This document shows, piece by piece, positions 1 to 64,000 of a stretch of DNA of 64,000 nt. This DNA is from Caballeronia sp. Lep1P3 (lineage in GTDB: Bacteria; Pseudomonadota; Gammaproteobacteria; Burkholderiales; Burkholderiaceae), in NCBI RefSeq assembly GCF_022879595.1, contig NZ_CP084266.1:1178001-1242000 (forward strand), written 5' to 3'. Made by a program: the position numbers and the translations under genes. The stretch's first letter is position 1. Every line of letters begins with the position of its first letter. The notes below the pieces were generated by a model. It had not been told where the DNA came from, ran no database searches, and saw only the letters and a program-made list of their open reading frames with translations.

Positions 1-382
1 CGCCCTGCGGGAACGCATCGAGCGAAGGCATGGCGTGGATGTCGTCGATATAGGCGAACGCGGCCTCGCGCCGCTCTTCCGCAATCGGCGCGCTTGTATG
101 AAAGCGCAGCGCATCGGCGAGCGTGCGTTCGTCGCGTTCGTCACGTTCGATGAAAACCGGCGTCGAGTAATCCGTCAGCGCAAGCAAGGACGCGAATGCG
201 GCAAGCGGCACGCGCGCGGCAAGTCCGTCGCGCAGCGCATGATTGCCGGGCAACGCGGCATCGATCGAAACGATGCTGCCGGGCCGCGACAGCGCTTCGA
301 GCAACGCGCGGAACACGCGCTGCGAATCATGCACCGTGTCGTTGAAGCCGGGCACGAGCGTGGTCATGTCGATCTGCATCAT
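1..382 (-). CDS. phnH: PhnH, C-P lyase core subunit (partial, C-terminus beyond window)
   Basis: The minus-strand frame starts with two adjacent ATG codons at 382-377 and runs off the left edge, so only about the first 127 residues are present. The N-terminus (MMQIDMTTLVPGFNDTVHD) and the stretch rich in ALSRPGS resemble PhnH, which with PhnG, PhnI and PhnJ forms the carbon-phosphorus lyase core that moves alkylphosphonates onto ribose triphosphate. The start codon overlaps the phnG stop (ATGA), indicating translational coupling. phnI/J and later genes would be expected to the left, outside the window. Confidence 0.85.
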   Translation of the reverse strand, partial: MMQIDMTTLVPGFNDTVHDSQRVFRALLEALSRPGSIVSIDAALPGNHALRDGLAARVPLAAFASLLALTDYSTPVFIERDERDERTLADALRFHTSAPIAEERREAAFAYIDDIHAMPSLDAFPQG

Positions 383-870
383 TCGCCTCTCACCATCGTG
401 AAGAACTCCACTTTCGTGGATGCCGCTTCGGTTTCCTTGCGCCGCCGTTCATCCGCGATGCGCGCGGCGAGCGGTGCGATCAGACGCGTCTGCAGACGCT
501 CCGCGAACGCCGGCGTCTGGAGCAAGGCATCCGCGAGTGCCGCGAGCGTTGCGCGCGCCTTGTCGCGGCCCATGTGCACGGCAACGCCGACCGGCGCGTG
601 GCCGTCGTCGAGCTTGGGACGCAACGTGGCGCGCGTGACGGTCACTTCGCCAAGATTGAAGGCATCGCCCGTTCCGCCGATGCGCCCGCGCACCATCGCG
701 AGACCGATCTCCGGCGCGCGCAGCCAGTCATAGGCGGGCACGCGCGCGCCTTGCAGCGCCGCATCGAGCGCGGCCTCGAGATGCTCGCGCGGTGTGCGTG
801 CAAGCACGCCCATCCATTCGCGGCGCGCCGTCGATTGAGCCGCATCCAGCGGCTCGTTTGAAATGCTCAT
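379..870 (-). CDS. phnG: PhnG, C-P lyase core subunit
   Basis: This 163-aa cytoplasmic protein has the usual length of PhnG. It carries the conserved WMGVLART segment near residue 20, a central GGTGDAFNLGEVTVTR segment near residue 65-80, and the GRDKARA segment near residue 102 that I associate with the family. PhnG combines with PhnH, PhnI and PhnJ to act on phosphonates. It is the first gene of a minus-strand operon continuing into phnH with a 4-base overlap. It is divergent from phnF across 157 bases that hold a putative operator. The AGGGAC sequence just upstream of the ATG can serve as ribosome binding site. Confidence 0.9.
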   Translation of the reverse strand: MSISNEPLDAAQSTARREWMGVLARTPREHLEAALDAALQGARVPAYDWLRAPEIGLAMVRGRIGGTGDAFNLGEVTVTRATLRPKLDDGHAPVGVAVHMGRDKARATLAALADALLQTPAFAERLQTRLIAPLAARIADERRRKETEAASTKVEFFTMVRGE

Positions 871-920
871 GGCGGTCCCTGTCGTTGAACGATTCGGCCA
901 TCGTATGCTACTCGTGTTTT

Positions 921-942
921 CATCTAAACGTCTATACGTCTA
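921..942. promoter_or_regulatory. Putative PhnF operator between phnG and phnF
   Basis: The unit TCTA(A/T)ACG occurs twice in tandem followed by a third TCTA (8-base period). The first 13 bases, catctaaacgtct at 921-933, match 12 of 13 bases of a site upstream of phnC at 5862-5874 read on the other strand. Position between divergent phnG and phnF, and recurrence at a second phn promoter, suggest binding by the GntR-type regulator PhnF. The assignment to PhnF is inference. Confidence 0.6.
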
Positions 943-1027
943 CACATCGACGCATTCACACTTTTATCACGAGCCGCGCACTACAATCCGAGAGAACGAT
1001 ATTCAAACCCAAGGGAATGACACCCAC

Positions 1028-1786
1028 ATGACATCGAACGAGAACGCCGCGCCGGGGCATGCCGTGGAACGCGGCGCAGGAGTCGCGGTCTGGCGGCAGA
1101 TCGAACAGATACTGTCGGCGGAAATCGCGGCCAGGAGCTTCGGCGAAGAAGGCCGATTGCCGAGCGAAGCGGAGCTTGCAAGACGCTTCGACGTGAATCG
1201 TCATACCGTGCGCCGTGCCATGCTGCGGCTCGCGGCAACAGGCCTCGTGAGCGTCGAGCAAGGCCGTGGCACCTTCGTGCAGCCAGGCGCGATCGACTAT
1301 CAGATCGGCCGGCGCACGCGCTTTACGGAGAACCTGCGGCGTCAGAAGCACGCGTCCGCGGGCGTCGTGCTCTCGTCGGAGCGCGTGAAGGCGGACCCGG
1401 TCGTCGCGAAGGCGCTCGGCGTGCGCGCCGGCACGCTCGTCTATCAGATCGAGACGCGCCACGATTCCGACGCCGTACCGCTCACCTATGCGCGCAACTG
1501 GTATCCCGCCGCGCGTTTTGCGGACCTTCCCGCGGTCGTCGAAGCGGCGGGCGGCGTGAGCGCGGCGCTCGCGCGCTTCGGCGTGAAGGACTACACGCGC
1601 AAATGGAGCCGTATCGGCAGCGTGCTGCCATCGTCGGACGTCGCGCGGCGTTTGCAGATCAACCGTCAGCAGCCGGTGCTGTGGGTCGAGAACGTGGACG
1701 TGGACGAGAAAGGCGTGCCCGTCAAATACGGCGTGACGCACTTCGCGGCGGACCGCGTGCAGTTGATGGTCGAGCACGACTTATGA
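1028..1786 (+). CDS. phnF: PhnF, GntR/HutC-family phosphonate regulator
   Basis: This 252-aa DNA-binding regulator has an N-terminal GntR winged helix (about residues 20-85, with LPSEAELARRFDVNRHTVRRA and the GRGTFV wing) and a C-terminal UTRA ligand-binding domain of the HutC type. The start MTSNEN at 1028 is preferred because the helix-turn-helix begins about 25 residues later, as is usual. An upstream in-frame extension would run through the putative operator. It is divergent from phnG and leads phnF-DUF1045-phnN; its TGA overlaps the next ATG. Family knowledge indicates repression of C-P lyase genes, relieved by phosphonates or phosphate starvation. Confidence 0.88.
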   Translation: MTSNENAAPGHAVERGAGVAVWRQIEQILSAEIAARSFGEEGRLPSEAELARRFDVNRHTVRRAMLRLAATGLVSVEQGRGTFVQPGAIDYQIGRRTRFTENLRRQKHASAGVVLSSERVKADPVVAKALGVRAGTLVYQIETRHDSDAVPLTYARNWYPAARFADLPAVVEAAGGVSAALARFGVKDYTRKWSRIGSVLPSSDVARRLQINRQQPVLWVENVDVDEKGVPVKYGVTHFAADRVQLMVEHDL

Positions 1787-2502
1787 CCGCCGCGATCACG
1801 AACAATCCACGCATCGCGCTGTATTACGCGCCGCCCGCATCGTCGGCATGGTGGCGCGAAGGCTGCGAATGGCTCGGCCGCGACGCGGAAAGTGGCCTGT
1901 CGATTCAGACGGGCGTGCACGCATGGACCGAAGCGCCGCGTCGCTATGGCTGGCACGCGACCATCGTTGCGCCCTTTCATTGCGCGCGCGGCGTTACGCC
2001 TGCCGACGTGCTCGCCGCAGCGCAGGCGTGGGCGAGCGCGACGCCGCGCTTCGAGATGCCGGTGCGTGCCGCGCAACTGAACCGCTTCGTTGCATTGCGC
2101 CCGGCGCACGCGAGCGACGACGAACGCCTGCGCGCGATGGCCGCAAGCGCGCTGCATGCACTTGCCTCCGTGCGTGCGCGCCCTTCCGCCGAGAGCATCG
2201 AGCGGCGCGTGAGCCCGGGCATGAGCGCGCGTCAGATCGCGTTGCTGCGCGAATGGGGCTATCCGTATGTGCTCGAGGAATATCGCTTTCATATGACGCT
2301 TTCCGATTCACTCGATGACGCCCACGCGCGCGCAACTATCGCAAGCGAGTGGACGCGCCGCATCGAGCGGCTCGGACCATTGCCCATTCACGGCGCGGCG
2401 CTGTTCGTCGAGCCGCAGCCGGGCGCGCCATTCATGCTATGGCAGCGCCTGCCCTTCACCAACATTGCGAACATCGCGAACACTGCACAGGACAAGGCAT
2501 GA
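1783..2502 (+). CDS. DUF1045 protein, 2H-phosphoesterase-like, phosphonate cluster
   Basis: A 239-aa protein starting at the ATG that overlaps the phnF stop. Two histidine motifs typical of the 2H phosphoesterase fold are visible: GWHATIVAP near residue 55 and FHMTLS near residue 168. This matches DUF1045, a family regularly found in C-P lyase operons and thought to act on cyclic phosphate intermediates such as ribosyl cyclic phosphate. The gene is coupled to phnN by an ATGA overlap. The exact reaction is not established by sequence. Confidence 0.82.
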   Translation: MTAAITNNPRIALYYAPPASSAWWREGCEWLGRDAESGLSIQTGVHAWTEAPRRYGWHATIVAPFHCARGVTPADVLAAAQAWASATPRFEMPVRAAQLNRFVALRPAHASDDERLRAMAASALHALASVRARPSAESIERRVSPGMSARQIALLREWGYPYVLEEYRFHMTLSDSLDDAHARATIASEWTRRIERLGPLPIHGAALFVEPQPGAPFMLWQRLPFTNIANIANTAQDKA

Positions 2503-3056
2503 GCAAATCAGACAGCGCAAAACTGATCTATGTGATGGGCCCGTCGGGTGCGGGCAAGGATTCGTTACTGAGCTTCGCACGCGAACGTGTGGGCGCAAGC
2601 GTGATGTTCGCGCATCGCTACATCACGCGCGAAATCGGCGATGGCGAGAACCATATCGCGCTCACGCATGACGAATTCGCGTCGCGCCTCTCGCACGGCC
2701 TCTTCGCGATGCATTGGGAAAGCCTCGGTCTGCGCTATGGAATCGGCATCGAAGTGGATGTGTGGCTTGCGCGTGGCGTGCCGGTCGTCGTGAACGGCTC
2801 GCGCCAGCATGCCGAGACCGCGCTATCGCGCTATCCCGACGCGTGCTTCGTTCATATCGATGCCGCGCCCGCCGTGCTCGCCGCGCGGCTCGCACGGCGC
2901 GGTCGCGAGGATGCGCGGCAGATCGAAGCGCGGCTCGCGCGCAAGCCTGCATTCGAGCTGCCTGGGCATGCGCGCGTGGTGCGTATCGACAATTCGGGCT
3001 TGCTTGCGGATGCGGGCGCCAGGCTTCTGGATGTGGTGGGCGACCCCGCGCGATAA
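2499..3056 (+). CDS. phnN: PhnN, ribose 1,5-bisphosphate phosphokinase
   Basis: This 185-aa protein has the Walker A loop GPSGAGKDS at residues 14-22 and overall similarity to guanylate-kinase-like PhnN, including the HRYITR segment. PhnN phosphorylates ribose 1,5-bisphosphate, the product of C-P bond cleavage, to PRPP so that the sugar is recovered. It is the last gene of the phnF operon and faces phnE; a strong hairpin lies between them. Confidence 0.9.
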   Translation: MSKSDSAKLIYVMGPSGAGKDSLLSFARERVGASVMFAHRYITREIGDGENHIALTHDEFASRLSHGLFAMHWESLGLRYGIGIEVDVWLARGVPVVVNGSRQHAETALSRYPDACFVHIDAAPAVLAARLARRGREDARQIEARLARKPAFELPGHARVVRIDNSGLLADAGARLLDVVGDPAR

Positions 3057-3058
3057 AG

Positions 3059-3084
3059 CGCATGGGCTCGCAAGAGCCCATGCG
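3059..3084. terminator. Bidirectional hairpin between phnN and phnE
   Basis: A perfect 11-base stem, cgcatgggctc with its complement, around the tetraloop gcaa sits in the 35 bases between two convergent stop codons. It probably terminates both operons. There is no clear T run. Confidence 0.7.
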
Positions 3085-3091
3085 TTGCACA

Positions 3092-3919
3092 TCAGATGAC
3101 GCGCTCTCTGATCCACCCCGACATCAGATCGATGAGCGAAACGATCACCACGACGATCAGCATGACCGCTGCCGTCTGCGCATAGTTGAATGATCGAATG
3201 GCCTCGTAAAGCACGACGCCGATGCCGCCCGCGCCGACCATACCCACCACCATGGCCGAGCGCACGTTGGATTCGAAGCGATAAAGCGCGAATGAAATCC
3301 ATAGCGGCATGACTTGCGGCAGCACGCCATAGACGATTTCATCGAGACTGCTTGCGCCTGTTGCACGGACGCCTTCGGCAGGGCGCGCATCGACGGCTTC
3401 CACCGCTTCGGCGAAGAGCTTGGCGAGCACGCCGGTCGTATGGACCCAAAGCGCAAGCACGCCCGCAAACGGCCCAAGCCCCACCGCGACGATGAAGAGC
3501 ATCGCGAAGACCATCTCGTTGATCGCGCGGCATGCGTCCATCAAGCGGCGAACGGGCTGCGCGATCCACACGGGCGCGATATTCTGCGCGGACAGCAGTC
3601 CGCACGGCACCGCGCATACCAGCGCAAGCGCGGTGCCCCACACGGCGACCGCAAGCGTCACGATCATCTCGTGCATATAGGTGCGCCATTCGCTGAAGTC
3701 CGGCGGAAAGAAGTCGCGTGCGAACTCACTCATGTTGCCCGATGCGCTGAACAAGTCGAGCGGGCGCATGTCCGCGCTTTGCCATGAAAGCCCTAGCACG
3801 GCAATCAGCGCCATCCAGCCGATGATCGACATCCAGCTTCGCTTGGCTTGCGCGTGCGTCTTCGTTGCCGAAGGCCGGCTCGCGCCGGCCTCGAACGCGG
3901 ATACGTCGAGCGGCTTCAT
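3092..3919 (-). CDS. phnE: PhnE, phosphonate ABC transporter permease
   Basis: A 275-aa inner-membrane permease with several hydrophobic segments and the transporter coupling loop region around [21 protein letters not shown] (read in parts, about residues 165-185), which contacts the ATPase PhnC. It works with PhnC and PhnD to import phosphonates. Its ATG shares one base with the phnD stop (TAATG), so the two are translationally coupled. It is the last gene of phnCDE. Confidence 0.92.
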
Positions 3920-4890
3920 TACTTCGCCGCCGCGTTATCGAGCGCCACGAGCTTCTGGTCGAGCGTGGCGATCTGGGCTTTCTTGTCGGCATCGTCGAGA
4001 TGCGCGTCGTTTTGCACTTGCTCTTTTTTCTGGAAGAGCGCCATCTGGCGAATAGGCACCAATTGCGCATCCGATGAATCCGCAAAGCCGGAATAGCCGG
4101 ATATCGCCGTCATCACAGCCTGTTCATGCGGGTCCTTCTGCGCATAGTGATCGAAGAAATTGCGCAGCTTGTCCTTCGTTGCCTGCGGCAAATCGCGACG
4201 CCATACGAGCGGGTCCGACGGAATCAGCGGCGACTTCCACAGCACGCGCACCTTGGAATACAGTTCCGGATGCTCCGTCTTGATGGTATCGAGCATGTCG
4301 GTATTGTTGGTCGCGACGTCCACTTTGTCGTTGACGACCGCGAGCATGTTGGCCTCATGGCTCGAAGGCAGCACGCTCTTGAACGACGTCTTCGCGGACA
4401 AGCCGTTCTTCGCGAACAGATAATACGAAGGCACCAGCGTGCCGGACGTCGAGTTAGGATCGCCAAAGCCCAAGTTGATTTCGTGGCTATTCTTCAGCAC
4501 CTGATCGAGGCTCTTCCACTTGCTGTTCGCGTTCGTGATTAGCACCGAGTAATAGCCGGCCTCGCCGCTCTTGTACTTGACCTTCGCGAAGACTTCGCCC
4601 TTGGAACGGTCCACGGCTTCGATTGCCGACGCATTGCCGAAGAAGCCGATCTGCACCTTGTTGAAGCGCATGGCTTCGATGATGCCCGCGTAATCGGTGG
4701 CGAAATACGCCTTCACGTCGAGACCCGTCTGCTTGTTGAGATCGTCGATGAGCGGCTGCCAGCGCTGCTTGAGCGCCGCCGACGAATCCGTGGAAATGAT
4801 GCCGAAGTTGAGCGTTTCGGCAAGCGCCGCCTGGCTCAGAAGACATGACGCCAGAGCAGCGCCAGCCACGAAGATACGTGCTGATTTCAT
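3919..4890 (-). CDS. phnD: PhnD, periplasmic phosphonate-binding protein
   Basis: A 323-aa exported protein. Residues 1-24 form a signal peptide ending in ALA before ETLNFGI. The mature part contains the PhnD-type motifs [21 protein letters not shown] and [10 protein letters not shown] that line the phosphonate site. The start at 4890 places the signal peptide properly; longer upstream reading runs back into phnC. It delivers phosphonates to PhnE/PhnC. Confidence 0.93.
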
Positions 4891-4919
4891 GTTTGCTTTC
4901 CAGAGTGAATGAGGATGGT

Positions 4920-5774
4920 TCAGGAGCCGACAGCCGGCGCGATGGAAGAGAACGCGGCCACTGGCGAAGGCTCGATATCGTGGCGTTCCTGCGCGGCGGG
5001 CCTCGCGAGCAGTTCGCTCGCAGCCGAGCCGTAGAGGTCGCGCAGCACGTCGGGCGTGAGCCGCTCCGAAGGGCCGTCGAAGACCACGCGCCCGTCGCGC
5101 AGCGCAACGGTGCGCGCGCAATACTTCATCGCGACATCGATCTGATGCAGCGACACGATCACCGTCAGCTTGTGATCGCGATTGAGCGACTGCATGAGTT
5201 CCATCACGCGCCGCGCCGATTCGGGATCGAGCGATGCGATAGGCTCGTCGGCAAGCACGATGCGCGCGCGCTGCACGAGTGCGCGTGCGAGCGCGGCGCG
5301 CTGCTGTTGCCCGCCCGACAGATTGCTCGCGCGCTCGAACGCGTGATCGCCAATGCCCATTGCCGCGAGCGAATCGAGCGCAAGCGCGCGTTCGCGCGGC
5401 GGAAAGCATCCCGACAAGCGACGCCACAACGGCACGCGCGACAACGCGCCGATGAGCACGTTGGTCATCACCGAAAGACGCCCGACGAGATTGAATTGCT
5501 GGAATACGAAGGCGACATCGCGGCGAATGGCGCGCACTTCACGCACGATCTTGCCGTTCTGCTGAATCGGCCTGCCGAGCAGCGTCACATGCGAGGGCGC
5601 CGGGTCCGCTGCGATGAAGCCCGCGATATGCCGCAACAGGGTCGATTTTCCCGATCCCGATGCACCGATGAGCGCCACCATTTCGCCTTCCTCGATGCGC
5701 AGATCGATCGAGTCGAGCGCCTTGCGGCCATTTCGGAACGTCTTGCTAAGACGCTCGATGCGTATTGCGTTCAT
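4920..5774 (-). CDS. phnC: PhnC, phosphonate ABC transporter ATP-binding protein
   Basis: A 284-aa ATPase with Walker [10 protein letters not shown] (about residues 37-45), Q-loop FVFQQFN, signature LSGGQQQR, Walker B IVLADEP and the switch histidine in SLHQ. It energises uptake through PhnE of substrate bound by PhnD. The C-terminal tail of about 35 residues beyond the usual PhnC end is Ala/Pro-rich and of unknown role. It leads the operon, with the second putative PhnF site 90-100 bases upstream. Confidence 0.93.
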
Positions 5775-5861
5775 GGCTTCCTCGATTTGCCGCGCACGAC
5801 GGTGCGCTAAGACGTCTGGCAGATTCTAGGAAGCCAACATGACGAGACGGTGACGCCGATG

Positions 5862-5874
5862 AGACGTCTAGATG
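5862..5874 (-). promoter_or_regulatory. Second putative PhnF operator upstream of phnC
   Basis: Read toward phnC this is catctagacgtct, differing by one base from 921-933 in the phnG/phnF gap. The core agacgtct is self-complementary and occurs again at 5810-5817, closer to phnC. Binding by PhnF is inferred from the recurrence. Confidence 0.55.
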
Positions 5875-5919
5875 AATACATCACCTGCACGCTCATGCAT
5901 GCGCCGATAAAATGGCCGC

Positions 5920-6669
5920 ATGTCCTTCCCCAAGAAAACCTCGCGGCGGCACGAGTCAGAATTGCCGCTTCATACGCCGAGCACTGCGTCGTTAGCGCTC
6001 GCAGCCGCCATCGCGATGATTGCGTGGCTTGCCATCGCGGCGCAGACGGATCTCACCATCGCGCGTTCGCTCGGTCGCGGGCTGACCGTCATCGACGGCC
6101 TCGCGCGCATGAGCAGCTATCTCACGAACCTCACGGTGTTGCTCACGGCCATTAGCTTCACCTGTGTCGCCACGCGCGCGCGTGCGCCCATCGCGCGCTT
6201 TTTTAGGCGGCCGACGGTCGTCACTGCGGTTGTGGTCTATATCGCGTTCGTCGGCATCGCCTATAACGCGCTGTTGCGGTTTCTCTGGTCGCCAACGGGA
6301 TATCGCGCGCTCGTCAACGAATCGCTGCATACGGTCGTGCCGGCGCTGGCCGCGTTATATTGGTTTCTATTCGTGCCGCGCTTTCATCTTTCCTGGCGAC
6401 GATGCGCGCTCTGGCTCGTTTATCCGCTCTGCTATCTGTTCGTCACGCTATGGCGAGGCAGTTCGTCGGACTTCTATCCATACTGGTTCATCAACGTGGC
6501 CGAACTCGGCTATGAACGCGTGTTCTTCAATGCAACGCTGCTCGTTGCGGGCTTTCTCGTATTGATGAGCTTCTTTCTCTTCGTCAATCATCGGCGCGAC
6601 GATTTGAGCGTGCCCGACCCGGAAGTCGAATCCAGCGAAGACATGACCGATCCGGGCGCGCCTCGTTGA
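5920..6669 (+). CDS. Pr6Pr-type integral membrane protein, function unknown
   Basis: A 249-aa protein with about six hydrophobic segments, from near residue 24 to residue 222, and polar ends. The arrangement (conserved NLTVLLTAISF, long aromatic helices, WFINVAELGYE near the end) fits the Pr6Pr/FAR-17a-AIG1-like membrane family. No function can be assigned. It stands alone between phnC and the EthD-like gene. A -10-like gataaaat at 5906-5913 is very close to the ATG, so the transcript may be nearly leaderless. Confidence 0.6.
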   Translation: MSFPKKTSRRHESELPLHTPSTASLALAAAIAMIAWLAIAAQTDLTIARSLGRGLTVIDGLARMSSYLTNLTVLLTAISFTCVATRARAPIARFFRRPTVVTAVVVYIAFVGIAYNALLRFLWSPTGYRALVNESLHTVVPALAALYWFLFVPRFHLSWRRCALWLVYPLCYLFVTLWRGSSSDFYPYWFINVAELGYERVFFNATLLVAGFLVLMSFFLFVNHRRDDLSVPDPEVESSEDMTDPGAPR

Positions 6670-6676
6670 ACTGCGC

Positions 6677-6985
6677 TCAGGCGTCTCTCGTATCGAACAT
6701 CAGCAATTCGACGCCGGCCTGCGCGAAGTTTGCGAGATCCGCTGCCGTCGCCTGCCCTTCGGGAGAGCCTAGCGCCGACTGAATGGCATCGAGCGAATCG
6801 AATTGAAGAAGCGCGACAAGGTGATAAGGCGATTCGCCCTGCGCGACCGAAACGGGTCCGGCGCTCACCGTATAACTTCTAACGCCGGGCATTTTCTTCG
6901 CGAGCGGTGCGTGCGTCGATGTGTAGTGTGCGTCGAATGCCTGCGCATCGGACGGCGTTTTGTAGAGCGCAACGAGTGTAGCCAT
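6677..6985 (-). CDS. EthD-domain small protein
   Basis: A 102-aa protein with the EthD layout: an N-terminal strand MATLVALYKTP, then HYTSTHAPLAKKMPGVRSY, and a C-terminal ELLMFDTR strand. These dimeric ferredoxin-like-fold proteins accompany many oxidative pathways and usually have no proven reaction. It lies 43 bases after the degenerate metallohydrolase gene and may be the last gene of the xox operon, or independent. Confidence 0.75.
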   Translation of the reverse strand: MATLVALYKTPSDAQAFDAHYTSTHAPLAKKMPGVRSYTVSAGPVSVAQGESPYHLVALLQFDSLDAIQSALGSPEGQATAADLANFAQAGVELLMFDTRDA

Positions 6986-7028
6986 CGTGGTGTCTCCTGA
7001 TTAGTGTCCAAGTCAAAGGGCGAAACCG

Positions 7029-7970
7029 TTACTGCTTCTCCAACTGAAGATAGATGCGTTGCACGTTCTGCGGCTGTGCCGTCGCATAGAGCTTGTAGCC
7101 GCTGAACGCGGGCACTTGCACCGAATGCATGGCCTCGGTCAAACCCATGCCGCTCTTGTAGGCGCGTTTGACCGATGCATCGAGTTCGCGCAGATAGACG
7201 CCTGTTTGCAGCATGTCGTCGCCGCGCAATGGCGGGCCGAACGCGGGAACGACAGTCGTGAGGTCGAGTGCGCGCAGGTTTTCCAGCGCGCCGAGCCAGC
7301 CGGGTATCTGCTCGTTGCGCAGCTCCGGAATCCGACCGTTCGACACGAGGCTTCCCGCGAAGAGAACGCCCGATTGCGTGTCCAGCACGGCAAGATCGCC
7401 TGGCGTGCTTGCCGGCCCGAAATGCAGCAGTTGCAGCTTGCGTCCACCGCTTTCTATTTCCGTCGTGCCTTCGATGGTGCGCTCGGGCACGGTCACGCGC
7501 GAGCCCGCCATTTCGTCGTCGCCTAATGTTCGTCTTAGATTCGCGAGGCAAATGGCGCAGCGCTCGCGGATCAATTGCGCAGCGCGCGCATGCGCGAGTA
7601 TCGGCACGTCGCGGTCGCGAAACGCCGCTGCACCGAATACGAATTCGGGCGCCTGATGCGTGATGATGACGAGCTTCACCGGCAAGGGCGTGACTTTGCG
7701 AATGGCTTCGATCATCGCGCGGCCATATCGATACGACGGCCCGGTGTCGATCACGGTTACGCCATTCGTCCCCACGATGAAGCCATTATTCGCGACGATG
7801 CCGTGATTCTCGGGCGCAACGGCATCGCCCGTGCCGATGAACGCATAGACCCCCGGCGCAATCGCGATGGGCGCCGGCATGCCGGCCAGCGCCGCCATTG
7901 CCGAGTGAGCGAGCCATATCCACGCCATCACGCATGCAGCGATAAACGCCTTGACGCAGCGCTGCGTCAT
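7029..7970 (-). CDS. Quinoprotein relay metallohydrolase-fold protein 2, metal ligands apparently lost
   Basis: A 313-aa exported protein (hydrophobic N-terminus to about residue 27) with the metallo-beta-lactamase fold, resembling the family named quinoprotein relay system zinc metallohydrolase 2. Compared by eye with its neighbour at 8860-9786, the ligands are replaced: H-x-H-x-D-H becomes HQAPEF (105-110), the third His is Ser188, the bridging Asp is Ser207 and the last His is Phe244. It is therefore likely not a zinc hydrolase. It overlaps the SoxYZ-like gene by 4 bases. Its role is presumably structural or binding within the xox periplasmic system. Confidence 0.75.
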   Translation of the reverse strand: MTQRCVKAFIAACVMAWIWLAHSAMAALAGMPAPIAIAPGVYAFIGTGDAVAPENHGIVANNGFIVGTNGVTVIDTGPSYRYGRAMIEAIRKVTPLPVKLVIITHQAPEFVFGAAAFRDRDVPILAHARAAQLIRERCAICLANLRRTLGDDEMAGSRVTVPERTIEGTTEIESGGRKLQLLHFGPASTPGDLAVLDTQSGVLFAGSLVSNGRIPELRNEQIPGWLGALENLRALDLTTVVPAFGPPLRGDDMLQTGVYLRELDASVKRAYKSGMGLTEAMHSVQVPAFSGYKLYATAQPQNVQRIYLQLEKQ

Positions 7971-8836
7971 TTCATCGCCGATGCTTGCGCGCCGGCTTGC
8001 GCATCTATCCCGACGGCTGCTTCGAACGCTTTATTCTTCGTATCCTCGATATGCGCCTTGAGCTCGCCCTTAGCGCCCGGCAAGAAATAAAAGCGGAAAT
8101 TCGGGTTCTCGCTAATCGAGAAATTGACGTTCGCGGTCATGACAGGCTTATCTGCATAAGTAATCGCCACCTTGCGAACGAAATAGGCCGTGGCGTAATT
8201 GCGCGTCACCTGATTCATCGCCATGCCGGTGCGGTTCGGGTGCCGGACCATGAGTTGCGCAAGCTCGGGCTTGCCGGCAACGGCCTTGCCTTCGGCCTGC
8301 AAACGCACTGCGCCCGCTGCGCGCTCGGCGGCTTCATCGTCCTTGTCGGCGGGCGCGGAACAGCCACCCGATGCCTTCACGAAGCGCACGGCGCTATAGA
8401 GATGCCCGTCGCTGGTTTCGGCGATGGCGCGCATGAACGTGTAGTCTTCCACGCGCACGCGCGTTTCGATGCTCGCAAGCCCGGACTCCGGCGTGAATTC
8501 GAAAGAGCCTGCATACGGCTCCGGATTCTCGTCGATGAAAAGATAGACTTTCCTGATGAAGCGCTCGGGCGTCTGCGCGAATTGCGCGCTGATTGCAATC
8601 GGGACCACGGCGGCATCCGCCGCGCGCGCGGGGGCGTCCAGTTTGATGACGGCATCGCCATGCGTATCGATCGTGCGTCCCTTGAATGCGCCTTCCTTGA
8701 AGTCCAGCCAGCGCGCGACCTTGTCGGGATCGTCGTCGGGATGCGCCGCGTGCGCGACGCACGGCGCAAGCATGGCGAGCGACGCCGCAAGCGCCATCGT
8801 TCGTGCGCGCGCGACGTGAGTTGAATGCATCAGCAT
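7967..8836 (-). CDS. Quinoprotein dehydrogenase-associated SoxYZ-like carrier
   Basis: A 289-aa periplasmic protein with a signal peptide to about residue 30 (ending AHA). It joins a SoxY-like domain (about 35-155) to a SoxZ-like domain (about 185-275). The hinge contains SGGC with Cys159, the position equivalent to the SoxY carrier cysteine that forms covalent adducts. SoxYZ fusions of this kind occur beside PQQ-dependent alcohol dehydrogenases. The carried group is unknown. It overlaps the downstream relay gene and follows the intact metallohydrolase by 23 bases. Confidence 0.82.
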   Translation of the reverse strand: MLMHSTHVARARTMALAASLAMLAPCVAHAAHPDDDPDKVARWLDFKEGAFKGRTIDTHGDAVIKLDAPARAADAAVVPIAISAQFAQTPERFIRKVYLFIDENPEPYAGSFEFTPESGLASIETRVRVEDYTFMRAIAETSDGHLYSAVRFVKASGGCSAPADKDDEAAERAAGAVRLQAEGKAVAGKPELAQLMVRHPNRTGMAMNQVTRNYATAYFVRKVAITYADKPVMTANVNFSISENPNFRFYFLPGAKGELKAHIEDTKNKAFEAAVGIDAQAGAQASAMK

Positions 8837-8859
8837 GATGTCCTCCGATGCCGGCTAGG

Positions 8860-9786
8860 CTACGGCTCCCATTCGAGTTCCGCATAAGCCGCCGTCACAT
8901 TGCGACGATGATAGACATCATAGAGCAGCCACTTTTTACGCTCATCGACGCCTATCGAATCCACGGCCTGCTGAATCGTCTCGCCGCGTTTGATCGCGGC
9001 GCGTACATCGCGCGCAAGCGCTGAAATGTAGCGTTCCTCGGCTTGCAGCGACTCAGGCCACGGCGCGTCGAGCGGACCATGCCCCGGCACCGCGCGTCGC
9101 ACATTCATCTGCTTAATGCGCGTGATGTCGTCGAGCCAGCCAATGACACTGCCGTCTATGACAGGAATGCATCGCACGAAAAGCAGATCGCCAAGCCACA
9201 GCGTTGCGCTCTTCTCATCGTATACCGTGATGTCGTTGTTCGTATGCGCTGTTTTCCATGTTTGAAGCGTGAGAACGCGGTCGCCCAGGTCGAGCCGCAA
9301 CTCCCCTTCGACGGTAAGCGTCGGTGCAATGATCCGGCTGCCTCGCGCGGCGTCGCCGAGTTCGCGATTCAACGCCCGCAGATAGTTATCCGCCCGGGCC
9401 GCTTCCGCTTGCGCGAGCCGTGCGCTGCCCACGAATTGCGGGTGATCGTCCACGAAGGCCGCATTGCCGAAGATATGATCCGGGTGCATGTGCGTGTTGA
9501 TGACATAACACACCGGCAGCGACGACACTTTGCGCACCGCACTGCGAAGCGCGCGCCCTTCTGCAAGCGTGCCGCCCGTATCTATGACGGCGATGCAGCG
9601 CGATCCCACGATAAAGCCGACGTTCGCGATATCGCCGCCATTTGCGGGCGTCGCCACATCGTCGTGGCCGCGATGCGCGTAGATGCCCGGCGCGATCTGC
9701 TGCACCGCGAGCGTTGTCTGCGCACGCGCGCTCGCGACGCAAAGCGCGAGAATCGCCAGCGCGCACGACGCTCGCACACGAGTCAT
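8860..9786 (-). CDS. Quinoprotein relay system zinc metallohydrolase 1
   Basis: A 308-aa exported metallo-beta-lactamase-fold protein related to SoxH. Signal peptide residues 1-22 end in ARA. All zinc ligands are visible: H99, H101, D103, H104 (THMHPDH), H181, D200 and H236 (PGHGP). The start at 9786 overlaps the LysR stop (ATGA) and puts the signal peptide first; a longer frame adds an unlikely arginine-rich extension. It probably hydrolyses a thioester- or adduct-like bond on the adjacent SoxYZ-like carrier. The substrate is not known. Confidence 0.82.
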   Translation of the reverse strand: MTRVRASCALAILALCVASARAQTTLAVQQIAPGIYAHRGHDDVATPANGGDIANVGFIVGSRCIAVIDTGGTLAEGRALRSAVRKVSSLPVCYVINTHMHPDHIFGNAAFVDDHPQFVGSARLAQAEAARADNYLRALNRELGDAARGSRIIAPTLTVEGELRLDLGDRVLTLQTWKTAHTNNDITVYDEKSATLWLGDLLFVRCIPVIDGSVIGWLDDITRIKQMNVRRAVPGHGPLDAPWPESLQAEERYISALARDVRAAIKRGETIQQAVDSIGVDERKKWLLYDVYHRRNVTAAYAELEWEP

Positions 9787-10757
9787 CGGATGTTTTCCGC
9801 ATCGGCAAGACGTTTCGAGCGCAGCAAGCCGAAAGGCGCGAATTCGCGTTCGAGAAACGGCTCGGCGTGTTCGAGCAGAAAGCGTCGAAACGCAAGGCAC
9901 GTAGGCGACAATTGCTTGGAGCGCGAATGCACGAGTTGCCATGTCCGGTCGATCGGCGTGCCGTTCACATCGAGTACGGCAATCTCGCCCGTGCGCAGTT
10001 CGAGGCCTAGCGTATGCAGCGAAATAAGGCTCACGCCCATGCCCGCCATGACAGCCTGCTTGATGGTCTCGTTGCTTCCCAGCGTGACGCTGCGCGATGG
10101 AACGAACAGGTTCTGCCTGAAGACGTGTTCGGCGACGGCGCGCGTGCCCGACCCCGGCTCGCGCAGAAGGAACGTATCGCTCGCAAGCTCCTGAAGATCG
10201 AAACGCCGCGCATGCCGCAACGGATGCGACAACGGCGCCACGATCACATGCGGATGACAGGCAAGCGGCTCCGCGGTCGTGCCCAGCTCGGGCGGCGGAC
10301 GGCCCATGATGGCGAGATCGGTGGCGTTGTCCTGCAGGAGCCTGAGCAGCGTCTCACGATTGCCGACCGAGAAATGCACATTCACTCTCGGATACTGCTG
10401 CGAATACAGTGCAAGCAGCTTGGGCGCGAAGTAGGTCGCCGAACTCACGATGCTGACTGCAATGGACCCGCTGTCCGCTTGCGTGAGCGACATCATCGCG
10501 TCTTCCGCATCCTTGATTTCCCCGAGGATGCGGCTCGCGTGATGCTGCAATCGTTCGCCCGCTTCGGTTAGCGCAAGACGGCGCGCGACGCGTTCGAAAA
10601 GCGGCAGGCCAATCGCGTCTTCGAGTTGCTTGATCTGCATCGACACGGCGGGTTGCGTCAAATGCAGTTCTTCCGCCGCGCGCGCGAAGCTGGGACAACG
10701 CGCGGTAATCACGAAGATTTGAAGCTGACGCAGCGTGAGCGAGCGGACGAAATTCAT
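9783..10757 (-). CDS. LysR-family regulator, CbbR-like, within the xox operon
   Basis: A 324-aa regulator with an N-terminal winged helix (about residues 5-65, LTLRQLQIFVITAR ... AAEELHLTQPAVSMQIKQLE read in parts) and a periplasmic-binding-like effector domain. The GSNETIKQAVMAGMG segment is typical of the CbbR subgroup, which controls Calvin-cycle and C1 genes. It is cotranscribed with xox genes (24 bases after the upstream stop, 4-base overlap with the next gene) rather than divergent from its target. Targets might include the xox genes and the cbb operon at 28-36 kb, which has no adjacent cbbR. Confidence 0.8.
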   Translation of the reverse strand: MNFVRSLTLRQLQIFVITARCPSFARAAEELHLTQPAVSMQIKQLEDAIGLPLFERVARRLALTEAGERLQHHASRILGEIKDAEDAMMSLTQADSGSIAVSIVSSATYFAPKLLALYSQQYPRVNVHFSVGNRETLLRLLQDNATDLAIMGRPPPELGTTAEPLACHPHVIVAPLSHPLRHARRFDLQELASDTFLLREPGSGTRAVAEHVFRQNLFVPSRSVTLGSNETIKQAVMAGMGVSLISLHTLGLELRTGEIAVLDVNGTPIDRTWQLVHSRSKQLSPTCLAFRRFLLEHAEPFLEREFAPFGLLRSKRLADAENIR

Positions 10758-10781
10758 GCGCGACCCGCTAAGAAAGACGAC

Positions 10782-11546
10782 TCACCGGCTTGCGCGCGGC
10801 ACGTTTCCCGCCTTGACAGGCGCCTGTCCCGGCGGGGTGATGTTCTTGAGCGTGCCTTGATAGGCAATGGTTTCCGTTTGCACTGGATGCGCGAAATCGT
10901 TGTTTGCGCCAGGCACTTCCGTGCGGATCATCAGCACGCGGCCGGGCACGTCGTCAGCGATCACGAACGTATAGCGCTTGCCCGTGTATTGCGCAAAGCG
11001 CTCCGCGTTGGGATCGTTCAGGTAAGGCTGAATAACGACTTGCCGCGCCTTGACGTGCTTCGCGCCTTGCATACCGAGGGCATCGCCGGATACGGGCGTG
11101 ATGGCGGGACCCGCTGCGAGCGCGAGCCTCACGCGTTGCTGAAAGTAGCGCCGCTGCCCGCCTGTCAATTGCTCCATCTCTGCAATGTCGTGCTCGAGAA
11201 AATAGATGATGACCGGATTGCACGGCAAGCCGCCCGGCACTTTCACATCGCCTGTGCGATCGGTTACGCGCGCGTCGTTCTTGCTGTTGCCGGGACTCGT
11301 CACGATCACGCGCAACGTATCGCTCACCTTTACGGGCGGCCCTGAATAGTCCAGCGCGTAATCCAGTTCGGTCTGCGGCTCCACGCCCGTCATATGGGGC
11401 TGCATGAAGAGCAGGCGCTCGGCCGGCGCGATCTCCCCGCCCGGCGTCGAGGCCGGCGTCGGCGCCGGTGCCGCCGCGAACGCCGCCGTCGAGAGCGCGC
11501 ACCCAGCCATCAGCATGGCGAGCGCCACTGCGTTTGCGGGCTTCAT
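10782..11546 (-). CDS. Exported protein of the xox operon, function unknown
   Basis: A 254-aa protein coupled to xoxJ by a 4-base overlap. The N-terminus is hydrophobic (ALAMLMAGCALSTAAFAAA) and can be read as a signal peptide cut after AFA, or as a weak lipobox around Cys16. The mature protein is rich in Val/Thr/Pro strands with single Cys in LPCNPVIIYFLEHD near residue 140. I do not recognise the family. Position between xoxJ and the regulator suggests a periplasmic accessory role in XoxF maturation or electron transfer; this is inference only. Confidence 0.6.
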   Translation of the reverse strand: MKPANAVALAMLMAGCALSTAAFAAAPAPTPASTPGGEIAPAERLLFMQPHMTGVEPQTELDYALDYSGPPVKVSDTLRVIVTSPGNSKNDARVTDRTGDVKVPGGLPCNPVIIYFLEHDIAEMEQLTGGQRRYFQQRVRLALAAGPAITPVSGDALGMQGAKHVKARQVVIQPYLNDPNAERFAQYTGKRYTFVIADDVPGRVLMIRTEVPGANNDFAHPVQTETIAYQGTLKNITPPGQAPVKAGNVPRASR

Positions 11547-12454
11547 TGCGCTTGCGCCGGCTGCATGGGCTGCAACGGCAGCAATGGCACCTGATAGCTC
11601 GTCAATATCTGGTCGATCTTCGGCTGATTCGATGCGATCCAGTTGTCGACCTTATCGCGCCATGCCTTCTCGCCATAGCGCACGCCCATCGATATCTCGA
11701 AGTCGAATCGAATGTTCGGCTGCGGCGGAAACGCAACGAGCCTTACTTTGTTATCCGAACGATTGACGAAATAACCGGCTATGGGCCCCCAAACGAATGC
11801 GGCATCCACGTTACCCTTCGCGAGATCGTGCTCGATCATTTCGCCCGGAAACGCTTCGGGATCGCCGCTTTGCCCCTGATACGAGACCGCCTGATCGATC
11901 AGGTTATTCCTTAGCAGCCAATCGACCGCGGGGCTTTTGACAAAGATGCCGAGCTTCATTTTCCTCAATTGATCGGGCGGCAGGTTCATCAAGTCGGCAG
12001 GCGTCTTGATGCTCGCGTACTCGGGGCGATTCGCGAGAACCATCGCGTAAGTGGAATGAAGATAAGGCCGCGTGGTCGCGGTGAGTTCATAGCCCTTAGG
12101 CACGCCGATGACGAGATCGCACTTGTAGCGTTCCGTATCGGGCACTTTCTGGCGCAGCGTATTGCGCACGAAGCCCATGCGCTGCGGAAAATACGTGTAT
12201 TCGAGCTTGTAGCCGAAGTCGCTCGCCATCTGGCTCGCAATCTTGTTCTCGTAGCCCTCGCCATTCTGGTTCGAGAGCGGCATGTTGTTCGGGTCGGCGC
12301 ACACGCGCAGCACGCCATCGGCGCCGTCGTTATTCGGCAGGTTCGGCGGCGGAGCGCCCGCGCCTTGCCCATGAGACACATTTGCCGCAAGCGCCGCGAC
12401 CAGTGCAATCGAAAGCCGCAACCACGCGCTGCGTCTCGCGTTACGGTGATTCAT
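11543..12454 (-). CDS. xoxJ: XoxJ/MxaJ-like periplasmic substrate-binding-type protein
   Basis: A 303-aa exported protein (signal peptide to about residue 30) of the quinoprotein-dehydrogenase-associated solute-binding family. Features seen are VLRVCADPNNMPLSNQNGEGYENKIA near residues 48-75 and FVWGPIAGYF near residue 220. XoxJ accompanies XoxF and XoxG and is thought to help activate or load the dehydrogenase. The start at 12454 has GGAGG five bases upstream; an in-frame ATG further up lacks a site. It overlaps the next gene by 4 bases. Confidence 0.9.
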   Translation of the reverse strand: MNHRNARRSAWLRLSIALVAALAANVSHGQGAGAPPPNLPNNDGADGVLRVCADPNNMPLSNQNGEGYENKIASQMASDFGYKLEYTYFPQRMGFVRNTLRQKVPDTERYKCDLVIGVPKGYELTATTRPYLHSTYAMVLANRPEYASIKTPADLMNLPPDQLRKMKLGIFVKSPAVDWLLRNNLIDQAVSYQGQSGDPEAFPGEMIEHDLAKGNVDAAFVWGPIAGYFVNRSDNKVRLVAFPPQPNIRFDFEISMGVRYGEKAWRDKVDNWIASNQPKIDQILTSYQVPLLPLQPMQPAQAQ

Positions 12455-12514
12455 GAAGCCTCCGGGAATGAACGCAAACATCGAACGTCGCCTGCAATGC
12501 AACGCGCCTGGCCG

Positions 12515-12928
12515 TCACTTCGCATCGATCGCCTGCAAGTCGCCCGGATTGATCTTTCCGTCTGAACGCCCTTTGAGATACGCGTAGAGGTTCTCCCAAT
12601 TCTTCTGCATCATCTGACTCGCGCTGAAATCGGGCATGCCCTTGTCGACGCGTCCGCCGAACACGGTGCGATGAAACTCGTCCTTGTCGAGCGTCTTGAA
12701 AGCATCGACCAGTGACGGGCCGACCAGACCTTCCTGCTTCGCCCCGTGACAACGTTCGCACGCGAGCGCGCGCCAGGTACGCCAGCCCTGCAACGTATCG
12801 TTGTCGACCTTGTTGCCGTCGACGACCTTGTACGCCACCGGCTTCATCTGCCCCGCGTCGTTCTGGGCAAACGCAATGGTGGACGCCGCAAGCGCCATCG
12901 ACAGCATCAAGAGTGATCGGCCTTTCAT
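12515..12928 (-). CDS. xoxG: XoxG, c-type cytochrome electron acceptor of XoxF
   Basis: A 137-aa periplasmic monohaem cytochrome c. Signal peptide residues 1-21 end in AFA-Q. The haem site is CERCH at residues 57-61, and a C-terminal Met in KGMPDF can be the sixth ligand. XoxG takes electrons from the PQQ of XoxF. It lies 96 bases downstream of xoxF, with a strong hairpin in between, and 60 bases upstream of xoxJ. Confidence 0.92.
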   Translation of the reverse strand: MKGRSLLMLSMALAASTIAFAQNDAGQMKPVAYKVVDGNKVDNDTLQGWRTWRALACERCHGAKQEGLVGPSLVDAFKTLDKDEFHRTVFGGRVDKGMPDFSASQMMQKNWENLYAYLKGRSDGKINPGDLQAIDAK

Positions 12929-12974
12929 GCGCTTGTCTCCTTAGTTGCTTTTATCGGGTAATCAGAAATCGGTT

Positions 12975-13003
12975 TGCGCGGCGGCATCGCGTGCCGCCGC
13001 GCA
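12975..13003 (-). terminator. Hairpin between xoxF and xoxG
   Basis: A perfect 12-base stem (tgcgcggcggca and its complement) with a 5-base loop lies between the xoxF stop and xoxG. No U run follows, so it may be an attenuator or an RNA-stabilising 3' end that keeps xoxF message above that of the accessory genes, rather than a full terminator. Confidence 0.7.
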
Positions 13004-13024
13004 TCGTTGCTCAAGCTACGTGCA

Positions 13025-14833
13025 TCAACTCGGGATGGCGAATATGAAGAGCGTGCCGCCGAGTGCCGTGTATTTCGCGAGGTCCTTATAGCCGCCTACC
13101 GCGCCCAGACCTTCCGTCGACTTTTCCAGGCCCGCCGCCATGCCGATGCCCGCCCAGCCGCCGATGCCCGAATACACGCCAACGTACTGCTTGCCCTGGA
13201 ACGTGTAGGTGAACACATTGCCGATGACTCCCGAAGGCGTCTTGAACTTCCACAGCTCCTTGCCGTCCTTGATGCGCACGGCCTTGATGTAGCCTTCGAG
13301 CGTGCCGTAGAACGCGATGCCGCCTGCGGTCGCGAGCGCGCCCGACCATACGGAGAAGCGCTCGGGCTTGGACCATGCGATCTTGCCCTTGGCCGCATCC
13401 CACGCGATGAAGTTGCCCATCGCGCCGTTCTCGTTGGGACCGGGGAACATCTCCAGCGTTGCGCCTACATACGGCTGACCGGCAACGTAATCGACCTGAA
13501 ACGGCTCGTAGTTCATGCAGACGTGATTCGTCGGCACGAGGAACAGGCTCGTATTCGGATCGAATGCGGCGGGCTGCTGATCCTTCGAACCGAGCGCAGC
13601 GGGACAGATGCCCTTCACGTTGTGATCGGCGCCGGCCTTTTGCGTCGAATACGCTGCATTGCGAATCGGCAAGCCGCTCTTGATGTCGACGCTATCGGCC
13701 CAGTTCACTGCCGGATCGTACTTCTGCGCGACGAGCAGTTCGCCCGTTTCACGATTCAACGTATAGCCGAAGCCGTTGCGATCGAAGTGGACGATGGCCG
13801 GCACACGCTTGCCGCCAATGGTCAGGTCCGAGAGGATCATCTCGTTGACGCCGTCATAGTCCCATTCGTCGTGAGGCGTCATTTGATAGACCCACTTCGC
13901 CTTGCCGGTATTGAGATCGCGCGCGAAGATGGACATCGACCATTTGTTGTCGCCTGGCCGCTGAGAAGGGTTCCATGTGCCGGGATTGCCCGTGCCGTAG
14001 TAGACAAGGTTGAGCTTCGGGTCCCATGCATACCAGCCCCATGTGGTCCCGCCGCCCCACTTCCACTGGTCGCCTTGCCAGCTCTTGATCGACGAATCCG
14101 CGCCGACGGGCGTCATCTTGCCGTCGGTCCAGGTCATCGTTTGCTGCGGGTCGAGCAGCATTTCATCGTCGGGGCCGGTGCTATAGGCTTTCCAGACTTC
14201 CTTGCCGTCCTTGATGTTGTAGGCAATGAGTCGTCCGCGCACGCCGAACTCGCCGCCCGAAATGCCGGTCAGGACTTTGTCGCCGAAAACATGTGGCGCG
14301 TTGGTGTTGGTTTCGCCTTTCTTCGGATCGCCGTTTTGCGCGGACCATACGACGTCGCCGGTTTTTGCATCGAGTGCGACGAGCTTGGTGTCGGCTTGCT
14401 GAAGGAATATCTTGCCGTCGCCGTAGGCGAGCCCGCGATTGACGGTATCGCAGCACATCACCGAAATGACTTGCTGATCCTGCTTCGGCTGATATTGCCA
14501 GATGAAGGTCTGGTCCTTGAGATTAATGGCAATGACTTTGTTGGGAAATGGCGAGTGGATATACATCGTGTCGCCGATGACGAGCGGCGAGCCTTCGTGG
14601 CCGCGCAGCACGCCGGTGGACATGGTCCAGGCAACCTGTAGTTTGCCGACGTTGTTTTCGTTGATCTGCTTGAGCGTGCTATAGCGGTGATTCGAATAAT
14701 CGCCCGCTTGCGCCGCCCAGTTCGAGGGATTCTTGATCAGGCTGTCGAGCTGCGGATCGGCCTGCGCCACGTAGGAATTCAGGCCTGCCGTCGCGACCAC
14801 CGCCAGTCCAAGAACCAGGGTGCGTAAGTTCAT
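13025..14833 (-). CDS. xoxF: XoxF, lanthanide-dependent PQQ methanol dehydrogenase
   Basis: A 602-aa periplasmic quinoprotein with eight-bladed propeller repeats. Signal peptide about residues 1-25. The vicinal disulfide over PQQ is Cys127-Cys128 (MCCDTVNRG). The catalytic Asp325 is followed by Asp327 in WDYDGVNEM; the second Asp is the extra metal ligand marking XoxF, where calcium MxaF has Ala. It oxidises methanol (and likely formaldehyde), passing electrons to XoxG. GGAGGAG lies five bases before the ATG at 14833. No mxaF or mxaI is present in the window, so methanol oxidation here would be lanthanide-dependent. Confidence 0.97.
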
Positions 14834-15207
14834 GTCTCCTCCAGAATGGTGATGCCTCCGACCCAGGAATGACCACGCTACCGGTTGCATCGCGCGCGCC
14901 TTCTCAATGCGGGTAACGATCTTTTCGCTTTGCCCGGTCCATAGCCGGGCGCTTGCGTATCGACGCCGATTGCATATTCCATGCCGGTTTCGCGTGCGCT
15001 CGCGCGCATTGCGACACGCGCGTGAAAGCGCGTTTTCCGTCCGGCGTAGTGGCTTTGTCGCGATACATACTGTGTCAAATACAGTGCGTGTTGCTGGGAC
15101 AAGGGTTCGGCCTTCACTGCTTGACGCGGCGCAGCAGCGGACTTTTTGGCTTGCGGCTCGTGCTGCGCGCATACTTGACGCTTGACGTATCTCTTGAGGA
15201 CTCTGTC
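14834..15207. promoter_or_regulatory. Divergent control region of xoxF and dcoH
   Basis: These 374 bases hold no convincing gene. A sequence with GG and GC at -24/-12 spacing toward xoxF lies at 14986-14972 (minus). An inverted repeat actgt-7-acagt lies at 15069-15085 and contains a perfect TTGACA on the minus strand at 15078-15073, without a good -10. An imperfect tgttgc-t-gggaca lies at 15089-15101. These are the likely sites of activators. Confidence 0.5.
14972..14986 (-). promoter_or_regulatory. Possible sigma-54 (-24/-12) promoter of xoxF
   Basis: On the minus strand the 15-mer is CGGCATGgaatATGC, with the invariant GG and GC at the correct 10-base gap. It differs from TGGCACG-N4-TTGC at three positions. 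It would give a leader of about 125 bases before the xoxF ATG. Moderate match only. Confidence 0.35.
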
Positions 15208-15591
15208 ATGGCTCAAGCAGAAAAAGTCTATTCGGACGATGAGGTTCAGCAGCGTCTGAACGGTCCGCTCAAGCACTGGTATCTCGAAGATGGGTGGCTT
15301 CGGCGCAAGTTCAGAACCGAAGGCTGGAAAGGCACGCTCATGGTCGTGAATACCGTTGGGCATCTGGCCGAGGCAGCCTGGCATCATCCGGATCTCACCG
15401 TCTCTTATGCGTTCGTTGTCGTCAAGCTCAAGACGCATTCGGCTAAAGGAATCACCGATAAGGATTTCGCGCTTGCTTCCAAGATCGAAGAGGTCGTTCA
15501 GTGGCAGCCGGGGGTTGAGGGTGGTCCTCTTCAGGGGACGCCTTCCGATGATCAGCGGTTTAGGTATGTCAAGTACGACCGCCTTTCTTAG
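15208..15591 (+). CDS. Pterin-4a-carbinolamine dehydratase (DcoH/PhhB family)
   Basis: A 127-aa protein with the family's substrate motif in GHLAEAAWHHPDLTVSYAFVVVKL (about residues 50-75, HHP catalytic region) and the usual length plus a short C-terminal extension. The classical enzyme dehydrates 4a-hydroxytetrahydrobiopterin. Members of this family sit beside H4MPT genes in methylotrophs, so here a role on a methanopterin intermediate is more likely than phenylalanine metabolism, as no phenylalanine hydroxylase is nearby. It is divergent from xoxF and is closed by a palindromic repeat starting at the base after its stop. Confidence 0.85.
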   Translation: MAQAEKVYSDDEVQQRLNGPLKHWYLEDGWLRRKFRTEGWKGTLMVVNTVGHLAEAAWHHPDLTVSYAFVVVKLKTHSAKGITDKDFALASKIEEVVQWQPGVEGGPLQGTPSDDQRFRYVKYDRLS

Positions 15592-15676
15592 GGTGCTTAT
15601 TTTTCGTGTCGGTCTATTGGCGTTGCCCCTATGCGGGGCGGGGCAACAGCAATAGACCGACACGAAACTAAGCACC
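15592..15676. repeat. Palindromic intergenic repeat (short form)
   Basis: Two arms of about 37 bases (15592-15629 and 15640-15676) are inverted around a 10-base loop. The outer sequence (gtgcttag-type end, then ggtctattggcgttgcccc) is the same as the ends of the large element at 41.5-43.5 kb. It begins directly after the dcoH stop and probably acts as its terminator. I recall this family as frequent in Paraburkholderia-type genomes; copy number cannot be measured here. Confidence 0.85.
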
Positions 15677-15692
15677 GAAACAAAAAGCAGAT

Positions 15693-15707
15693 TGGTACAC
15701 CTCTTGC
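15693..15707 (+). promoter_or_regulatory. Possible sigma-54 promoter of the mptG operon
   Basis: The 15-mer TGGTACAcctcTTGC has the invariant GG and GC at the right spacing and a perfect -12 element; the -24 element differs from TGGCACG at two positions. It ends 43 bases before the mptG ATG. Confidence 0.45.
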
Positions 15708-15750
15708 CTAAAGCAAAAACCCAAGCCCCCGGCAGGAAAAAGAACCACCA

Positions 15751-16779
15751 ATGACCGCCCCCACGCGTCTATCCCCCCCGGCGATCACGATCGCAGCCTC
15801 AGCCCGGCTGCATCTCGGCTTCATCGATCCGAACGCTTCGCTCGGCCGCGCCTTCGGTAGCGTGGGCCTCGTCATCGATGCACACGCCACGCGCATCACC
15901 GCGCGTCGCTCGCAGCACGAGGCGCACATAGAAGGCGCAGCAAGCCCGGCCCAGCACGACCGCATCCAAGCGTCTCTCAAGCAACTGCACGCAGCGCTCA
16001 ACGTCTCGCATCCCGTCGACATAGACGTGCACGAAACGCCCCGCCCGCATACGGGCCTCGGCTCCGGCACGCAACTCGCCCTCGCGCTCGGCACTGCGTT
16101 CGCGCGTCTCACCGGCCACGACATCGGCACCGCGGACATCGCCCGCATACTCGGCCGCGGCGCGCGCTCCGGCATCGGCATTCACGGCTTCGAACACGGC
16201 GGACTGATCGTCGATGGCGGACGCAGCGTCGCCCGGACGAACGCGGCCACGCTGCCGCCCATGCTCGCGCGCCAGCCGTTTCCCGATGCGTGGCGCGTCC
16301 TGCTCATCGACGACACGTCGCGCGTAGGCCTGCACGGCGATGCCGAAAAACGCAGCCTGGCCGCACTCGCGCCCTTCCCCGCGACGCTCGCCGCGCACCT
16401 CTCGCATCTCGTGCTCATGCGTATCCTGCCCGCCGTCGCGGAAAGCGATTTCGATACCTTCGCCGACGCCATCTCCGACATGCAGCAGACCATCGGCGAA
16501 TACTTCGCGCCCGTGCAGGGCGGCGTGTTCGCGAGTCCCGCCGTCGCGCGCGCGCTCGAAGCCGTCGCCGCCGAGCAGAAGGCCGGCATCGGGCAGACGT
16601 CGTGGGGACCGGTCGGCTTCGCGTTCGTTCGAAGCGCACAGCACGCGGAGCGCGCGCTCGCAGCCGCTAAGCGCGCATCGCGGCAGGCGCCGCTCGCGTT
16701 CACCATCGCCGCCGCCCGCAATCGTGGCGCGACGTGGCATACAGCCGCCCGCCGGCAGCACGATGCGGATGCCGCCTGA
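15751..16779 (+). CDS. mptG: Beta-ribofuranosylaminobenzene 5'-phosphate synthase (H4MPT synthesis)
   Basis: A 342-aa GHMP-kinase-fold enzyme. It shows ARLHLGFIDPN near residue 18, HTGLGSGTQLALALG near residue 98 (the GHMP glycine-rich loop) and GRGARSGIGIHGFEHGG near residue 135. It condenses 4-aminobenzoate (or 4-hydroxybenzoate in archaea) with PRPP, releasing CO2, the first committed step of methanopterin assembly. AGGA lies about 13 bases upstream. It opens the run mptG-mtdB-ATP-grasp-mch-mptN-like-citG-like. Confidence 0.93.
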   Translation: MTAPTRLSPPAITIAASARLHLGFIDPNASLGRAFGSVGLVIDAHATRITARRSQHEAHIEGAASPAQHDRIQASLKQLHAALNVSHPVDIDVHETPRPHTGLGSGTQLALALGTAFARLTGHDIGTADIARILGRGARSGIGIHGFEHGGLIVDGGRSVARTNAATLPPMLARQPFPDAWRVLLIDDTSRVGLHGDAEKRSLAALAPFPATLAAHLSHLVLMRILPAVAESDFDTFADAISDMQQTIGEYFAPVQGGVFASPAVARALEAVAAEQKAGIGQTSWGPVGFAFVRSAQHAERALAAAKRASRQAPLAFTIAAARNRGATWHTAARRQHDADAA

Positions 16780-16824
16780 CTTCTCGCCGCACGCGGCACT
16801 CATCATCATCGATACGAGCCCACC

Positions 16825-17754
16825 ATGCCCGAAGCGACCGAAAGACCGTACGTGCTGCACATGTTCACGAGCACGCCGCAGATGAGTCCATTCGATGTGA
16901 ACATGGCGGCGGATGCCGGCTATCAGATCCTCGTGCCGTATTGCAATGTCGACGAAGCGAGCGTCGTGCAACTCACGCAGGACGCGATCTTCTCGCGCGG
17001 GCCGAAGGGCGTCTCGCGCACCGGCATCTTCATCGGCGGACGCGACGTGATGCTCGCCGCCGACATGCTAGAACGCGCGCGCAACGCGATGGTGCCGCCC
17101 TTCGAGGTCTCCGTGTTCGCCGACCCGAGCGGCGCTTACACGACAGCCGCCGCGCTCGTCGCGCTCGCGGAAAAGCATCTGAAGGCCGGGCACAGCGTCG
17201 GGCTGGACGGCAAGCGCCTCTTGATCCTCGGCGGCACCGGCGCGGTCGGGCGCGTGGCGGCGGCGATGGCCGCATCGCTCGGTGCGGACGTCGCCGTCGC
17301 GAGCCATTCGAGCCAGTCGCGCGCCACGCAAGTGAGCGACGAGATCAACCGGCGCTTCGATATCGCCACGAGCGGCGTCGCGACCGGCGCGCCCGAGCAA
17401 CTGCATCGCGAACTCGCGCGCGCGGAGATCGTCTTCGCCACCGCCGTCGCCGGCGTTCAGGTGATGAGCGCCGCCGACCTCGCGCACGCGAAGCACATGT
17501 TGATCGCCGCCGATGTCAACGCCGTGCCGCCCGAAGGCATCGCGGGCGTCAACGTGATGGACGACGGCAAGCCGCTCGCCGGCGCGCCGCGCGCGGACGC
17601 CATCGGCATCGGCGCGCTCGCCATCGGCAACGTGAAGTATCAGGCGGAGCATCGGCTCTTCGTGCGGATGCGAACCGGCGGCAAGCCCGTGTATCTCGGC
17701 TTTCCCGAAGCCTTCGACGAAGCGCGCGCCATCGTCGCGGGACAAGGCTCATGA
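16825..17754 (+). CDS. mtdB: MtdB, NAD(P)-dependent methylene-H4MPT dehydrogenase
   Basis: A 309-aa cytoplasmic enzyme. The N-terminal catalytic domain begins HMFTSTPQMSPFDVNMAADAGY, and the Rossmann nucleotide loop is LLILGGTGAVGRVAA near residues 132-146. It oxidises methylene-H4MPT to methenyl-H4MPT, the step after Fae. The MtdA paralogue that also uses tetrahydrofolate is not seen in the window. The stop overlaps the next ATG. Confidence 0.95.
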   Translation: MPEATERPYVLHMFTSTPQMSPFDVNMAADAGYQILVPYCNVDEASVVQLTQDAIFSRGPKGVSRTGIFIGGRDVMLAADMLERARNAMVPPFEVSVFADPSGAYTTAAALVALAEKHLKAGHSVGLDGKRLLILGGTGAVGRVAAAMAASLGADVAVASHSSQSRATQVSDEINRRFDIATSGVATGAPEQLHRELARAEIVFATAVAGVQVMSAADLAHAKHMLIAADVNAVPPEGIAGVNVMDDGKPLAGAPRADAIGIGALAIGNVKYQAEHRLFVRMRTGGKPVYLGFPEAFDEARAIVAGQGS

Positions 17755-18914
17755 TGCTGCACGACGCCGCGCGTGCGCCCCGCGTCGCGGTTGCGGGACT
17801 GTCCGCGCGTCTGCTCGCGCAATCGGCGGCGCGCGCGGGCCTCAACGTGGTCGCGCTCGACATCTTCGGCGACCGCGATACGCGCGCGCATGCGGGCATG
17901 TGGTTCGATATCGGCGGCGACGGTCTCTCCATCGATCGCGCGCGTCTTTACGATGCGCTGGAGCGAGCCGCGCGCCTGCCGCGCATGCTGGGCCTCATCG
18001 TGACGAGCGGACTGGAGCCGCTCGCCATCGAGCTGAGCCGCGCGCCGCGCGTGCCGCGTTTCATCGGCAACGGCGCGCAATCGGCAAGCGTGCGCGATCC
18101 GCGACGCTTCTTCGCGTTGCTCGACGAAGCGCATGTCGCGCATCCGGACGTGCGTTTCTCCGCGCCCGCCGATGCGAGCGGCTGGCTCGTCAAGCGCTCC
18201 GATGGCTGCGGCGGCACGCATATCGAACGGGCGGAGGACATCGGCAATATGCCTTCCGATGCCTATTTCCAGCGTCTTTCGCACGGCCGTTCGATGTCGG
18301 CGCTCTTCATCGGCGCGCGGCGCGAGGCGGCGGTCATCGGTTTCGCGGAACAGCTCACGGTGGCAGCGGGCCATCTTCCATTCGTGCACGCGGGTTCGCT
18401 CGGCCCCGTCATGTTGCCGCGCGATACGGCCGCGCGCATCGTCGCCGCCATCGAAACGATCGTGTGGCAAACGGATCTCGCGGGACTCAACAGCATCGAC
18501 TTCCTGCTCGACGACGACACGTTCCAGGTGCTCGAAATCAACACGCGCCCTTCCTCGACGATGGCCCTTTACGAAGCTGCATGGCCGAACGCGTGGCCGC
18601 ACGGCCTGATCGGGGCGCATCTCGAAGCGTGTCTCGACGGCGAGTTGCCGCGCGCGAACACGGCCCTCATGCGGCCGCCGTTGATCGCGGGACAGCGCGT
18701 GGTTTTCGCGCCGCGAAGTTTCACCGTATCGGGCGCGTTCAGCGACGCCTGTTTCGACGATTCCGCATGCCATGACGTGCCGCTATCGGGCGCGCGCATC
18801 GAGGCGGGCATGCCCGTTTGCACGATGACCGCCGCCGCATCCGAACTGGATGCATTGCGCATCGAACTCGACGCGCAATGCACGCGCGTTCTGCAACGCA
18901 TGGACACTCTCTGA
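17751..18914 (+). CDS. ATP-grasp protein of the H4MPT cluster
   Basis: A 387-aa protein. An N-terminal preATP-grasp domain (VAVAGLSARLLAQSAARAG) is followed by an ATP-grasp fold with SGWLVKRSDGCGGTHI near residue 143 and the metal-binding QVLEINTRPSS near residue 260. Such genes are conserved in bacterial H4MPT clusters and required for the pathway in some methylotrophs, but the reaction is unsettled. Ligation of an amino acid or phosphate-containing group to a pterin or furan intermediate is likely. It overlaps mtdB by 4 bases and precedes mch by 3. Confidence 0.8.
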   Translation: MMLHDAARAPRVAVAGLSARLLAQSAARAGLNVVALDIFGDRDTRAHAGMWFDIGGDGLSIDRARLYDALERAARLPRMLGLIVTSGLEPLAIELSRAPRVPRFIGNGAQSASVRDPRRFFALLDEAHVAHPDVRFSAPADASGWLVKRSDGCGGTHIERAEDIGNMPSDAYFQRLSHGRSMSALFIGARREAAVIGFAEQLTVAAGHLPFVHAGSLGPVMLPRDTAARIVAAIETIVWQTDLAGLNSIDFLLDDDTFQVLEINTRPSSTMALYEAAWPNAWPHGLIGAHLEACLDGELPRANTALMRPPLIAGQRVVFAPRSFTVSGAFSDACFDDSACHDVPLSGARIEAGMPVCTMTAAASELDALRIELDAQCTRVLQRMDTL

Positions 18915-18917
18915 GTC

Positions 18918-19928
18918 ATGACGACATCCTCTCCTTTGCCCGCTGCGCTGAGCGTCAACGCGATGAGCGCGCCGCTCGTCGCGCAGTTGATCGAGCATCA
19001 CGAACGGCTTCGCGTGGATGTCACGCGCACGGCGGGCGGCACGATCATCGTCGATGCCGGCGTGAACGCGGCGGGCAGCGTCGATGCGGGCGTGCTGATC
19101 GCGCGCATCTGCATGGGCGGGCTCGGGCATGTGACGCGCCGCGCCGCCTTCGATTCCGACCCGCTATGGCCGACGTTCATCGAAGTGCACACGTCCCATC
19201 CAGTGCTTGCATGCCTCGGCAGTCAGTACGCGGGCTGGAGCCTTTCGGCCACGAAGGAGCAGACCGGCGGCAAGAAGTTCTTCTCGCTCGGCTCGGGACC
19301 GGCGCGCGCACTCGCGGGCAAGGAACCGCTCTTCGACGAACTCGGCTATCGCGATCGCCATGATCGCGGCGCGCTCGTGATGGAAGTGGACCGGCTGCCG
19401 CCGCAAGTCGTCATCGACAAAGTACTCGCCGATTGCGGCCTCGCGCCGGAGAATCTCGTGATCGCCGTGACGCCGACACACTCTGTCGCGGGCACGGTGC
19501 AGGTCGTGGCGCGCGTCGTCGAAGTTGCGCTGCACAAGACGCATGTGCTGGGCGTCGATCTTTCGGAGATCGTCGACGCAAGCGGCAGCGCGCCGCTGCC
19601 GCCGCCCGCGCCCGATGGCATCGCCGCAATGGGCCGCACGAACGACGCGATTCTTTACGGCGGCCGCGTGCATCTCACCGTGAAAAGCGATGCAGCCGCG
19701 AAGCGCCTTGCCGCCGAACTGCCGTCGCTGAATGCGCGCGATTACGGGCAACCTTTCGCGGACATCTTCAAGTCGTTTAACTACGACTTCTATCAGATCG
19801 ATGCCGCGCTTTTCGCGCCCGCCGAAGCATGGGTGTCGAGCCTCGAAAGCGGCGCGACGCATCGCGGCGGCAAGCTCAATCGCGCGCTCATCGGCGCGCA
19901 ATGGCACGTCACGCAAGAGACGCCATGA
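18918..19928 (+). CDS. mch: Mch, methenyl-H4MPT cyclohydrolase
   Basis: A 336-aa enzyme. Characteristic stretches are GGTIIVDAGVNAAGSVDAG near residue 42, FFSLGSGPARALAGKE near residue 120 and GRTNDAILYGGRVHLTV near residue 240. It converts methenyl-H4MPT to formyl-H4MPT for the Fhc complex. Its stop overlaps the next ATG, within a tightly packed operon. Confidence 0.96.
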   Translation: MTTSSPLPAALSVNAMSAPLVAQLIEHHERLRVDVTRTAGGTIIVDAGVNAAGSVDAGVLIARICMGGLGHVTRRAAFDSDPLWPTFIEVHTSHPVLACLGSQYAGWSLSATKEQTGGKKFFSLGSGPARALAGKEPLFDELGYRDRHDRGALVMEVDRLPPQVVIDKVLADCGLAPENLVIAVTPTHSVAGTVQVVARVVEVALHKTHVLGVDLSEIVDASGSAPLPPPAPDGIAAMGRTNDAILYGGRVHLTVKSDAAAKRLAAELPSLNARDYGQPFADIFKSFNYDFYQIDAALFAPAEAWVSSLESGATHRGGKLNRALIGAQWHVTQETP

Positions 19929-20848
19929 CACGCATCGCGATCATGACCGACGAGACCGGCTGGCACACCGGCCGTCTGAAGAAAGCGTTCCGCGCGCGCG
20001 GCGTGGACGCGCGTTGCGTCGATCTGGCGGACTGCCGCATCGACACGACATGGGCGCCGCATGGCCTCGCGATTCCCGGCTTCGGACACGCGCTGCCCGA
20101 TGCGGTTTTCGTGCGCGGCATCGCGGGCGGCACGTTCGAGCAAGTGACGCTGCGGCTCGGCATCCTGCATGCGCTGCGCGAATGCGGCGTGCCGGTCTAT
20201 AACGATGCACGCGCCATCGAGCGCAGCGTCGACAAGTCGATGACGAGCTTCCTGCTCAACCGATACGGCGTGCCGACGCCCGCGACGTGGACCTGCGAAT
20301 CGGCCGCGTTCGCGCAGCGCGTCTTGATGCGCGAAGCGGCGGCGGGCCGCAAGGTCGTGATGAAGCCGCTCTTCGGATCGCAAGGGAAGGGCCTTGAGCG
20401 CCCCGATATCGCGTTGCCATCGCTCGCCGGATTCAACGAAGTGGCTTATTTGCAGCGCTATATCGATGCGGGCAGCCCCGGCTTCGACTGGCGCGTGCTC
20501 GTGATCGGCAACGAAGCGGTCGCGGCGATGAAGCGCGTGGGCGGCGATGGCTGGATTCACAACTTCGCGCGCGGCGCGCGCTGCGAGCCGGCCGAACTCA
20601 CGCCCGCACTCGCCGATACCGCCGTGCGCGCGAGCAACGCGCTCGGCCTCGATTACGCGGGCGTCGATCTGATCGCATGCGATGAGCGTCCGCTCGTGCT
20701 CGAAGTGAACGGCGTCGCGGCATGGCGCGGCTTGCAATCGGTGACGCCGCTCGATATCGCGGCGCGCCTCGTCGACGATCTGCTCGATCGCAAACTCGCT
20801 GCAACGCAACGCAAGCTCGCGCTTGCCAGCGGCGATGCAAGCGCCTGA
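19925..20848 (+). CDS. RimK/MptN-like alpha-L-glutamate ligase (ATP-grasp)
   Basis: A 307-aa ATP-grasp enzyme. It contains RSVDKSMTSFLLNRYGVPTPATW near residue 100-120, KVVMKPLFGSQGKG near residue 140 and VLEVNGVAAWRGLQ near residue 258. In archaea MptN adds glutamate to tetrahydromethanopterin to give sarcinapterin, and by position this gene is a good candidate for tailoring the bacterial cofactor or for polyglutamylation of the methanofuran analogue. The choice between these is inference. Confidence 0.8.
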   Translation: MTRIAIMTDETGWHTGRLKKAFRARGVDARCVDLADCRIDTTWAPHGLAIPGFGHALPDAVFVRGIAGGTFEQVTLRLGILHALRECGVPVYNDARAIERSVDKSMTSFLLNRYGVPTPATWTCESAAFAQRVLMREAAAGRKVVMKPLFGSQGKGLERPDIALPSLAGFNEVAYLQRYIDAGSPGFDWRVLVIGNEAVAAMKRVGGDGWIHNFARGARCEPAELTPALADTAVRASNALGLDYAGVDLIACDERPLVLEVNGVAAWRGLQSVTPLDIAARLVDDLLDRKLAATQRKLALASGDASA

Positions 20849-21680
20849 CGCGCGCCGCGCGTTCCTGCGCGCATGCTGCCTTGACGTCGAGACGAAGAAG
20901 CCGGGCAACGTGAGCGTCGCGAGCGCGGGGCATGGCATGAGCGCCGCGCAGTTCATCGCAAGCGCGGAGACGGCGGCAGCGGGCCTCTTTACGCCGCGCG
21001 CGAGCGTCGGCGCGCGCATTCTCGATGCCGTGCGCCGCACTTCCGATGCCGTCGGCTGCAACACGAATCTCGGCATCGTGCTGCTGGCCGCGCCGTTGTG
21101 CGTGGCGCTCGAAACGCTCGCTACCGATGCGACCCATGCAAAACACTGGCACGCCGCCACGCAAAGCGTGCTTGCCTCACTCGACATCGACGATGCGCGC
21201 CTCGCCTATCGTGCGATCGCGCTTGCGAATCCCGGCGGCCTCGGCGACGCGCCCGAGCAGTCCGTTCATGCGCCGCCGACCGTCGGCCTGCGCGCCGCGA
21301 TGACGCTCGCCGCGGACCGCGACAGCATCGCGCGGCAATACGCGAACGGCTTCGCGGATGTCTTCGAAGCGGCGCAAGCCCTAAGCGTCGCCGATGAACA
21401 AACCGCCATGCTCGATGCGTTCCTCGCGTTTCTCTCGCGCTGGCCGGATTCGCACATAGTGCGCAAGCACGGCGCGGCGATGGCGCAAAGTGTCACGCGC
21501 GATGCCGCCGCGCATCGCGCACGCTGGCTCGCGAACGGCCGTCGCGCGGATACGGCCGAACTCGACGCGTGGGACGCGCATCTGAAGATGCGCGGCATCA
21601 ACCCCGGCACGAGCGCGGACCTCGCGGTGGCGACGCTCTTCGTCGCGCTCATGACCTCGCGTGTGCACGATGACGCATGA
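20835..21680 (+). CDS. CitG-like (triphosphoribosyl-dephospho-CoA synthase fold) protein of H4MPT cluster
   Basis: A 281-aa all-helical protein of the CitG/MdcB family with the nucleotide-binding segments LDVETKKPGNVS near residue 16 and GCNTNLGIVLLAAPL near residue 73. Bacterial H4MPT clusters regularly contain such a gene, presumably transferring a phosphoribosyl-type group during cofactor assembly; no citrate or malonate lyase gene is nearby. The ATG at 20835 overlaps the previous gene by 14 bases; a TTG at 20823 is an alternative. Confidence 0.75.
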   Translation: MQAPDARRAFLRACCLDVETKKPGNVSVASAGHGMSAAQFIASAETAAAGLFTPRASVGARILDAVRRTSDAVGCNTNLGIVLLAAPLCVALETLATDATHAKHWHAATQSVLASLDIDDARLAYRAIALANPGGLGDAPEQSVHAPPTVGLRAAMTLAADRDSIARQYANGFADVFEAAQALSVADEQTAMLDAFLAFLSRWPDSHIVRKHGAAMAQSVTRDAAAHRARWLANGRRADTAELDAWDAHLKMRGINPGTSADLAVATLFVALMTSRVHDDA

Positions 21681-21683
21681 GAT

Positions 21684-21698
21684 TGGCACGGAACATGT
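21684..21698 (+). promoter_or_regulatory. Weak sigma-54-like site upstream of fae
   Basis: TGGCACG is a perfect -24 element, but the -12 position reads ATGT instead of TTGC. It lies 134 bases before fae, directly after the citG-like stop. Recorded because other C1 operons show better sites; low confidence. Confidence 0.2.
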
Positions 21699-21831
21699 TT
21701 AGGACGTGCGCGGTCATGCAGCCCTCATGCGCGCTCTTGTCGACTTGGGGGTATCGAGCGTTGCCGCCGCGAGTGCAAGGCAAGTGCAAAGCAGGTCGAT
21801 CGTCCCAAGAACCAATCACTGGAGGAACAGC

Positions 21832-22341
21832 ATGGCCAAGATCAACCGCGTCCTGATAGGAGAGTCGCTCGTCGGCGATGGCAACGAGGTTGCGCACATC
21901 GACTTGATCATCGGACCGCGAGGTTCGGCTGCGGAGACCGCGTTCTGTCACGCGCTCACGAATAACAAGGACGGCTTCACGTCGCTGCTCGCCGTGGTCG
22001 CGCCCAATCTCATCACGAAGCCCAACACGATTCTCTTCAACAAGGTCACGATCAAGGGCGCGAAGCAGGCGGTGCAGATGTTCGGTCCGGCACAGCACGC
22101 GGTGGCGCTTGCGGTAGCCGACAGCGTGGAGGACGGCACCATTCCCGCCGACGAAGCCGACGATCTCTTCATCTGCGTGGGCGTATTCATCCACTGGGAA
22201 GCGTCCGACGACAAGAAGATTCAGGAGTTCAACTATCAGGCCACGAAGGAATCGATCAAGCGCGCGGTGGCCGGCGAGCCGAAGGCGTCGGAAGTGGTGT
22301 CGAGAAAATCACAGGTCGCGCATCCGTTCGCGGCTGCCTGA
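21832..22341 (+). CDS. fae: Fae, formaldehyde-activating enzyme
   Basis: A 169-aa enzyme that condenses formaldehyde with H4MPT to methylene-H4MPT. The catalytic His of the [17 protein letters not shown] segment is near residue 22, and [14 protein letters not shown] is seen near residue 64. GGAGG ends six bases before the ATG, a very strong ribosome site fitting an abundant protein. It has its own 150-base leader and is followed by a strong hairpin. Confidence 0.97.
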
Positions 22342-22359
22342 GTAAAACGTCATGCCCGC

Positions 22360-22396
22360 AAAGGCCGGCGCATCGCAACGTCGCGCGCCGGCCTTT
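22360..22396 (+). terminator. Terminator after fae
   Basis: A perfect 12-base stem, aaaggccggcgc and its complement, has a 13-base loop and ends in TTT. It lies 18 bases after the fae stop and 30 bases before the next ATG. Confidence 0.8.
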
Positions 22397-22426
22397 CATC
22401 ATCGAAAATGGAAAGAGGCTCATGGA

Positions 22427-22825
22427 ATGACTAAACCTTGCCCGGCGCTCGCGGTGCTGGCCTGCGCTTCGTTCCTTTCGTTGTTCTGCCCGTTGGCGCT
22501 TGCCGCGACCAGCGCCCCGGCGCAGGGACACGACTATCCGACCGAAGGACGCGTCGAATACGTGCTCGGCTGCATGGACGACAACGGCCACGACTTCGTG
22601 AACGTCTACAAGTGCTCGTGCGCCATCGACAAGATCGCGCAAGTGCTGAACTACGACGATTTCGTCGAGCAGTCGACGTTCTCCAAGTACGCGACGCTCG
22701 GCGGCGAAGGCGGCGCCGAATTTCGCGTGGATCGCGCAAAGGCGCAGACGAAAAAGTTCCGCGACCTTCAGCGCGACGCGTTCAAGGCGTGCGGCATCGG
22801 GCAAGGCGCATCGGCCGGAAAATAG
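22427..22825 (+). CDS. Small exported cysteine-containing protein after fae, function unknown
   Basis: A 132-aa protein with a signal peptide ending near residue 27 (PLALAATS). The mature part has cysteines in VEYVLGCMDDNG, in YKCSCAID and in FKACGIG, so two disulfides or a metal site are possible. The ATG at 22427 is preferred because it places the signal peptide first. I do not recognise a named family. Position after fae and between H4MPT genes hints at a periplasmic role in C1 metabolism, for instance with XoxF; this is inference. Confidence 0.65.
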   Translation: MTKPCPALAVLACASFLSLFCPLALAATSAPAQGHDYPTEGRVEYVLGCMDDNGHDFVNVYKCSCAIDKIAQVLNYDDFVEQSTFSKYATLGGEGGAEFRVDRAKAQTKKFRDLQRDAFKACGIGQGASAGK

Positions 22826-22840
22826 CGTTGCATCGCACGT

Positions 22841-23302
22841 TCAGCGCGGCACGTAGCCAAGGCCGAACCATCCGAGCCCCGCATCGGCCGACGATGCGCG
22901 CCTGCGCTCGATCACCACGCCCACCGCCTCGATATCGGCGAATTTCGCGGGTTTAGCGAGCGTTACCCTCACCCAATGCGCGCCGAAGTCCGCGATGACC
23001 ATCTGCGCGATGCGCTCCGCGAGCGCTTCGAGCAACTGCACGCCGTGTGAAGCAAGCAGACCGTGAATGGCTTCGCGCACGGCCGCGTAATTCACGGTGT
23101 CGTCGATGCAATCCGTCGTGCATGCGCGCAGTGACGGCACGCCGATCGCGAGACTCAGGCGCACCGGCTGCGCATCGTGCAGCTCGCTCTTGTCGATGCC
23201 GATCACGGTATGCCCGGTCATTCCCTCGATATAGACGATGTCCATCGCAGCATGTTCGACGGTTGCGGGCAAGGTGTCGCGGATCGGATCGAATCGGCCC
23301 AT
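22841..23302 (-). CDS. FolB-like dihydroneopterin aldolase/epimerase
   Basis: The core begins MDIVYIEGMTGHTVIGI and ends VRVTLAKPAK, typical of dihydroneopterin aldolase, which cleaves the pterin side chain to give 6-hydroxymethyldihydropterin. The start is uncertain: 23302 gives 153 aa with a 19-residue extension, while ATG at 23245 begins exactly at the family N-terminus. Its location among H4MPT genes suggests a paralogue devoted to the methanopterin pterin, separate from the housekeeping folate gene. It converges on the small exported gene. Confidence 0.8.
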   Translation of the reverse strand: MGRFDPIRDTLPATVEHAAMDIVYIEGMTGHTVIGIDKSELHDAQPVRLSLAIGVPSLRACTTDCIDDTVNYAAVREAIHGLLASHGVQLLEALAERIAQMVIADFGAHWVRVTLAKPAKFADIEAVGVVIERRRASSADAGLGWFGLGYVPR

Positions 23303-23636
23303 GTGCGTGTCGCCGCGCGAGCGGCCCCCGTTGAAGTGATGACGTGCAGCGCAAAACAAGCGCAAGAGACAAGCAAAAACCGCGCGCAAGGCCGGGCCTC
23401 TATGCGACTACTTATTGAACCGGCGCGTCTTAGGATGTAGAGTTTTTGGAGCCGGACGGGACGGAGCAGGTAACAACGCCCTGATCTACGTAGAAACCCG
23501 GCCCGAGGCGCGCGAAGCGTGCAGTGGCACGACTGCATCATGACAGCCGCAGCGCCAGCGGAACTCACAACGGATTCGGCGTCGGATGGCCGCGCTTGCC
23601 GCGAACATCACGCTAACGCCACGGAGACACGCCCTC
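23303..23636. other. Intergenic region between folB-like and sigma-54 activator genes
   Basis: No gene is supported in these 334 bases, which separate divergent genes. I see no strong palindrome or -24/-12 site. The sequence around 23405-23450 is locally AT-richer (tacttattgaac and gtagagtttttgg) and is the likeliest promoter area. Confidence 0.4.
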
Positions 23637-25670
23637 ATGTCGTCGCTCGCTGACGTAGACACGCATGTCCGGGAAGTGCTGAACATCGTCAATAACCCGC
23701 TGGCCTCGCGGCGCGCGAGCGATTCCGTCGCCCAGTCGTGGATGCGCTGCCTCACCGAATTCCATCTCGATCCGGGCCGCTTCGTCATGCCGCCCGTGCT
23801 CACGCAGCGCGAACTCACCGAGCGCCGCGAAGCCGCGAGCGATCTCATCGCGTGTTCGAAGCTCGAAATGACGACGCTTTATCAGCAACTCGCGGACCCT
23901 GAACTCGCGGTCGTGCTCGTCGATGCCGACGGCGTGATCGTGCATCAGGTGTCGTCGGTGCCGTTCGGCGAAGCCGTCGCCGCCGATGGCCTGCGCGTCG
24001 GCGCGCTATGGAGCGAACGCGAAGCCGGCACCAACGGCATGGGGACGTGTCTCGTGGAGCGCGACTGCATCGCCGTATGTCAGCACGAGCATTTCTATCC
24101 GCGCTATACGTCGCTCACCTGTTCGGCCGCGCCCATCTTCGACGAACGCGGCGCAGTGGTCGGCGTGCTCGATGTGACGAGCCGCTCGAAGCTCTTGCAG
24201 CAGCACTCGCTGGTGCTTGTCGGCATGTCGCGGCAGATGATCGAAAATCGTCTGATCGATGCGCGGTATCGGCACGCGAACATGATTCACTTTCATAGCC
24301 GGCCCGAGTTCGTCGGCACGTTGCATGCCGGCAAGCTCGCCGTCAGCGATGAAGGCGTCGTGCTCGCCGCGAGCCGCAGCGCGCTCTTTCAACTCGACCT
24401 GCGCTCGCCTTCGGAGCTATGCGGCAAGCGCATCGAAGAGGCGTTCAATGCGTCGCTGGAAGACATGATCGCGCGCAGCATTCGCGGCTCGTTTCACCCG
24501 GTGACGGTCTATAGCGCGAAGGCGAACAGCCGCTTCTTTCTCACGGCGCAAACGCCGCGCGAAGCGTCGAATGGCGCGACGCGCATTCTCATGAACGATT
24601 CCGCGCTCAGCACGCGTTCGAGGGCCACGCGCAAGGAAGCGCGCGACGACGCAGGCGCGGGCCGTCTGGACAAGCTCGCGCATCTGGAGTTCGGCGACCC
24701 GCGCATGGCCTCGCAGATTCAGCTTGCCGCGCGCGTGATTCAACGCAAGATTCCGATCATTCTTCGCGGACAAACCGGCACCGGCAAGGAAGTGTTTGCG
24801 AATGCGCTGCATAGCATCAGCCCGAACGGAACCGGTGCGTTCGTCGCGGTGAATTGCGCTTCGCTGCCGGAGAATCTCATCGAGAGCGAGTTGTTCGGTT
24901 ATCGCGCAGGCGCGTTCACCGGCGCGCAGCGCGAAGGACGTCGCGGCAAGATCGTGCAGGCGAACGGCGGCACGCTTTTCCTCGATGAAATAGGCGACAT
25001 GCCGCTTGCGCTTCAGGCGCGCCTTTTACGCGTCCTCGAAGAACACGAGGTCACGCCGCTCGGCGCGGAAACTACTGTAAAAGTGGACTTTCAGTTGATC
25101 TCGGCGAGCCACCGCAATCTCGCGGAACTCGTGCAGACCGGCATGTTTCGCGAGGACCTCTACTACCGGCTCAATGGCATCGAGATCAATCTGCCGCCGT
25201 TGCGCGAACGCGCCGATGCGCTTGCGCTCATCGGCCATATCCTCGAAACGGAATCCGCCGATCCGCCCGCATTGAGCGTGGAAGCGCGGCAAGCGCTGCT
25301 GAGCTATCCGTGGCCCGGCAACATCCGGCAATTGCGGCATGTGCTGCAAATGGCGATCGCACTGTGCGACGGCCCCGAGATACGCTGCGCGCATCTGCCG
25401 CCCGACATCGTGAGCGGCGCGCGTGCGCCCGCTGCGGCGAGCGCGCCCGCCGCGCCGCTCACGCATCTCACCGACGATGCGATCACGCCCGCGCTCAACG
25501 CGATTCAGGCGCGCGAGCGCGAGACCGTGCTGCTTCTACTCGACGAACATCGCTGGAACGTGAGCAATGTCGCGAAGGTGCTCGGCATCAGCCGCAATAC
25601 GCTGTATCGCAAGATGCATCGTCTGCATATCAGGCTGTCGCACGATTCCGCCGCGCCGCACGACGCATGA
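23637..25670 (+). CDS. Sigma-54-dependent transcriptional activator, AcoR type
   Basis: A 677-aa bacterial enhancer-binding protein. A GAF-type sensor occupies about residues 70-200 (EAGTNGMGTCLVE). A central AAA+ domain has Walker A GQTGTGKE at 378-385, the sigma-54 contact loop GAFTGA at 425-430 and Walker B TLFLDEIGDM. A Fis-type helix-turn-helix lies at the C-terminus (NVSNVAKVLGISRNTLYRKM). The ATG at 23637 follows a GGAG; an earlier start adds 17 residues. It lies in the H4MPT block and is coupled to the flavoprotein by ATGA. It is the obvious candidate to act at the -24/-12 sites found here. Confidence 0.9.
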   Translation: MSSLADVDTHVREVLNIVNNPLASRRASDSVAQSWMRCLTEFHLDPGRFVMPPVLTQRELTERREAASDLIACSKLEMTTLYQQLADPELAVVLVDADGVIVHQVSSVPFGEAVAADGLRVGALWSEREAGTNGMGTCLVERDCIAVCQHEHFYPRYTSLTCSAAPIFDERGAVVGVLDVTSRSKLLQQHSLVLVGMSRQMIENRLIDARYRHANMIHFHSRPEFVGTLHAGKLAVSDEGVVLAASRSALFQLDLRSPSELCGKRIEEAFNASLEDMIARSIRGSFHPVTVYSAKANSRFFLTAQTPREASNGATRILMNDSALSTRSRATRKEARDDAGAGRLDKLAHLEFGDPRMASQIQLAARVIQRKIPIILRGQTGTGKEVFANALHSISPNGTGAFVAVNCASLPENLIESELFGYRAGAFTGAQREGRRGKIVQANGGTLFLDEIGDMPLALQARLLRVLEEHEVTPLGAETTVKVDFQLISASHRNLAELVQTGMFREDLYYRLNGIEINLPPLRERADALALIGHILETESADPPALSVEARQALLSYPWPGNIRQLRHVLQMAIALCDGPEIRCAHLPPDIVSGARAPAAASAPAAPLTHLTDDAITPALNAIQARERETVLLLLDEHRWNVSNVAKVLGISRNTLYRKMHRLHIRLSHDSAAPHDA

Positions 25671-26272
25671 CGCAGCCCGCGCCCGCGCCCGTCAGACGGC
25701 TCGACGAGTTCAAGCCCGACGCGCGCTTCGCGTGGTGCGTGACGGGCTCCGGTCACATGATCGAAGAGTCGATCGAGCTTGCCTTGCGTCTGCCCGGTTG
25801 CGATCTCTTTCTTTCGCGCGCGGGCGAAGAAGTGCTGCCGCTTTACGGCTGGCCCATCAAGAGGCTGCGCGAGCGCTTCAAGGTCTTTCGCGATAACAGC
25901 GCGAGCAGCGTGCCTGTCGGCATGCTCTATAACGGCGACTATCACACCGTCGTGATCGCGCCGGCCACGAGCAATACGGTCGCCAAATGCGCATTCGGCA
26001 TATCGGATACGCTGCCGACGAATCTCTTCGCGCAAGCCGGCAAGCAATGCGTGCCGGGCATCGTATTCGCATGCGATACCGCGCCGAGCGTTATGACGCA
26101 GACGCCGCACGAATGGGTCGAAGTGAGGCCGCGCGCCATCGAGTTCGAGAACGTGGAGCGGCTTGCACGCATCGAGCATACGACCGTCGCGCGCACGCTC
26201 GACGACCTGAAAGCCGCGCTCGAGCGTCGGCTCACGGACCTCAAGCTCGCATGGAACACATCGTCTTCCTGA
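25667..26272 (+). CDS. Archaeal-type flavoprotein, probable dihydromethanopterin reductase
   Basis: A 201-aa protein of the HFCD-like flavoprotein fold with CVTGSGHMIEES near residue 24 and the FMN-site segment VVIAPATSNTVAKCAFGISDTLPTN near residue 87. It resembles archaeal flavoproteins and the DmrX-type reductases that reduce dihydromethanopterin to H4MPT. Sitting between the sigma-54 activator (4-base overlap) and the DHPS-like gene (22-base overlap), it probably performs the last reduction of the cofactor. Confidence 0.72.
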   Translation: MTQPAPAPVRRLDEFKPDARFAWCVTGSGHMIEESIELALRLPGCDLFLSRAGEEVLPLYGWPIKRLRERFKVFRDNSASSVPVGMLYNGDYHTVVIAPATSNTVAKCAFGISDTLPTNLFAQAGKQCVPGIVFACDTAPSVMTQTPHEWVEVRPRAIEFENVERLARIEHTTVARTLDDLKAALERRLTDLKLAWNTSSS

Positions 26273-27651
26273 CGGGCCGGCTTGCCGAGCCGAGCCTTCA
26301 CCGCGTGCTCGAAGGCATTGCGCCGTCCGCCGATCAAACGCCCTTCACCTGGGAAGTGCGCGAAATAGGGCTGCAAGTCGCGGGTCTCATGACCGCCGAC
26401 ATGATCCGCCGCCGCGTTATGGTGCCGCTTACCGAAGGCACGAGCCGCATGATCGTGCCGGGACGATGCCGGGGCGATCTCGATGCGCTCACCGCGCATT
26501 ACGGCGTGACAGTGGAGCGCGGCCCCGAGGAAGTGAAGGACTTGCCGCAGTTCTTTGGGCGCGAGGCGCGGCATATCGACCTGTCGCGCTACGAGACGGA
26601 GATCTTCGCGGAGATCGTCGATGCACCGCGCCTCGATCTCGATGGCATCGCGGCTCGCGCGCGCGCGTATGCGAGCCAGGGCGCGGACGTCATCGATATT
26701 GGCTGCCTGCCGGAGACGCCGTTCCCGCACTTGGAAGACGCCGTCGCGATGCTGAAGGAACAGGGCTATCGCGTGAGCGTGGATTCGATGCTCGCGGACG
26801 AACTCGTGCGCGGCGCGCGCGCGGGCGCGGATTATCTGATGAGCCTCAACGCCGATACGTTATGGATAACTGACGAATGCAGCGCAACGCCGATACTCGT
26901 GCCGCGCGCACCGCACGACATGGCATCGCTCGACGCGGCCATCGACGCGATGCAGAAGCGCAATCGCCCGTTCCTCGCCGATCCGATTCTCGATCCGATT
27001 CCGTTCGGGCTTGCGGCATCCATCGCCCGCTATGTCGCGCTGCGCGAACGCCATGCCGATGTGCCGATCATGATGGGCATCGGCAACGTTACCGAACTGA
27101 CCGAAGCGGATACGAGCGGCATCAACGCGGTGTTGCTCGGCATGGCGGCCGAATTGCGCGTGGCGGCCGTGCTCACCACATCGGTGAGCCTGCATGCACG
27201 CCGCGCCGTGCGCGAAGCCGATGTCGCGCGACGCGTGATGCACGCCGCGCGCGAAACGCAGACGCTTCCAAAAGGCATGACGGGCGATCTGTCCGCGCTG
27301 CATGCGAAGCAGCCGTTTCCCTATAGCGCCGATGAAATCGATGCGCTCGCCGCCGCCGTGCGCGATCCGAACTTCCGCGTGCAGGTGTCGGCGCAAGGCA
27401 TTCATGTCTATAACCGCGAGGGACATCGCATTGCCACCGATCCGTTCGCGCTTTATCCGCAACTCAGGCTCGAAGCCGACGGCGGCCATGCGTTCTACAT
27501 GGGCGTGCAACTCGCGCGCGCGGAGATAGCGTGGCAACTCGGCAAGCGCTTCGATCAGGATCAGCCGCTCGACTGGGGTTGCGAGGTGGATCGTCCCGAC
27601 GAAGACCTTGCCGCATGGTGCGCGCCGGGCGCGACGATGAAAAAGCGCTGA
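26251..27651 (+). CDS. Dihydropteroate-synthase-like protein of H4MPT synthesis (DUF6513 type)
   Basis: A 466-aa protein. An N-terminal domain of about 125 residues (MEHIVFLTGRLAEPSL) precedes a TIM-barrel pterin-binding domain with GADVIDIGCLPETPF, YRVSVDSMLADELVRGARAGADYLMSLN and VPIMMGIGNVTEL. The size and fusion match archaeal DHPS-like proteins rather than folate FolP. It likely joins the pterin diphosphate to the ribofuranosylaminobenzene phosphate made by MptG. Its TGA abuts the convergent stop of the next gene (tgatca). Confidence 0.75.
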   Translation: MEHIVFLTGRLAEPSLHRVLEGIAPSADQTPFTWEVREIGLQVAGLMTADMIRRRVMVPLTEGTSRMIVPGRCRGDLDALTAHYGVTVERGPEEVKDLPQFFGREARHIDLSRYETEIFAEIVDAPRLDLDGIAARARAYASQGADVIDIGCLPETPFPHLEDAVAMLKEQGYRVSVDSMLADELVRGARAGADYLMSLNADTLWITDECSATPILVPRAPHDMASLDAAIDAMQKRNRPFLADPILDPIPFGLAASIARYVALRERHADVPIMMGIGNVTELTEADTSGINAVLLGMAAELRVAAVLTTSVSLHARRAVREADVARRVMHAARETQTLPKGMTGDLSALHAKQPFPYSADEIDALAAAVRDPNFRVQVSAQGIHVYNREGHRIATDPFALYPQLRLEADGGHAFYMGVQLARAEIAWQLGKRFDQDQPLDWGCEVDRPDEDLAAWCAPGATMKKR

Positions 27652-28203
27652 TCAGCGGTGCTTCCACTTGATCGAGCATCCGAGCGCCGGATACTGCGGA
27701 TCATGCGTTGCGCTTCCATGCGCTATCGCGCGCATCGCCTCCAGCATGTCGCGGCGAGCATCCGGCAACGGCTCCTTGCGCGATGCATCGACGCGGCCAC
27801 GGTAACAGAGCCGCAAGTCCGCGTCGAAGCCGAAGCATTCGGGCGTGCATGCCGCGCCGTATGCGCGGGCCGCTTGCTGCGTATCGTCGCAAAGATAGGG
27901 GAACGGCAAGCGCCATGCGTTCGCCTGCTCGATCATGCGCTCGAAGGTATCGTCGGTGTAGACGCTCGCGTCATTCGAGTTGATGCCCGCGACGTTCACG
28001 CCCATTTCAATGAGCGCGCATGCGTCGCGTATCAAACCGGGCATCGCCGCCTTCACGTAGGGGCAGTGATTGCACATGAACGCGATGACGAGCCCATTCT
28101 TGCCTTTGAGCGCGTCGAGCGTGTAGCGCTTGCCGTCCGTTGCCAGCAGCGAGAAAGCGCTCGCCGATGCGCCGAGTTCGCCGGGTGGTGATTGAGTCGG
28201 CAT
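27652..28203 (-). CDS. Thioredoxin-fold protein (AhpC/TSA-like) with CxxC
   Basis: A 183-aa protein lacking a signal peptide, with a thioredoxin fold and the motif CNHCPYVKAAMP near residue 44; further cysteines lie in LCDD, CTPECFGF and LGCSIKW. It resembles the AhpC/TSA-like redoxins with a CxHCPYV site. It lies 33 bases downstream of fba and may be the last gene of the cbb operon, acting in redox control, though this is inferred from position only. Confidence 0.75.
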   Translation of the reverse strand: MPTQSPPGELGASASAFSLLATDGKRYTLDALKGKNGLVIAFMCNHCPYVKAAMPGLIRDACALIEMGVNVAGINSNDASVYTDDTFERMIEQANAWRLPFPYLCDDTQQAARAYGAACTPECFGFDADLRLCYRGRVDASRKEPLPDARRDMLEAMRAIAHGSATHDPQYPALGCSIKWKHR

Positions 28204-28236
28204 GAGCGCTCCCGTATGGCTATGGCTCTGCTTGCG

Positions 28237-29274
28237 TCATTGATACCGCAGCGCCATCTTCTCCATCGAAAGCGGTCTGATCTTGTCCGCCTGCCCCGCG
28301 CTGCCGAAGGCGTGGAACCGCTCGATGCATAGATCGCGCGCTGCCGCGATCGCCGCCTTGAGCGCGTGTCGCGGATCGAATTCCGATTTGGCCGACGCCA
28401 TCGCGCGACGCATGGCGCCGCTCATCGCGAGACGAATGTCGGTGTCGATGTTCACCTTGCGCACGCCGTTCGCGATGCCGCGCCGAATCTCTTCCACCGG
28501 CACGCCGAACGTCGACGGAATCTCGCCGCCATGTTCGCGGATCACATCGAGCCATTCCTGCGGCACGGACGACGATCCATGCATCACGAGATGCGTGTCC
28601 GGAATGCGCGCATGAATCTGTGCGATGCGGTCGATGGCGAGAATATCGCCCGTCGGCTCGCGGCTGAACTTGTATGCGCCGTGCGACGTGCCGATGGCAA
28701 TGGCAAGCGCATCGATGCCGGTCGCTTCGACGAACGCGCGCGCTTCGTCGGGATCGGTCAGCAAGCGTTCGTGTGCAAGCGTGCCGTGCGCGCCTACGCC
28801 GTCTTCGTCACCCGCGCGGCCTGTCTCGAGCGAGCCGAGGCAGCCTAGTTCGGCCTCCACCGACACGCCGACCGCATGCGCCGCGTCCACCACGCGGCGG
28901 CTCACGTCCACGTTGTATTCGTAATCGGCGGGCGTCTTCTGGTCGGGCATGAGCGAGCCGTCCATCATGACCGACGTAAAGCCCGAGCGGATAGCCTGCT
29001 GACACACGGCGGGGCTTGCGCCGTGATCCTGATGCAACACCACGGGAATATCCGGATGCGATTCGACTGCCGCGAGCACCAGGTGGCGAAGATACGGCTC
29101 CCCCGCATACTTGCGCGCGCCCGCCGACGCCTGAAGAATCACCGGGCTATTCGAGGCTTCCGCGGCCTGCATGATCGCGTGGACCTGCTCCATGTTGTTC
29201 ACGTTGAATGCGGGCACGCCGTAGTCATGCTCCGCCGCGTGGTCCAGCAATTGCCTCAGTGCGATCAATGGCAT
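28237..29274 (-). CDS. cbbA: Class II fructose-1,6/sedoheptulose-1,7-bisphosphate aldolase
   Basis: A 345-aa zinc-dependent aldolase. It shows [12 protein letters not shown] near residue 75 (zinc histidine), [37 protein letters not shown] and VMHGSSSVP. It makes fructose and sedoheptulose bisphosphates in the Calvin cycle. It lies 10 bases after the transketolase gene in cbbLSXFPTA. Confidence 0.95.
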
Positions 29275-29284
29275 TGTCGTTCTC

Positions 29285-31342
29285 CTAACTATTATGGTGA
29301 ATTCGAACCACGCGCCGCGCCTCTTCCACGAGCGCCTCTTGCGTCACGCCGAAGTGCGCGTACAGATCTTCAGCGGGCGCCGATTCGCCGAACCGGTCGA
29401 TGCCGACAACGCCGCCCTTCAATCCGACGTACTGCCGCCAGAACGATGTGACGCCCGCCTCTATCGCCACGCGCGGCACGCCTTCCGGCAAGACGCGCTC
29501 GCGCCACGCGTGGCATTGACGGTCGAACACGGTGGAGGACGGCATCGACACGACGCGCGCAAGAATGCCTTCGCGCGTGAGCCGTTCGGCCGCCTGCATC
29601 GCGAGCGCGACCTCCGATCCGGTCGCGATCAACACGACACGCCGCGCATCGCGCTCACATGCTCCCGGCCAATCCACGAGCACGTACCCGCCGCGCTCGA
29701 TGCCGTCTATCTGCGCCTCGTCGCGCTCGACAAACGGCACGCTCTGGCGCGACAGAAGCAGGCACGAGGGCCGGTCGCGGTCGATTGCGCTGATCCACGC
29801 CTGCGCGGTTTCGACGGCATCGCACGGACGCCAGACGTCGAGGCCGGGGATCATGCGCAAGCTCGCCGCATGCTCGATGGGCTGATGCGTCGGACCGTCT
29901 TCGCCGAGGCCGATGGAATCGTGCGTGAAGACGAATACCGTGCGCGTCTTCATCAGCGCGGCCATGCGCAACGCATTGCGCGCATAGTCGGAAAATGTGA
30001 GGAACGTGCCGCCAAACGGCAGATAGCCGCGATGCAGCGCGATGCCGTTCATCATCGCGCTCATGCCGAACTCGCGTACGCCGTAGTGAATGTAGTTCGC
30101 TTTACCCGACGATGCACTCACGTCCACCGCGTCTTTCCAGCGCGTGAGATTCGATCCCGTTAGATCCGCCGATCCGCCGAGCAGTTCGGGCAAGACGCGT
30201 GCAAGCGCTTCTATGGCGAGTTGCGATGCCTTGCGCGTCGCAACGCTTTGCCGCGCGCGATTCGTTTCGCGCAGGAGCGCATGTGCCGCATCGCGCCAGT
30301 TCGCGGGCAGCGCACCGCGCGTGCGTCGCTCGAACTCAGCCGCCTGCGCGGGATACGCTCGCCGATACGCGTCCATGCGGCGCATCCAGTCTTTCTGCGC
30401 GGTCTGGCCCTGGTCTCGCGCGTTCCAAAGTTCACGAATGTGCGCGGGAATATCGAACGGCGCATGCGGCCAGTCGAGCGAGCGACGCGTTGCCTGCACT
30501 TCGCTCGCGCCGAGCGGCGCGCCGTGGACGTCATGCGTGCCGGCCATCGAAGGCGAGCCGTGGCCGATGGTCGTCTTGCAACAGATGAGCGTCGGACGAT
30601 CCGACCTACGCGCACGCTCGATCGCTTCGTCTATTGATTCGACATCCTGACCATCTACCGGCGCGATCACGTTCCATCCATATGATGTGAAGCGTTGAGG
30701 CGTGTCGTCGGTGAACCAGCCTTGCACATGACCATCGATGGAGATGCCGTTATCGTCATACAGCACGATGAGCTTGTTGAGCCGCAGCGTTCCCGCGAGC
30801 GACGCCGCCTCGTGCGACACGCCCTCCATCAGACAGCCATCGCCGACGAACGCATACGTCCGATGATCGACGATCTCATGCCCCGGCCGATTGAACTCCC
30901 GCGCGAGCAGCGTTTCCGCGAGCGCCATGCCCACCGCGTTCGCGAAGCCTTGTCCAAGCGGTCCGGTCGTGGTTTCGACGCCGGGCGTCAAGCCCGCTTC
31001 CGGATGTCCCGGCGTCCTGCTTCCGAACTGACGGAAGCGCCGAAGCTCGTCCATCGCCAAGTCATAGCCCGTGAGATGCAGAAGCGCATACAGCAGCATC
31101 GAGCCATGTCCGTTCGACAGCACGAAGCGATCGCGGTCCGGCCAGTCTGGATCGGCGGGATTGTGCTTGAGATGCCGCGTCCACAGCGCGACCGCGATTT
31201 CGGCCATGCCCATCGGCATGCCGGGATGACCCGAGTTCGCGCGCTGCACCGCATCCACTGCGAGCATGCGCAACGCGTTGGCCATCTGCCGCGTATCGGG
31301 CGATCGAAATGTCCTCGGCAAAGCATCGGCAACGGCATTCAT
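29285..31342 (-). CDS. cbbT: Transketolase of the Calvin cycle
   Basis: A 685-aa thiamine diphosphate enzyme with [15 protein letters not shown] near residue 35, [20 protein letters not shown] near residue 165 (ThDP/metal site) and [17 protein letters not shown] near residue 475. It interconverts C2 units between sugar phosphates to regenerate ribulose 5-phosphate. It is spaced 41 bases from prk and 10 bases from fba. Confidence 0.96.
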
Positions 31343-31383
31343 GAATGCCTCCTTGTCTGCAATGAGAAATCGGTACTAGCGGC

Positions 31384-32256
31384 TCAGGCGCGCGCGCGGC
31401 GGTCGCGTAGTTGAAGGATCATCGGCGTGAAGATGAGCTGCATCGCAAGACCCATCTTTCCGCCGGGAACCACGATCACGTTCGGGCGCGACATGAACGA
31501 GTCGTGCAGCATCGTCAGCAGATACGGAAAGTCGATACCTCTCGGCTTCGCGAAACGAATCACGACGAAGCTCTCGTCGGGCTGAGGAATCTCGCGCGCA
31601 GTGAACGGGTTCGATGTATCCACGGTCGGCACGCGCTGGAAGTTCACATGCGTGCGAGAGAACTGCGGGCAGATGTAGTTCACGTAATCGGGCATGCGGC
31701 GCAGAATCGTATCCACCACCGCTTCATGCGAATAGCCGCGCATCGTCTGATCGCGGTGCAGCTTCTGAATCCATTCGAGATTGATGATCGGCACCACGCC
31801 GACGAGCAAGTCCGCATGACGCGCGATATCCACCTTCTCCGTGACGGCGCCACCGTGAAGGCCTTCGTAGAAGATCATGTCGGTATCCGGCGCGATATCC
31901 TCCCACGGCGTGAACGTGCCCGCGTCCTGCCTGTAATGCGCGGCCTCCGTCTCATCGTGAACGTAGCGGCGAAACTGGCCGCGTCCGCTTTCGCCATAGG
32001 TCGCAAAGAGCTGCGCGAGCTCTTCGAGCAGGTTCGCTTCAGGGCCGAAGTGGCTGAAATTGTGCTGACCGTCGCGCTCGCTTTGCTTCATCGCTTCGCG
32101 CATGCCGAGCCGGTCATAGCGATGAAATGCGTCGCCTTCGACGATCTGCGCGTTGATGCGCTCGCGCCTGAAGATGTGCGTGAAGCTCTTCATGACGGTG
32201 GTCGTACCCGCGCCGCTCGAACCGGTCACGGCGATGATCGGATGCTTGATGGACAT
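31384..32256 (-). CDS. cbbP: Phosphoribulokinase
   Basis: A 290-aa enzyme of the proteobacterial type with P-loop GSSGAGTTTVMK near residue 12 and EGDAFHRYDR near residue 40. It phosphorylates ribulose 5-phosphate to ribulose 1,5-bisphosphate, the substrate of CbbLS. It lies 30 bases downstream of fbp. Together with cbbLS it shows that CO2 fixation by the Calvin cycle is encoded here. Confidence 0.96.
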   Translation of the reverse strand: MSIKHPIIAVTGSSGAGTTTVMKSFTHIFRRERINAQIVEGDAFHRYDRLGMREAMKQSERDGQHNFSHFGPEANLLEELAQLFATYGESGRGQFRRYVHDETEAAHYRQDAGTFTPWEDIAPDTDMIFYEGLHGGAVTEKVDIARHADLLVGVVPIINLEWIQKLHRDQTMRGYSHEAVVDTILRRMPDYVNYICPQFSRTHVNFQRVPTVDTSNPFTAREIPQPDESFVVIRFAKPRGIDFPYLLTMLHDSFMSRPNVIVVPGGKMGLAMQLIFTPMILQLRDRRARA

Positions 32257-32286
32257 GCGCGTCTCCCTGTGTCGTTATCTTCGAAC

Positions 32287-33381
32287 TCATGCGGACGTCT
32301 CGGGTAGAAAGAGCGAGCGTTCGTTGAAGAGCGGCGACGTGAAAGGCTTGTCCTCGCCGCGGTCGTATTCGCCGTGATACCGCTGGATGCGCGCGACTTC
32401 GTTGCACGAGCCGAGTATCACCGGCACGCGCTGATGCAGCGCGCGCGGCATCACATCGAGAATGCGCTCGCGTCCGGTGATCGAAAGCCCGCCCGCCTGT
32501 TCGACGACGAAACTCATCGGACTCGCTTCGTAGAGCATTCGCAGCCGGCCTTCCATCGATGGCGTCCTGAAGTCGCGCGGATACATGAACACGCCGCCGC
32601 GCATGAGGATGCGATGCACTTCCGCGACCATCGACGCGATCCATCGCATGTTGAAGTCCTGCGCGCGGCATCCTGTGCGGCCGTCCTTGCATTCCTGAAC
32701 GTAGCGGCGCACGGGCGGTTCCCAGAAGCGTTCGTTGGATACATTGATTGCGAATTCGCACGAGTCTTCGGGGATGCGGATATCCGAATGCGTCAGTACG
32801 AAGTTGCCGACATCGCGTTCGAGCGTAAAGCCATGCGCGCCATTGCCGACGGTCAGCACGAGCATTGTCGAAGGACCGTAGATGGCGTAGCCCGCCGCGA
32901 CCTGTTCGCATCCGCGGCGAAGGAATTCGCCTTCGTCCGGCGCATCCTGCCGGGCGCCACTTCTTTTGAGCACCGAGAAAATCGAGCCGACGACGCCATT
33001 GATATCGATGTTCGATGATCCATCGAGCGGGTCGAAGGCAAGCAGATAATCGCCGCGTGGATAAGGCTCGGGGACGGCATAAACTCCTTCCATTTCTTCC
33101 GACACCATGCCCGCCAGCAGGCCGTCCCATTCGCAGTGTTGCAGGAAGATTTCGTTCGCCACGAGGTCGGGCTTCTTCTGCTCTTCGCCATGCGTATTGA
33201 CGCTGTGCGCCGAGCCGTGCTGACCGCCGAGTGCGCCGCGCGTGAGCGCCGCCGCGATCGTCTTCACCGATGCCGCGACATCGACGAGCAAGGCCGACAA
33301 GCCGCTTGCCGCATGCGGGCCGGGCTTGCGATCGAGCGTATCGATCAGGAACTTCGACAACGTCGTGCGTCCGTCCTGCAT
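32287..33381 (-). CDS. cbbF: Class I fructose-1,6-bisphosphatase
   Basis: A 364-aa enzyme with the metal-binding FDPLDGSSNIDINGVVGSIFSV near residue 122 and the GGVFMYPRDFRTPSMEGRLRMLYEA substrate segment. The ATG at 33381 (MQDGRTTLSKFL) starts at the family N-terminus, while a long upstream frame is antisense-like extension through cbbX. It supplies sugar phosphate for the cycle and may accept sedoheptulose bisphosphate. The gap to cbbX is 11 bases. Confidence 0.94.
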   Translation of the reverse strand: MQDGRTTLSKFLIDTLDRKPGPHAASGLSALLVDVAASVKTIAAALTRGALGGQHGSAHSVNTHGEEQKKPDLVANEIFLQHCEWDGLLAGMVSEEMEGVYAVPEPYPRGDYLLAFDPLDGSSNIDINGVVGSIFSVLKRSGARQDAPDEGEFLRRGCEQVAAGYAIYGPSTMLVLTVGNGAHGFTLERDVGNFVLTHSDIRIPEDSCEFAINVSNERFWEPPVRRYVQECKDGRTGCRAQDFNMRWIASMVAEVHRILMRGGVFMYPRDFRTPSMEGRLRMLYEASPMSFVVEQAGGLSITGRERILDVMPRALHQRVPVILGSCNEVARIQRYHGEYDRGEDKPFTSPLFNERSLFLPETSA

Positions 33382-33392
33382 GGCGCCCTCCT

Positions 33393-34298
33393 TCACGATG
33401 GCGATTCGGTGAACACGCGGCTTGCGCGTATGTCGCATTGATCGAGCAGCATCAGTGCGTTGATGTCGGCGGGGCCGCTGCCGCGTTCGGCTGCCGCAAA
33501 AAGCCGGTTCGCCTGACGAAGACGCGCGCGGTCCAGCGCATTGCGCACCGAGCGAGCATTGGCGAAGTTCGGCTGATGGATGCGCCGCTCGAGATACTCT
33601 TCGAACGCGCGGCGCGCATCGTCGTCGAAGCGATAGTGCATGTCCGCGAGCATGTGTTCGGCAATCTTCAGCAACTCGTGCGGCGCGTAATCCGGAAAGA
33701 CGATGTGATGTGCAATGCGCGAACGAAAGCCCGGATTGCTGCGAAAGAACGTCTCCATGCGCGACTCGTAACCCGCAAGAATCACAACGAGATCGTCGCG
33801 CTGGTTCTCCATCGTCTGAAGCAGAATTTCGATGGCCTCTTGCCCATAGTCGCGCTCGTTCTCCGGGCGATACAGGTAGTACGCTTCGTCGATGAAAAGC
33901 ACGCCGCCCATCGCGCGCTTGAGCACTTCGCGCGTCTTCGGCGCGGTATGGCCGATGTACTGGCCGACCAGATCGTCGCGCGTGACGGACACGAGTTGAT
34001 TGCGCCGAATGTAGCCGAGCCGGTTCAGCACTTGCGCCATGCGCAGCGCGACCGTCGTCTTGCCCGTGCCGGGATTGCCCGAGAAACACATGTGCAAGGT
34101 CGGTGCGCCGCTCGCCATGCCGAGCGTTTCGCGCGCGCGTTCCACCAGCAGATGCGCGGCGATTTCGCGGATGCGCGTCTTGACTGGCGCGAGGCCTATG
34201 AGATCGCGGTCCAGTTCGGCAAGCACTTCGCCGATGCGCGATTCGCGATAAAGCGCCATCAGGTCAGCGGCTTCTTCGATCGTGGCTTCTTCGGTCAT
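33393..34298 (-). CDS. cbbX: CbbX, red-type RuBisCO activase
   Basis: A 301-aa AAA+ ATPase with Walker [17 protein letters not shown] near residue 74, Walker [14 protein letters not shown] near residue 132 and the conserved [19 protein letters not shown] region. CbbX removes inhibitory sugar phosphates from form IC RuBisCO by pulling on the CbbL tail. Its presence directly after cbbLS agrees with the red-type enzyme. Confidence 0.96.
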
Positions 34299-34313
34299 GT
34301 TACGGGTTCCTGA

Positions 34314-34730
34314 TTAATACCGCTCGCCCGCCGGACGATCGGTGGCATAGGTACGAATGCCATAGCGTTGCACGCGGCTCTTTTCATCGTGACGCTGCAA
34401 GCGGAAGCCTTGTTCGTCGGGCGGCCGGTTGACGATGAACGAGAGCCGCATCGTCTCGAAGCCGCGCACCGAATCGAACGCATTCACCTTGATGTAAAGG
34501 CGCGGATAGGTCTTTCGGCAAGCGTTCACTTCCATCATGACGCCGGCCGCATCGTGCAGGTCGAACATCGGAAGGCCCCACATGTCCCAGTACGTGTTGC
34601 GCGGATGCGGGTCGTCGGTGAATTCGACCGAGCAGGCCCATCCCTGATTCAGCGCGTAGTCGATCTGCGCGCGGATTTCCTCATCGCTCAAAGGCGGAAG
34701 AAAAGAGAACGTTCCCTGTGTGATGTGCAT
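34314..34730 (-). CDS. cbbS: RuBisCO small subunit, form IC
   Basis: A 138-aa subunit beginning [19 protein letters not shown] with a C-terminal extension of the red type ([20 protein letters not shown] in two parts), which forms the beta-barrel seen in form IC/ID enzymes. It lies 18 bases after cbbL. Confidence 0.96.
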
Positions 34731-34748
34731 GTCGGTTCCTTTGACCGT

Positions 34749-36371
<1,623 letters not shown>

Positions 36372-36393
36372 TCACGAATTTCTTGCGCGAGCC

Positions 36394-36407
36394 TAAGCGA
36401 TCGCTTA
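36394..36407. promoter_or_regulatory. Perfect palindrome, candidate CbbR operator
   Basis: The 14-mer taagcgatcgctta equals its own reverse complement. It lies 146 bases upstream of the cbbL ATG. LysR regulators such as CbbR bind AT-ended inverted repeats in cbb promoters. The assignment is inference. Confidence 0.45.
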
Positions 36408-36484
36408 TTCACCGTCACGCGCGCAGGCGGGACACTTTGCTGCGTTTCCGTCACAGTGCTTGCGTGCGAAGCGTGCCGACGCTT

Positions 36485-36499
36485 TGGCATGGCGCTTGC
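36485..36499 (+). promoter_or_regulatory. Sigma-54 (-24/-12) promoter of pqqA
   Basis: The 15-mer TGGCATGgcgcTTGC, preceded by TT, matches the consensus TGGCACG-N4-TTGC with a single C-to-T change. It lies 92 bases before the pqqA ATG. Confidence 0.7.
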
Positions 36500-36590
36500 G
36501 TCTTTTAGCCGGCGCGCGGTCCGTGTGACGGATCGCGACGTCCGCATCGAACGCTTCATTTCAATCGTTCATCACCCAAGGAGAGACCTC

Positions 36591-36665
36591 ATGCAATGGA
36601 CCACGCCGAGCTTCACCGACATGCGTTTCGGCTTTGAAATCACGATGTATATCGCCACGCGCTGA
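36591..36665 (+). CDS. pqqA: PqqA, PQQ precursor peptide
   Basis: A 24-residue peptide, MQWTTPSFTDMRFGFEITMY plus IATR. Glu16 and Tyr20, spaced E-x3-Y, are the residues that PqqE cross-links to build pyrroloquinoline quinone. AAGGAGAG lies about seven bases upstream of the ATG. The gene stands apart from pqqBCDE, which lie 12 kb downstream, and is followed by a perfect hairpin. Confidence 0.97.
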   Translation: MQWTTPSFTDMRFGFEITMYIATR

Positions 36666-36680
36666 AGAAGCGCATGCATC

Positions 36681-36708
36681 CCGCGCGAAGCGACCCTGCT
36701 TCGCGCGG
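36681..36708 (+). terminator. Hairpin after pqqA (attenuator or stabiliser)
   Basis: A perfect 11-base stem, ccgcgcgaagc and its complement, surrounds a 6-base loop, 16 bases after the pqqA stop. No T run follows, so partial read-through into the DUF447 gene is likely. This would keep pqqA message in excess, as often seen for this gene. Confidence 0.75.
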
Positions 36709-36715
36709 ACCGGAC

Positions 36716-37300
36716 ATGATCTACGAGACCATCGTCACCACCGCGGATCGCGACGGCACGCCGCATATCGCGCCAATGGGCGTGCGCTTCGAGGAAGGGT
36801 TTGCGATCCTCGCGCCGTTTCGCCCGTCGGCGACGCTCGATAACGTGATCGCGACGAAGAGCGCCGTCATCAACTTCACGACGGACGTGCGCGTTTTCGC
36901 GGGCTGCGTGACGGGCATCGAGCGTGACTGGCCGACGCGCGCCGCGAGCGTCGTGGCAGGCGTGCGGCTCGCGGACACGCTCGCGCATACGGAGCTGCGT
37001 CTCGACGAACTCTTCGACGACGAGACGCGTCCCGTATTGCGCATGGCGTGCGTGCATCGCGAAACGCATGCGCCGTTTGGCGGCTTCAACCGCGCGCAAG
37101 CGGCAGTCGTCGAAGGCGCGATTCTCGTGAGCCGTCTTTTCATGTTGCCGCCGGAAAAGGTGGATAGCGAGATCGACTACTTGCGCATTGCCATCGAGAA
37201 GACGGCGGGCGATGCGGAGCGCATCGCATGGAGCTGGTTGTTGCAGGCAATCGAACGGCACCGCATGACCCATCTCTCCGATCCTGGAATCTCCCGATGA
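36716..37300 (+). CDS. DUF447 protein of the H4MPT/methanofuran cluster
   Basis: A 194-aa protein with a split-barrel flavin-binding appearance: MIYETIVTTADRDGTPHIAPMGVRF at the start and NFTTDVRVFAGCVTG near residue 55. DUF447 proteins occur in archaea and in bacterial H4MPT clusters; their reaction is not known to me. The ATG at 36716 is preferred over 36674, because the earlier start would place the hairpin inside the coding region. It overlaps mfnB by 4 bases. Confidence 0.72.
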   Translation: MIYETIVTTADRDGTPHIAPMGVRFEEGFAILAPFRPSATLDNVIATKSAVINFTTDVRVFAGCVTGIERDWPTRAASVVAGVRLADTLAHTELRLDELFDDETRPVLRMACVHRETHAPFGGFNRAQAAVVEGAILVSRLFMLPPEKVDSEIDYLRIAIEKTAGDAERIAWSWLLQAIERHRMTHLSDPGISR

Positions 37301-38013
37301 CCGCATTGCTCGCGAGCGTCCGCTCAGCCGACGAAGCATTCGATGCCGCGAAAGCCGGCGCCGAACTGATCGACCTCAAGGAACCGCACGCGGGCGCGTT
37401 AGGCGGCGTGGCTTTCGACGATATCGCGCGGATCGTGCGCGCGTTGCGCGCGCAGTATGCGATACGGCCGATCAGCGCGACCATCGGCGACCTGCCCAAC
37501 GATGCGCTCGACGACATAACGCATCGCGTGCTGCAAGTCGCATCGAGCGGCGTCGATTACGTGAAAGTGGGCGTCGCGCCCGGACCGGCGGCCGCCGCAT
37601 GCCTGCGTCATCTTGCGAGCCTGCCCGCGACGGTCGTGCCCGTGCTGTTATCGGACGATGGCGTCGATCGCGAGGTGGCCGCGCTCGCCGCGCAATTGGG
37701 CTTCGTCGGCATCGTGTTCGATACGGCGGCGAAGAACGGCCGCACGCTGTTCGATTGCGTCGATGTCGCGACGCTTGCGGCATGCATCGGACAAGCGCGT
37801 TCGCGCGGCGCGATGACGGCGCTCGCAGGCTCGCTCGGCTGGTCCGATCTCGAACGCATCCGCGCGCTCGCGCCCGATATCGCGGGCTTCAGAGGCGCGC
37901 TATGCGACGAACGCGATGGACGCACGGGCAGGCTCGACCCGCTGCGCGTGCAGAAGTGGGCGCGCGCGCTGCATGGCGGGCGCGAGATTGACGGCGATAC
38001 GGCTCACGCCTGA
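37297..38013 (+). CDS. mfnB: MfnB-like (5-formylfuran-3-yl)methyl phosphate synthase
   Basis: A 238-aa TIM-barrel protein with LLASVRSADEAFDAAKAGAELIDLKEPHAGALGG at the start (read in two parts; the Lys of IDLKEP is catalytic in the family) and VDYVKVGVAP near residue 88. MfnB makes the furan ring of methanofuran from two glyceraldehyde 3-phosphates. It ends with a 10-base tail overlap with the convergent mfnE-like gene. Confidence 0.87.
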   Translation: MTALLASVRSADEAFDAAKAGAELIDLKEPHAGALGGVAFDDIARIVRALRAQYAIRPISATIGDLPNDALDDITHRVLQVASSGVDYVKVGVAPGPAAAACLRHLASLPATVVPVLLSDDGVDREVAALAAQLGFVGIVFDTAAKNGRTLFDCVDVATLAACIGQARSRGAMTALAGSLGWSDLERIRALAPDIAGFRGALCDERDGRTGRLDPLRVQKWARALHGGREIDGDTAHA

Positions 38014-38591
38014 AACGCGAGCAGGCGATCCCGCATGATGGACGCATCGCCCTTGTTGAACACTTCGACGAGATAATTCGCGTCCTTCACGTAAGCGGGA
38101 AAGCGCTTGTCCACGATACCGCTTGCCGCCAGCGTTTCGAGCGGCGCCTGCGTTCCCACGTCGCATGACTTGACGATCAGGAGGCGCTCCGCGTTGAGCG
38201 TCGTCGAAAGCCATGCGGCAAGGCTGTCGGATGTCGTGTCCCAGTTCGTCATGGAATCGGGCGTCGTGCGGATGAGATCGGTCGGCACCCATACAGCCAC
38301 GCGACCATCGCGCAGTGCGCGGCGAATCCGCTCTTCGTTCGATGCCAGCACGAGTTCGGGCAGCACGCCTTGCATGAGGATCGCGTACTGCGCCATCGCG
38401 AGCAGGCACATGTTGTGCGCCGCGAGATCGTCGAAGCGCCATTCGCGCTGATATTGACGCACCGCGTCCGCGAAATCGCCGCCGCCCGGCACGATCACGA
38501 CGCGCCCGCCGCCCACTTCCCAAAGCCGCGTCAACCACTCGCGCAGCGCGGGATCGTGGCTCAGGCTTCCCCCGATCTTGACCACCCACAT
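38004..38591 (-). CDS. mfnE: Amino acid kinase family protein, probable MfnE
   Basis: A 195-aa kinase of the aspartokinase/uridylate kinase fold with VVKIGGSLSHDP at the N-terminus, VVIVPGGGDFADAVR near residue 30 and a C-terminal KDANYLVEVFNKGD. In archaea an enzyme of this fold, MfnE, phosphorylates (aminomethyl)furanyl-methyl phosphate to the diphosphate. Its location between mfnB and mfnF supports this. It starts five bases after the mfnF stop. Confidence 0.72.
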   Translation of the reverse strand: MWVVKIGGSLSHDPALREWLTRLWEVGGGRVVIVPGGGDFADAVRQYQREWRFDDLAAHNMCLLAMAQYAILMQGVLPELVLASNEERIRRALRDGRVAVWVPTDLIRTTPDSMTNWDTTSDSLAAWLSTTLNAERLLIVKSCDVGTQAPLETLAASGIVDKRFPAYVKDANYLVEVFNKGDASIMRDRLLAFQA

Positions 38592-38595
38592 GCCA

Positions 38596-39687
38596 TTATC
38601 CTCGTTCGATGTTGACCGCTTCTATCGGCGATGCCGCAAGCAACGCCACCGCGACACTCGGCGCACACGTCGATGCCCACTGCGCGCATTGCGCGTCCGC
38701 TGAGGACACGCCTGCAAGACGCGCGAAATCGACGTAACCGCGCGCCTCTCTTTGCGCGAGCGCCGCCGCGAGAAAGCGTCCGCATCCCGCACCGACGACA
38801 GGCGCGCTCGCAAGCGCCGCGTGCTGGGCGCTCACGCGATGCAGATTCGCTTCGATTGCGCGCAACTGTTCATCGCGCCACTGCAACGCGAAACGCCGCC
38901 ATTCGTCGGCGCTCGCATCGATTGCATCGCGTCCGATCATTCGTGCGATGCGCGCGCAACTCGCGGCCTCGGTCTTCGGTCCGTTGTCCGCGCTCGCATG
39001 CTGATCGTGGCCGGCCCACAACTCGCCTGTCAGACGATAGACGTCCGCCGTCGTCGCGAACCATTCGTTCATGACGCCCGTGCTTTCGCCGCGAAACGCG
39101 ATGCGATGCGCGACGCCGCATAACGGCGTTCGCACGACGCCCTGATACACGAGTTCGCCGCTCGCGAGACGCTCGGCATCGTTCGTGCCGCGCGCGGCGA
39201 CGCGGCCCGCGACGATCGGCACGATGTCCGTCGTGGTGCTGCCGATATCGACGAGCAATGCATGGTCCATGCGCGTCGCGACCCATTCGGCCGTGGCGAG
39301 CCAGTTCGCGGACGCCACTTTGCGCCAGCCGTCCGCGCATGCGGAACGCGCGAGCCAGTTGCGCTCGCCGCCATAAAAGAGCGTGCGCGCACCGAGCCGT
39401 CGCGAGATGGCGCCTGTGAGCATGCGCACGCCTTCTGCGCGGTCCGCGAAGAGATCGACCATTTCGCCTGTCATCGTGACGGCGTGACGCGCGCACGCAT
39501 CGGCGGCTTGCGGCCAGCGCTCGAAGACGCAGTCGATGACGCGTTCGAGATGCGCGATGCCTTGCCACAGCGGACACGCCCATTGCGCGACATCGGCGAG
39601 CGCGCCCGCGCTGACCATCGACACCTTGACGTGCGCGCCGCCAACGTCCCAGCCGAAGACCGTCGCGATGCCGCCGCGCGTCGTCAT
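38596..39687 (-). CDS. mfnF: MfnF-like hydantoinase-fold protein, H4MPT-linked C1 pathway
   Basis: A 363-aa protein of the hydantoinase/acetate-kinase-like fold with FGWDVGGAHVKVS near residue 11 and ALLVDIGSTTTDIVPI near residue 142. In archaea MfnF couples the furan diphosphate to tyramine-glutamate to make the methanofuran core. The ATG at 39687 overlaps the stop of the mfnD-like gene, and a longer frame is arginine-rich and unlikely. Confidence 0.8.
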   Translation of the reverse strand: MTTRGGIATVFGWDVGGAHVKVSMVSAGALADVAQWACPLWQGIAHLERVIDCVFERWPQAADACARHAVTMTGEMVDLFADRAEGVRMLTGAISRRLGARTLFYGGERNWLARSACADGWRKVASANWLATAEWVATRMDHALLVDIGSTTTDIVPIVAGRVAARGTNDAERLASGELVYQGVVRTPLCGVAHRIAFRGESTGVMNEWFATTADVYRLTGELWAGHDQHASADNGPKTEAASCARIARMIGRDAIDASADEWRRFALQWRDEQLRAIEANLHRVSAQHAALASAPVVGAGCGRFLAAALAQREARGYVDFARLAGVSSADAQCAQWASTCAPSVAVALLAASPIEAVNIERG

Positions 39688-40736
39688 GACGATGCCCCGC
39701 ATGCGCGCAGCGAAGGGGCATCGTGCTGAAACCCCGGCACGCGATGCGCCGCGAGCAGGCGCGCGGCGAGCTCGTGCGTCCGGCTCAATTCCGCATAGGC
39801 AACGGTGAGGCGCGGATTCACTTCGATGACGACAGGCCCGCGTTCGCGATGCCATACGACGTCGATACCCACGAATCCGCGCAAGCCCGGCAGCGCGCGC
39901 GCGACACGCATGGCAAGCCGTTCGAGCACGCGGCCTTGCGTGCTGTTGCGATCGATCGCATCGGCATCGACGCCATCGAACTGAACGATGCGCTGATGCG
40001 GATTCGTGCGCGCCGCATCCGACAGACCGATGCGCTGACGATTGACCGATACGAGCTGCGTCGCGGCGTCGTCGCAGATGAGCGAAAGGCTCAGCGGTTC
40101 ACCGTCGATCCATTCCTGCAGCACGGGACTGCGCCCTGCTGCCGCGCGCGCGTCGTATTCCGCGAGGGCAGCATGCAAATCGTCATAGAGATGCGTGTCG
40201 AGGCCGCCGGCGCCGTCGTCGGGCTTGACGACCCATTGGCGTGCGCCGCTTGCCGCCGCGTCTTCCGGTTGAAGCGCGGGCGTTGCCGCGATGCCCTGCG
40301 CCGCGAGGCAAGCGGCGGTCGCGCTCTTGCTCGATGCCGCGCGAATGGCCTCTTTCTCGCATCCGAGCCAGCGCGCCGCGCCGACGGCATCGTGCATGCG
40401 CAGGAGCAGGCCATCGCATTCGGGCGCGACGACGATGGCGTAATCGTGCTCGCGCGCCATGCGCGCCACGAAGCGCGTGATGGGCTCGCCCGGCTCCGCG
40501 CGTCGATACGTGCAGCGCGGGAGCGCGTGCGTTTGCTCGAAGCGCGAACTCGCGACGGTGAGTTCGATACCGGGCAGCGCGCGCAAGTCGGCGGCGATTG
40601 CATCGCGCATCACGCGGCCTTCGACGATGAGCGCGCTCAGGTCGTCGAAGCTGCCCGCGCTTGCGACATCGGGATCGATGCCGCCGCCGGTGAGATACTC
40701 GAACACGAATAGTCTGGTCAAGGGGATGCCATCCAT
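39684..40736 (-). CDS. mfnD: ATP-grasp protein, probable MfnD (tyramine-glutamate ligase)
   Basis: A 350-aa ATP-grasp protein with LFVFEYLTGGGI near residue 9, QWVVKPDDGAGGLDT near residue 166 and VVIEVNPRLTVAYAELSRT near residue 304. MfnD joins glutamate to tyramine in methanofuran synthesis, and related enzymes build the polyglutamate tail of the bacterial cofactor. The ATG at 40736 shares two bases with the divergent ATG of the hisA-like gene; a TTG at 40721 would begin closer to the conserved LFVFE and is a real alternative. Confidence 0.75.
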   Translation of the reverse strand: MDGIPLTRLFVFEYLTGGGIDPDVASAGSFDDLSALIVEGRVMRDAIAADLRALPGIELTVASSRFEQTHALPRCTYRRAEPGEPITRFVARMAREHDYAIVVAPECDGLLLRMHDAVGAARWLGCEKEAIRAASSKSATAACLAAQGIAATPALQPEDAAASGARQWVVKPDDGAGGLDTHLYDDLHAALAEYDARAAAGRSPVLQEWIDGEPLSLSLICDDAATQLVSVNRQRIGLSDAARTNPHQRIVQFDGVDADAIDRNSTQGRVLERLAMRVARALPGLRGFVGIDVVWHRERGPVVIEVNPRLTVAYAELSRTHELAARLLAAHRVPGFQHDAPSLRACGASS

Positions 40737-41454
40737 GCAGGTGATACCGGTTCTTGATCTGCTCGACGCTCACGCGGTGCGCGCGGTGCGCGGCGAGCGG
40801 TCGCGCTATCGTCCGATCGAGTCATCGTTGTGCGCGACGAGCGATCCGCACGATGTGGCCCGCGCGCTCGTTGCCGCGACTGGCGCTTGCACGTTGTACG
40901 TGGCCGATCTCGGCGCGATTCTCGGGCGCGGCGCGCACATCGGCATGCTTGCGATGTTGTGCGATTCACTCGGCGCGGGCGTCGAAATATGGCTCGACGC
41001 GGGCTTCACCGAGTTTTCGTCGATGCACGCGCTCATGCAGGACGTTCTTCGCTCGACGCGATCGGGTCGTCCCGCGACGCTCGTGCCTGTGTTCGGCACC
41101 GAGACCTTGCTCGATCCACGCGCACTCGCGCATGCCGGCGCGGCCGGTTATGAGCCGATTCTTTCGCTCGACTATCGGGGAGGACGCGCGCTCGGCGCAT
41201 CGTGTATCGATTGCGCACTGTGGCCGTCGCGGGTGATCGTCATGACGCTCGATCACGTTGGCGCTGCGGGTGGCCCTGATCTCGTCACGTTCGACGCTGT
41301 CCGTGGTCTTGCCGGTGGCCGCTCGGTGTTCGGGGCGGGCGGCGTGCGACATGATGAAGATCTTCGCGTTGTTGCGCAGCGCGGCGCGCAAGGGTGGCTC
41401 GTTGCTTCTGCTCTTCATGATCGGACCTTGCTCAGGGTTTCTTCGTTTTTGTGA
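40735..41454 (+). CDS. HisA/HisF-like TIM-barrel protein of the H4MPT cluster
   Basis: A 239-aa beta/alpha barrel beginning MQVIPVLDLLDAHAVRAVRG, with VADLGAILG near residue 60 and VFGAGGVRHDEDL near residue 197. It resembles HisA, but such paralogues are a constant part of bacterial H4MPT/methanofuran clusters and their reaction is unresolved. AAGGGGA lies eight bases before the ATG. It is divergent from the mfnD-like gene with overlapping start codons. Confidence 0.8.
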   Translation: MQVIPVLDLLDAHAVRAVRGERSRYRPIESSLCATSDPHDVARALVAATGACTLYVADLGAILGRGAHIGMLAMLCDSLGAGVEIWLDAGFTEFSSMHALMQDVLRSTRSGRPATLVPVFGTETLLDPRALAHAGAAGYEPILSLDYRGGRALGASCIDCALWPSRVIVMTLDHVGAAGGPDLVTFDAVRGLAGGRSVFGAGGVRHDEDLRVVAQRGAQGWLVASALHDRTLLRVSSFL

Positions 41455-41541
41455 GACTCAATATTTATGCCAATGGGTTTTGATTGTTCGTTTCGTTTCG
41501 TTTCTTTCTTTGTTGCGTGACAGTGTGTTGCACTCGTGTTG

Positions 41542-41783
41542 CGGTTTTTGTTTCGGTGCTTAGTTTTCATGTCGGTCTATTGGCGTTGCCCCTCCCCGGG
41601 GCGGGGGTCACTTTCTTTGCGGCTGCAAAGAAAGTAACCAAAGAAAGCAGCTTTTCAGCCCGGAGCATGGAATGTGTGAGTAGCTCGCGAAGAAGCATTG
41701 GCACTCGGTTAATAAACAGCCTTGAATGACCTTCCACGCCCGCTGAGCGCCACGTCCTCCGAGCCCTTTGGCTCGTTAACACC
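41542..41783. repeat. Left arm of a large inverted-repeat element
   Basis: This 242-base arm matches, in inverted orientation and with scattered mismatches, the right arm made of 41908-41997 plus 43374-43526. Its outer end equals the short repeat at 15592. It contains a nested hairpin at 41610-41635 (actttctttgc, 4-base loop, complement). A spacer of 124 bases (41784-41907) holds an 8-base stem at 41815-41834. No credible gene is present in 41455-41997. Confidence 0.85.
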
Positions 41784-41907
41784 ACATCCTCGTTTTGCGC
41801 TTATGCCTTCGGCCCCGTCGCTAGTCAGCGACGGACGTCCATGAATTGCCTGTCGCTATGGTCTTGCTCGCGCGGGAAGACAAGCACGCATACCTTCGCG
41901 AACCTTC

Positions 41908-41997
41908 GGTGTTATCGAGCCAAGGGGCTCGCAGGACGTGGCGCTCAGCGGGCGCGGAGAGTCATTCAAGGCTCTTTATTGATCTGAGTGCCAATGC
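41908..41997. repeat. Right arm, inner part (90 bases), interrupted by the IS
   Basis: Reverse complement of the inner end of the left arm (ggtgtta...gagccaa, gacgtggcgctcagcgggcg, tcattcaaggct). It ends with gccaatgc at 41990-41997, the left copy of the target duplication. Confidence 0.85.
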
Positions 41998-43365
41998 GGA
42001 CCTATCCGTAATTCCGTGGGCGAGGCATATCATGAGAGGTAAAAGTCATGGATATGCCGATGAAGAAGAAACGCACCGTCGCGTCCCAGGCAGCGGCCCG
42101 CGGGCCGCTGCCTGAGTTGCCTGAAGCGCTGCTTGATGAGCTGGTGAAGGGTCCGATGACGCCCGGTGAGGTCCAGGACCTGATGCTGGCGTTCAACAAG
42201 GCGCTCATCGAACGCGCGATGGGCGCGGAAATGAGCATGCATCTGGGCTACCGGCCCGGCCAGCCCAAGCCTGCCGAGCAGACCAATGAACGCAACGGCG
42301 CCAGCGGCAAGACCGTCATCACCGAGCGCGGCGCGGTGCGGGTCGATCTGCCGCGCGACCGTGAAGGCAGCTTCGAGCCGATCCTGATTCCCAGGCACGA
42401 GCGCCGTTTCGCGGGCTTTGACGAGCGCATCATCGCCATGTACGCACGCGGCATGAGCGTGCGCGAGATTCAGGCATTTCTGGCCGAAAGCTATGGCACC
42501 GAGGTCTCACCCGATTTCATCAGTTCGGTCACCGATGAGGTGATGGCTGAAACGCTGGCCTGGCAAAGCCGTCCACTCGAGGCGATGTACCCGGTGGTGT
42601 TCTTCGACGCGCTGCGCGTGAAGATCCGTGGCGACGGCGTGGTGAGCAACAAGGCGGTGTATCTGGCGCTGGGCATTCAGGCCGACGGCCAGCGCGACGT
42701 GCTCGGCCTGTGGATCGAGCAGACCGAAGGCGCGAAGTTCTGGCTGAAGGTGTTCAATGAACTGAAGACCAGGGGCTGCCAGGACATCCTGATCGCGGTC
42801 GTCGACGGCCTGAAGGGGCTGGCCGAGGCGATCGGCACAGCGTACCCGCGCACGGCCGTGCAGACCTGCATCGTGCACCTGATCCGCAACAGCCTGGAAT
42901 ACGCCAGCTACAAGGACCGTAAAAGCGTCGCCGCCGCGTTGCGTCCGATCTATGGGGCGGCCAGCGAACAGGCCGCGCAGCAGGCGCTGGAGGCCTTTGC
43001 CGAAGGGCCATGGGGCGCGAAGTATCCGACCATCGTGCAGTCATGGCGACGGGCATGGGAGAACGTCACACCGTTCTTTGTGTTTCCCCCGGCGATACGC
43101 CGGGTGGTGTACACCACCAATGCCATTGAGAGTCTGAACATGCAACTGCGCAAGATCATCAGGACGCGCGGCCACTTCCCCAACGACGAGGCCGCCATCA
43201 AGCTGCTTTGGCTGGCATTGCGCAATGTGCTGGCGAAGTCGGTACGGGCGGCATTTGACTGGTCCTCCGCCATGAACCAGTTCGCTATTCTGTTTGGAGA
43301 GCGTTTTACCAACGCACGCGGGTAACTCCGCTAACCGCCTCGCCCACAAAAACGCGGATAGGTTC
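41998..43365 (+). mobile_element. IS256-family insertion sequence, complete
   Basis: The element is 1,368 bp. Its terminal inverted repeats read GGACCTATCCG and GAACCTATCCG at the tips, then both GTGGGCGAGGC after a 7-base variable stretch. It is flanked by direct copies of gccaatgc at 41990-41997 and 43366-43373, the 8-base duplication expected for this family. It carries one intact transposase. It landed inside the right arm of the inverted-repeat element, between the hisA-like gene and fhcB. Confidence 0.93.
42048..43325 (+). CDS. IS256-family (mutator-type) transposase
   Basis: A 425-aa DDE transposase. Seen are YRPGQPKPAEQTNERNG near residue 68, YPVVFFDALRVKIR near residue 180 (first Asp), ILIAVVDGLKGLAEAI near residue 247 (second Asp), CIVHLIRNSL, and the C-terminal TTNAIESLNMQLRKI with the catalytic Glu. 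The reading frame is uninterrupted, so the element may be active. The codons look less biased to G/C third positions than the surrounding C1 genes. Confidence 0.95.
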   Translation: MDMPMKKKRTVASQAAARGPLPELPEALLDELVKGPMTPGEVQDLMLAFNKALIERAMGAEMSMHLGYRPGQPKPAEQTNERNGASGKTVITERGAVRVDLPRDREGSFEPILIPRHERRFAGFDERIIAMYARGMSVREIQAFLAESYGTEVSPDFISSVTDEVMAETLAWQSRPLEAMYPVVFFDALRVKIRGDGVVSNKAVYLALGIQADGQRDVLGLWIEQTEGAKFWLKVFNELKTRGCQDILIAVVDGLKGLAEAIGTAYPRTAVQTCIVHLIRNSLEYASYKDRKSVAAALRPIYGAASEQAAQQALEAFAEGPWGAKYPTIVQSWRRAWENVTPFFVFPPAIRRVVYTTNAIESLNMQLRKIIRTRGHFPNDEAAIKLLWLALRNVLAKSVRAAFDWSSAMNQFAILFGERFTNARG

Positions 43366-43526
43366 GCCAATGCCCTTCCGCAAGCTGCACACGCACTCTC
43401 TGCTGCGGGCTAAAAAGCTGCTTTCTTTGGTTACTTTCTTTGCAGCAGCAAAGAAAGTGACTGCCGCCCCGCACAGGGGCAACGCCAATAGACCGCCACG
43501 AAAACTAAGCACCAAAACAAAAACCG
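43366..43526. repeat. Target duplication copy and outer part of the right arm
   Basis: Bases 43366-43373 repeat gccaatgc. Bases 43374-43526 continue the right arm, including its own hairpin (actttctttgc, loop agca, complement) and the outer end shared with the 15.6 kb repeat. Joining 90 and 153 bases gives a 243-base arm, equal to the 242-base left arm. Confidence 0.85.
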
Positions 43527-43539
43527 GCATACACATTGC
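43525..43539 (+). promoter_or_regulatory. Possible sigma-54 promoter of fhcBADC
   Basis: CGGCATAcacaTTGC has GG and GC at the right spacing and a perfect -12 element; the -24 element differs at three positions. It begins at the last bases of the repeat arm and ends 46 bases before the fhcB start. Confidence 0.4.
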
Positions 43540-43585
43540 TATAAACGCCCACTCCGAGCCAAAGAGAAACAAGCTCAGCACCGCC

Positions 43586-44836
43586 GTGCAAAAAACCTGG
43601 ACCTGTCCATTCTGCCCGCTGCTATGCGACGACATATACCTGACCGTCACAGCCGACGCACGCCTGGCCGCCACGAACACGTCCTGCCCGCGGCTCGCGC
43701 AATCGCTTGCGCGAACAAGCGCACAAGATGCAGACCGCAAGCCGACGATCGATGGCCAAGCCACCGATCTCGCGTCGGCGCTCTCGCAAGCCGCGCAGAT
43801 TCTGTCGCACGCACGGCAGCCGCTTTTCGGCGGACTGGCAACCGACGTGGCCGGCGCGCGCGCACTCTTTGAACTCGCCGCTCACAGCGGCGCCATACTC
43901 GACCATCTGCACGGCGACGCGCTCTGTGCGGCCACACTCGCGCTGCAAGACCGCGGCGCGCTCTTCACGACACTCTCGGAAGTGCGCTCGCGCGCCGATC
44001 TCATCGTCGTGTTCGCATGCGAGCCGTCGCGCCGCTATCCGCGCTTCTATGAACGCATCGACACGGCGCTTCGCGATGTCGACATCGTCTTTGTCGGATG
44101 CAACGTCGATCCAGCTGCCGGCACGCACACCGACGCCACGCTGCAAAACGCCGATGCCTTCGATACGCTCGCACTCTGGTCCGCACTCGTCGAAGGCCGC
44201 AAGCCCGATGCGTTCGCGGATACTGAAACGGCGCGCACGCTGCAACGTCTGATCGATCGCATCCGCGCAGCGCATTACACCGCGCTCGTCTATGAACCCG
44301 CCGCGCTGCCCGGCCCGCATGCGGCGCTCGCGATCGAAGCGATTCATCGCATCGTGAAGACGATCAACCGCACCGTGCGCGCGGGCGCGCTCGCACTCAC
44401 GGGCGACGACGGCTCAATGTCGGTGAATCAGGCGGTCACGTGGCTCTCGGGCTTTCCGCTGCGCACGCGCGTCGCCTTCGGCTTGCCGCTCGACTACGAT
44501 CCGCATCGCTATGACACGCATGCGCTCATGCATCGACGCGAAATCGACGCCCTGCTATGGGTGTCGAGCTTCGCGCCCGAGCCCTTGCCCGCAGCGCTCG
44601 CCGACGATACGCCCGCCATCGTGCTCGGTCATCCGGCGACGACGCTCGACGAACGCGCGGCGCCGACCGTCTTCATTCCCGTCGCGACGCCCGGCGTCGA
44701 TAGCAGCGCGCATCTCTTTCGCATGGACACATCGGTTGTCGCGCCGCTCGTCGCCGCGCGCGATGTCGGCTTGCCGACCGTGTCCGCCGTTGCGAGCGAA
44801 CTCGTAAAGCAGCTTCGCGCAAGGAGGCCCTCATGA
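43586..44836 (+). CDS. fhcB: FhcB, formyltransferase/hydrolase complex subunit B
   Basis: A 416-aa protein related to subunit B of archaeal formylmethanofuran dehydrogenase. The N-terminus has TWTCPFCPLLCDDI near residue 5, then GLATDVAGARALFELAAHSGA near residue 88. In bacteria FhcABCD moves the formyl group from H4MPT to methanofuran and hydrolyses it to formate; subunit B there has no redox role. No ATG is available near the conserved start, so GTG at 43586 is proposed. A longer frame is only translated repeat DNA. It overlaps fhcA by 4 bases. Confidence 0.88.
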   Translation: MQKTWTCPFCPLLCDDIYLTVTADARLAATNTSCPRLAQSLARTSAQDADRKPTIDGQATDLASALSQAAQILSHARQPLFGGLATDVAGARALFELAAHSGAILDHLHGDALCAATLALQDRGALFTTLSEVRSRADLIVVFACEPSRRYPRFYERIDTALRDVDIVFVGCNVDPAAGTHTDATLQNADAFDTLALWSALVEGRKPDAFADTETARTLQRLIDRIRAAHYTALVYEPAALPGPHAALAIEAIHRIVKTINRTVRAGALALTGDDGSMSVNQAVTWLSGFPLRTRVAFGLPLDYDPHRYDTHALMHRREIDALLWVSSFAPEPLPAALADDTPAIVLGHPATTLDERAAPTVFIPVATPGVDSSAHLFRMDTSVVAPLVAARDVGLPTVSAVASELVKQLRARRPS

Positions 44837-46542
44837 GCGTTGCGCGCTTGAGAGGCGGCACGCTTTACGATCCGACGAACGGCATCGACGGCGAGCGGCG
44901 CGATATCTTCATACGCGATGGCCGCATCGTCGAGGACATGGCAGCCGAAGCCATTCCCCCCGAGCGCGACTTCGATGCGAGCGGCATGGTGGTCATGGCA
45001 GGCGGCATCGATCTGCATTCGCACATCGGCGGCGGAAAGACCAATCTCTCGCGTCTTCTGCTACCGGAAGATCATCGCAACGATGCGCGCGCAATCGCGA
45101 ACAGACCCGGCGAAGGCCGCTACATGCGGCTGCCTTCATGCGGCACCTGCACGCCGGGCACGCTCGCGACCGGCTATCGTTATGCGGAAATGGGCTACAC
45201 CGCCGCGTTCGAACCGGCGATGATCGGCTCCAACGCGCGCCATACGCATCTGGAAATGGGCGATACGCCGATCATCGATCACGGCGCCTACGTGATGATG
45301 GGCAACGACGAACTGTTCCTGCAGATGCTCGGTGCGCGCGAAGACTTCCAACGCATGCGCGATTACGTCGGCTGGACCATCAACGCGAGCAAGGCGCTTG
45401 GCGTGAAGGTCGTGAATCCCGGCGGCATCTCCGCGTTCAAGTTCAACCAGCGCTCGCTCGATCTCGACGAAGCGCATGTGCATTACGGCGTCACACCGCG
45501 CGATGTGCTCAAGACGCTCACGCGTGCGCTCGCGGAGTTGCGCGTGCCGCATCCGCTTCATGTGCATGCAAGCAATCTCGGCGTACCGGGCAATGTCGCA
45601 ACGACAATCGGCACGATGGATGCCGCCGAAGGCTTGCCCATCCACCTCACGCATATCCAGTTTCATAGCTATGGCACCGAAGGCCCGCGCAAGTTCTCGT
45701 CGGGCGCGCGCGCAATTGCCGAAGCAGTCAATGCGCGGCCCAACGTGAGCATCGACGTCGGCCAGATCATGTTCGGACAAACCGTCACGGCTTCCGGTGA
45801 CACGATGATGCAGTTTCGTAACGCTCCGCTTGCGCGTCCGCGCAAATGGGTGCTCGGCGATATCGAATGCGACGGCGGCTGCGGCGTGCTGCCGTTTCGG
45901 TATCGCGAAGAGAGCTTCGTGAATGCGCTGCAATGGATCATCGGGCTGGAGATATTCCTGCTCGTCGACGATCCGTGGCGCGTTTCGATGACCACGGATC
46001 ATCCGAACGGCGCGCCGTTCACGAGTTATCCGCATCTCATCCGGCTGCTGATGGACAAGTCGTTCCGCGACGAAAGGCTCGCAACGCTCGACGCCGACGC
46101 CCAAGCGCTGAGCGTGCTCGGCGGCATCGAGCGCGAGTTCTCGCTCTACGACATCGCGATCATCACGCGCGCAGGCCCGGCGCGTCTGCTCGGACTCAAA
46201 GATCGCGGACACCTCGGCGCCGGCGCGGCGGCCGATATCGCCGTGTATCGCGAGGACGCCGACCGCGAGCGGATGTTCACGTCTCCCGCCTATGTTCTCA
46301 AGGATGGCGAACTAATCGCACGCGATGGAACTTTACTGACGACGCCAACGGGCGGCATCCATTACGTTCAGCCGGACTATGACCGCGCAATCGAGGCGCG
46401 CGTGCGCGAATTCACGCAGGCGAATCTTGCGGGCCGCTTCGACAACGTCGCCATCGGCGAAGACGAAATCTGCGCATGCTGCAACGGCGGCAAGCTCTTG
46501 CCGGTTGCATGTCTGGCAGGCCATGGAGCGAATCGGCCATGA
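44833..46542 (+). CDS. fhcA: FhcA, formyl-methanofuran hydrolase subunit
   Basis: A 569-aa amidohydrolase-fold protein with metal-binding GGIDLHSHIGGGK near residue 57, HPLHVHASNLGVPGN near residue 237 and LTHIQFHSYGTEG near residue 265. It hydrolyses formylmethanofuran to formate. AAGGAGG precedes the ATG. The C-terminus contains ICACCNGG with a CC pair. It is coupled to fhcB and fhcD by 4-base overlaps. Confidence 0.95.
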   Translation: MSVARLRGGTLYDPTNGIDGERRDIFIRDGRIVEDMAAEAIPPERDFDASGMVVMAGGIDLHSHIGGGKTNLSRLLLPEDHRNDARAIANRPGEGRYMRLPSCGTCTPGTLATGYRYAEMGYTAAFEPAMIGSNARHTHLEMGDTPIIDHGAYVMMGNDELFLQMLGAREDFQRMRDYVGWTINASKALGVKVVNPGGISAFKFNQRSLDLDEAHVHYGVTPRDVLKTLTRALAELRVPHPLHVHASNLGVPGNVATTIGTMDAAEGLPIHLTHIQFHSYGTEGPRKFSSGARAIAEAVNARPNVSIDVGQIMFGQTVTASGDTMMQFRNAPLARPRKWVLGDIECDGGCGVLPFRYREESFVNALQWIIGLEIFLLVDDPWRVSMTTDHPNGAPFTSYPHLIRLLMDKSFRDERLATLDADAQALSVLGGIEREFSLYDIAIITRAGPARLLGLKDRGHLGAGAAADIAVYREDADRERMFTSPAYVLKDGELIARDGTLLTTPTGGIHYVQPDYDRAIEARVREFTQANLAGRFDNVAIGEDEICACCNGGKLLPVACLAGHGANRP

Positions 46543-47489
46543 CCGTCATGCGCATCAACGGTACGCAAATCGACGATACCTTCGCCGAAGCCTTCCCGAT
46601 GAAGGCGACGCGTCTCGTCATCACCGCGCATACGCCGGTATGGGCGCGTCACGCGGCCAATTCGTTGACGGGCTTTGCAACCTCCGTGATCGACTGCGGA
46701 TGCGAAGCGGGCATCGAGCGCGATCTCGCAGGCGACGAAACGCCCGATGGACGGCCGGGCGTATCGGTGCTGATGTTCGCGGTGTCGTCGAAAGAGCTTG
46801 CAAAACAGATCGCGCGGCGCGTCGGGCAATGCGTGCTGACGTGTCCGACAACGGCCGTCTATGGCGGCATCGATCGTGCAACGAGCCGCGCGCCGCTTTC
46901 CGACAACGCCCCGCTCGGCGCGGGCTTGCGCTTCTTCGGCGACGGCTTTCAGATATCGAAAGTGCTCGGTGCCACGCGCTATTGGCGCGTGCCGGTCATG
47001 GACGGCGAATTCGTCTGCGAAGAGTTCACGGCCACGGTCAAGGCCGTGGGCGGTGGCAATCTGCTTTTTCTCGCAAGCGACGTGGACAGCGCGCTAGCCG
47101 CCGCCGAAGCAGCCGTCGATGCCATGCATGCGCTGCCGAACGTCATTACGCCGTTTCCCGGCGGCGTCGTGCGTTCAGGCTCCAAGATAGGCTCCAAATA
47201 CGCGGGCGCGACTGCATCCACGAACGATGCGTTTTGCCCGACGCTCGTCGGCTTGTCGAGTAAGAGCGAATTGACGCCCGAAGTCGCGTGCGTACTCGAA
47301 ATCGTGATCGACGGTCTCACGGATGCGGACGTGAGCGCCGCGATGACAGCGGGCATTGCGGCGGCGACATCGTTGGGACATGCACGCGGCGTCCTTCGCA
47401 TTTCGGCGGGAAACTACGGCGGCAAGCTCGGGCCTTATCACTTCAGGTTGCATGAGTTGGCGGCGGGCATCGCGGGGAGCGGCGCATGA
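46539..47489 (+). CDS. fhcD: FhcD, formylmethanofuran:H4MPT formyltransferase
   Basis: A 316-aa protein homologous to archaeal Ftr, with INGTQIDDTFAEAFPMK at the N-terminus, CPTTAVYGGID near residue 100, ITPFPGGVVRSGSKIGSKY near residue 205 and a C-terminal GNYGGKLGPYHFRLHEL. It transfers the formyl group from formyl-H4MPT to the methanofuran analogue. The ATG at 46539 overlaps the fhcA stop. Confidence 0.96.
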   Translation: MTVMRINGTQIDDTFAEAFPMKATRLVITAHTPVWARHAANSLTGFATSVIDCGCEAGIERDLAGDETPDGRPGVSVLMFAVSSKELAKQIARRVGQCVLTCPTTAVYGGIDRATSRAPLSDNAPLGAGLRFFGDGFQISKVLGATRYWRVPVMDGEFVCEEFTATVKAVGGGNLLFLASDVDSALAAAEAAVDAMHALPNVITPFPGGVVRSGSKIGSKYAGATASTNDAFCPTLVGLSSKSELTPEVACVLEIVIDGLTDADVSAAMTAGIAAATSLGHARGVLRISAGNYGGKLGPYHFRLHELAAGIAGSGA

Positions 47490-48307
47490 ACGCCATTACG
47501 TTGCGCGTAAAAAATGCGCCAGGCTTTCGCGTCGATGCGTCGAAATTACTGCCTCACGCTCTAGCGGAGTTGTCGCTTGAGGCATTGGCGCGCCTCACGT
47601 TGCAAGGGCATGGCGAGACATGCGCGTTAGGCGATGTATTCGACATCGCGCAAGCGGATGCACAAGCGCCGTCGCTTGTCATCGAGGGCGACGCGCGATG
47701 GCTGGATCGGCTGGGCGCGTCGATGAGCGAAGGCACGCTCACCATCCACGGCGATGCGGGCGATTGCGCTGGCATCGGCATGACAGGCGGCGTCCTCGCG
47801 ATACAAGGGAATGCCGGCGATTTCGTCGCTTGCGAGATGCAAGGCGGCCGCGTAACGGTGCACGGCAACGTCGGGGACTTTGCAGCGGGCGCGCTTCCCG
47901 GCGACATGGAAGGCATGAACGGCGGCGTGCTTGCGGTGCACGGCAGCGCTGGCGCGCGTCTTGCAGATCGCATGCGGCGCGGCACCGTGATGATCGGCGG
48001 CGATGCGGGCGACTTCGCGGCATCGCGGCTCATTGCGGGCACCGTATGCATCGCGGGACACACGGGCGCGCGCGTCGGCTATGGCATGCGGCGCGGCACG
48101 GTCGTACTATTGAACGCGCCACCCCGCATGGAGCCGACATTCACCGAAGGCAAACGCGGTTTCGACGTCTTCTGGCTTCTACTCACGCGCATGCTCGCCC
48201 GCGAACGCGCGCCGTTTGCGACGCTCGACGGCAAAGCTTTACCGAGGCGCTATGCGGGCGATCTCGCCGTGGACGGACGGGGGGAATTGCTTATCGCCAA
48301 TTCATGA
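47486..48307 (+). CDS. fhcC: FhcC, formyltransferase/hydrolase complex subunit C
   Basis: A 273-aa protein with the beta-helix repeats of FwdC/GltB-C type: repeated G-x-hydrophobic-x-GxxG(D/N)-A units such as IHGDAGDCAGIGMTGG, VHGNVGDFAAGALPGDMEGMNGG and IGGDAGDFAASRL between residues 75 and 205. It is the scaffold subunit of the Fhc complex and the last gene of fhcBADC. Confidence 0.94.
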   Translation: MNAITLRVKNAPGFRVDASKLLPHALAELSLEALARLTLQGHGETCALGDVFDIAQADAQAPSLVIEGDARWLDRLGASMSEGTLTIHGDAGDCAGIGMTGGVLAIQGNAGDFVACEMQGGRVTVHGNVGDFAAGALPGDMEGMNGGVLAVHGSAGARLADRMRRGTVMIGGDAGDFAASRLIAGTVCIAGHTGARVGYGMRRGTVVLLNAPPRMEPTFTEGKRGFDVFWLLLTRMLARERAPFATLDGKALPRRYAGDLAVDGRGELLIANS

Positions 48308-48369
48308 AGGGACGAGAACAATGGAGTTGTATTCGGCGCACGAATGCCCTTTGATCGAGGAGGCACGCC

Positions 48370-48939
48370 ATGACTGCTGCGCGGACTGCGGCCGCGACGC
48401 AAGACGAAACGCGCGTCGCACACGAGCACTTCGCGCGGCCGCTCATTGCGCTGCACTGGATCATCGCGGTCTGCATCATCGCGATGCTTTGCATAGGCTT
48501 TTATATGGTGGGCTTGCCGCGCGGAATGGCTTTCAAGTCGACGCTCATCAACTTCCACAAGTCGCTCGGCATTACGATTTTCCTGCTGGTGCTGATCCGC
48601 ATCTTGGTACGCCTGGCCTATGGCCGGCCGCCTCTGCCGCCGATGGGAGCGTGGCAACGCGCCGCCGCGAGCACCACGCAGGGCCTTTTATACGTCGGCA
48701 TGATTGCCATGCCGCTTACCGGCTACCTCGGTTCGTCGTTCAACAAGTTCGGCACGCGCCTCTGGGGCGTGCTTCTGCCACAATGGGGATGGGACGACAA
48801 AGCCATGCGCGAGCTCTTCTTCGGCATCCACGGTTATCTTGCGTGGATCATGGCCGCACTGGTCGTTCTGCACTTTCTCGGCGCGATGAAGCATCAACTC
48901 ATCGACAAGGACGGACTCTTGAGGAGGATGTGGCCATGA
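48370..48939 (+). CDS. Cytochrome b561-family membrane protein
   Basis: A 189-aa inner-membrane protein with four predicted helices (about residues 24-46, 60-82, 102-122 and 150-172) and histidines in [26 protein letters not shown] and [10 protein letters not shown] suitable for two haems. The family passes electrons between quinone and a periplasmic donor. Lying between fhcC and pqqB it may connect periplasmic methanol or PQQ-dependent oxidation to the respiratory chain. It is 62 bases from fhcC, so one operon is possible. Confidence 0.82.
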
Positions 48940-48970
48940 GCCGCGCATCGTGCCTCATCGGAGGCGCCGT

Positions 48971-49891
48971 ATGAAGATACGCGTGCTCGGTTCTTCGGCT
49001 GGCGGCGGCTTTCCGCAATGGAACTGCAATTGCCGCAATTGCGACGGCGTGCGCCGCGGCACGATTGCGGCGCGCGCGCGCACGCAGTCATCCATTGCCA
49101 TCAGCGATAACGGCGACGACTGGCTGCTTGTCAACGCATCGCCCGACATACTCGCGCAGATCGCGGCGAACCCCGAATTGCAGCCCGCGCGCCGCGTGCG
49201 CGACACCGGCATCGCGGCGGTCATCACGATGGATGCGCAGATCGATCACGTCACCGGCCTTCTGATGCTGCGCGAACGCGGCACGCCGTTGCCGCTCTAT
49301 ACGACCGACGCCGTATGGCAGGACCTGTCGACGGGCTTTCCGATCACGTCGATCCTCTCGCATTACTGCGGCGTCGAGCATCGACGTATCGCGCTCGATG
49401 GCGCCGCGTTGAAGGTGCCCGAGTTGCCGCGCGTCAGCATCCATGCGCTGCCGCTATCGAGCAAGGCGCCGCCCTACTCGCCGCATCGCGAAGCGCCCGA
49501 AGCCGGCGACAACATCGGACTCATGTTCACGAACGACACTACCGGCAAGCGCGCGTTCTATGCGCCGGGGCTGGGCGCGCTCGAACCGCACATACTCGAT
49601 GCCATGAACGCGGCGGACCTTCTGCTCGTCGATGGCACCGTATGGACCGACGACGAAATGATCCGACTGGGTCTCACGAAGAAGACCGGCGCGGACATGG
49701 GTCATCTCGCGCAAAGCGGCGCGGGCGGCATGATCGAAGTGCTGGATTCGATCGAACGCCCCGACGTGCGCAAAGTGCTTATCCACATCAACAACACGAA
49801 CCCGATCCTGATCGAGGACGGGCCCGAACGACGCATGTTGTCGGAGCATGGCATCGAAGTCGCGCACGACGGCATGAGCATCGAGCTATGA
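48971..49891 (+). CDS. pqqB: PqqB, PQQ biosynthesis hydroxylase
   Basis: A 306-aa metallo-beta-lactamase-fold protein: [19 protein letters not shown] at the start, [12 protein letters not shown] near residue 18 (structural zinc cysteines), then [16 protein letters not shown] near residue 88, and HINNTNPIL near residue 272. PqqB acts as an iron-dependent oxygenase on the cross-linked Glu-Tyr intermediate. It is first of pqqBCDE, preceded by the b561 gene. Confidence 0.95.
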
Positions 49892-49912
49892 AGATATCGC
49901 GGAGAATCATGA

Positions 49913-50671
49913 ATGCCTGACAACGCTTTTGCGCCGATGCTGAACCCCACGACCGGCCCGCATTTCACCGCATTGAAGGAGCCGGGCCCCGCGTGGACGC
50001 GCGAGCAGTTCGAGGAACGGCTGCGCAAAAAGGGCACGGCGTATCACATTCATCATCCGTTCAACGTGAAGATGAATAGCGGAGGATGCTCGCCCGAGCA
50101 GATACGCGGCTGGGTGGCGAACCGCTTCTATTACCAGATCAATATCCCGCTCAAGGATGCAGCGGTGATGTCCAATTGCCCCGATCGCGAAACGCGTCGC
50201 CGCTGGGTGCTGCGCATACTCGATCACGATGGCTATGAAGGCCAGCCCGGAGGCATCGAAGCATGGGCGCGCCTCGGCGACGCAGTGGGCCTTTCGCGCG
50301 ACGATCTCTGGTCGCTCGATCTCGTCACACCCGGCGTGCGCTTCGCGGTGGATGCCTATGTGAATTTCGCGCGGCGCGCGCCGTGGCAGGAATCGGTGTG
50401 TTCTTCGTTGACGGAAATGTTCGCGCCGCAGATTCACAAGGACCGGCTCGCGACCTGGCCCGAGCATTACAAGTGGATAGAGCCGGATGGCCTCGCCTAT
50501 TTCCGCTCGCGCGTATCGCTTGCGCAGCGCGATGTCGAACATGGGCTCGAAGTGACGCTCGCGCATTTCACGACGCGCGAAGCGCAACAGCGCGCGCTCG
50601 ACATCCTGCAGTTCAAGCTCGACATTCTTTGGACCATGCTCGATTCGATCGAAAAGGCCTTTCCGTCATGA
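49913..50671 (+). CDS. pqqC: PqqC, pyrroloquinoline-quinone synthase
   Basis: A 252-aa helical oxidase with [18 protein letters not shown] near residue 38, [21 protein letters not shown] near residue 65 and a C-terminal [16 protein letters not shown]. It carries out the final ring closure and oxidation to PQQ. The stop overlaps the pqqD ATG. Confidence 0.96.
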
Positions 50672-50976
50672 GCGACACGAATCCCACACAGCGCGTGAGC
50701 GAAGCGGTCGCGGCGCCCGACGATTCATTGCAGCCGAAGCTGAAGCGCCTCTTTCGCCTGCAATGGGAACCGGCGCAGGATGCACACGTGCTGCTTTATC
50801 CCGAGGGCATGGTGAAGCTCAATGAGAGCGCCGCGCAGATTCTCTTGCGTTGCGACGGCACGCGCGATATTCCCGCGCTCATCGCCGATCTCGAAGCGGC
50901 GTTCGGCGCAAGCGGCATCGGCGACGACGTCCGCGCGTTCATCGCCGGTGCGCGTTCGCGCGGCTGGCTGGAGTAA
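50668..50976 (+). CDS. pqqD: PqqD, PqqA-binding chaperone
   Basis: A 102-aa RRE-domain protein with [36 protein letters not shown], read in parts, near residues 29-65. It presents PqqA to the radical SAM enzyme PqqE. The N-terminal 25 residues are longer than the minimal PqqD. It is a separate gene here, not fused to pqqC or pqqE. Confidence 0.95.
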
Positions 50977-50988
50977 CGAGGCACGAGC

Positions 50989-52179
50989 ATGACCGATCTA
51001 TCCGAACCCATCGCGAAGCCGGAGCACGAAGGCGTGGCCATTGCGCCGCCTCTGTGGCTGCTCGCCGAACTGACGTATCGCTGCCCGCTGCACTGCGTGT
51101 TCTGCTACAACCCGGTGAACTACACCGATCACGCACGCGAACTCGACACCGCGCAATGGCTCGACGTGCTGCGTCAGGCGCGCGCGCTCGGAGCCGCGCA
51201 ACTCGGCTTCTCCGGCGGCGAGCCGCTCTTGCGCGACGACCTCGAAACACTCGTCGGCGAAGCACGCAAGCTCGGCTTCTATACGAATCTCATCACGTCA
51301 GGCATCGGTCTTACCGACAAGCGTCTCACGGCGCTCAAGGACGCCGGCCTCGATCACATTCAACTCTCGTTTCAGGACTCGACTCAGGAACTCAACGACT
51401 TTCTCTCGAGCACGAAGACTTTCGACCTGAAGAGGCGTGTCGCGAATCTCATCAAGGCGCATGACTTTCCGATGGTGCTCAATTGCGTGCTGCATCGCTA
51501 TAACCTGCCGCATATCGGCCGCATCATCGATATGGCGCTCGCAATGGGCGCGGAATATCTCGAACTCGCCAACACGCAGTATTACGGCTGGGCGCATGCG
51601 AACCGCGCGCAACTCATGCCGACTGCCGAGCAATTGCAGGAAGCGGAAGCGGTCGTCGAGCGCTATCGCAAGGAAATCGGCGACAAGTGCAAGATATTCT
51701 TCGTCGTGCCGGATTACTACGAGCGTCGCCCGAAGCGCTGCATGAACGGATGGGGCTCGGTGTTTCTCGGCATCGCGCCGGATGGCGCTGCGTTGCCGTG
51801 TCATACGGCGCGTTCGCTGCCGGGCCTTTCGTTTCCGAACGTGGCCGACATGCCGCTCAAGGACATCTGGTACGAAAGCGATGCCTTCAACCGTTTTCGC
51901 GGCTTCGGCTGGATGAAAGAGCCGTGCCGCAGTTGCGACGAGAAGGCCATCGATCTCGGCGGCTGCCGGTGCCAGGCGTATCTGCTGACGCAGGATCCCG
52001 CGAATGCCGACCCTGTCTGCGACAAGTCTCCGCACCATGAGCGCGTGATCGAAGTCGTGCGTGCCGCTTCGCAAAGGCAGGAGCCGCGCGAACAGCCGAT
52101 CGTGTTTCGCAATGACGCGAACGCGCGGCGCATCGCATCCGAGCTTCGAAACAACGATTCGGACATCGAAGGAAAATAG
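50989..52179 (+). CDS. pqqE: PqqE, radical SAM enzyme of PQQ synthesis
   Basis: A 396-aa protein with the radical SAM cluster CPLHCVFCYNP near residue 31 (CxxxCxxC), FSGGEPLLRDDL near residue 74, and a C-terminal SPASM-type cysteine set in CRSCDEKAIDLGGCRCQAY near residue 313. It cross-links Glu16 and Tyr20 of PqqA. It ends one base before the response regulator ATG. Confidence 0.96.
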   Translation: MTDLSEPIAKPEHEGVAIAPPLWLLAELTYRCPLHCVFCYNPVNYTDHARELDTAQWLDVLRQARALGAAQLGFSGGEPLLRDDLETLVGEARKLGFYTNLITSGIGLTDKRLTALKDAGLDHIQLSFQDSTQELNDFLSSTKTFDLKRRVANLIKAHDFPMVLNCVLHRYNLPHIGRIIDMALAMGAEYLELANTQYYGWAHANRAQLMPTAEQLQEAEAVVERYRKEIGDKCKIFFVVPDYYERRPKRCMNGWGSVFLGIAPDGAALPCHTARSLPGLSFPNVADMPLKDIWYESDAFNRFRGFGWMKEPCRSCDEKAIDLGGCRCQAYLLTQDPANADPVCDKSPHHERVIEVVRAASQRQEPREQPIVFRNDANARRIASELRNNDSDIEGK

Positions 52180-52180
52180 C

Positions 52181-52879
52181 ATGGCCGCCGATATCTCCGT
52201 GCTGCTGGTGGACGACCACGCCGTCGTGCGTGAGGGCTATAAGCGTCTGCTCGAATTGAGCGTTGATGTCAGCGTGGCGGGAGAAGCGGCGGATGCTGCG
52301 CAGGCCTATCAGAAGTTCTGCGCGTTGCAGCCGGATGTCGTGGTAATGGACCTCGCATTGCCGGGCGCAAGCGGCATCGAAGCGATGCGGCGCATGCTCG
52401 CGCGCGAGCCGCATGCGCGCGTGCTCATCTTCAGCGTGCACGAGGAAGCGATTTTCGTGCGCCGCGCGCTCGATGCAGGCGCGCGCGGTTATGTGACGAA
52501 GGCGAGCGCGCCCGATGTGCTCGTCGAAGCGGTGCGCTCGGTTGCGCGCCGCGTCTGCTATCTGAGCCCCGACATATCGCAGTCGCTCGCATTGCGCGCC
52601 ACCATTCAGGACGGCCCGCCGGGACGCCAGTTGTCGCCGCGTGAATTCGAAGTGCTGCGCCTGCTCGTGCAAGGCTATACGTTGCCGAGCATCGCGGAAA
52701 AACTGGGCCTGAGTCAGAAGACCGTGGCGAATCATCAATCGGTAATACGTCAGAAATTCGGCGCAGATAATGGCGTACAACTCGCGCAGATCGCTAATCG
52801 CTTAGGGCTTCATTTCGCCGATTTCGCCGGTTCGCAAGAAGCCTCATTCGGCTCGCAAGGTTTCGGCAGTCCCGCCTGA
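52181..52879 (+). CDS. LuxR/NarL-family response regulator
   Basis: A 232-aa regulator with receiver domain (LLVDDHAVVREG near residue 8; phospho-acceptor Asp57 in VVVMDLALPG; Lys in YVTKAS) and a C-terminal LuxR helix-turn-helix (LSPREFEVLRLLVQGYTLPSIAEKLGLSQKTVANH in parts, from about residue 148). It directly follows pqqE and overlaps tail-to-tail with its likely sensor. Pairs of this type control methanol or formaldehyde oxidation in other methylotrophs (for example FlhSR of Paracoccus); that parallel is inferred. Confidence 0.88.
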   Translation: MAADISVLLVDDHAVVREGYKRLLELSVDVSVAGEAADAAQAYQKFCALQPDVVVMDLALPGASGIEAMRRMLAREPHARVLIFSVHEEAIFVRRALDAGARGYVTKASAPDVLVEAVRSVARRVCYLSPDISQSLALRATIQDGPPGRQLSPREFEVLRLLVQGYTLPSIAEKLGLSQKTVANHQSVIRQKFGADNGVQLAQIANRLGLHFADFAGSQEASFGSQGFGSPA

Positions 52880-53859
52880 GCCGGGACGCGCGCGCAAAAG
52901 AGAAAGCCTTGGCCGGGGCTGCTTGCGATCTCGAACTCGCCTCCCAGCGCCTCGACGCGCTCGCGCATGCCGACGAGCCCCAGACCCTTGCGCGGAATGG
53001 ACAAGTCGATGCCGGGGCCGTCATCGGCCATCGTGACGACGATCTCATCCATGCGCTTTGCGTCGTTCCGCGTGCGGACCAGAAAGATCTCGACGCGCGC
53101 ATCGCGAGCGAACTTGGACACGTTGTTGAGCCCTTCTTGCACCAGCCGATAGAGCGCGATGTTGAGCGCATCGACAAGGCCGTCGAAGTCGCCTTCCACT
53201 GTCAGCGTGAAGCTCGCTTGCGGCAGGCGCTCCCGCCAGCCTTCGATGCAATGTTCGAGCGCCGTCGGCAAGCCGAATTCGTCGAGACCGATGGGCCGCA
53301 GCTTGCGAATCATGCCGCCGATCTCGCGATACACATGCTTCGCGCTTTGCATCAGGGCTAAAGAGCGCCGATGAATTTCCGCTTCCCGGTTAGCGGAAAG
53401 ATCGCGAATGCGGCCGGCATCGAGCAACATGGCGTTGAGATATTGCCCCAGTTCGTCATGCAGTTCGCGCGCGAGATGACGCCGCTCGCTTTCCTGTGCC
53501 GCAATGCTCTGATTCGCGAGCCGCCGGTTCTCCGCGAGCAGATGTTCCGCCTTTTCCTCCAACGCGCGACGCCGGCGCTCTTCGCGCTCTGCCTGTCGAT
53601 AACGCCGCCACGCGAACCATGCGAATCCAGTGGCAAGCACGAAGAGCGTCGCGGGCAATTCATCGAGCTGAAAGCGCTCGGCGCTGCGCGTCCATCGATA
53701 GGTGAATTCACTGAAGTCGAAGATGGCGAAGACAGCGCCCGCGATAGCCGTCACCGCGAGCACGCACACGAGATCGCGCAAAGCCGTCGAACGCGGCGCG
53801 CGGTCGGCGTGCGCATGGGCGTGAGGGGGCAAGGAATCGGATGGCGTCACGGCGTCCAT
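52810..53859 (-). CDS. Sensor histidine kinase (HisKA_3 type) paired with the LuxR regulator
   Basis: A 349-aa kinase with two N-terminal membrane helices (about residues 28-48 and 68-84) enclosing a short periplasmic stretch, a coiled coil at 88-125, the phosphorylated His134 in RHLARELHDELGQYLNAML, and a C-terminal ATPase domain with MADDGPGIDL and KGLGLVGMRERVEALGG. The start at 53859 is the first with a sensible N-terminus. Its last 70 bases overlap the regulator gene on the other strand. Confidence 0.88.
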   Translation of the reverse strand: MDAVTPSDSLPPHAHAHADRAPRSTALRDLVCVLAVTAIAGAVFAIFDFSEFTYRWTRSAERFQLDELPATLFVLATGFAWFAWRRYRQAEREERRRRALEEKAEHLLAENRRLANQSIAAQESERRHLARELHDELGQYLNAMLLDAGRIRDLSANREAEIHRRSLALMQSAKHVYREIGGMIRKLRPIGLDEFGLPTALEHCIEGWRERLPQASFTLTVEGDFDGLVDALNIALYRLVQEGLNNVSKFARDARVEIFLVRTRNDAKRMDEIVVTMADDGPGIDLSIPRKGLGLVGMRERVEALGGEFEIASSPGQGFLFCARVPAQAGLPKPCEPNEASCEPAKSAK

Positions 53860-54046
53860 TCTATGCGCGCTCTTTGCGTGCGTTATCGAGTCGCCGGGCG
53901 CTTTGGGAACGCTTCCCTCGTGAATCGGGAAAGGCTCCCGGTGCGTCTGCGAATTCTTGTGCGACCCTTTCAATAAAAGGTTCATCGTCTTAAAGAAGCC
54001 TGAAAGAACGATTGCAGCGACACTACAACGACGAGAGGAGACGAAC

Positions 54047-56392
54047 ATGGACAGCATGCCGCGCCGCTTTGTCATCGCGCATCGGTTCAAACCCCGAGCG
54101 CGCTTGCGGCTCTTGTTCGGCGGCGCGTTCGCGAGCATCACGGTCGGCGCATGGGCGCAAACGGCGAGCGCCCCCGACGCAGATGCATCCGCCGTTGCGC
54201 CCGTCGCCGCGAGCGCGCCGCCGAACACGGAACTGCCTTCCATCATCGTCGTGGGCACGACGCCGCTCGTCGGCGTAGGCACGCCACTCGAAAAAGTGCC
54301 CGCGAATGTGCAGACCATCAAGGGCAACGACATACAGGCGCAGCACGCCGCTACGGTCAGCGATTATTTGCGCAAGAACCTCGCGAGCGTGGACGTGAAC
54401 GATGCGCAAGGCAATCCGTCGCAGATGGACATCAACTATCGAGGCTTCACGGCTTCGCCGCTGCTCGGCACGCCGCAGGGTTTGTCCGTGTTTCTCGATG
54501 GCGTGCGCATCAACGAACCGTTCGGCGATGTCGTCAACTGGGACCTCATTCCGCAAGCCGCCATCAGCACGATGCAGATCATCCCCGGATCGAATCCGAC
54601 CTTCGGCCTGAATACACTCGGCGGCGCGGTCGCTGTGACGACCAAGAACGGGCGCAGCAATCCGGGCGGCAATATCGACATTAGCGGGGGATCGTGGGGA
54701 CGAAAGGCGGCGCAAATCGAGCAAGGCGGCGTGATCGGCAGCAACGTCGATTACTACTTCACGGCCAACGTCACGAACGACAACGGCTGGGCCGCCCAGA
54801 ATTCGAGCCGCCTGCGTCAGGCATTCGGCAAGCTGCGCTATACGGACGCCGATACCACGCTCTCGCTTTCGATGGGCGGCGCGGACAACACGCTCCATGG
54901 ATCGCAGACCATTCCACGATCGTTCCTGGATAACTACAAACAGGCGTACACGTTCCCCGATACCAATGAGAATCAGGTCGGCTATCTGACCTTCTCGGGC
55001 GAGCATTACTTCTCGCCCAATGTCGAATTGAGCGGCAACGTGTATTACCGCCACTATCGCAACAAGAACGTGAGCAGCAACGTCAACGACGACTTCGGCG
55101 AACCGCTAGGCGACGACGATGTCGATCTCACGCAGGCGACCAACGATCAATCGGTGATCGTCACCGACAGCTATGGCGCAAGCCTTCAGCTCACGCTGCT
55201 CAACAAGCTCTTCGGCCTCGACAATCAGCTGATTCTTGGCGCCGCCGGCGACTTCGCCAACTCGCATTTCACGCAGTCGTCGCAGCCCGCCGAATTCACG
55301 GGAAGCCGCGCGACGGTCGGCATCGGTCCATTCGTGCAAGGCACCGATGCAAAGACGCGCAACGAGAACTGGGGCATCTACTTCGAGAACACGCTGTCGT
55401 TCACCGAGCAATGGTCGATGACGCTCGCGGGCCGCTATAACTGGTCGAAGGCGACCATCGGCGACGAAAGCGGCGTGCAGCCGCTGCTCGATGCAAAGCA
55501 CACGTTCTCACGCTTCAATCCCGCTATCGGCTTCAACTGGAATCCGGCGCCGTCTTTCACCGCTTATGCAACGTACAACGAAGGCATGCGCTCGCCGACC
55601 GCCATCGAACTCGCGTGCGCGGACCCGAACGCGCCCTGTTCGTTGCCGAACGATTTCATTGCCGATCCCGATCTCAGGCCCGTTATCTCGCGCACCTTCG
55701 AAATAGGCGCGCGAGGACACATCGGCCAGGCGACCACATGGAGCGCCGCCGCATACAGCACGACGCTCTCCGACGACATTCAGTTCGTCAGCAGCCAGGG
55801 CGCGTCCAGCACGCTCGGCTATTTCCAGAACGTCGGCAAGACGCGTCGCCAGGGCTTCGAGCTTGCGGGACGCACGCAATGGGGTCCGCTCGGTGTCGCC
55901 GCGAGCTACAGCTATGTGAACGCGACGTATCGCTCGACATGGACCGAAAGCAGTTCGAGCAACTCCAGCGCGGACGATGGCGGCAATATCACCGTGCATT
56001 CGGGCGATCGCATTCCGGGCATTCCGGCCAATACCGTCAAGATGCGCCTCGATTACAACCCGATTGCGCGATGGAATGTCGGCACCAATCTCACGTATCG
56101 CAGCAATATCTTCGCGCGCGGCGACGAGAACAATCAGGATGCGAATGGCAGCATCGCAGGCTATTTCCTTATCGACCTCGACACCACATATAACGTGACG
56201 AAGCAATTGCAGGTCTATGCCACCGTCAAGAATCTGCTCAACAAGCGCTATGCGAACTTTGCGATTCTCGGCGAGAACTTCTTCAACGGGCCGAACCACA
56301 CATTCAGTCCGACCGATACGGTCAACGAGCAATTTCTCGGCATTGGTGCGCCGCGCGGCGTATGGGTCGGCCTGCGCTACGCGTGGAAGTGA
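54047..56392 (+). CDS. TonB-dependent outer-membrane receptor
   Basis: A 781-aa protein. A signal peptide ends near residue 38 (GAWAQT). The plug domain starts at about 60 (LPSIIVVGTTPLVGVGT, then VSDYLRKNLASVDVND and MDINYRGFTASPLLGTPQG), and a long beta-barrel ends in a terminal strand GVWVGLRYAWK. GAGAGGAG precedes the ATG. Receptors take up metal chelates or cofactors. Between pqq and XoxF-associated genes, plausible substrates are a lanthanide chelate or PQQ, but nothing in the sequence decides this. Confidence 0.88.
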   Translation: MDSMPRRFVIAHRFKPRARLRLLFGGAFASITVGAWAQTASAPDADASAVAPVAASAPPNTELPSIIVVGTTPLVGVGTPLEKVPANVQTIKGNDIQAQHAATVSDYLRKNLASVDVNDAQGNPSQMDINYRGFTASPLLGTPQGLSVFLDGVRINEPFGDVVNWDLIPQAAISTMQIIPGSNPTFGLNTLGGAVAVTTKNGRSNPGGNIDISGGSWGRKAAQIEQGGVIGSNVDYYFTANVTNDNGWAAQNSSRLRQAFGKLRYTDADTTLSLSMGGADNTLHGSQTIPRSFLDNYKQAYTFPDTNENQVGYLTFSGEHYFSPNVELSGNVYYRHYRNKNVSSNVNDDFGEPLGDDDVDLTQATNDQSVIVTDSYGASLQLTLLNKLFGLDNQLILGAAGDFANSHFTQSSQPAEFTGSRATVGIGPFVQGTDAKTRNENWGIYFENTLSFTEQWSMTLAGRYNWSKATIGDESGVQPLLDAKHTFSRFNPAIGFNWNPAPSFTAYATYNEGMRSPTAIELACADPNAPCSLPNDFIADPDLRPVISRTFEIGARGHIGQATTWSAAAYSTTLSDDIQFVSSQGASSTLGYFQNVGKTRRQGFELAGRTQWGPLGVAASYSYVNATYRSTWTESSSSNSSADDGGNITVHSGDRIPGIPANTVKMRLDYNPIARWNVGTNLTYRSNIFARGDENNQDANGSIAGYFLIDLDTTYNVTKQLQVYATVKNLLNKRYANFAILGENFFNGPNHTFSPTDTVNEQFLGIGAPRGVWVGLRYAWK

Positions 56393-56415
56393 AGCGGCTC
56401 GAGGAGAACCTGCCT

Positions 56416-56826
56416 TCAACGCGGCCTGAACGGATAGATTTTCGCGGGCGGCCGCTGCTTGAGTTCAGCCAGATAGTTTTCGACGAAACGGCCTAACGCA
56501 TGCGCCTTGAGCTGTTCGAGCATGCGCATGGCATCGCTTGGCGAGTCGGGGCCCATCACGATTGCGCCGACGCCAGGCGCACCCAAATGGACCACCAGCG
56601 CGCAAGAGGAAAGCGAGCCGGCGTCGAAAAGACGGAGCGCGTCGATGGCATCGTCCTCCAGTTCGATGCCTGCCTCTTCGCTTTGGGAGCAGCGAAACTC
56701 CCCTCGTCTGCCGATGTATGCGGGCAGCCACCGGCAGTTTCCTGCGTCACCCTGTGCCGCGATCAAGAGACGCTTGCGCGCGGGTGTGTCGCTGATTGCG
56801 TCGAACGCCTCGGCCAATGTAAGCAT
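56416..56826 (-). CDS. Hypothetical protein, 136 aa
   Basis: A cytoplasmic-looking protein with no signal peptide or membrane segment. Stretches include MLTLAEAFDAISDTPARKRLL, GIELEDDAIDALRLFDAG and LVVHLGAPGVGAIVMGPDSPSDAMRML, ending in a basic-aromatic tail IYPFRPR. I do not recognise a family. The composition agrees with a real gene. It converges on the TonB receptor gene and precedes, on the same strand, nothing obvious. Confidence 0.5.
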   Translation of the reverse strand: MLTLAEAFDAISDTPARKRLLIAAQGDAGNCRWLPAYIGRRGEFRCSQSEEAGIELEDDAIDALRLFDAGSLSSCALVVHLGAPGVGAIVMGPDSPSDAMRMLEQLKAHALGRFVENYLAELKQRPPAKIYPFRPR

Positions 56827-56947
56827 GTTTTTCCTCGCCGGCGAGCCTACCTGATACTAGCAGCCGCTAACGACGCCACGCGAGGTCGAATGCGCAATGA
56901 CGCGCCGCAAAAAACGAAATGGCCGTGCGCGTCCGAGGGTCAGTGTG

Positions 56948-58027
56948 TCAGCGTCCCACGATCGACCCCGCGCTCGGCGGATACGTGACGATGCCCCACG
57001 CAAGCGGCAAGTCGCCGATCTGCTTCACGGTTTGATAGGTCGAACCGTCCAGCACATAGACCGCATTCGAGCGGCCGCATGCAAGCAGCAGCTTCGTGCC
57101 GTCCGGCGTGAAGCTGAAATGCCAGCAGCGCTGTCCCATCGGCACATCGCTTATATGCTCATAGGTCGAGCCGTCGAAGACCTGCAGCGTCTTGTCGCGC
57201 GATGCGGCCACGAGCAAACGCTTGCCCGAAGGATCGAATGAAACGCCGTAGGGACCGGCTTTGGTATCGACGGTCTTGACGGTCTTGAGATCGTCTCCTT
57301 CGAGCACGATGAACTTATTGGCGTTCTCGAGGGTGACGACATATTGCTTGCCGTCCGGCGTTGCCTTGATGCCGCGCGGGCGCGACCCCTTCGGCAGATT
57401 CACCGTGCGTACCGGCTTGCCCGTGCCGACGCGATACACGGAGACCGTGTCGTCTCCCTCGTTCGTGACCAGAATCAGCTTGCCGTCCGGCGAAAACTCG
57501 ACGCCCTCCGTTTCGTGGCCGCTCTTGACGGAATGCGTGACTCTCATCGTCTTGAGATCGACGATAGCGATTTCGGCCGGCGGTGAGTTGGCGTCGTCGT
57601 CCTTTTCCGGTTCGCCCGCCTTGGGCGGCCCGCCCGATTCGCCGGGTTCGTAGGTGACGTAGGCGTAAGTGCCCAGCACGCGCACGAATTCCGGGTTCTT
57701 GCCGATCTTTGCGCGCTTGATCACCTTGCCAGAGGACGTATCGATTTCCGATAGATCGCCCGTCGATTTATTCGCGACGTAAAGGCGCGTGCCGTCCTTG
57801 TTGAGGCTAAGGCCGCGCGGTCCGTCCTTGCCGACATCGAAAGTCTTCGCGAGCGCAAGATTGCCGAGATCGATCACGCCGATCCCCGCGGTTTCGCTCG
57901 TCACATAGGCCGTTTGTGTGGCCGTTTGCGCTTGCGTCGCGGCCTGCGCGTGGCTTGCCGCCAGCAACACGATTGGCGTTGCGAAGGACGCGCATGCAAG
58001 GCGCGCCGCATTGATGCTGACTTGCAT
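56948..58027 (-). CDS. Exported YVTN-type beta-propeller, PQQ-dependent catabolism-associated
   Basis: A 359-aa periplasmic protein with signal peptide to about residue 29 (SHAQA). It has at least six repeats of the type TPDGK-x-(L/Y)V-x-x near residues 74, 170, 213, 257, 299 and 311. It matches the beta-propeller family associated with PQQ-dependent alcohol catabolism. A linker PPKAGEPEKDDDANSPPA interrupts the propeller near residue 135. The role is unknown; protein binding is usual for the fold. Confidence 0.85.
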   Translation of the reverse strand: MQVSINAARLACASFATPIVLLAASHAQAATQAQTATQTAYVTSETAGIGVIDLGNLALAKTFDVGKDGPRGLSLNKDGTRLYVANKSTGDLSEIDTSSGKVIKRAKIGKNPEFVRVLGTYAYVTYEPGESGGPPKAGEPEKDDDANSPPAEIAIVDLKTMRVTHSVKSGHETEGVEFSPDGKLILVTNEGDDTVSVYRVGTGKPVRTVNLPKGSRPRGIKATPDGKQYVVTLENANKFIVLEGDDLKTVKTVDTKAGPYGVSFDPSGKRLLVAASRDKTLQVFDGSTYEHISDVPMGQRCWHFSFTPDGTKLLLACGRSNAVYVLDGSTYQTVKQIGDLPLAWGIVTYPPSAGSIVGR

Positions 58028-58157
58028 GAGTCGTCTCCCGCTAAACGTTTTTTGTATCGTTCTCGAGTCTGCCCCAGAAGGCAACTTAGCTCAGGAAACG
58101 CCGCGCGCGCAACGTCGGGAAGAGGGAGAAATTCCCGAATTGTGCAAGGGCCGTGTC

Positions 58158-58691
58158 CTAGCGCAAAGCGGATGCCTCGCTTCCCAGCAGATCGATTAGC
58201 GCTTTAGCGCCGCGCCGCCACGATTCGTCGGTATTGCCGCGCATATCGACGGAACGCTGAAAGAGCGTCGTGCCGTTGCTCGCGTCTTCCACACGCAGAT
58301 TGATGTTCAGGATGAGATTGCTGATCTTCTGCACCCAGCACACGCCGACGCGCGTCGCGCCGAGCTCACGCGCCACGCGCAATTCACAGCCATTGCACGC
58401 GTTGATGTCTTGCGCACTTTCGAGCGATGCGACGAGTTTGCTTACCTTCGAATTATTGGCGACGTCAAAGAGCGCGCGATCGCGCACGTCCTTGCGCAGC
58501 GCCTCGCTCACCATCGCAAGGCGTTCGCTCTGGATGCGGTTGATTTGCGCGTCGTTATAGGCGGCGTTGTCATCGATGAGCGTGCAATCCAGCAAGGCGA
58601 TGGACTGTTGCGCGCCTTGCGCCTTCGCGTAACCGCTGCAAAGAGCGATGACGACGATGGCTACGCTCAATACACGAACGATGCATGTCAT
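58158..58691 (-). CDS. Exported DUF2380-like protein
   Basis: A 177-aa protein with a signal peptide ending near residue 25 (GYAKAQ). The mature part has SIALLDCTLIDDNAAYNDAQINRIQSERLAMV, read in parts, and paired cysteines in INACNGCELRVARELGATRVGVCWVQK around residues 98-120. It resembles DUF2380 proteins that recur beside PQQ alcohol dehydrogenase genes. It lies 130 bases upstream of the propeller gene on the same strand, so the two may be cotranscribed. Confidence 0.72.
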   Translation of the reverse strand: MTCIVRVLSVAIVVIALCSGYAKAQGAQQSIALLDCTLIDDNAAYNDAQINRIQSERLAMVSEALRKDVRDRALFDVANNSKVSKLVASLESAQDINACNGCELRVARELGATRVGVCWVQKISNLILNINLRVEDASNGTTLFQRSVDMRGNTDESWRRGAKALIDLLGSEASALR

Positions 58692-58840
58692 GAGTGCGTT
58701 CCCCGATGAACAAGTCTTGGCCGCTGCGCCAACACCAGGTGCATGAGTTGTCTGCGCGCATCCAACATAACGTGACGCGCCGCTTCGAGCAAGACGCGCG
58801 CAGGCACGCTGCGTATGCGGAAAGCGCGCGCGCCGCGCAC

Positions 58841-58855
58841 TGGCATAGCCCTTGC
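58841..58855 (+). promoter_or_regulatory. Sigma-54 (-24/-12) promoter upstream of the small GG peptide
   Basis: TGGCATAgcccTTGC, followed by AAA, has perfect GG/GC spacing and a perfect -12 element; the -24 element differs from TGGCACG in two positions. It ends 61 bases before the peptide ATG. It is the closest in form to the pqqA promoter. Confidence 0.65.
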
Positions 58856-58916
58856 AAAATGATGGGCGAGCATCGTCATGCTCGTTCCTTCGGAGCTACC
58901 GGTCAAGGAGACCATC

Positions 58917-59126
58917 ATGAAACGCACTCTCGTCATAGCGGATCTTTCTCAGGACAAAGCCGCTCGCCCGGATGAAGCCGCGCTTTCGCGGCAACAGATG
59001 CAGCAAGTTTCCGGTGGACGGTCCGTCGCCGCCACGGTCGATGGCGGCTCGACCGCGACAATCGACGACTGGCAGATGAACATCGCCATCTTCGAGGGCC
59101 GCGTCGGTGGGCCGTATCTCCTTTGA
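58917..59126 (+). CDS. Small peptide with double-glycine-type leader
   Basis: A 69-aa product. The first half (MKRTLVIADLSQDKAARP, then ALSRQQMQQVSGG) looks like a leader ending in Gly-Gly at residues 33-34. The second half is RSVAATVDGGSTATIDDWQM and a tail ending GGPYLL, without Cys. Such leaders are cut by C39-type peptidase transporters or mark modified peptides. No transporter or dedicated modifying enzyme is nearby. AAGGAG lies seven bases before the ATG. A sigma-54 site precedes it and a hairpin follows. The function is unknown. Confidence 0.75.
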   Translation: MKRTLVIADLSQDKAARPDEAALSRQQMQQVSGGRSVAATVDGGSTATIDDWQMNIAIFEGRVGGPYLL

Positions 59127-59159
59127 GCTCGTCTGTGTTCCATCGAAGCACCGGCATTC

Positions 59160-59197
59160 GCGCGGAGCCGCTTAAGCGCATAGCAAGCGCTCCGCGC
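59160..59197 (+). terminator. Hairpin after the small peptide gene
   Basis: A 9-base stem gcgcggagc with its complement encloses a 20-base loop that itself contains cgctt-aagcg. It lies 33 bases after the stop. Likely terminator without a strong T run. Confidence 0.5.
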
Positions 59198-59294
59198 CTT
59201 CCCTGATGGATTCGCCGCGCCGACTGGAGTAACGTTGCCTTGTCATTACGGCAACCGATGCGCCCCATTCACATGGGACGAGAGGAAGGCGATC

Positions 59295-59621
59295 ATGTCC
59301 GGCGACTCTGCTTCTCAATGGCAAGTCTTCGAGTACGAGGGCTTCGACATCTACGTGCTCGCGCAACGCAAATCCGCGCCCGATCATGCATCGCCGCAAG
59401 CGCCCGAGCGATATACATACATCGGTCATGTGTGTCTGCATGGCGCGAATGCCGACGCACCCGGCGAAGCGGTTCACTTTCACGCCGACGGCGACGACGC
59501 GTTCAAGACCGCTGACGAAGCCGCGGAAGAAGCGCGGCATATAGGCAAGAGCATCGTCGATGGCACGCATCCGGATCTGTCGGTGCTGTCGATCGTCTCG
59601 CATCATCACCATTCCGGCTGA
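59295..59621 (+). CDS. Hypothetical protein, 108 aa
   Basis: A soluble, acidic, histidine-rich protein (WQVFEYEGFDIYVLAQRK near the N-terminus, AVHFHADGDDAFKTADEAAEEA in the middle, SHHHHSG at the C-terminus). The histidine tail could bind metal. AGAGGAAGG precedes the ATG at 59295. I do not recognise the family. It is 11 bases from the VOC gene, so they form an operon. Confidence 0.65.
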   Translation: MSGDSASQWQVFEYEGFDIYVLAQRKSAPDHASPQAPERYTYIGHVCLHGANADAPGEAVHFHADGDDAFKTADEAAEEARHIGKSIVDGTHPDLSVLSIVSHHHHSG

Positions 59622-59632
59622 CAAGCATACGC

Positions 59633-60007
59633 ATGCCTCTTTCCGATGACGACGACGCGCGCGTCGAGAGCCTGAGCGCCATCACACTCGCCACGCACGA
59701 TATGGCTCGCGCCGTGCGGTTCTATGAGGCGCTCGGCTTTCGCATCGTTCATGGCGGCGCCGGCGAGCCGTTCACGTCCTTCGCGCTCGGTCATTCGTTT
59801 CTCAACATCACGAGTGAAACGCACGGCGCTATCGGTTGGTGGGGCCGCGTCATCATCCATGTCTCCGACGTCGATGCGTTCTATCGCAAGGTCAGGGCGA
59901 ACGGCATCGAACCGCACTTCGCTCCGCGCGATGCGCCCTGGAACGAGCGCTATTTTCATCTCACCGATCCCGACGGTCACGAACTCAGCTTCGCCCGCCC
60001 GCTTTGA
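59633..60007 (+). CDS. VOC-family (glyoxalase/dioxygenase fold) protein
   Basis: A 124-aa single VOC unit: SAITLATHDMARAVRFYEALGFR near residue 15, then WGRVIIHVSDVDAFYRKVRANG, and FHLTDPDGHELSFARP at the end. Potential metal residues are the His of LATHDM and the Glu of GHELSF. The reaction cannot be told; relatives include glyoxalases and resistance proteins. It is coupled with the upstream hypothetical gene. Confidence 0.85.
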   Translation: MPLSDDDDARVESLSAITLATHDMARAVRFYEALGFRIVHGGAGEPFTSFALGHSFLNITSETHGAIGWWGRVIIHVSDVDAFYRKVRANGIEPHFAPRDAPWNERYFHLTDPDGHELSFARPL

Positions 60008-60239
60008 TTCCGGGCTTGCGGGCACGGTATTGGCTTATGAGTTAGTGAGGGTTGAAGCACGCACCGGCGTATTCATATGACCGTTCGCGCACAGACCCGA
60101 GCGCCGCACCGCATGACGATAAAGCATCGATTTCGTGCTGTTGCTATTTCACCAAAGGGTGCATGGCATACGGCTTCGAAGCGTAGAGTTAATGCGCTTT
60201 ATCACGAGCGTGGTGCGTTGCGGCAGCGTGATGCGTGCG

Positions 60240-60268
60240 CGGCTTAAAGGATGGATCGCTTTAAGCCG
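60240..60268. terminator. Hairpin upstream of the 82-aa gene
   Basis: A perfect 10-base stem cggcttaaag and its complement has a 9-base loop. It lies 36 bases before the next ATG and about 230 bases after the VOC gene. It could be a terminator or a leader structure of the next gene. The rest of 60008-60304 shows no gene. Confidence 0.5.
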
Positions 60269-60304
60269 TAAACACGCTTGCACGCCGCGTGCAGGAGACT
60301 TCAG

Positions 60305-60553
60305 ATGAAATGCACAAACGAACGATCCCTTCGATACCAGGTTGAAAAGTGGCTGGCACCGGCAAACGAGCCGGTGCATGTCACGCAGTTCAGCAGGACA
60401 CGTAACGATCATCGGCGCTACGTATGCGTGGAGACCTTGCACGGTGCAGCATCGAAAGCATTGTTCTTCTTCCGTCACGACGACGGCCACTGGTGCGTGT
60501 ATCCTCCCGCGCCGCAAAGAGGAAACATGCGCGGGGAGAGGCTTGCTGCTTAG
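60305..60553 (+). CDS. Hypothetical protein, 82 aa
   Basis: A small basic protein (MKCTNERSLRYQVEKWLAPA, then HRRYVCVETLHGAASKALFFFRHDDGHWCVYPPAP) with aromatic-rich strands. GCAGGAGA precedes the ATG by about eight bases. It is similar in style to small conserved Burkholderia proteins of unknown function. It converges on the DnaJ-like gene. Confidence 0.6.
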   Translation: MKCTNERSLRYQVEKWLAPANEPVHVTQFSRTRNDHRRYVCVETLHGAASKALFFFRHDDGHWCVYPPAPQRGNMRGERLAA

Positions 60554-60561
60554 GGCTCAGA

Positions 60562-61119
60562 TCAAAGCCGCAGGTTGTTGAAGAACTGGAACCACATCGC
60601 GTTGCACGGATTAGGCGCGTTAGTCTTGGCCGGCGCCTCGGGCGCTTCGTCCGTATCGGCGTTGTCCGTATCGGCCTTTTCTGGCTCCGCAACCGGTGCC
60701 TGACGCGACTCGTGAAGCGCCACGACGCTCTCGGCAACGCGGCGCGCGGTCTCTTCGTCGCAGTCATGCCCGATAAGCACGCCGAAGACGACATCGCGGT
60801 TATGTCCTTGCGACGCAAAGCGCATCGCCAGCGATACGCGCTTCGCGTAAAGCGCTTCTCGCTCGGCCTCTTCTTCGCGCATGCGCGCTTCCCAACGCTC
60901 GACCTCTTCGGCAAAAGTACGGTCGTACACCTCGCGTTGCGCGGGGTCCGAGAGGATGGCGTAGGCTTCCTTGATTTCCTGAAACTTCGCGCGTGCCGCA
61001 TCTTCGTTGCCGGCATTGCGATCAGGATGACAGCGCATCGCAGCCTTGCGATACGCGCGCTTGATCTCTTCCTCGGTGGCGTGTTCCTCCACGCCTAGCG
61101 TTTCGTATAACGTGACCAT
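60562..61119 (-). CDS. J-domain (DnaJ-like) protein
   Basis: A 185-aa protein with a complete N-terminal J domain, YETLGVEEHATEEEIKRAYR then CHPDRNAGNE carrying the HPD motif near residue 32, a charged coiled segment at 70-100, and an acidic C-terminus. It lacks the Gly/Phe and zinc regions of DnaJ, so it is a small co-chaperone that stimulates an Hsp70. The ATG at 61119 starts the J domain; a longer frame is unlikely. Confidence 0.85.
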   Translation of the reverse strand: MVTLYETLGVEEHATEEEIKRAYRKAAMRCHPDRNAGNEDAARAKFQEIKEAYAILSDPAQREVYDRTFAEEVERWEARMREEEAEREALYAKRVSLAMRFASQGHNRDVVFGVLIGHDCDEETARRVAESVVALHESRQAPVAEPEKADTDNADTDEAPEAPAKTNAPNPCNAMWFQFFNNLRL

Positions 61120-61180
61120 CAGCGTGCCCGGATAAGAAACGCTTTGCATCCTAGCACGCTGGAAATAGGGACTTTTCCTT

Positions 61181-61507
61181 CTAGCGACGCATATGCGCGA
61201 TCGCGCGAATGCTTCTCGGGCCGAGCAGATCATAAATGGCGCGCGCGGGCCGCAAATAGCGCGCGATATGCAGCCGAATCACCATTACCGCCACGATGAA
61301 GAACGCGGCCGTCGCATAGAGATAATCGCCGCGGTCAGCGACGAAACCGTATTGCGTATGCAGCAGCACGAAGACGAGCCACGCGAACGCGGGCGCATGA
61401 AGCGTCCAGTGCCTTTGCGCAAAGTACCAGGCAAGCCGCCGCACATCGCTTCGCGCAATGCGGTCCAATCCCGTGAGTTCGGGGCGTCGGCTAAAGAAAA
61501 ATGGCAT
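61181..61507 (-). CDS. Hypothetical membrane protein, 108 aa
   Basis: A small protein with two hydrophobic helices (about residues 34-52 and 62-80) and basic flanks. No family recognised. It is 61 bases upstream of the DnaJ-like gene on the same strand. Confidence 0.55.
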   Translation of the reverse strand: MPFFFSRRPELTGLDRIARSDVRRLAWYFAQRHWTLHAPAFAWLVFVLLHTQYGFVADRGDYLYATAAFFIVAVMVIRLHIARYLRPARAIYDLLGPRSIRAIAHMRR

Positions 61508-61603
61508 GACGGCAAGCGCTGCGCCATGAGCGCGTCACAATGCGCGGGCACAATCTATCGTTTCACATTTCATCAAGCATACGCGCGAGACCGCTTTCTT
61601 TCG

Positions 61604-62152
61604 ATGGCCCTTTCTCTCGACGACATCCGGCATCTCTTCGACACTTACGGTTCGATGGCCTATAGCGGCGAGCCGGTGACTCAGTTGCAGCACGCGTTGC
61701 AGAGCGCGTCGCTCGCAGAAGAGGCGGGCGCGAGCCGCGAATCGACCGTCGCGGCGCTGCTGCACGATCTTGGCCACTTGCTGAATCAGCAAGGCGAGAC
61801 GCCGAGCGCGCGCGGCATCGACGACATGCATCAGTATTTCGCGCTGCCATTCTTGCGGCCCGTGTTTTCGGATGCCGTACTCGAACCGATTCGCCTGCAT
61901 GTCGATGCGAAGCGTTGCCTCTGCGCGATCGATCCCGCGTATCACGCGCGTTTATCGGCGGATTCCGTGCGAAGCCTGCGATTGCAGGGCGGCGTGTTCG
62001 ATGCCGGGCAAGCGCGCGCATTTCTCGCGAAGCCCTATGCGCAAGAGGCGATCGCGTTGCGCCGCTGGGACGACGATGCAAAGGACGCGCAGCGCGTCAC
62101 GCCGCCGCTTGGTCACTATCTGGAAATCGCGGCGAGCATCGCGTTGGCGTGA
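61604..62152 (+). CDS. PhnZ-like HD-domain diiron oxygenase for phosphonates
   Basis: A 182-aa HD-domain protein. Recalled PhnZ residues map with a constant shift: Tyr20, Glu23, His30, His54, Asp55, His58, His76, His99 and Asp156 correspond to Tyr24, Glu27, His34, His58, Asp59, His62, His80, His104 and Asp161. PhnZ cleaves the C-P bond of 2-amino-1-hydroxyethylphosphonate. LHVDAKRCLC is typical of this phosphonate-linked family. No phnY or other phosphonate gene adjoins it; the C-P lyase genes are 56 kb away. Confidence 0.8.
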   Translation: MALSLDDIRHLFDTYGSMAYSGEPVTQLQHALQSASLAEEAGASRESTVAALLHDLGHLLNQQGETPSARGIDDMHQYFALPFLRPVFSDAVLEPIRLHVDAKRCLCAIDPAYHARLSADSVRSLRLQGGVFDAGQARAFLAKPYAQEAIALRRWDDDAKDAQRVTPPLGHYLEIAASIALA

Positions 62153-62253
62153 CGACGCGCAGAGGAACGTTCGATTAAACTGGCGTGCATGCACGCTCAC
62201 CAGACCATCGACATTCGGCCGCAGCGTTCTTGCCCGCTTGCGCGCCACGCATC

Positions 62254-63663
62254 ATGAAGGGCGGTAACTTTCGCATCACGGCGGCCGTCGTCGCAAGCGC
62301 GCTCTTCATGCAGAACATGGACGGCACCATCGTCGCGACCGCCATTCCAACGATGGGGCGCGATCTTCACGTCGATGCCGTCCATCTCAGCAGCGCAATC
62401 ACCGCTTATCTCGTCGCGCTCACGGTTTTTATTCCCGCCAGCGGCTGGGTAGCCGACCGTTTCGGCGCGCGCCGCGTTTTCATGTGGGCCATCGCGACGT
62501 TCACGCTTGCGTCCATCGCGTGCGCGGCAGCGTCGACACTGCCGCAACTGCTTGCCGCGCGCATCGTGCAAGGCTTAGGCGGCGCGATGATGGTCCCGGT
62601 CGGCCGTCTCATTCTTTTTCGCGGCGTGAAGCGCGAAGAATTGCTTCAGGCGACGACGTGGCTCACGATGCCCGCGCTCGTCGGCCCACTGCTCGGTCCG
62701 CCGCTAGGCGGCTTCCTCACCGACGCGCTCTCCTGGCGCAGCATCTTCTGGGTCAACGTGCCGGTCGGCATCGCGGGTCTGCTCTTGACGTGGAAACTGC
62801 TGCCGCCCTCACCGCCCGAAAGCCGCACGCCGCCCGACTTGCGCGGCATGGTGCTTTCGGGCGCATCGCTCAGTCTCTTCATGATCGGCATAGAAAGCGC
62901 GGGGCGCGGCGTATTGCCCCCAGGCGTGCCGTGGGTGTGCGTGGCAGTCGGGCTGCTGCTCTTCTGGGCGACGGTCGTGCATTGCCGTAAGACGCCGAAT
63001 CCCGCCATCGACTTTTCGCTTCTTTCCATTCCGACGTTCCATGCGGCGACGGTCGCCGGCAGTCTCTTTCGCGCGGGTGCGGGCGCGCTGCCTTTTCTCG
63101 TGCCGCTCACGTTGCAGACGGGGTTCGGTTATAGCGCGTCGGCAAGCGGGCTCGTCACGTTCGCGAGCGCGCTCGGCTCGTTCTGCATGAGGCCGATGAC
63201 CTCGCTCGCGCTGCGGCGCTTTTCCGTGCGCGCTGTGCTGTGCGCCGGCACTGTGTGCTTCGCGGCGGTGCTGGCCGTCTGCTCGACGATGTCGCAAGCA
63301 TGGCCCGCAAGCGCCATCTTCGTGCTGCTGCTCGTGGGCGGCCTTGGCCGGTCGCTCAGTTTCGCGACGATGGGCGCGCTCGCTTTCGCCGACGTTCCCA
63401 AGCCGCGTCTTGCCGCGGCTACGTCGTTTCAGGGCACCGCGCAGCAATTGATGAAGGCGCTCGGCGTGACGGTCGCCGCCGGAACGATTCAGGCGACGAT
63501 GCTGATGTCGGACAGCGCGCATACGGAGCGCTGGCAGCTCGCATGCGCATTCATCGCGACGGCGCTCGTCGTGCTTGCGTCTCTACCGATGTTCATGCGG
63601 CTGTCTGCGGACGCCGGCGAGGGCATCTCCGCGCCGGCCACCAAGCGCGCCGAGCGTGCTTGA
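62254..63663 (+). CDS. MFS exporter, DHA2 (EmrB/QacA) type
   Basis: A membrane protein of 469 aa with about 12-14 hydrophobic helices. Early LFMQNMDGTIVATAIPTMGRDL carries the D-x-T-I-V motif of drug:proton antiporters, and GWVADRFGARRVF is the loop 2-3 signature. A GTG at 62185 would add 23 residues rich in His and Pro; the ATG at 62254 is preferred. The substrate is unknown. Confidence 0.88.
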   Translation: MKGGNFRITAAVVASALFMQNMDGTIVATAIPTMGRDLHVDAVHLSSAITAYLVALTVFIPASGWVADRFGARRVFMWAIATFTLASIACAAASTLPQLLAARIVQGLGGAMMVPVGRLILFRGVKREELLQATTWLTMPALVGPLLGPPLGGFLTDALSWRSIFWVNVPVGIAGLLLTWKLLPPSPPESRTPPDLRGMVLSGASLSLFMIGIESAGRGVLPPGVPWVCVAVGLLLFWATVVHCRKTPNPAIDFSLLSIPTFHAATVAGSLFRAGAGALPFLVPLTLQTGFGYSASASGLVTFASALGSFCMRPMTSLALRRFSVRAVLCAGTVCFAAVLAVCSTMSQAWPASAIFVLLLVGGLGRSLSFATMGALAFADVPKPRLAAATSFQGTAQQLMKALGVTVAAGTIQATMLMSDSAHTERWQLACAFIATALVVLASLPMFMRLSADAGEGISAPATKRAERA

Positions 63664-63768
63664 GACGGCCGGCGCGCTCAAGGTGCTTGTCGGGTAATTC
63701 TTTCCGCAAGCGAAACGTTTGGTCTAATTTAAGACAAGTCCATGATCGGTAAGGCTTTTTTATGGCGA

Positions 63769-63774
63769 TATAAT
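63769..63774 (+). promoter_or_regulatory. Consensus -10 box before the terminal gene
   Basis: TATAAT occurs 26 bases before the ATG at 63801. No good -35 hexamer lies at 16-18 bases; the upstream stretch 63726-63760 is AT-rich. Confidence 0.45.
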
Positions 63775-63800
63775 GCGGCTCCGCTTTCTTCTTAAGTCCG

Positions 63801-64000
63801 ATGCGCCGCATATTTCTCCTACTCGCCGTATTGCTGATCTCCGCGCAAGCCGCTTTAGCTCAAGAAATCGACTCGGCGCCCATCGCCGCGTCGCAAGAAG
63901 CCGCTCAGCAGGATCCGCAAGTCGACGCGGCGCGCCACAAGATTTCCGACGTCATCTCGCGCAAGTTCGGCGTGGCGCGCGAAAAGGCGCAAACCATCGC
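63801..64000 (+). CDS. Secreted protein, N-terminal part (runs off window)
   Basis: Sixty-six residues are present. Residues 1-21 are a signal peptide (RRIFLLLAVLLISAQAALAQ), followed by a Gln/Ala/Asp-rich stretch and HKISDVISRKFGVAREKAQ. The rest lies beyond 64000. The helical start resembles the region before lytic-transglycosylase domains in related bacteria, but this cannot be decided. Confidence 0.6.
   Translation, partial: MRRIFLLLAVLLISAQAALAQEIDSAPIAASQEAAQQDPQVDAARHKISDVISRKFGVAREKAQTI

What the first reader, a model, noticed from the sequence alone, without database searches (positions are those of the whole stretch)
14972..58855. A putative sigma-54 regulon spanning PQQ, H4MPT, Fhc, XoxF and a small peptide
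Sequences with GG-N10-GC spacing precede pqqA (36485), the small GG peptide (58841), mptG (15693), fhcB (43525) and, more weakly, xoxF (14986-14972, minus). The first two match TGGCAY-N5-TTGC very well. An AcoR-type enhancer-binding protein with an intact GAFTGA loop lies inside the H4MPT block. I know of no established model in which sigma-54 controls PQQ precursor and H4MPT genes together.
Basis: partly seen in the sequence, partly recalled or inferred. Interest (0 to 1): 0.8.

Follow-up and report, generated by a model that had tools for sequence, protein, structure and literature searches.

The report
Sigma-54 switch for methanol-oxidation genes
In this soil bacterium and its relatives, the genes for oxidising methanol and formaldehyde, including the precursor of the cofactor PQQ, carry conserved promoters of the sigma-54 type beside a matching activator gene, which points to one on/off control that can be tested directly.

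Summary
Within 300 bp upstream, a sense sigma-54 site is found for xoxF in 39/39 loci, mptG 38/38, pqqA 46/46, fhcB 46/46 and the GG peptide 23/23. Shuffles give 2-8%; control genes 0-8%, except fae (15/36, a -24-like block of its own). Sites are conserved, flanks are not. The GAF-AAA-Fis activator gene and xoxF share 52 of 299 genomes (54 and 55 have each). A palindrome lies upstream of xoxF in all 39 loci with xoxF; perfect copies of its class also precede fhcB (14/46) and dcoH (11/37), and 0 of 191 control regions. One genome without the activator kept xoxF but lost the -24 GG and the palindrome. In print, fhcA of the orthologous Paraburkholderia phymatum island has log2FC -3.5 in an rpoN mutant. 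So sigma-54 control of XoxF, H4MPT, Fhc and pqqA is likely. A shared activator is likely for xoxF and fhc, plausible for mptG, unresolved for pqqA (different conserved upstream block) and doubtful for the GG peptide, which does have a true sigma-54 promoter.

The parts
14972..14986 (-). sigma-54 -24/-12 site of xoxF (CGGCATGGAATATGC), about 150 bp upstream of the start codon
   Evidence: present in 36 of 36 loci with xoxF and dcoH, 39 of 39 with xoxF; GG lost in G277
15061..15077 (-). palindromic enhancer-like element TGACACAGTATGTATCG (UAS candidate), between xoxF and dcoH
   Evidence: at most 2 of 12 arm mismatches in all 39 loci with xoxF; in the own genome one further hit, with 2 mismatches
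13025..14833 (-). xoxF, lanthanide-type PQQ methanol dehydrogenase
   Evidence: best PDB match 6dam XoxF; HDEWDYDG as in 6dam
15208..15591 (+). dcoH-like pterin-4a-carbinolamine dehydratase; own sigma-54 site only in part of the relatives, not in the window
   Evidence: 13 of 37 loci
15693..15707 (+). sigma-54 site of mptG (TGGTACACCTCTTGC)
   Evidence: 38 of 38 loci although the spacer to dcoH varies from 88 to 1005 bp
15751..16779 (+). mptG (beta-RFAP synthase), first gene of the H4MPT block
16825..22341 (+). H4MPT block: mtdB-like, an unnamed gene, mch, mptN-like, citG-like, fae
21684..21698 (+). -24-like conserved block upstream of fae (TGGCACGGAACATGT); -12 reads GT, not GC
   Evidence: lead only
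23586..25670 (+). GAF-AAA(sigma54)-Fis activator (enhancer-binding protein), Walker A residue 395, GAFTGA residue 442
   Evidence: co-occurrence
36429..36457 (+). conserved block upstream of pqqA, GGGACACTTTGCTGCGTTTCCGTCACAGT (different from the xoxF/fhcB palindrome)
   Evidence: unique in own genome at up to 3 mismatches
36485..36499 (+). sigma-54 site of pqqA (TGGCATGGCGCTTGC)
   Evidence: 46 of 46 loci with a recognised pqqA (of 50 loci; for the other 4)
36591..36665 (+). pqqA ([24 protein letters not shown]), directly upstream of DUF447 and mfnB
43525..43539 (+). sigma-54 site of fhcB (CGGCATACACATTGC)
   Evidence: 46 of 46, plus the 4 dropped loci on re-anchoring
43586..48307 (+). fhcB, fhcA, fhcD, fhcC
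   Evidence: fhcA of the orthologous island is RpoN-dependent in P. phymatum
58841..58855 (+). sigma-54 site of the GG peptide (TGGCATAGCCCTTGC)
   Evidence: 23 of 23; the one dropped locus
58867..58884 (+). short inverted repeat CGAGCAT-CGTC-ATGCTCG between the promoter and the GG peptide, of a kind seen in the 16 aligned loci
58917..59126 (+). double-glycine-leader-like small peptide

Best explanation
This Caballeronia replicon carries a sigma-54 regulon for methanol and formaldehyde oxidation. RNA polymerase with sigma-54 sits closed at -24/-12 sites in front of xoxF, mptG (H4MPT block), pqqA-DUF447-mfnB and fhcBADC. The GAF-AAA-Fis activator encoded in the island binds the palindrome GACACA-N3-TGTGTC between xoxF and dcoH, and in relatives also upstream of fhcB. 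When its GAF domain senses a C1 signal (methanol, formaldehyde or a product), it opens these promoters by ATP hydrolysis through the GAFTGA loop. Shown here by computation: sites, conservation, activator architecture, co-occurrence, palindromes. Shown in print for a relative: RpoN dependence of fhcA. Inferred: that this activator binds the palindrome, that it acts on mptG and pqqA, the operon limits, and what it senses.
For: Sense sites scoring at least 21 of 26 in the 300 bp upstream: xoxF 39/39, mptG 38/38, pqqA 46/46, fhcB 46/46, GG 23/23; shuffles 2-8%; control genes: activator 2/42, folB 0/37, unknown gene at 22352 3/39, dhps 2/37, fae 15/36. Mean pairwise identity 0.74-0.93 in the site against 0.29-0.45 in the 40 bp on each side. 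Activator, mch and xoxF are in 54, 53 and 55 of 299 genomes; activator with mch 51, with xoxF 52, and they are syntenic. Palindrome upstream of xoxF in 39 of 39 loci with xoxF. Perfect RCACANNNTGTGY: xoxF 21/39, dcoH 11/37, fhcB 14/46; mptG, pqqA, GG and the five control sets none. G277, without activator and mch, keeps intact xoxF but its site reads CTCACATGGAATATGC and the palindrome is gone. Two rpoN genes. Second pqqA of the own genome, outside the island: best score 16. Azoarcus KH32C (another order) has sites at mptG and its methanol dehydrogenase; Cupriavidus oxalaticus at fhcB. P. phymatum fhcA (Bphy_6505) log2FC -3.5 in rpoN-mutant nodules (PMC5979394, section 29 read); locus tags fit the orthologous island (RuBisCO is Bphy_6497; gene order).
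Against: No transcription start is mapped. pqqA has a different conserved upstream block, and mptG and the window's own fhcB have no nearby palindrome, so one activator for all is not shown. One-mismatch palindromes also turn up at control genes (fae 24/36, activator 3/42, gene at 22352 4/39, dhps 1/37), so only perfect copies carry weight. fae has only a -24-like block with GT at -12. The xoxF site contains a GCAT-N5-ATGC inverted repeat with a conserved spacer, so an added or other factor is possible. RpoN dependence of fhcA was measured in Fix- nodules and may be indirect. Single scores of 21 or more also occur at other genes: in Azoarcus at the activator and DUF6513 (4 of 17 genes in all), in Cupriavidus at mch, mfnF and mfnD but not at mptG. 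P. phymatum dcoH has no site of 21.
Confidence: 0.8

Rival explanations
1. The promoters are sigma-54 dependent but under several activators: the island's activator drives xoxF, dcoH and fhc (palindrome GACACA-N3-TGTGTC), while pqqA and the GG peptide answer to other activators that recognise their own upstream blocks.
For: pqqA block GGRACACTTTGCTGYGTTTYCGYSACAGT and GG-peptide block YCCAACATA differ from the palindrome; no perfect palindrome at pqqA (0/46) or GG (0/23). The own genome has 13 strong sigma-54 activator genes. In 8 of the 18 GG-peptide loci mapped the peptide lies beside other GG peptides, a kinase-like and a caspase-like gene rather than the C1 island (names from my reading of the sequences).
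Against: pqqA heads a DUF447-mfnB segment linked to the island in most relatives, and its site travels with it.
Confidence: 0.5
2. The conserved motif at xoxF is the binding site of another regulator (GCAT-GGAAT-ATGC half-sites) that happens to fit GG-N10-GC.
For: Spacer bases between -24 and -12 are unusually conserved at xoxF, and the core is an imperfect inverted repeat.
Against: The other promoters share the sigma-54 positions with it, not the spacer (pooled frequencies); the fae block shares GGCAYGGAAYATG in part of the loci but is not palindromic; the activator-less genome lost exactly the -24 GG.
Confidence: 0.1
3. Chance matches in GC-rich intergenic DNA, kept by common descent only.
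For: In the window alone the density of near-matches is barely above shuffles; relatives are not independent; single scores of 21 or more occur at other genes of distant species.
Against: Flanks have diverged to background identity while sites have not; sites persist where spacers were rebuilt by repeats and in other genera; four of five control gene sets of the same loci do not show it.
Confidence: 0.03

Closest known systems
AcoR/DhaR-type sigma-54 activators (GAF - AAA - Fis HTH), e.g. acetoin or dihydroxyacetone regulators
   Same: Domain order, intact Walker A and GAFTGA, adjacency to the presumed target genes; DhaR model matches over residues 40-684
   Different: Far below the DhaR family cut-off (272 against 551 bits); tied to xoxF and H4MPT genes, not to acetoin or glycerol genes; own palindrome
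RpoN regulon of Paraburkholderia phymatum STM815 (PMC5979394)
   Same: Orthologous island with the activator at 78% identity; fhcA RpoN-activated; its motif GGCACG-N4-TTGC is close to the consensus used here
   Different: That paper treats nitrogen fixation and nodules; in the passages and sections 7 and 29 that I read no methanol-oxidation, PQQ or XoxF link is drawn
Sigma-54 control of alcohol or methane oxidation (BmoR, MmoR) - recalled, not looked up
   Same: Sigma-54 plus dedicated activator for a C1/alcohol oxidation system
   Different: There an alkane/methane monooxygenase or alcohol dehydrogenase operon; here XoxF, a pterin C1 pathway, methanofuran cofactor genes and the PQQ precursor
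Known control of XoxF/MxaF methylotrophy (MxbDM, MxcQE, MxaYB, PedS2/R2; recalled, not looked up)
   Same: Same target class
   Different: Two-component systems, no enhancer-binding activator (recalled)

Membership tests
sigma-54 promoter | GG and GC separated by 10 bp in YTGGCAYG-N4-TTGC, upstream and in sense | tested here: met
   GG and GC invariant in the xoxF, mptG, pqqA, fhcB and GG sites. Note: for all but xoxF the best-scoring site was picked, which favours these bases
sigma-54 promoter | RpoN present | tested here: met
   two copies with Sigma54_DBD
sigma-54 promoter | transcription depends on RpoN and starts at +1 of the site | not testable with these tools
   indirect support only for fhcA of P. 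phymatum
sigma-54 promoter | upstream activator site | tested here: inconclusive
   met for xoxF (39 of 39 loci) and for fhcB in part of the relatives; none found at the window's fhcB and mptG; pqqA has a different block
bacterial enhancer-binding protein, GAF/AcoR-like | GAF, Sigma54_activat, AAA lid, HTH_8, GAFTGA, Walker A/B | tested here: met
   GAFTGA in 42 of 42 loci read, strict Walker A pattern in 37 of 42
DhaR (NF008485) | score above the curated cut-off | tested here: not met
   272.1 against 551 bits
XoxF (lanthanide) methanol dehydrogenase | close to solved XoxF; Asp two residues after the catalytic Asp (feature recalled) | tested here: met
   best match 6dam, E 3.9e-268, HDEWDYDG as in 6dam
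PqqA precursor | short peptide with E-x3-Y (recalled) | tested here: met
   [24 protein letters not shown]

The most novel reading that the evidence does not exclude
One C1-sensing sigma-54 activator is the master switch of lanthanide-type methylotrophy in Burkholderiaceae and some other betaproteobacteria: it turns on XoxF, the PQQ precursor with methanofuran-cofactor genes, the H4MPT pathway and Fhc together, so that no methanol is oxidised without a formaldehyde sink, and the promoters are silent otherwise.
Probability: 0.45. Interest if true: 0.8.

Novelty: new member of a known kind. Interest (0 to 1): 0.68.

Why it matters
To my knowledge (recalled) little is known of how XoxF methylotrophy is switched on outside Methylobacterium and methanotrophs. 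A tight sigma-54 switch that couples the dehydrogenase, its cofactor precursor and the formaldehyde sink could explain why such bacteria may look non-methylotrophic until induced. It also gives a ready set of promoters, an activator and a binding site to test. And it offers an explanation for a result in print: RpoN-dependent fhcA in root nodules.

Tried and rejected
Site density in the window as evidence: rejected, near-matches are barely above chance. A site at the activator's own promoter or at folB: none conserved. fae: 15 of 36 upstream regions score 21; 14 of these are one conserved block that has GT instead of GC at -12, so it is not counted. dhps antisense (25 of 37 at 21 or more) comes in most loci from one fixed position next to the dhps start; I tied no minus-strand gene to it. 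The pqqA block as part of the divergent rbcL promoter: rejected, it stays with pqqA in genomes where dhps lies upstream instead (G081, G191). The palindrome as enhancer of mptG, pqqA or the GG peptide: no perfect copy in 38, 46 and 23 loci; one-mismatch hits 1, 0 and 1.

Dropped rows: fhcB, 4 of 50 loci had no anchor and all 4 had a site when re-anchored. GG, 1 of 24 likewise (L227). pqqA, 4 of 50 had no recognised peptide; two of these carry both block and a site, two (G177 and G004, which lack this xoxF) carry neither. In one pqqA locus (L282) the counted best site ties with, and lies apart from, the orthologous one. One search dropped 3 mptG loci and 1 pqqA locus without room for flanks. 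The listing printed at most 45 rows per gene; the counts used here were redone. One search read minus-strand loci in the wrong orientation; corrected. L153 is a truncated contig.
Full report
WHAT THE WINDOW IS. The window is G000:C2:1178001-1242000 of a 6.18 Mb genome in 6 contigs. The closest record in the plasmid collection is Caballeronia sp. M1242 (activator 92% identical). Gene order in the window: cytochrome-like gene and xoxF on the minus strand; a pterin-carbinolamine-dehydratase-like gene (here dcoH, 15208-15591); mptG, mtdB-like, mch, mptN-like, citG-like and fae; folB on the minus strand; the sigma-54 activator; a dihydropteroate-synthase-like gene; RuBisCO and Calvin-cycle genes on the minus strand; pqqA, DUF447 and mfnB; mfnE, mfnF and mfnD on the minus strand; an IS256 transposase; fhcBADC; cytochrome b561; pqqB, C and E; a sensor kinase, a TonB receptor and, at 58917, the GG peptide. 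The Calvin-cycle and DUF447 names are my reading of the ORFs, in line with the annotated Paraburkholderia largidicola record.

OBSERVATION. Counting near-matches in the window is uninformative (156 against 127 in shuffles; GG-N10-GC 966 against 1046). Exact TGGCAY-N5-TTGC occurs 31 times in the genome against 9 for the reversed pattern, two of them in this window. A crude frame test puts many of the 31 inside open frames, so some are chance; three others precede genes I read as urtA, rpoN and acoX. The genome has two rpoN genes and 13 strong sigma-54 activators (four weaker AAA matches, also over the cut-off, were not counted).

CONSERVATION. I took the orthologous loci from up to 53 genomes that hold the activator, plus one named contig (L030). 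Scoring YTGGCAYG-N4-TTGCW with weights (maximum 26) over 300 bp upstream, a sense-strand site of 21 or more is found for xoxF in 39 of 39, mptG 38 of 38, pqqA 46 of 46, fhcB 46 of 46, GG peptide 23 of 23 and dcoH 13 of 37 loci. In shuffles of these six sets it is found in 4.7-7.8%. Control genes of the same loci: activator 2/42, folB 0/37, unknown gene at 22352 3/39, dhps 2/37, fae 15/36. fae carries a conserved block TTGGCACGGAACATGTTAGG whose -12 reads GT; it is a lead, not a count. Mean pairwise identity is 0.74-0.93 in the 17-bp sites but 0.29-0.45 in the 40 bp on either side. The mptG site keeps its form although the spacer to dcoH varies from 88 to 1005 bp. The loci dropped for lack of an anchor were re-read: 4 of 4 fhcB and 1 of 1 GG loci have the site; of 4 pqqA loci 2 do and 2 do not.

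ACTIVATOR. Window 23586-25670 encodes GAF, sigma-54 AAA domain, lid and Fis HTH with Walker A at residue 395 and GAFTGA at 442. A gene matching it at E up to 1e-180 is in 54 of 299 genomes of the family, mch in 53, xoxF in 55. Activator and mch share 51 genomes; activator and xoxF share 52. The three activator genomes without mch (G059, G088, G234) have it near xoxF. The two activator genomes without this xoxF (G004, G177) are the most distant and have it near H4MPT genes. The xoxF genomes without the activator are G277 (xoxF intact), G167 and G242 (stops in xoxF).

A NATURAL LOSS. In G277, which has neither activator nor mch, xoxF is intact and 94% identical. Its promoter reads CTCACATGGAATATGCA where the others have CCGGCATGGAATATGCA or variants that keep GG and GC: the -24 GG is gone and no palindrome is left in the shortened interval. 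This is one genome, but it is the loss that the sigma-54 model predicts. Decaying copies in G242, G167 and G227 still have the xoxF site.

ENHANCER-LIKE ELEMENTS. Between xoxF and the next plus-strand gene all 39 loci with xoxF have TGACACAGTATGTGTC with at most 2 of 12 arm mismatches. In the window it is TGACACAGTATGTATCG at 15061-15077, the only window hit at up to 3 mismatches. Perfect RCACANNNTGTGY within 300 bp upstream of the site is found at xoxF in 21 of 39, dcoH 11 of 37 and fhcB 14 of 46 loci (fhcB with at most one mismatch 21 of 46), and in 0 of 38 mptG, 0 of 46 pqqA, 0 of 23 GG and 0 of 191 control regions. One-mismatch hits do occur in controls, fae above all (24 of 36), so they carry no weight. 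The perfect fhcB copies lie in Paraburkholderia-type genomes and deep Caballeronia branches; the window's own fhcB and mptG lack one. In the window a dispersed repeat ends just upstream of both of these sites, so the spacing may have been rebuilt. pqqA has another block, GGGACACTTTGCTGCGTTTCCGTCACAGT, conserved from the window to P. phymatum and unique in the own genome. The GG peptide has a third kind of upstream region and a small inverted repeat after the promoter. The own genome has a second pqqA at C2:418467 whose 300 bp upstream score at most 16.

OUTSIDE THE SAMPLE. Azoarcus sp. KH32C, from another order, has an activator gene 57% identical between its H4MPT genes (annotated record). 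Its mptG has GTGGCCCGGAGCTTGCT 53 bp upstream and its methanol dehydrogenase ATGGCACGTCGCTTGCG 187 bp upstream. Cupriavidus oxalaticus has CTGGCACACGCTTTGCA upstream of fhcB, but no site of 21 at mptG. Against these, 2 further Azoarcus genes of 17 (the activator, DUF6513) and 3 further Cupriavidus genes of 14 (mch, mfnF, mfnD) also score 21 or more, and neither locus has a perfect palindrome, so these two species are weak support. P. largidicola has sites at xoxF and mptG and, measured from the conserved protein start rather than the annotated one, at fhcB and pqqA.

EXPERIMENT IN PRINT. Paraburkholderia phymatum STM815 carries the orthologous island on pBPHY01 with sites at xoxF, mptG, pqqA and fhcB, a perfect palindrome at fhcB and a 2-mismatch one at xoxF. 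In RNA-seq of nodules made by its rpoN mutant, Bphy_6505, formylmethanofuran dehydrogenase subunit A, has log2FC -3.5 (PMC5979394, section 29 read in full). PMC5748707 (passages only) names Bphy_6497 as RuBisCO and Bphy_6505 and 6506 as fhcA and fhcD, raised in nodules. Seven tags between 6497 and 6505 fit the seven genes between rbcL and fhcA in this island if pqqA has no tag (my count: six, a HisA-like one from the related record). pBPHY01 holds a second fhcA. RpoN dependence in Fix- nodules can be indirect. The table shows only the 93 genes of enriched categories, so absence of xoxF from it says nothing.

NOVELTY. Searching the held open library for xoxF with sigma-54 (whole words, from 2008) gave 2 papers, a Methylacidiphilum and a sulfide-oxidiser study, of which I saw the listing only. 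xoxF with rpoN was tried alone, which failed; one search took both terms among six and listed 25 of 2,869 papers, none with xoxF. One search listed a P. phymatum paper first. In the passages and sections of the P. phymatum papers that I read, no methanol-oxidation link is drawn. Many subscription papers are not in this library, so a prior report cannot be excluded.

VERDICT. Sigma-54 promoters at xoxF, mptG, pqqA, fhcB and the GG peptide: very likely. Control of xoxF and fhc by the island's activator: likely. mptG: plausible. pqqA: open. The GG peptide as part of the C1 regulon: unlikely. The kind (sigma-54 plus dedicated activator) is known; the regulon and its make-up seem new.

Noticed in passing
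58917-59126 and L306-L322: The GG peptide belongs to a family of small double-glycine-leader-like peptides with conserved sigma-54 promoters; in 8 of 18 mapped loci (Paraburkholderia type) it lies next to other GG peptides, a kinase-like and a caspase-like gene. Looks like a separate sigma-54 peptide system.
   Followed up: partly
21684-21698: Block TTGGCACGGAACATGTTAGG upstream of fae is conserved with small changes in the 23 aligned loci, -24-like but with GT at -12.
   Followed up: partly
15602-15686, 41545-41620, 43430-43523: A dispersed repeat ending in CTAAGCACCRAAACAAAAA occurs three times in the window, twice directly upstream of a sigma-54 site (mptG, fhcB).
   Followed up: no
36591-37300: pqqA is separated from pqqBCE and heads a DUF447-mfnB segment; a second pqqA without a sigma-54 site lies at G000:C2:418467.
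   Followed up: partly
22352-22825: A protein without Pfam or NCBIfam match is conserved beside the activator even in the three genomes without mch.
   Followed up: no
42048-43325: IS256-family transposase between the mfn genes and fhcB.
   Followed up: no
L327, L328, L329: Some smaller genomes of the group show decaying copies of the island with stops or split matches in xoxF, mch or the activator.
   Followed up: no
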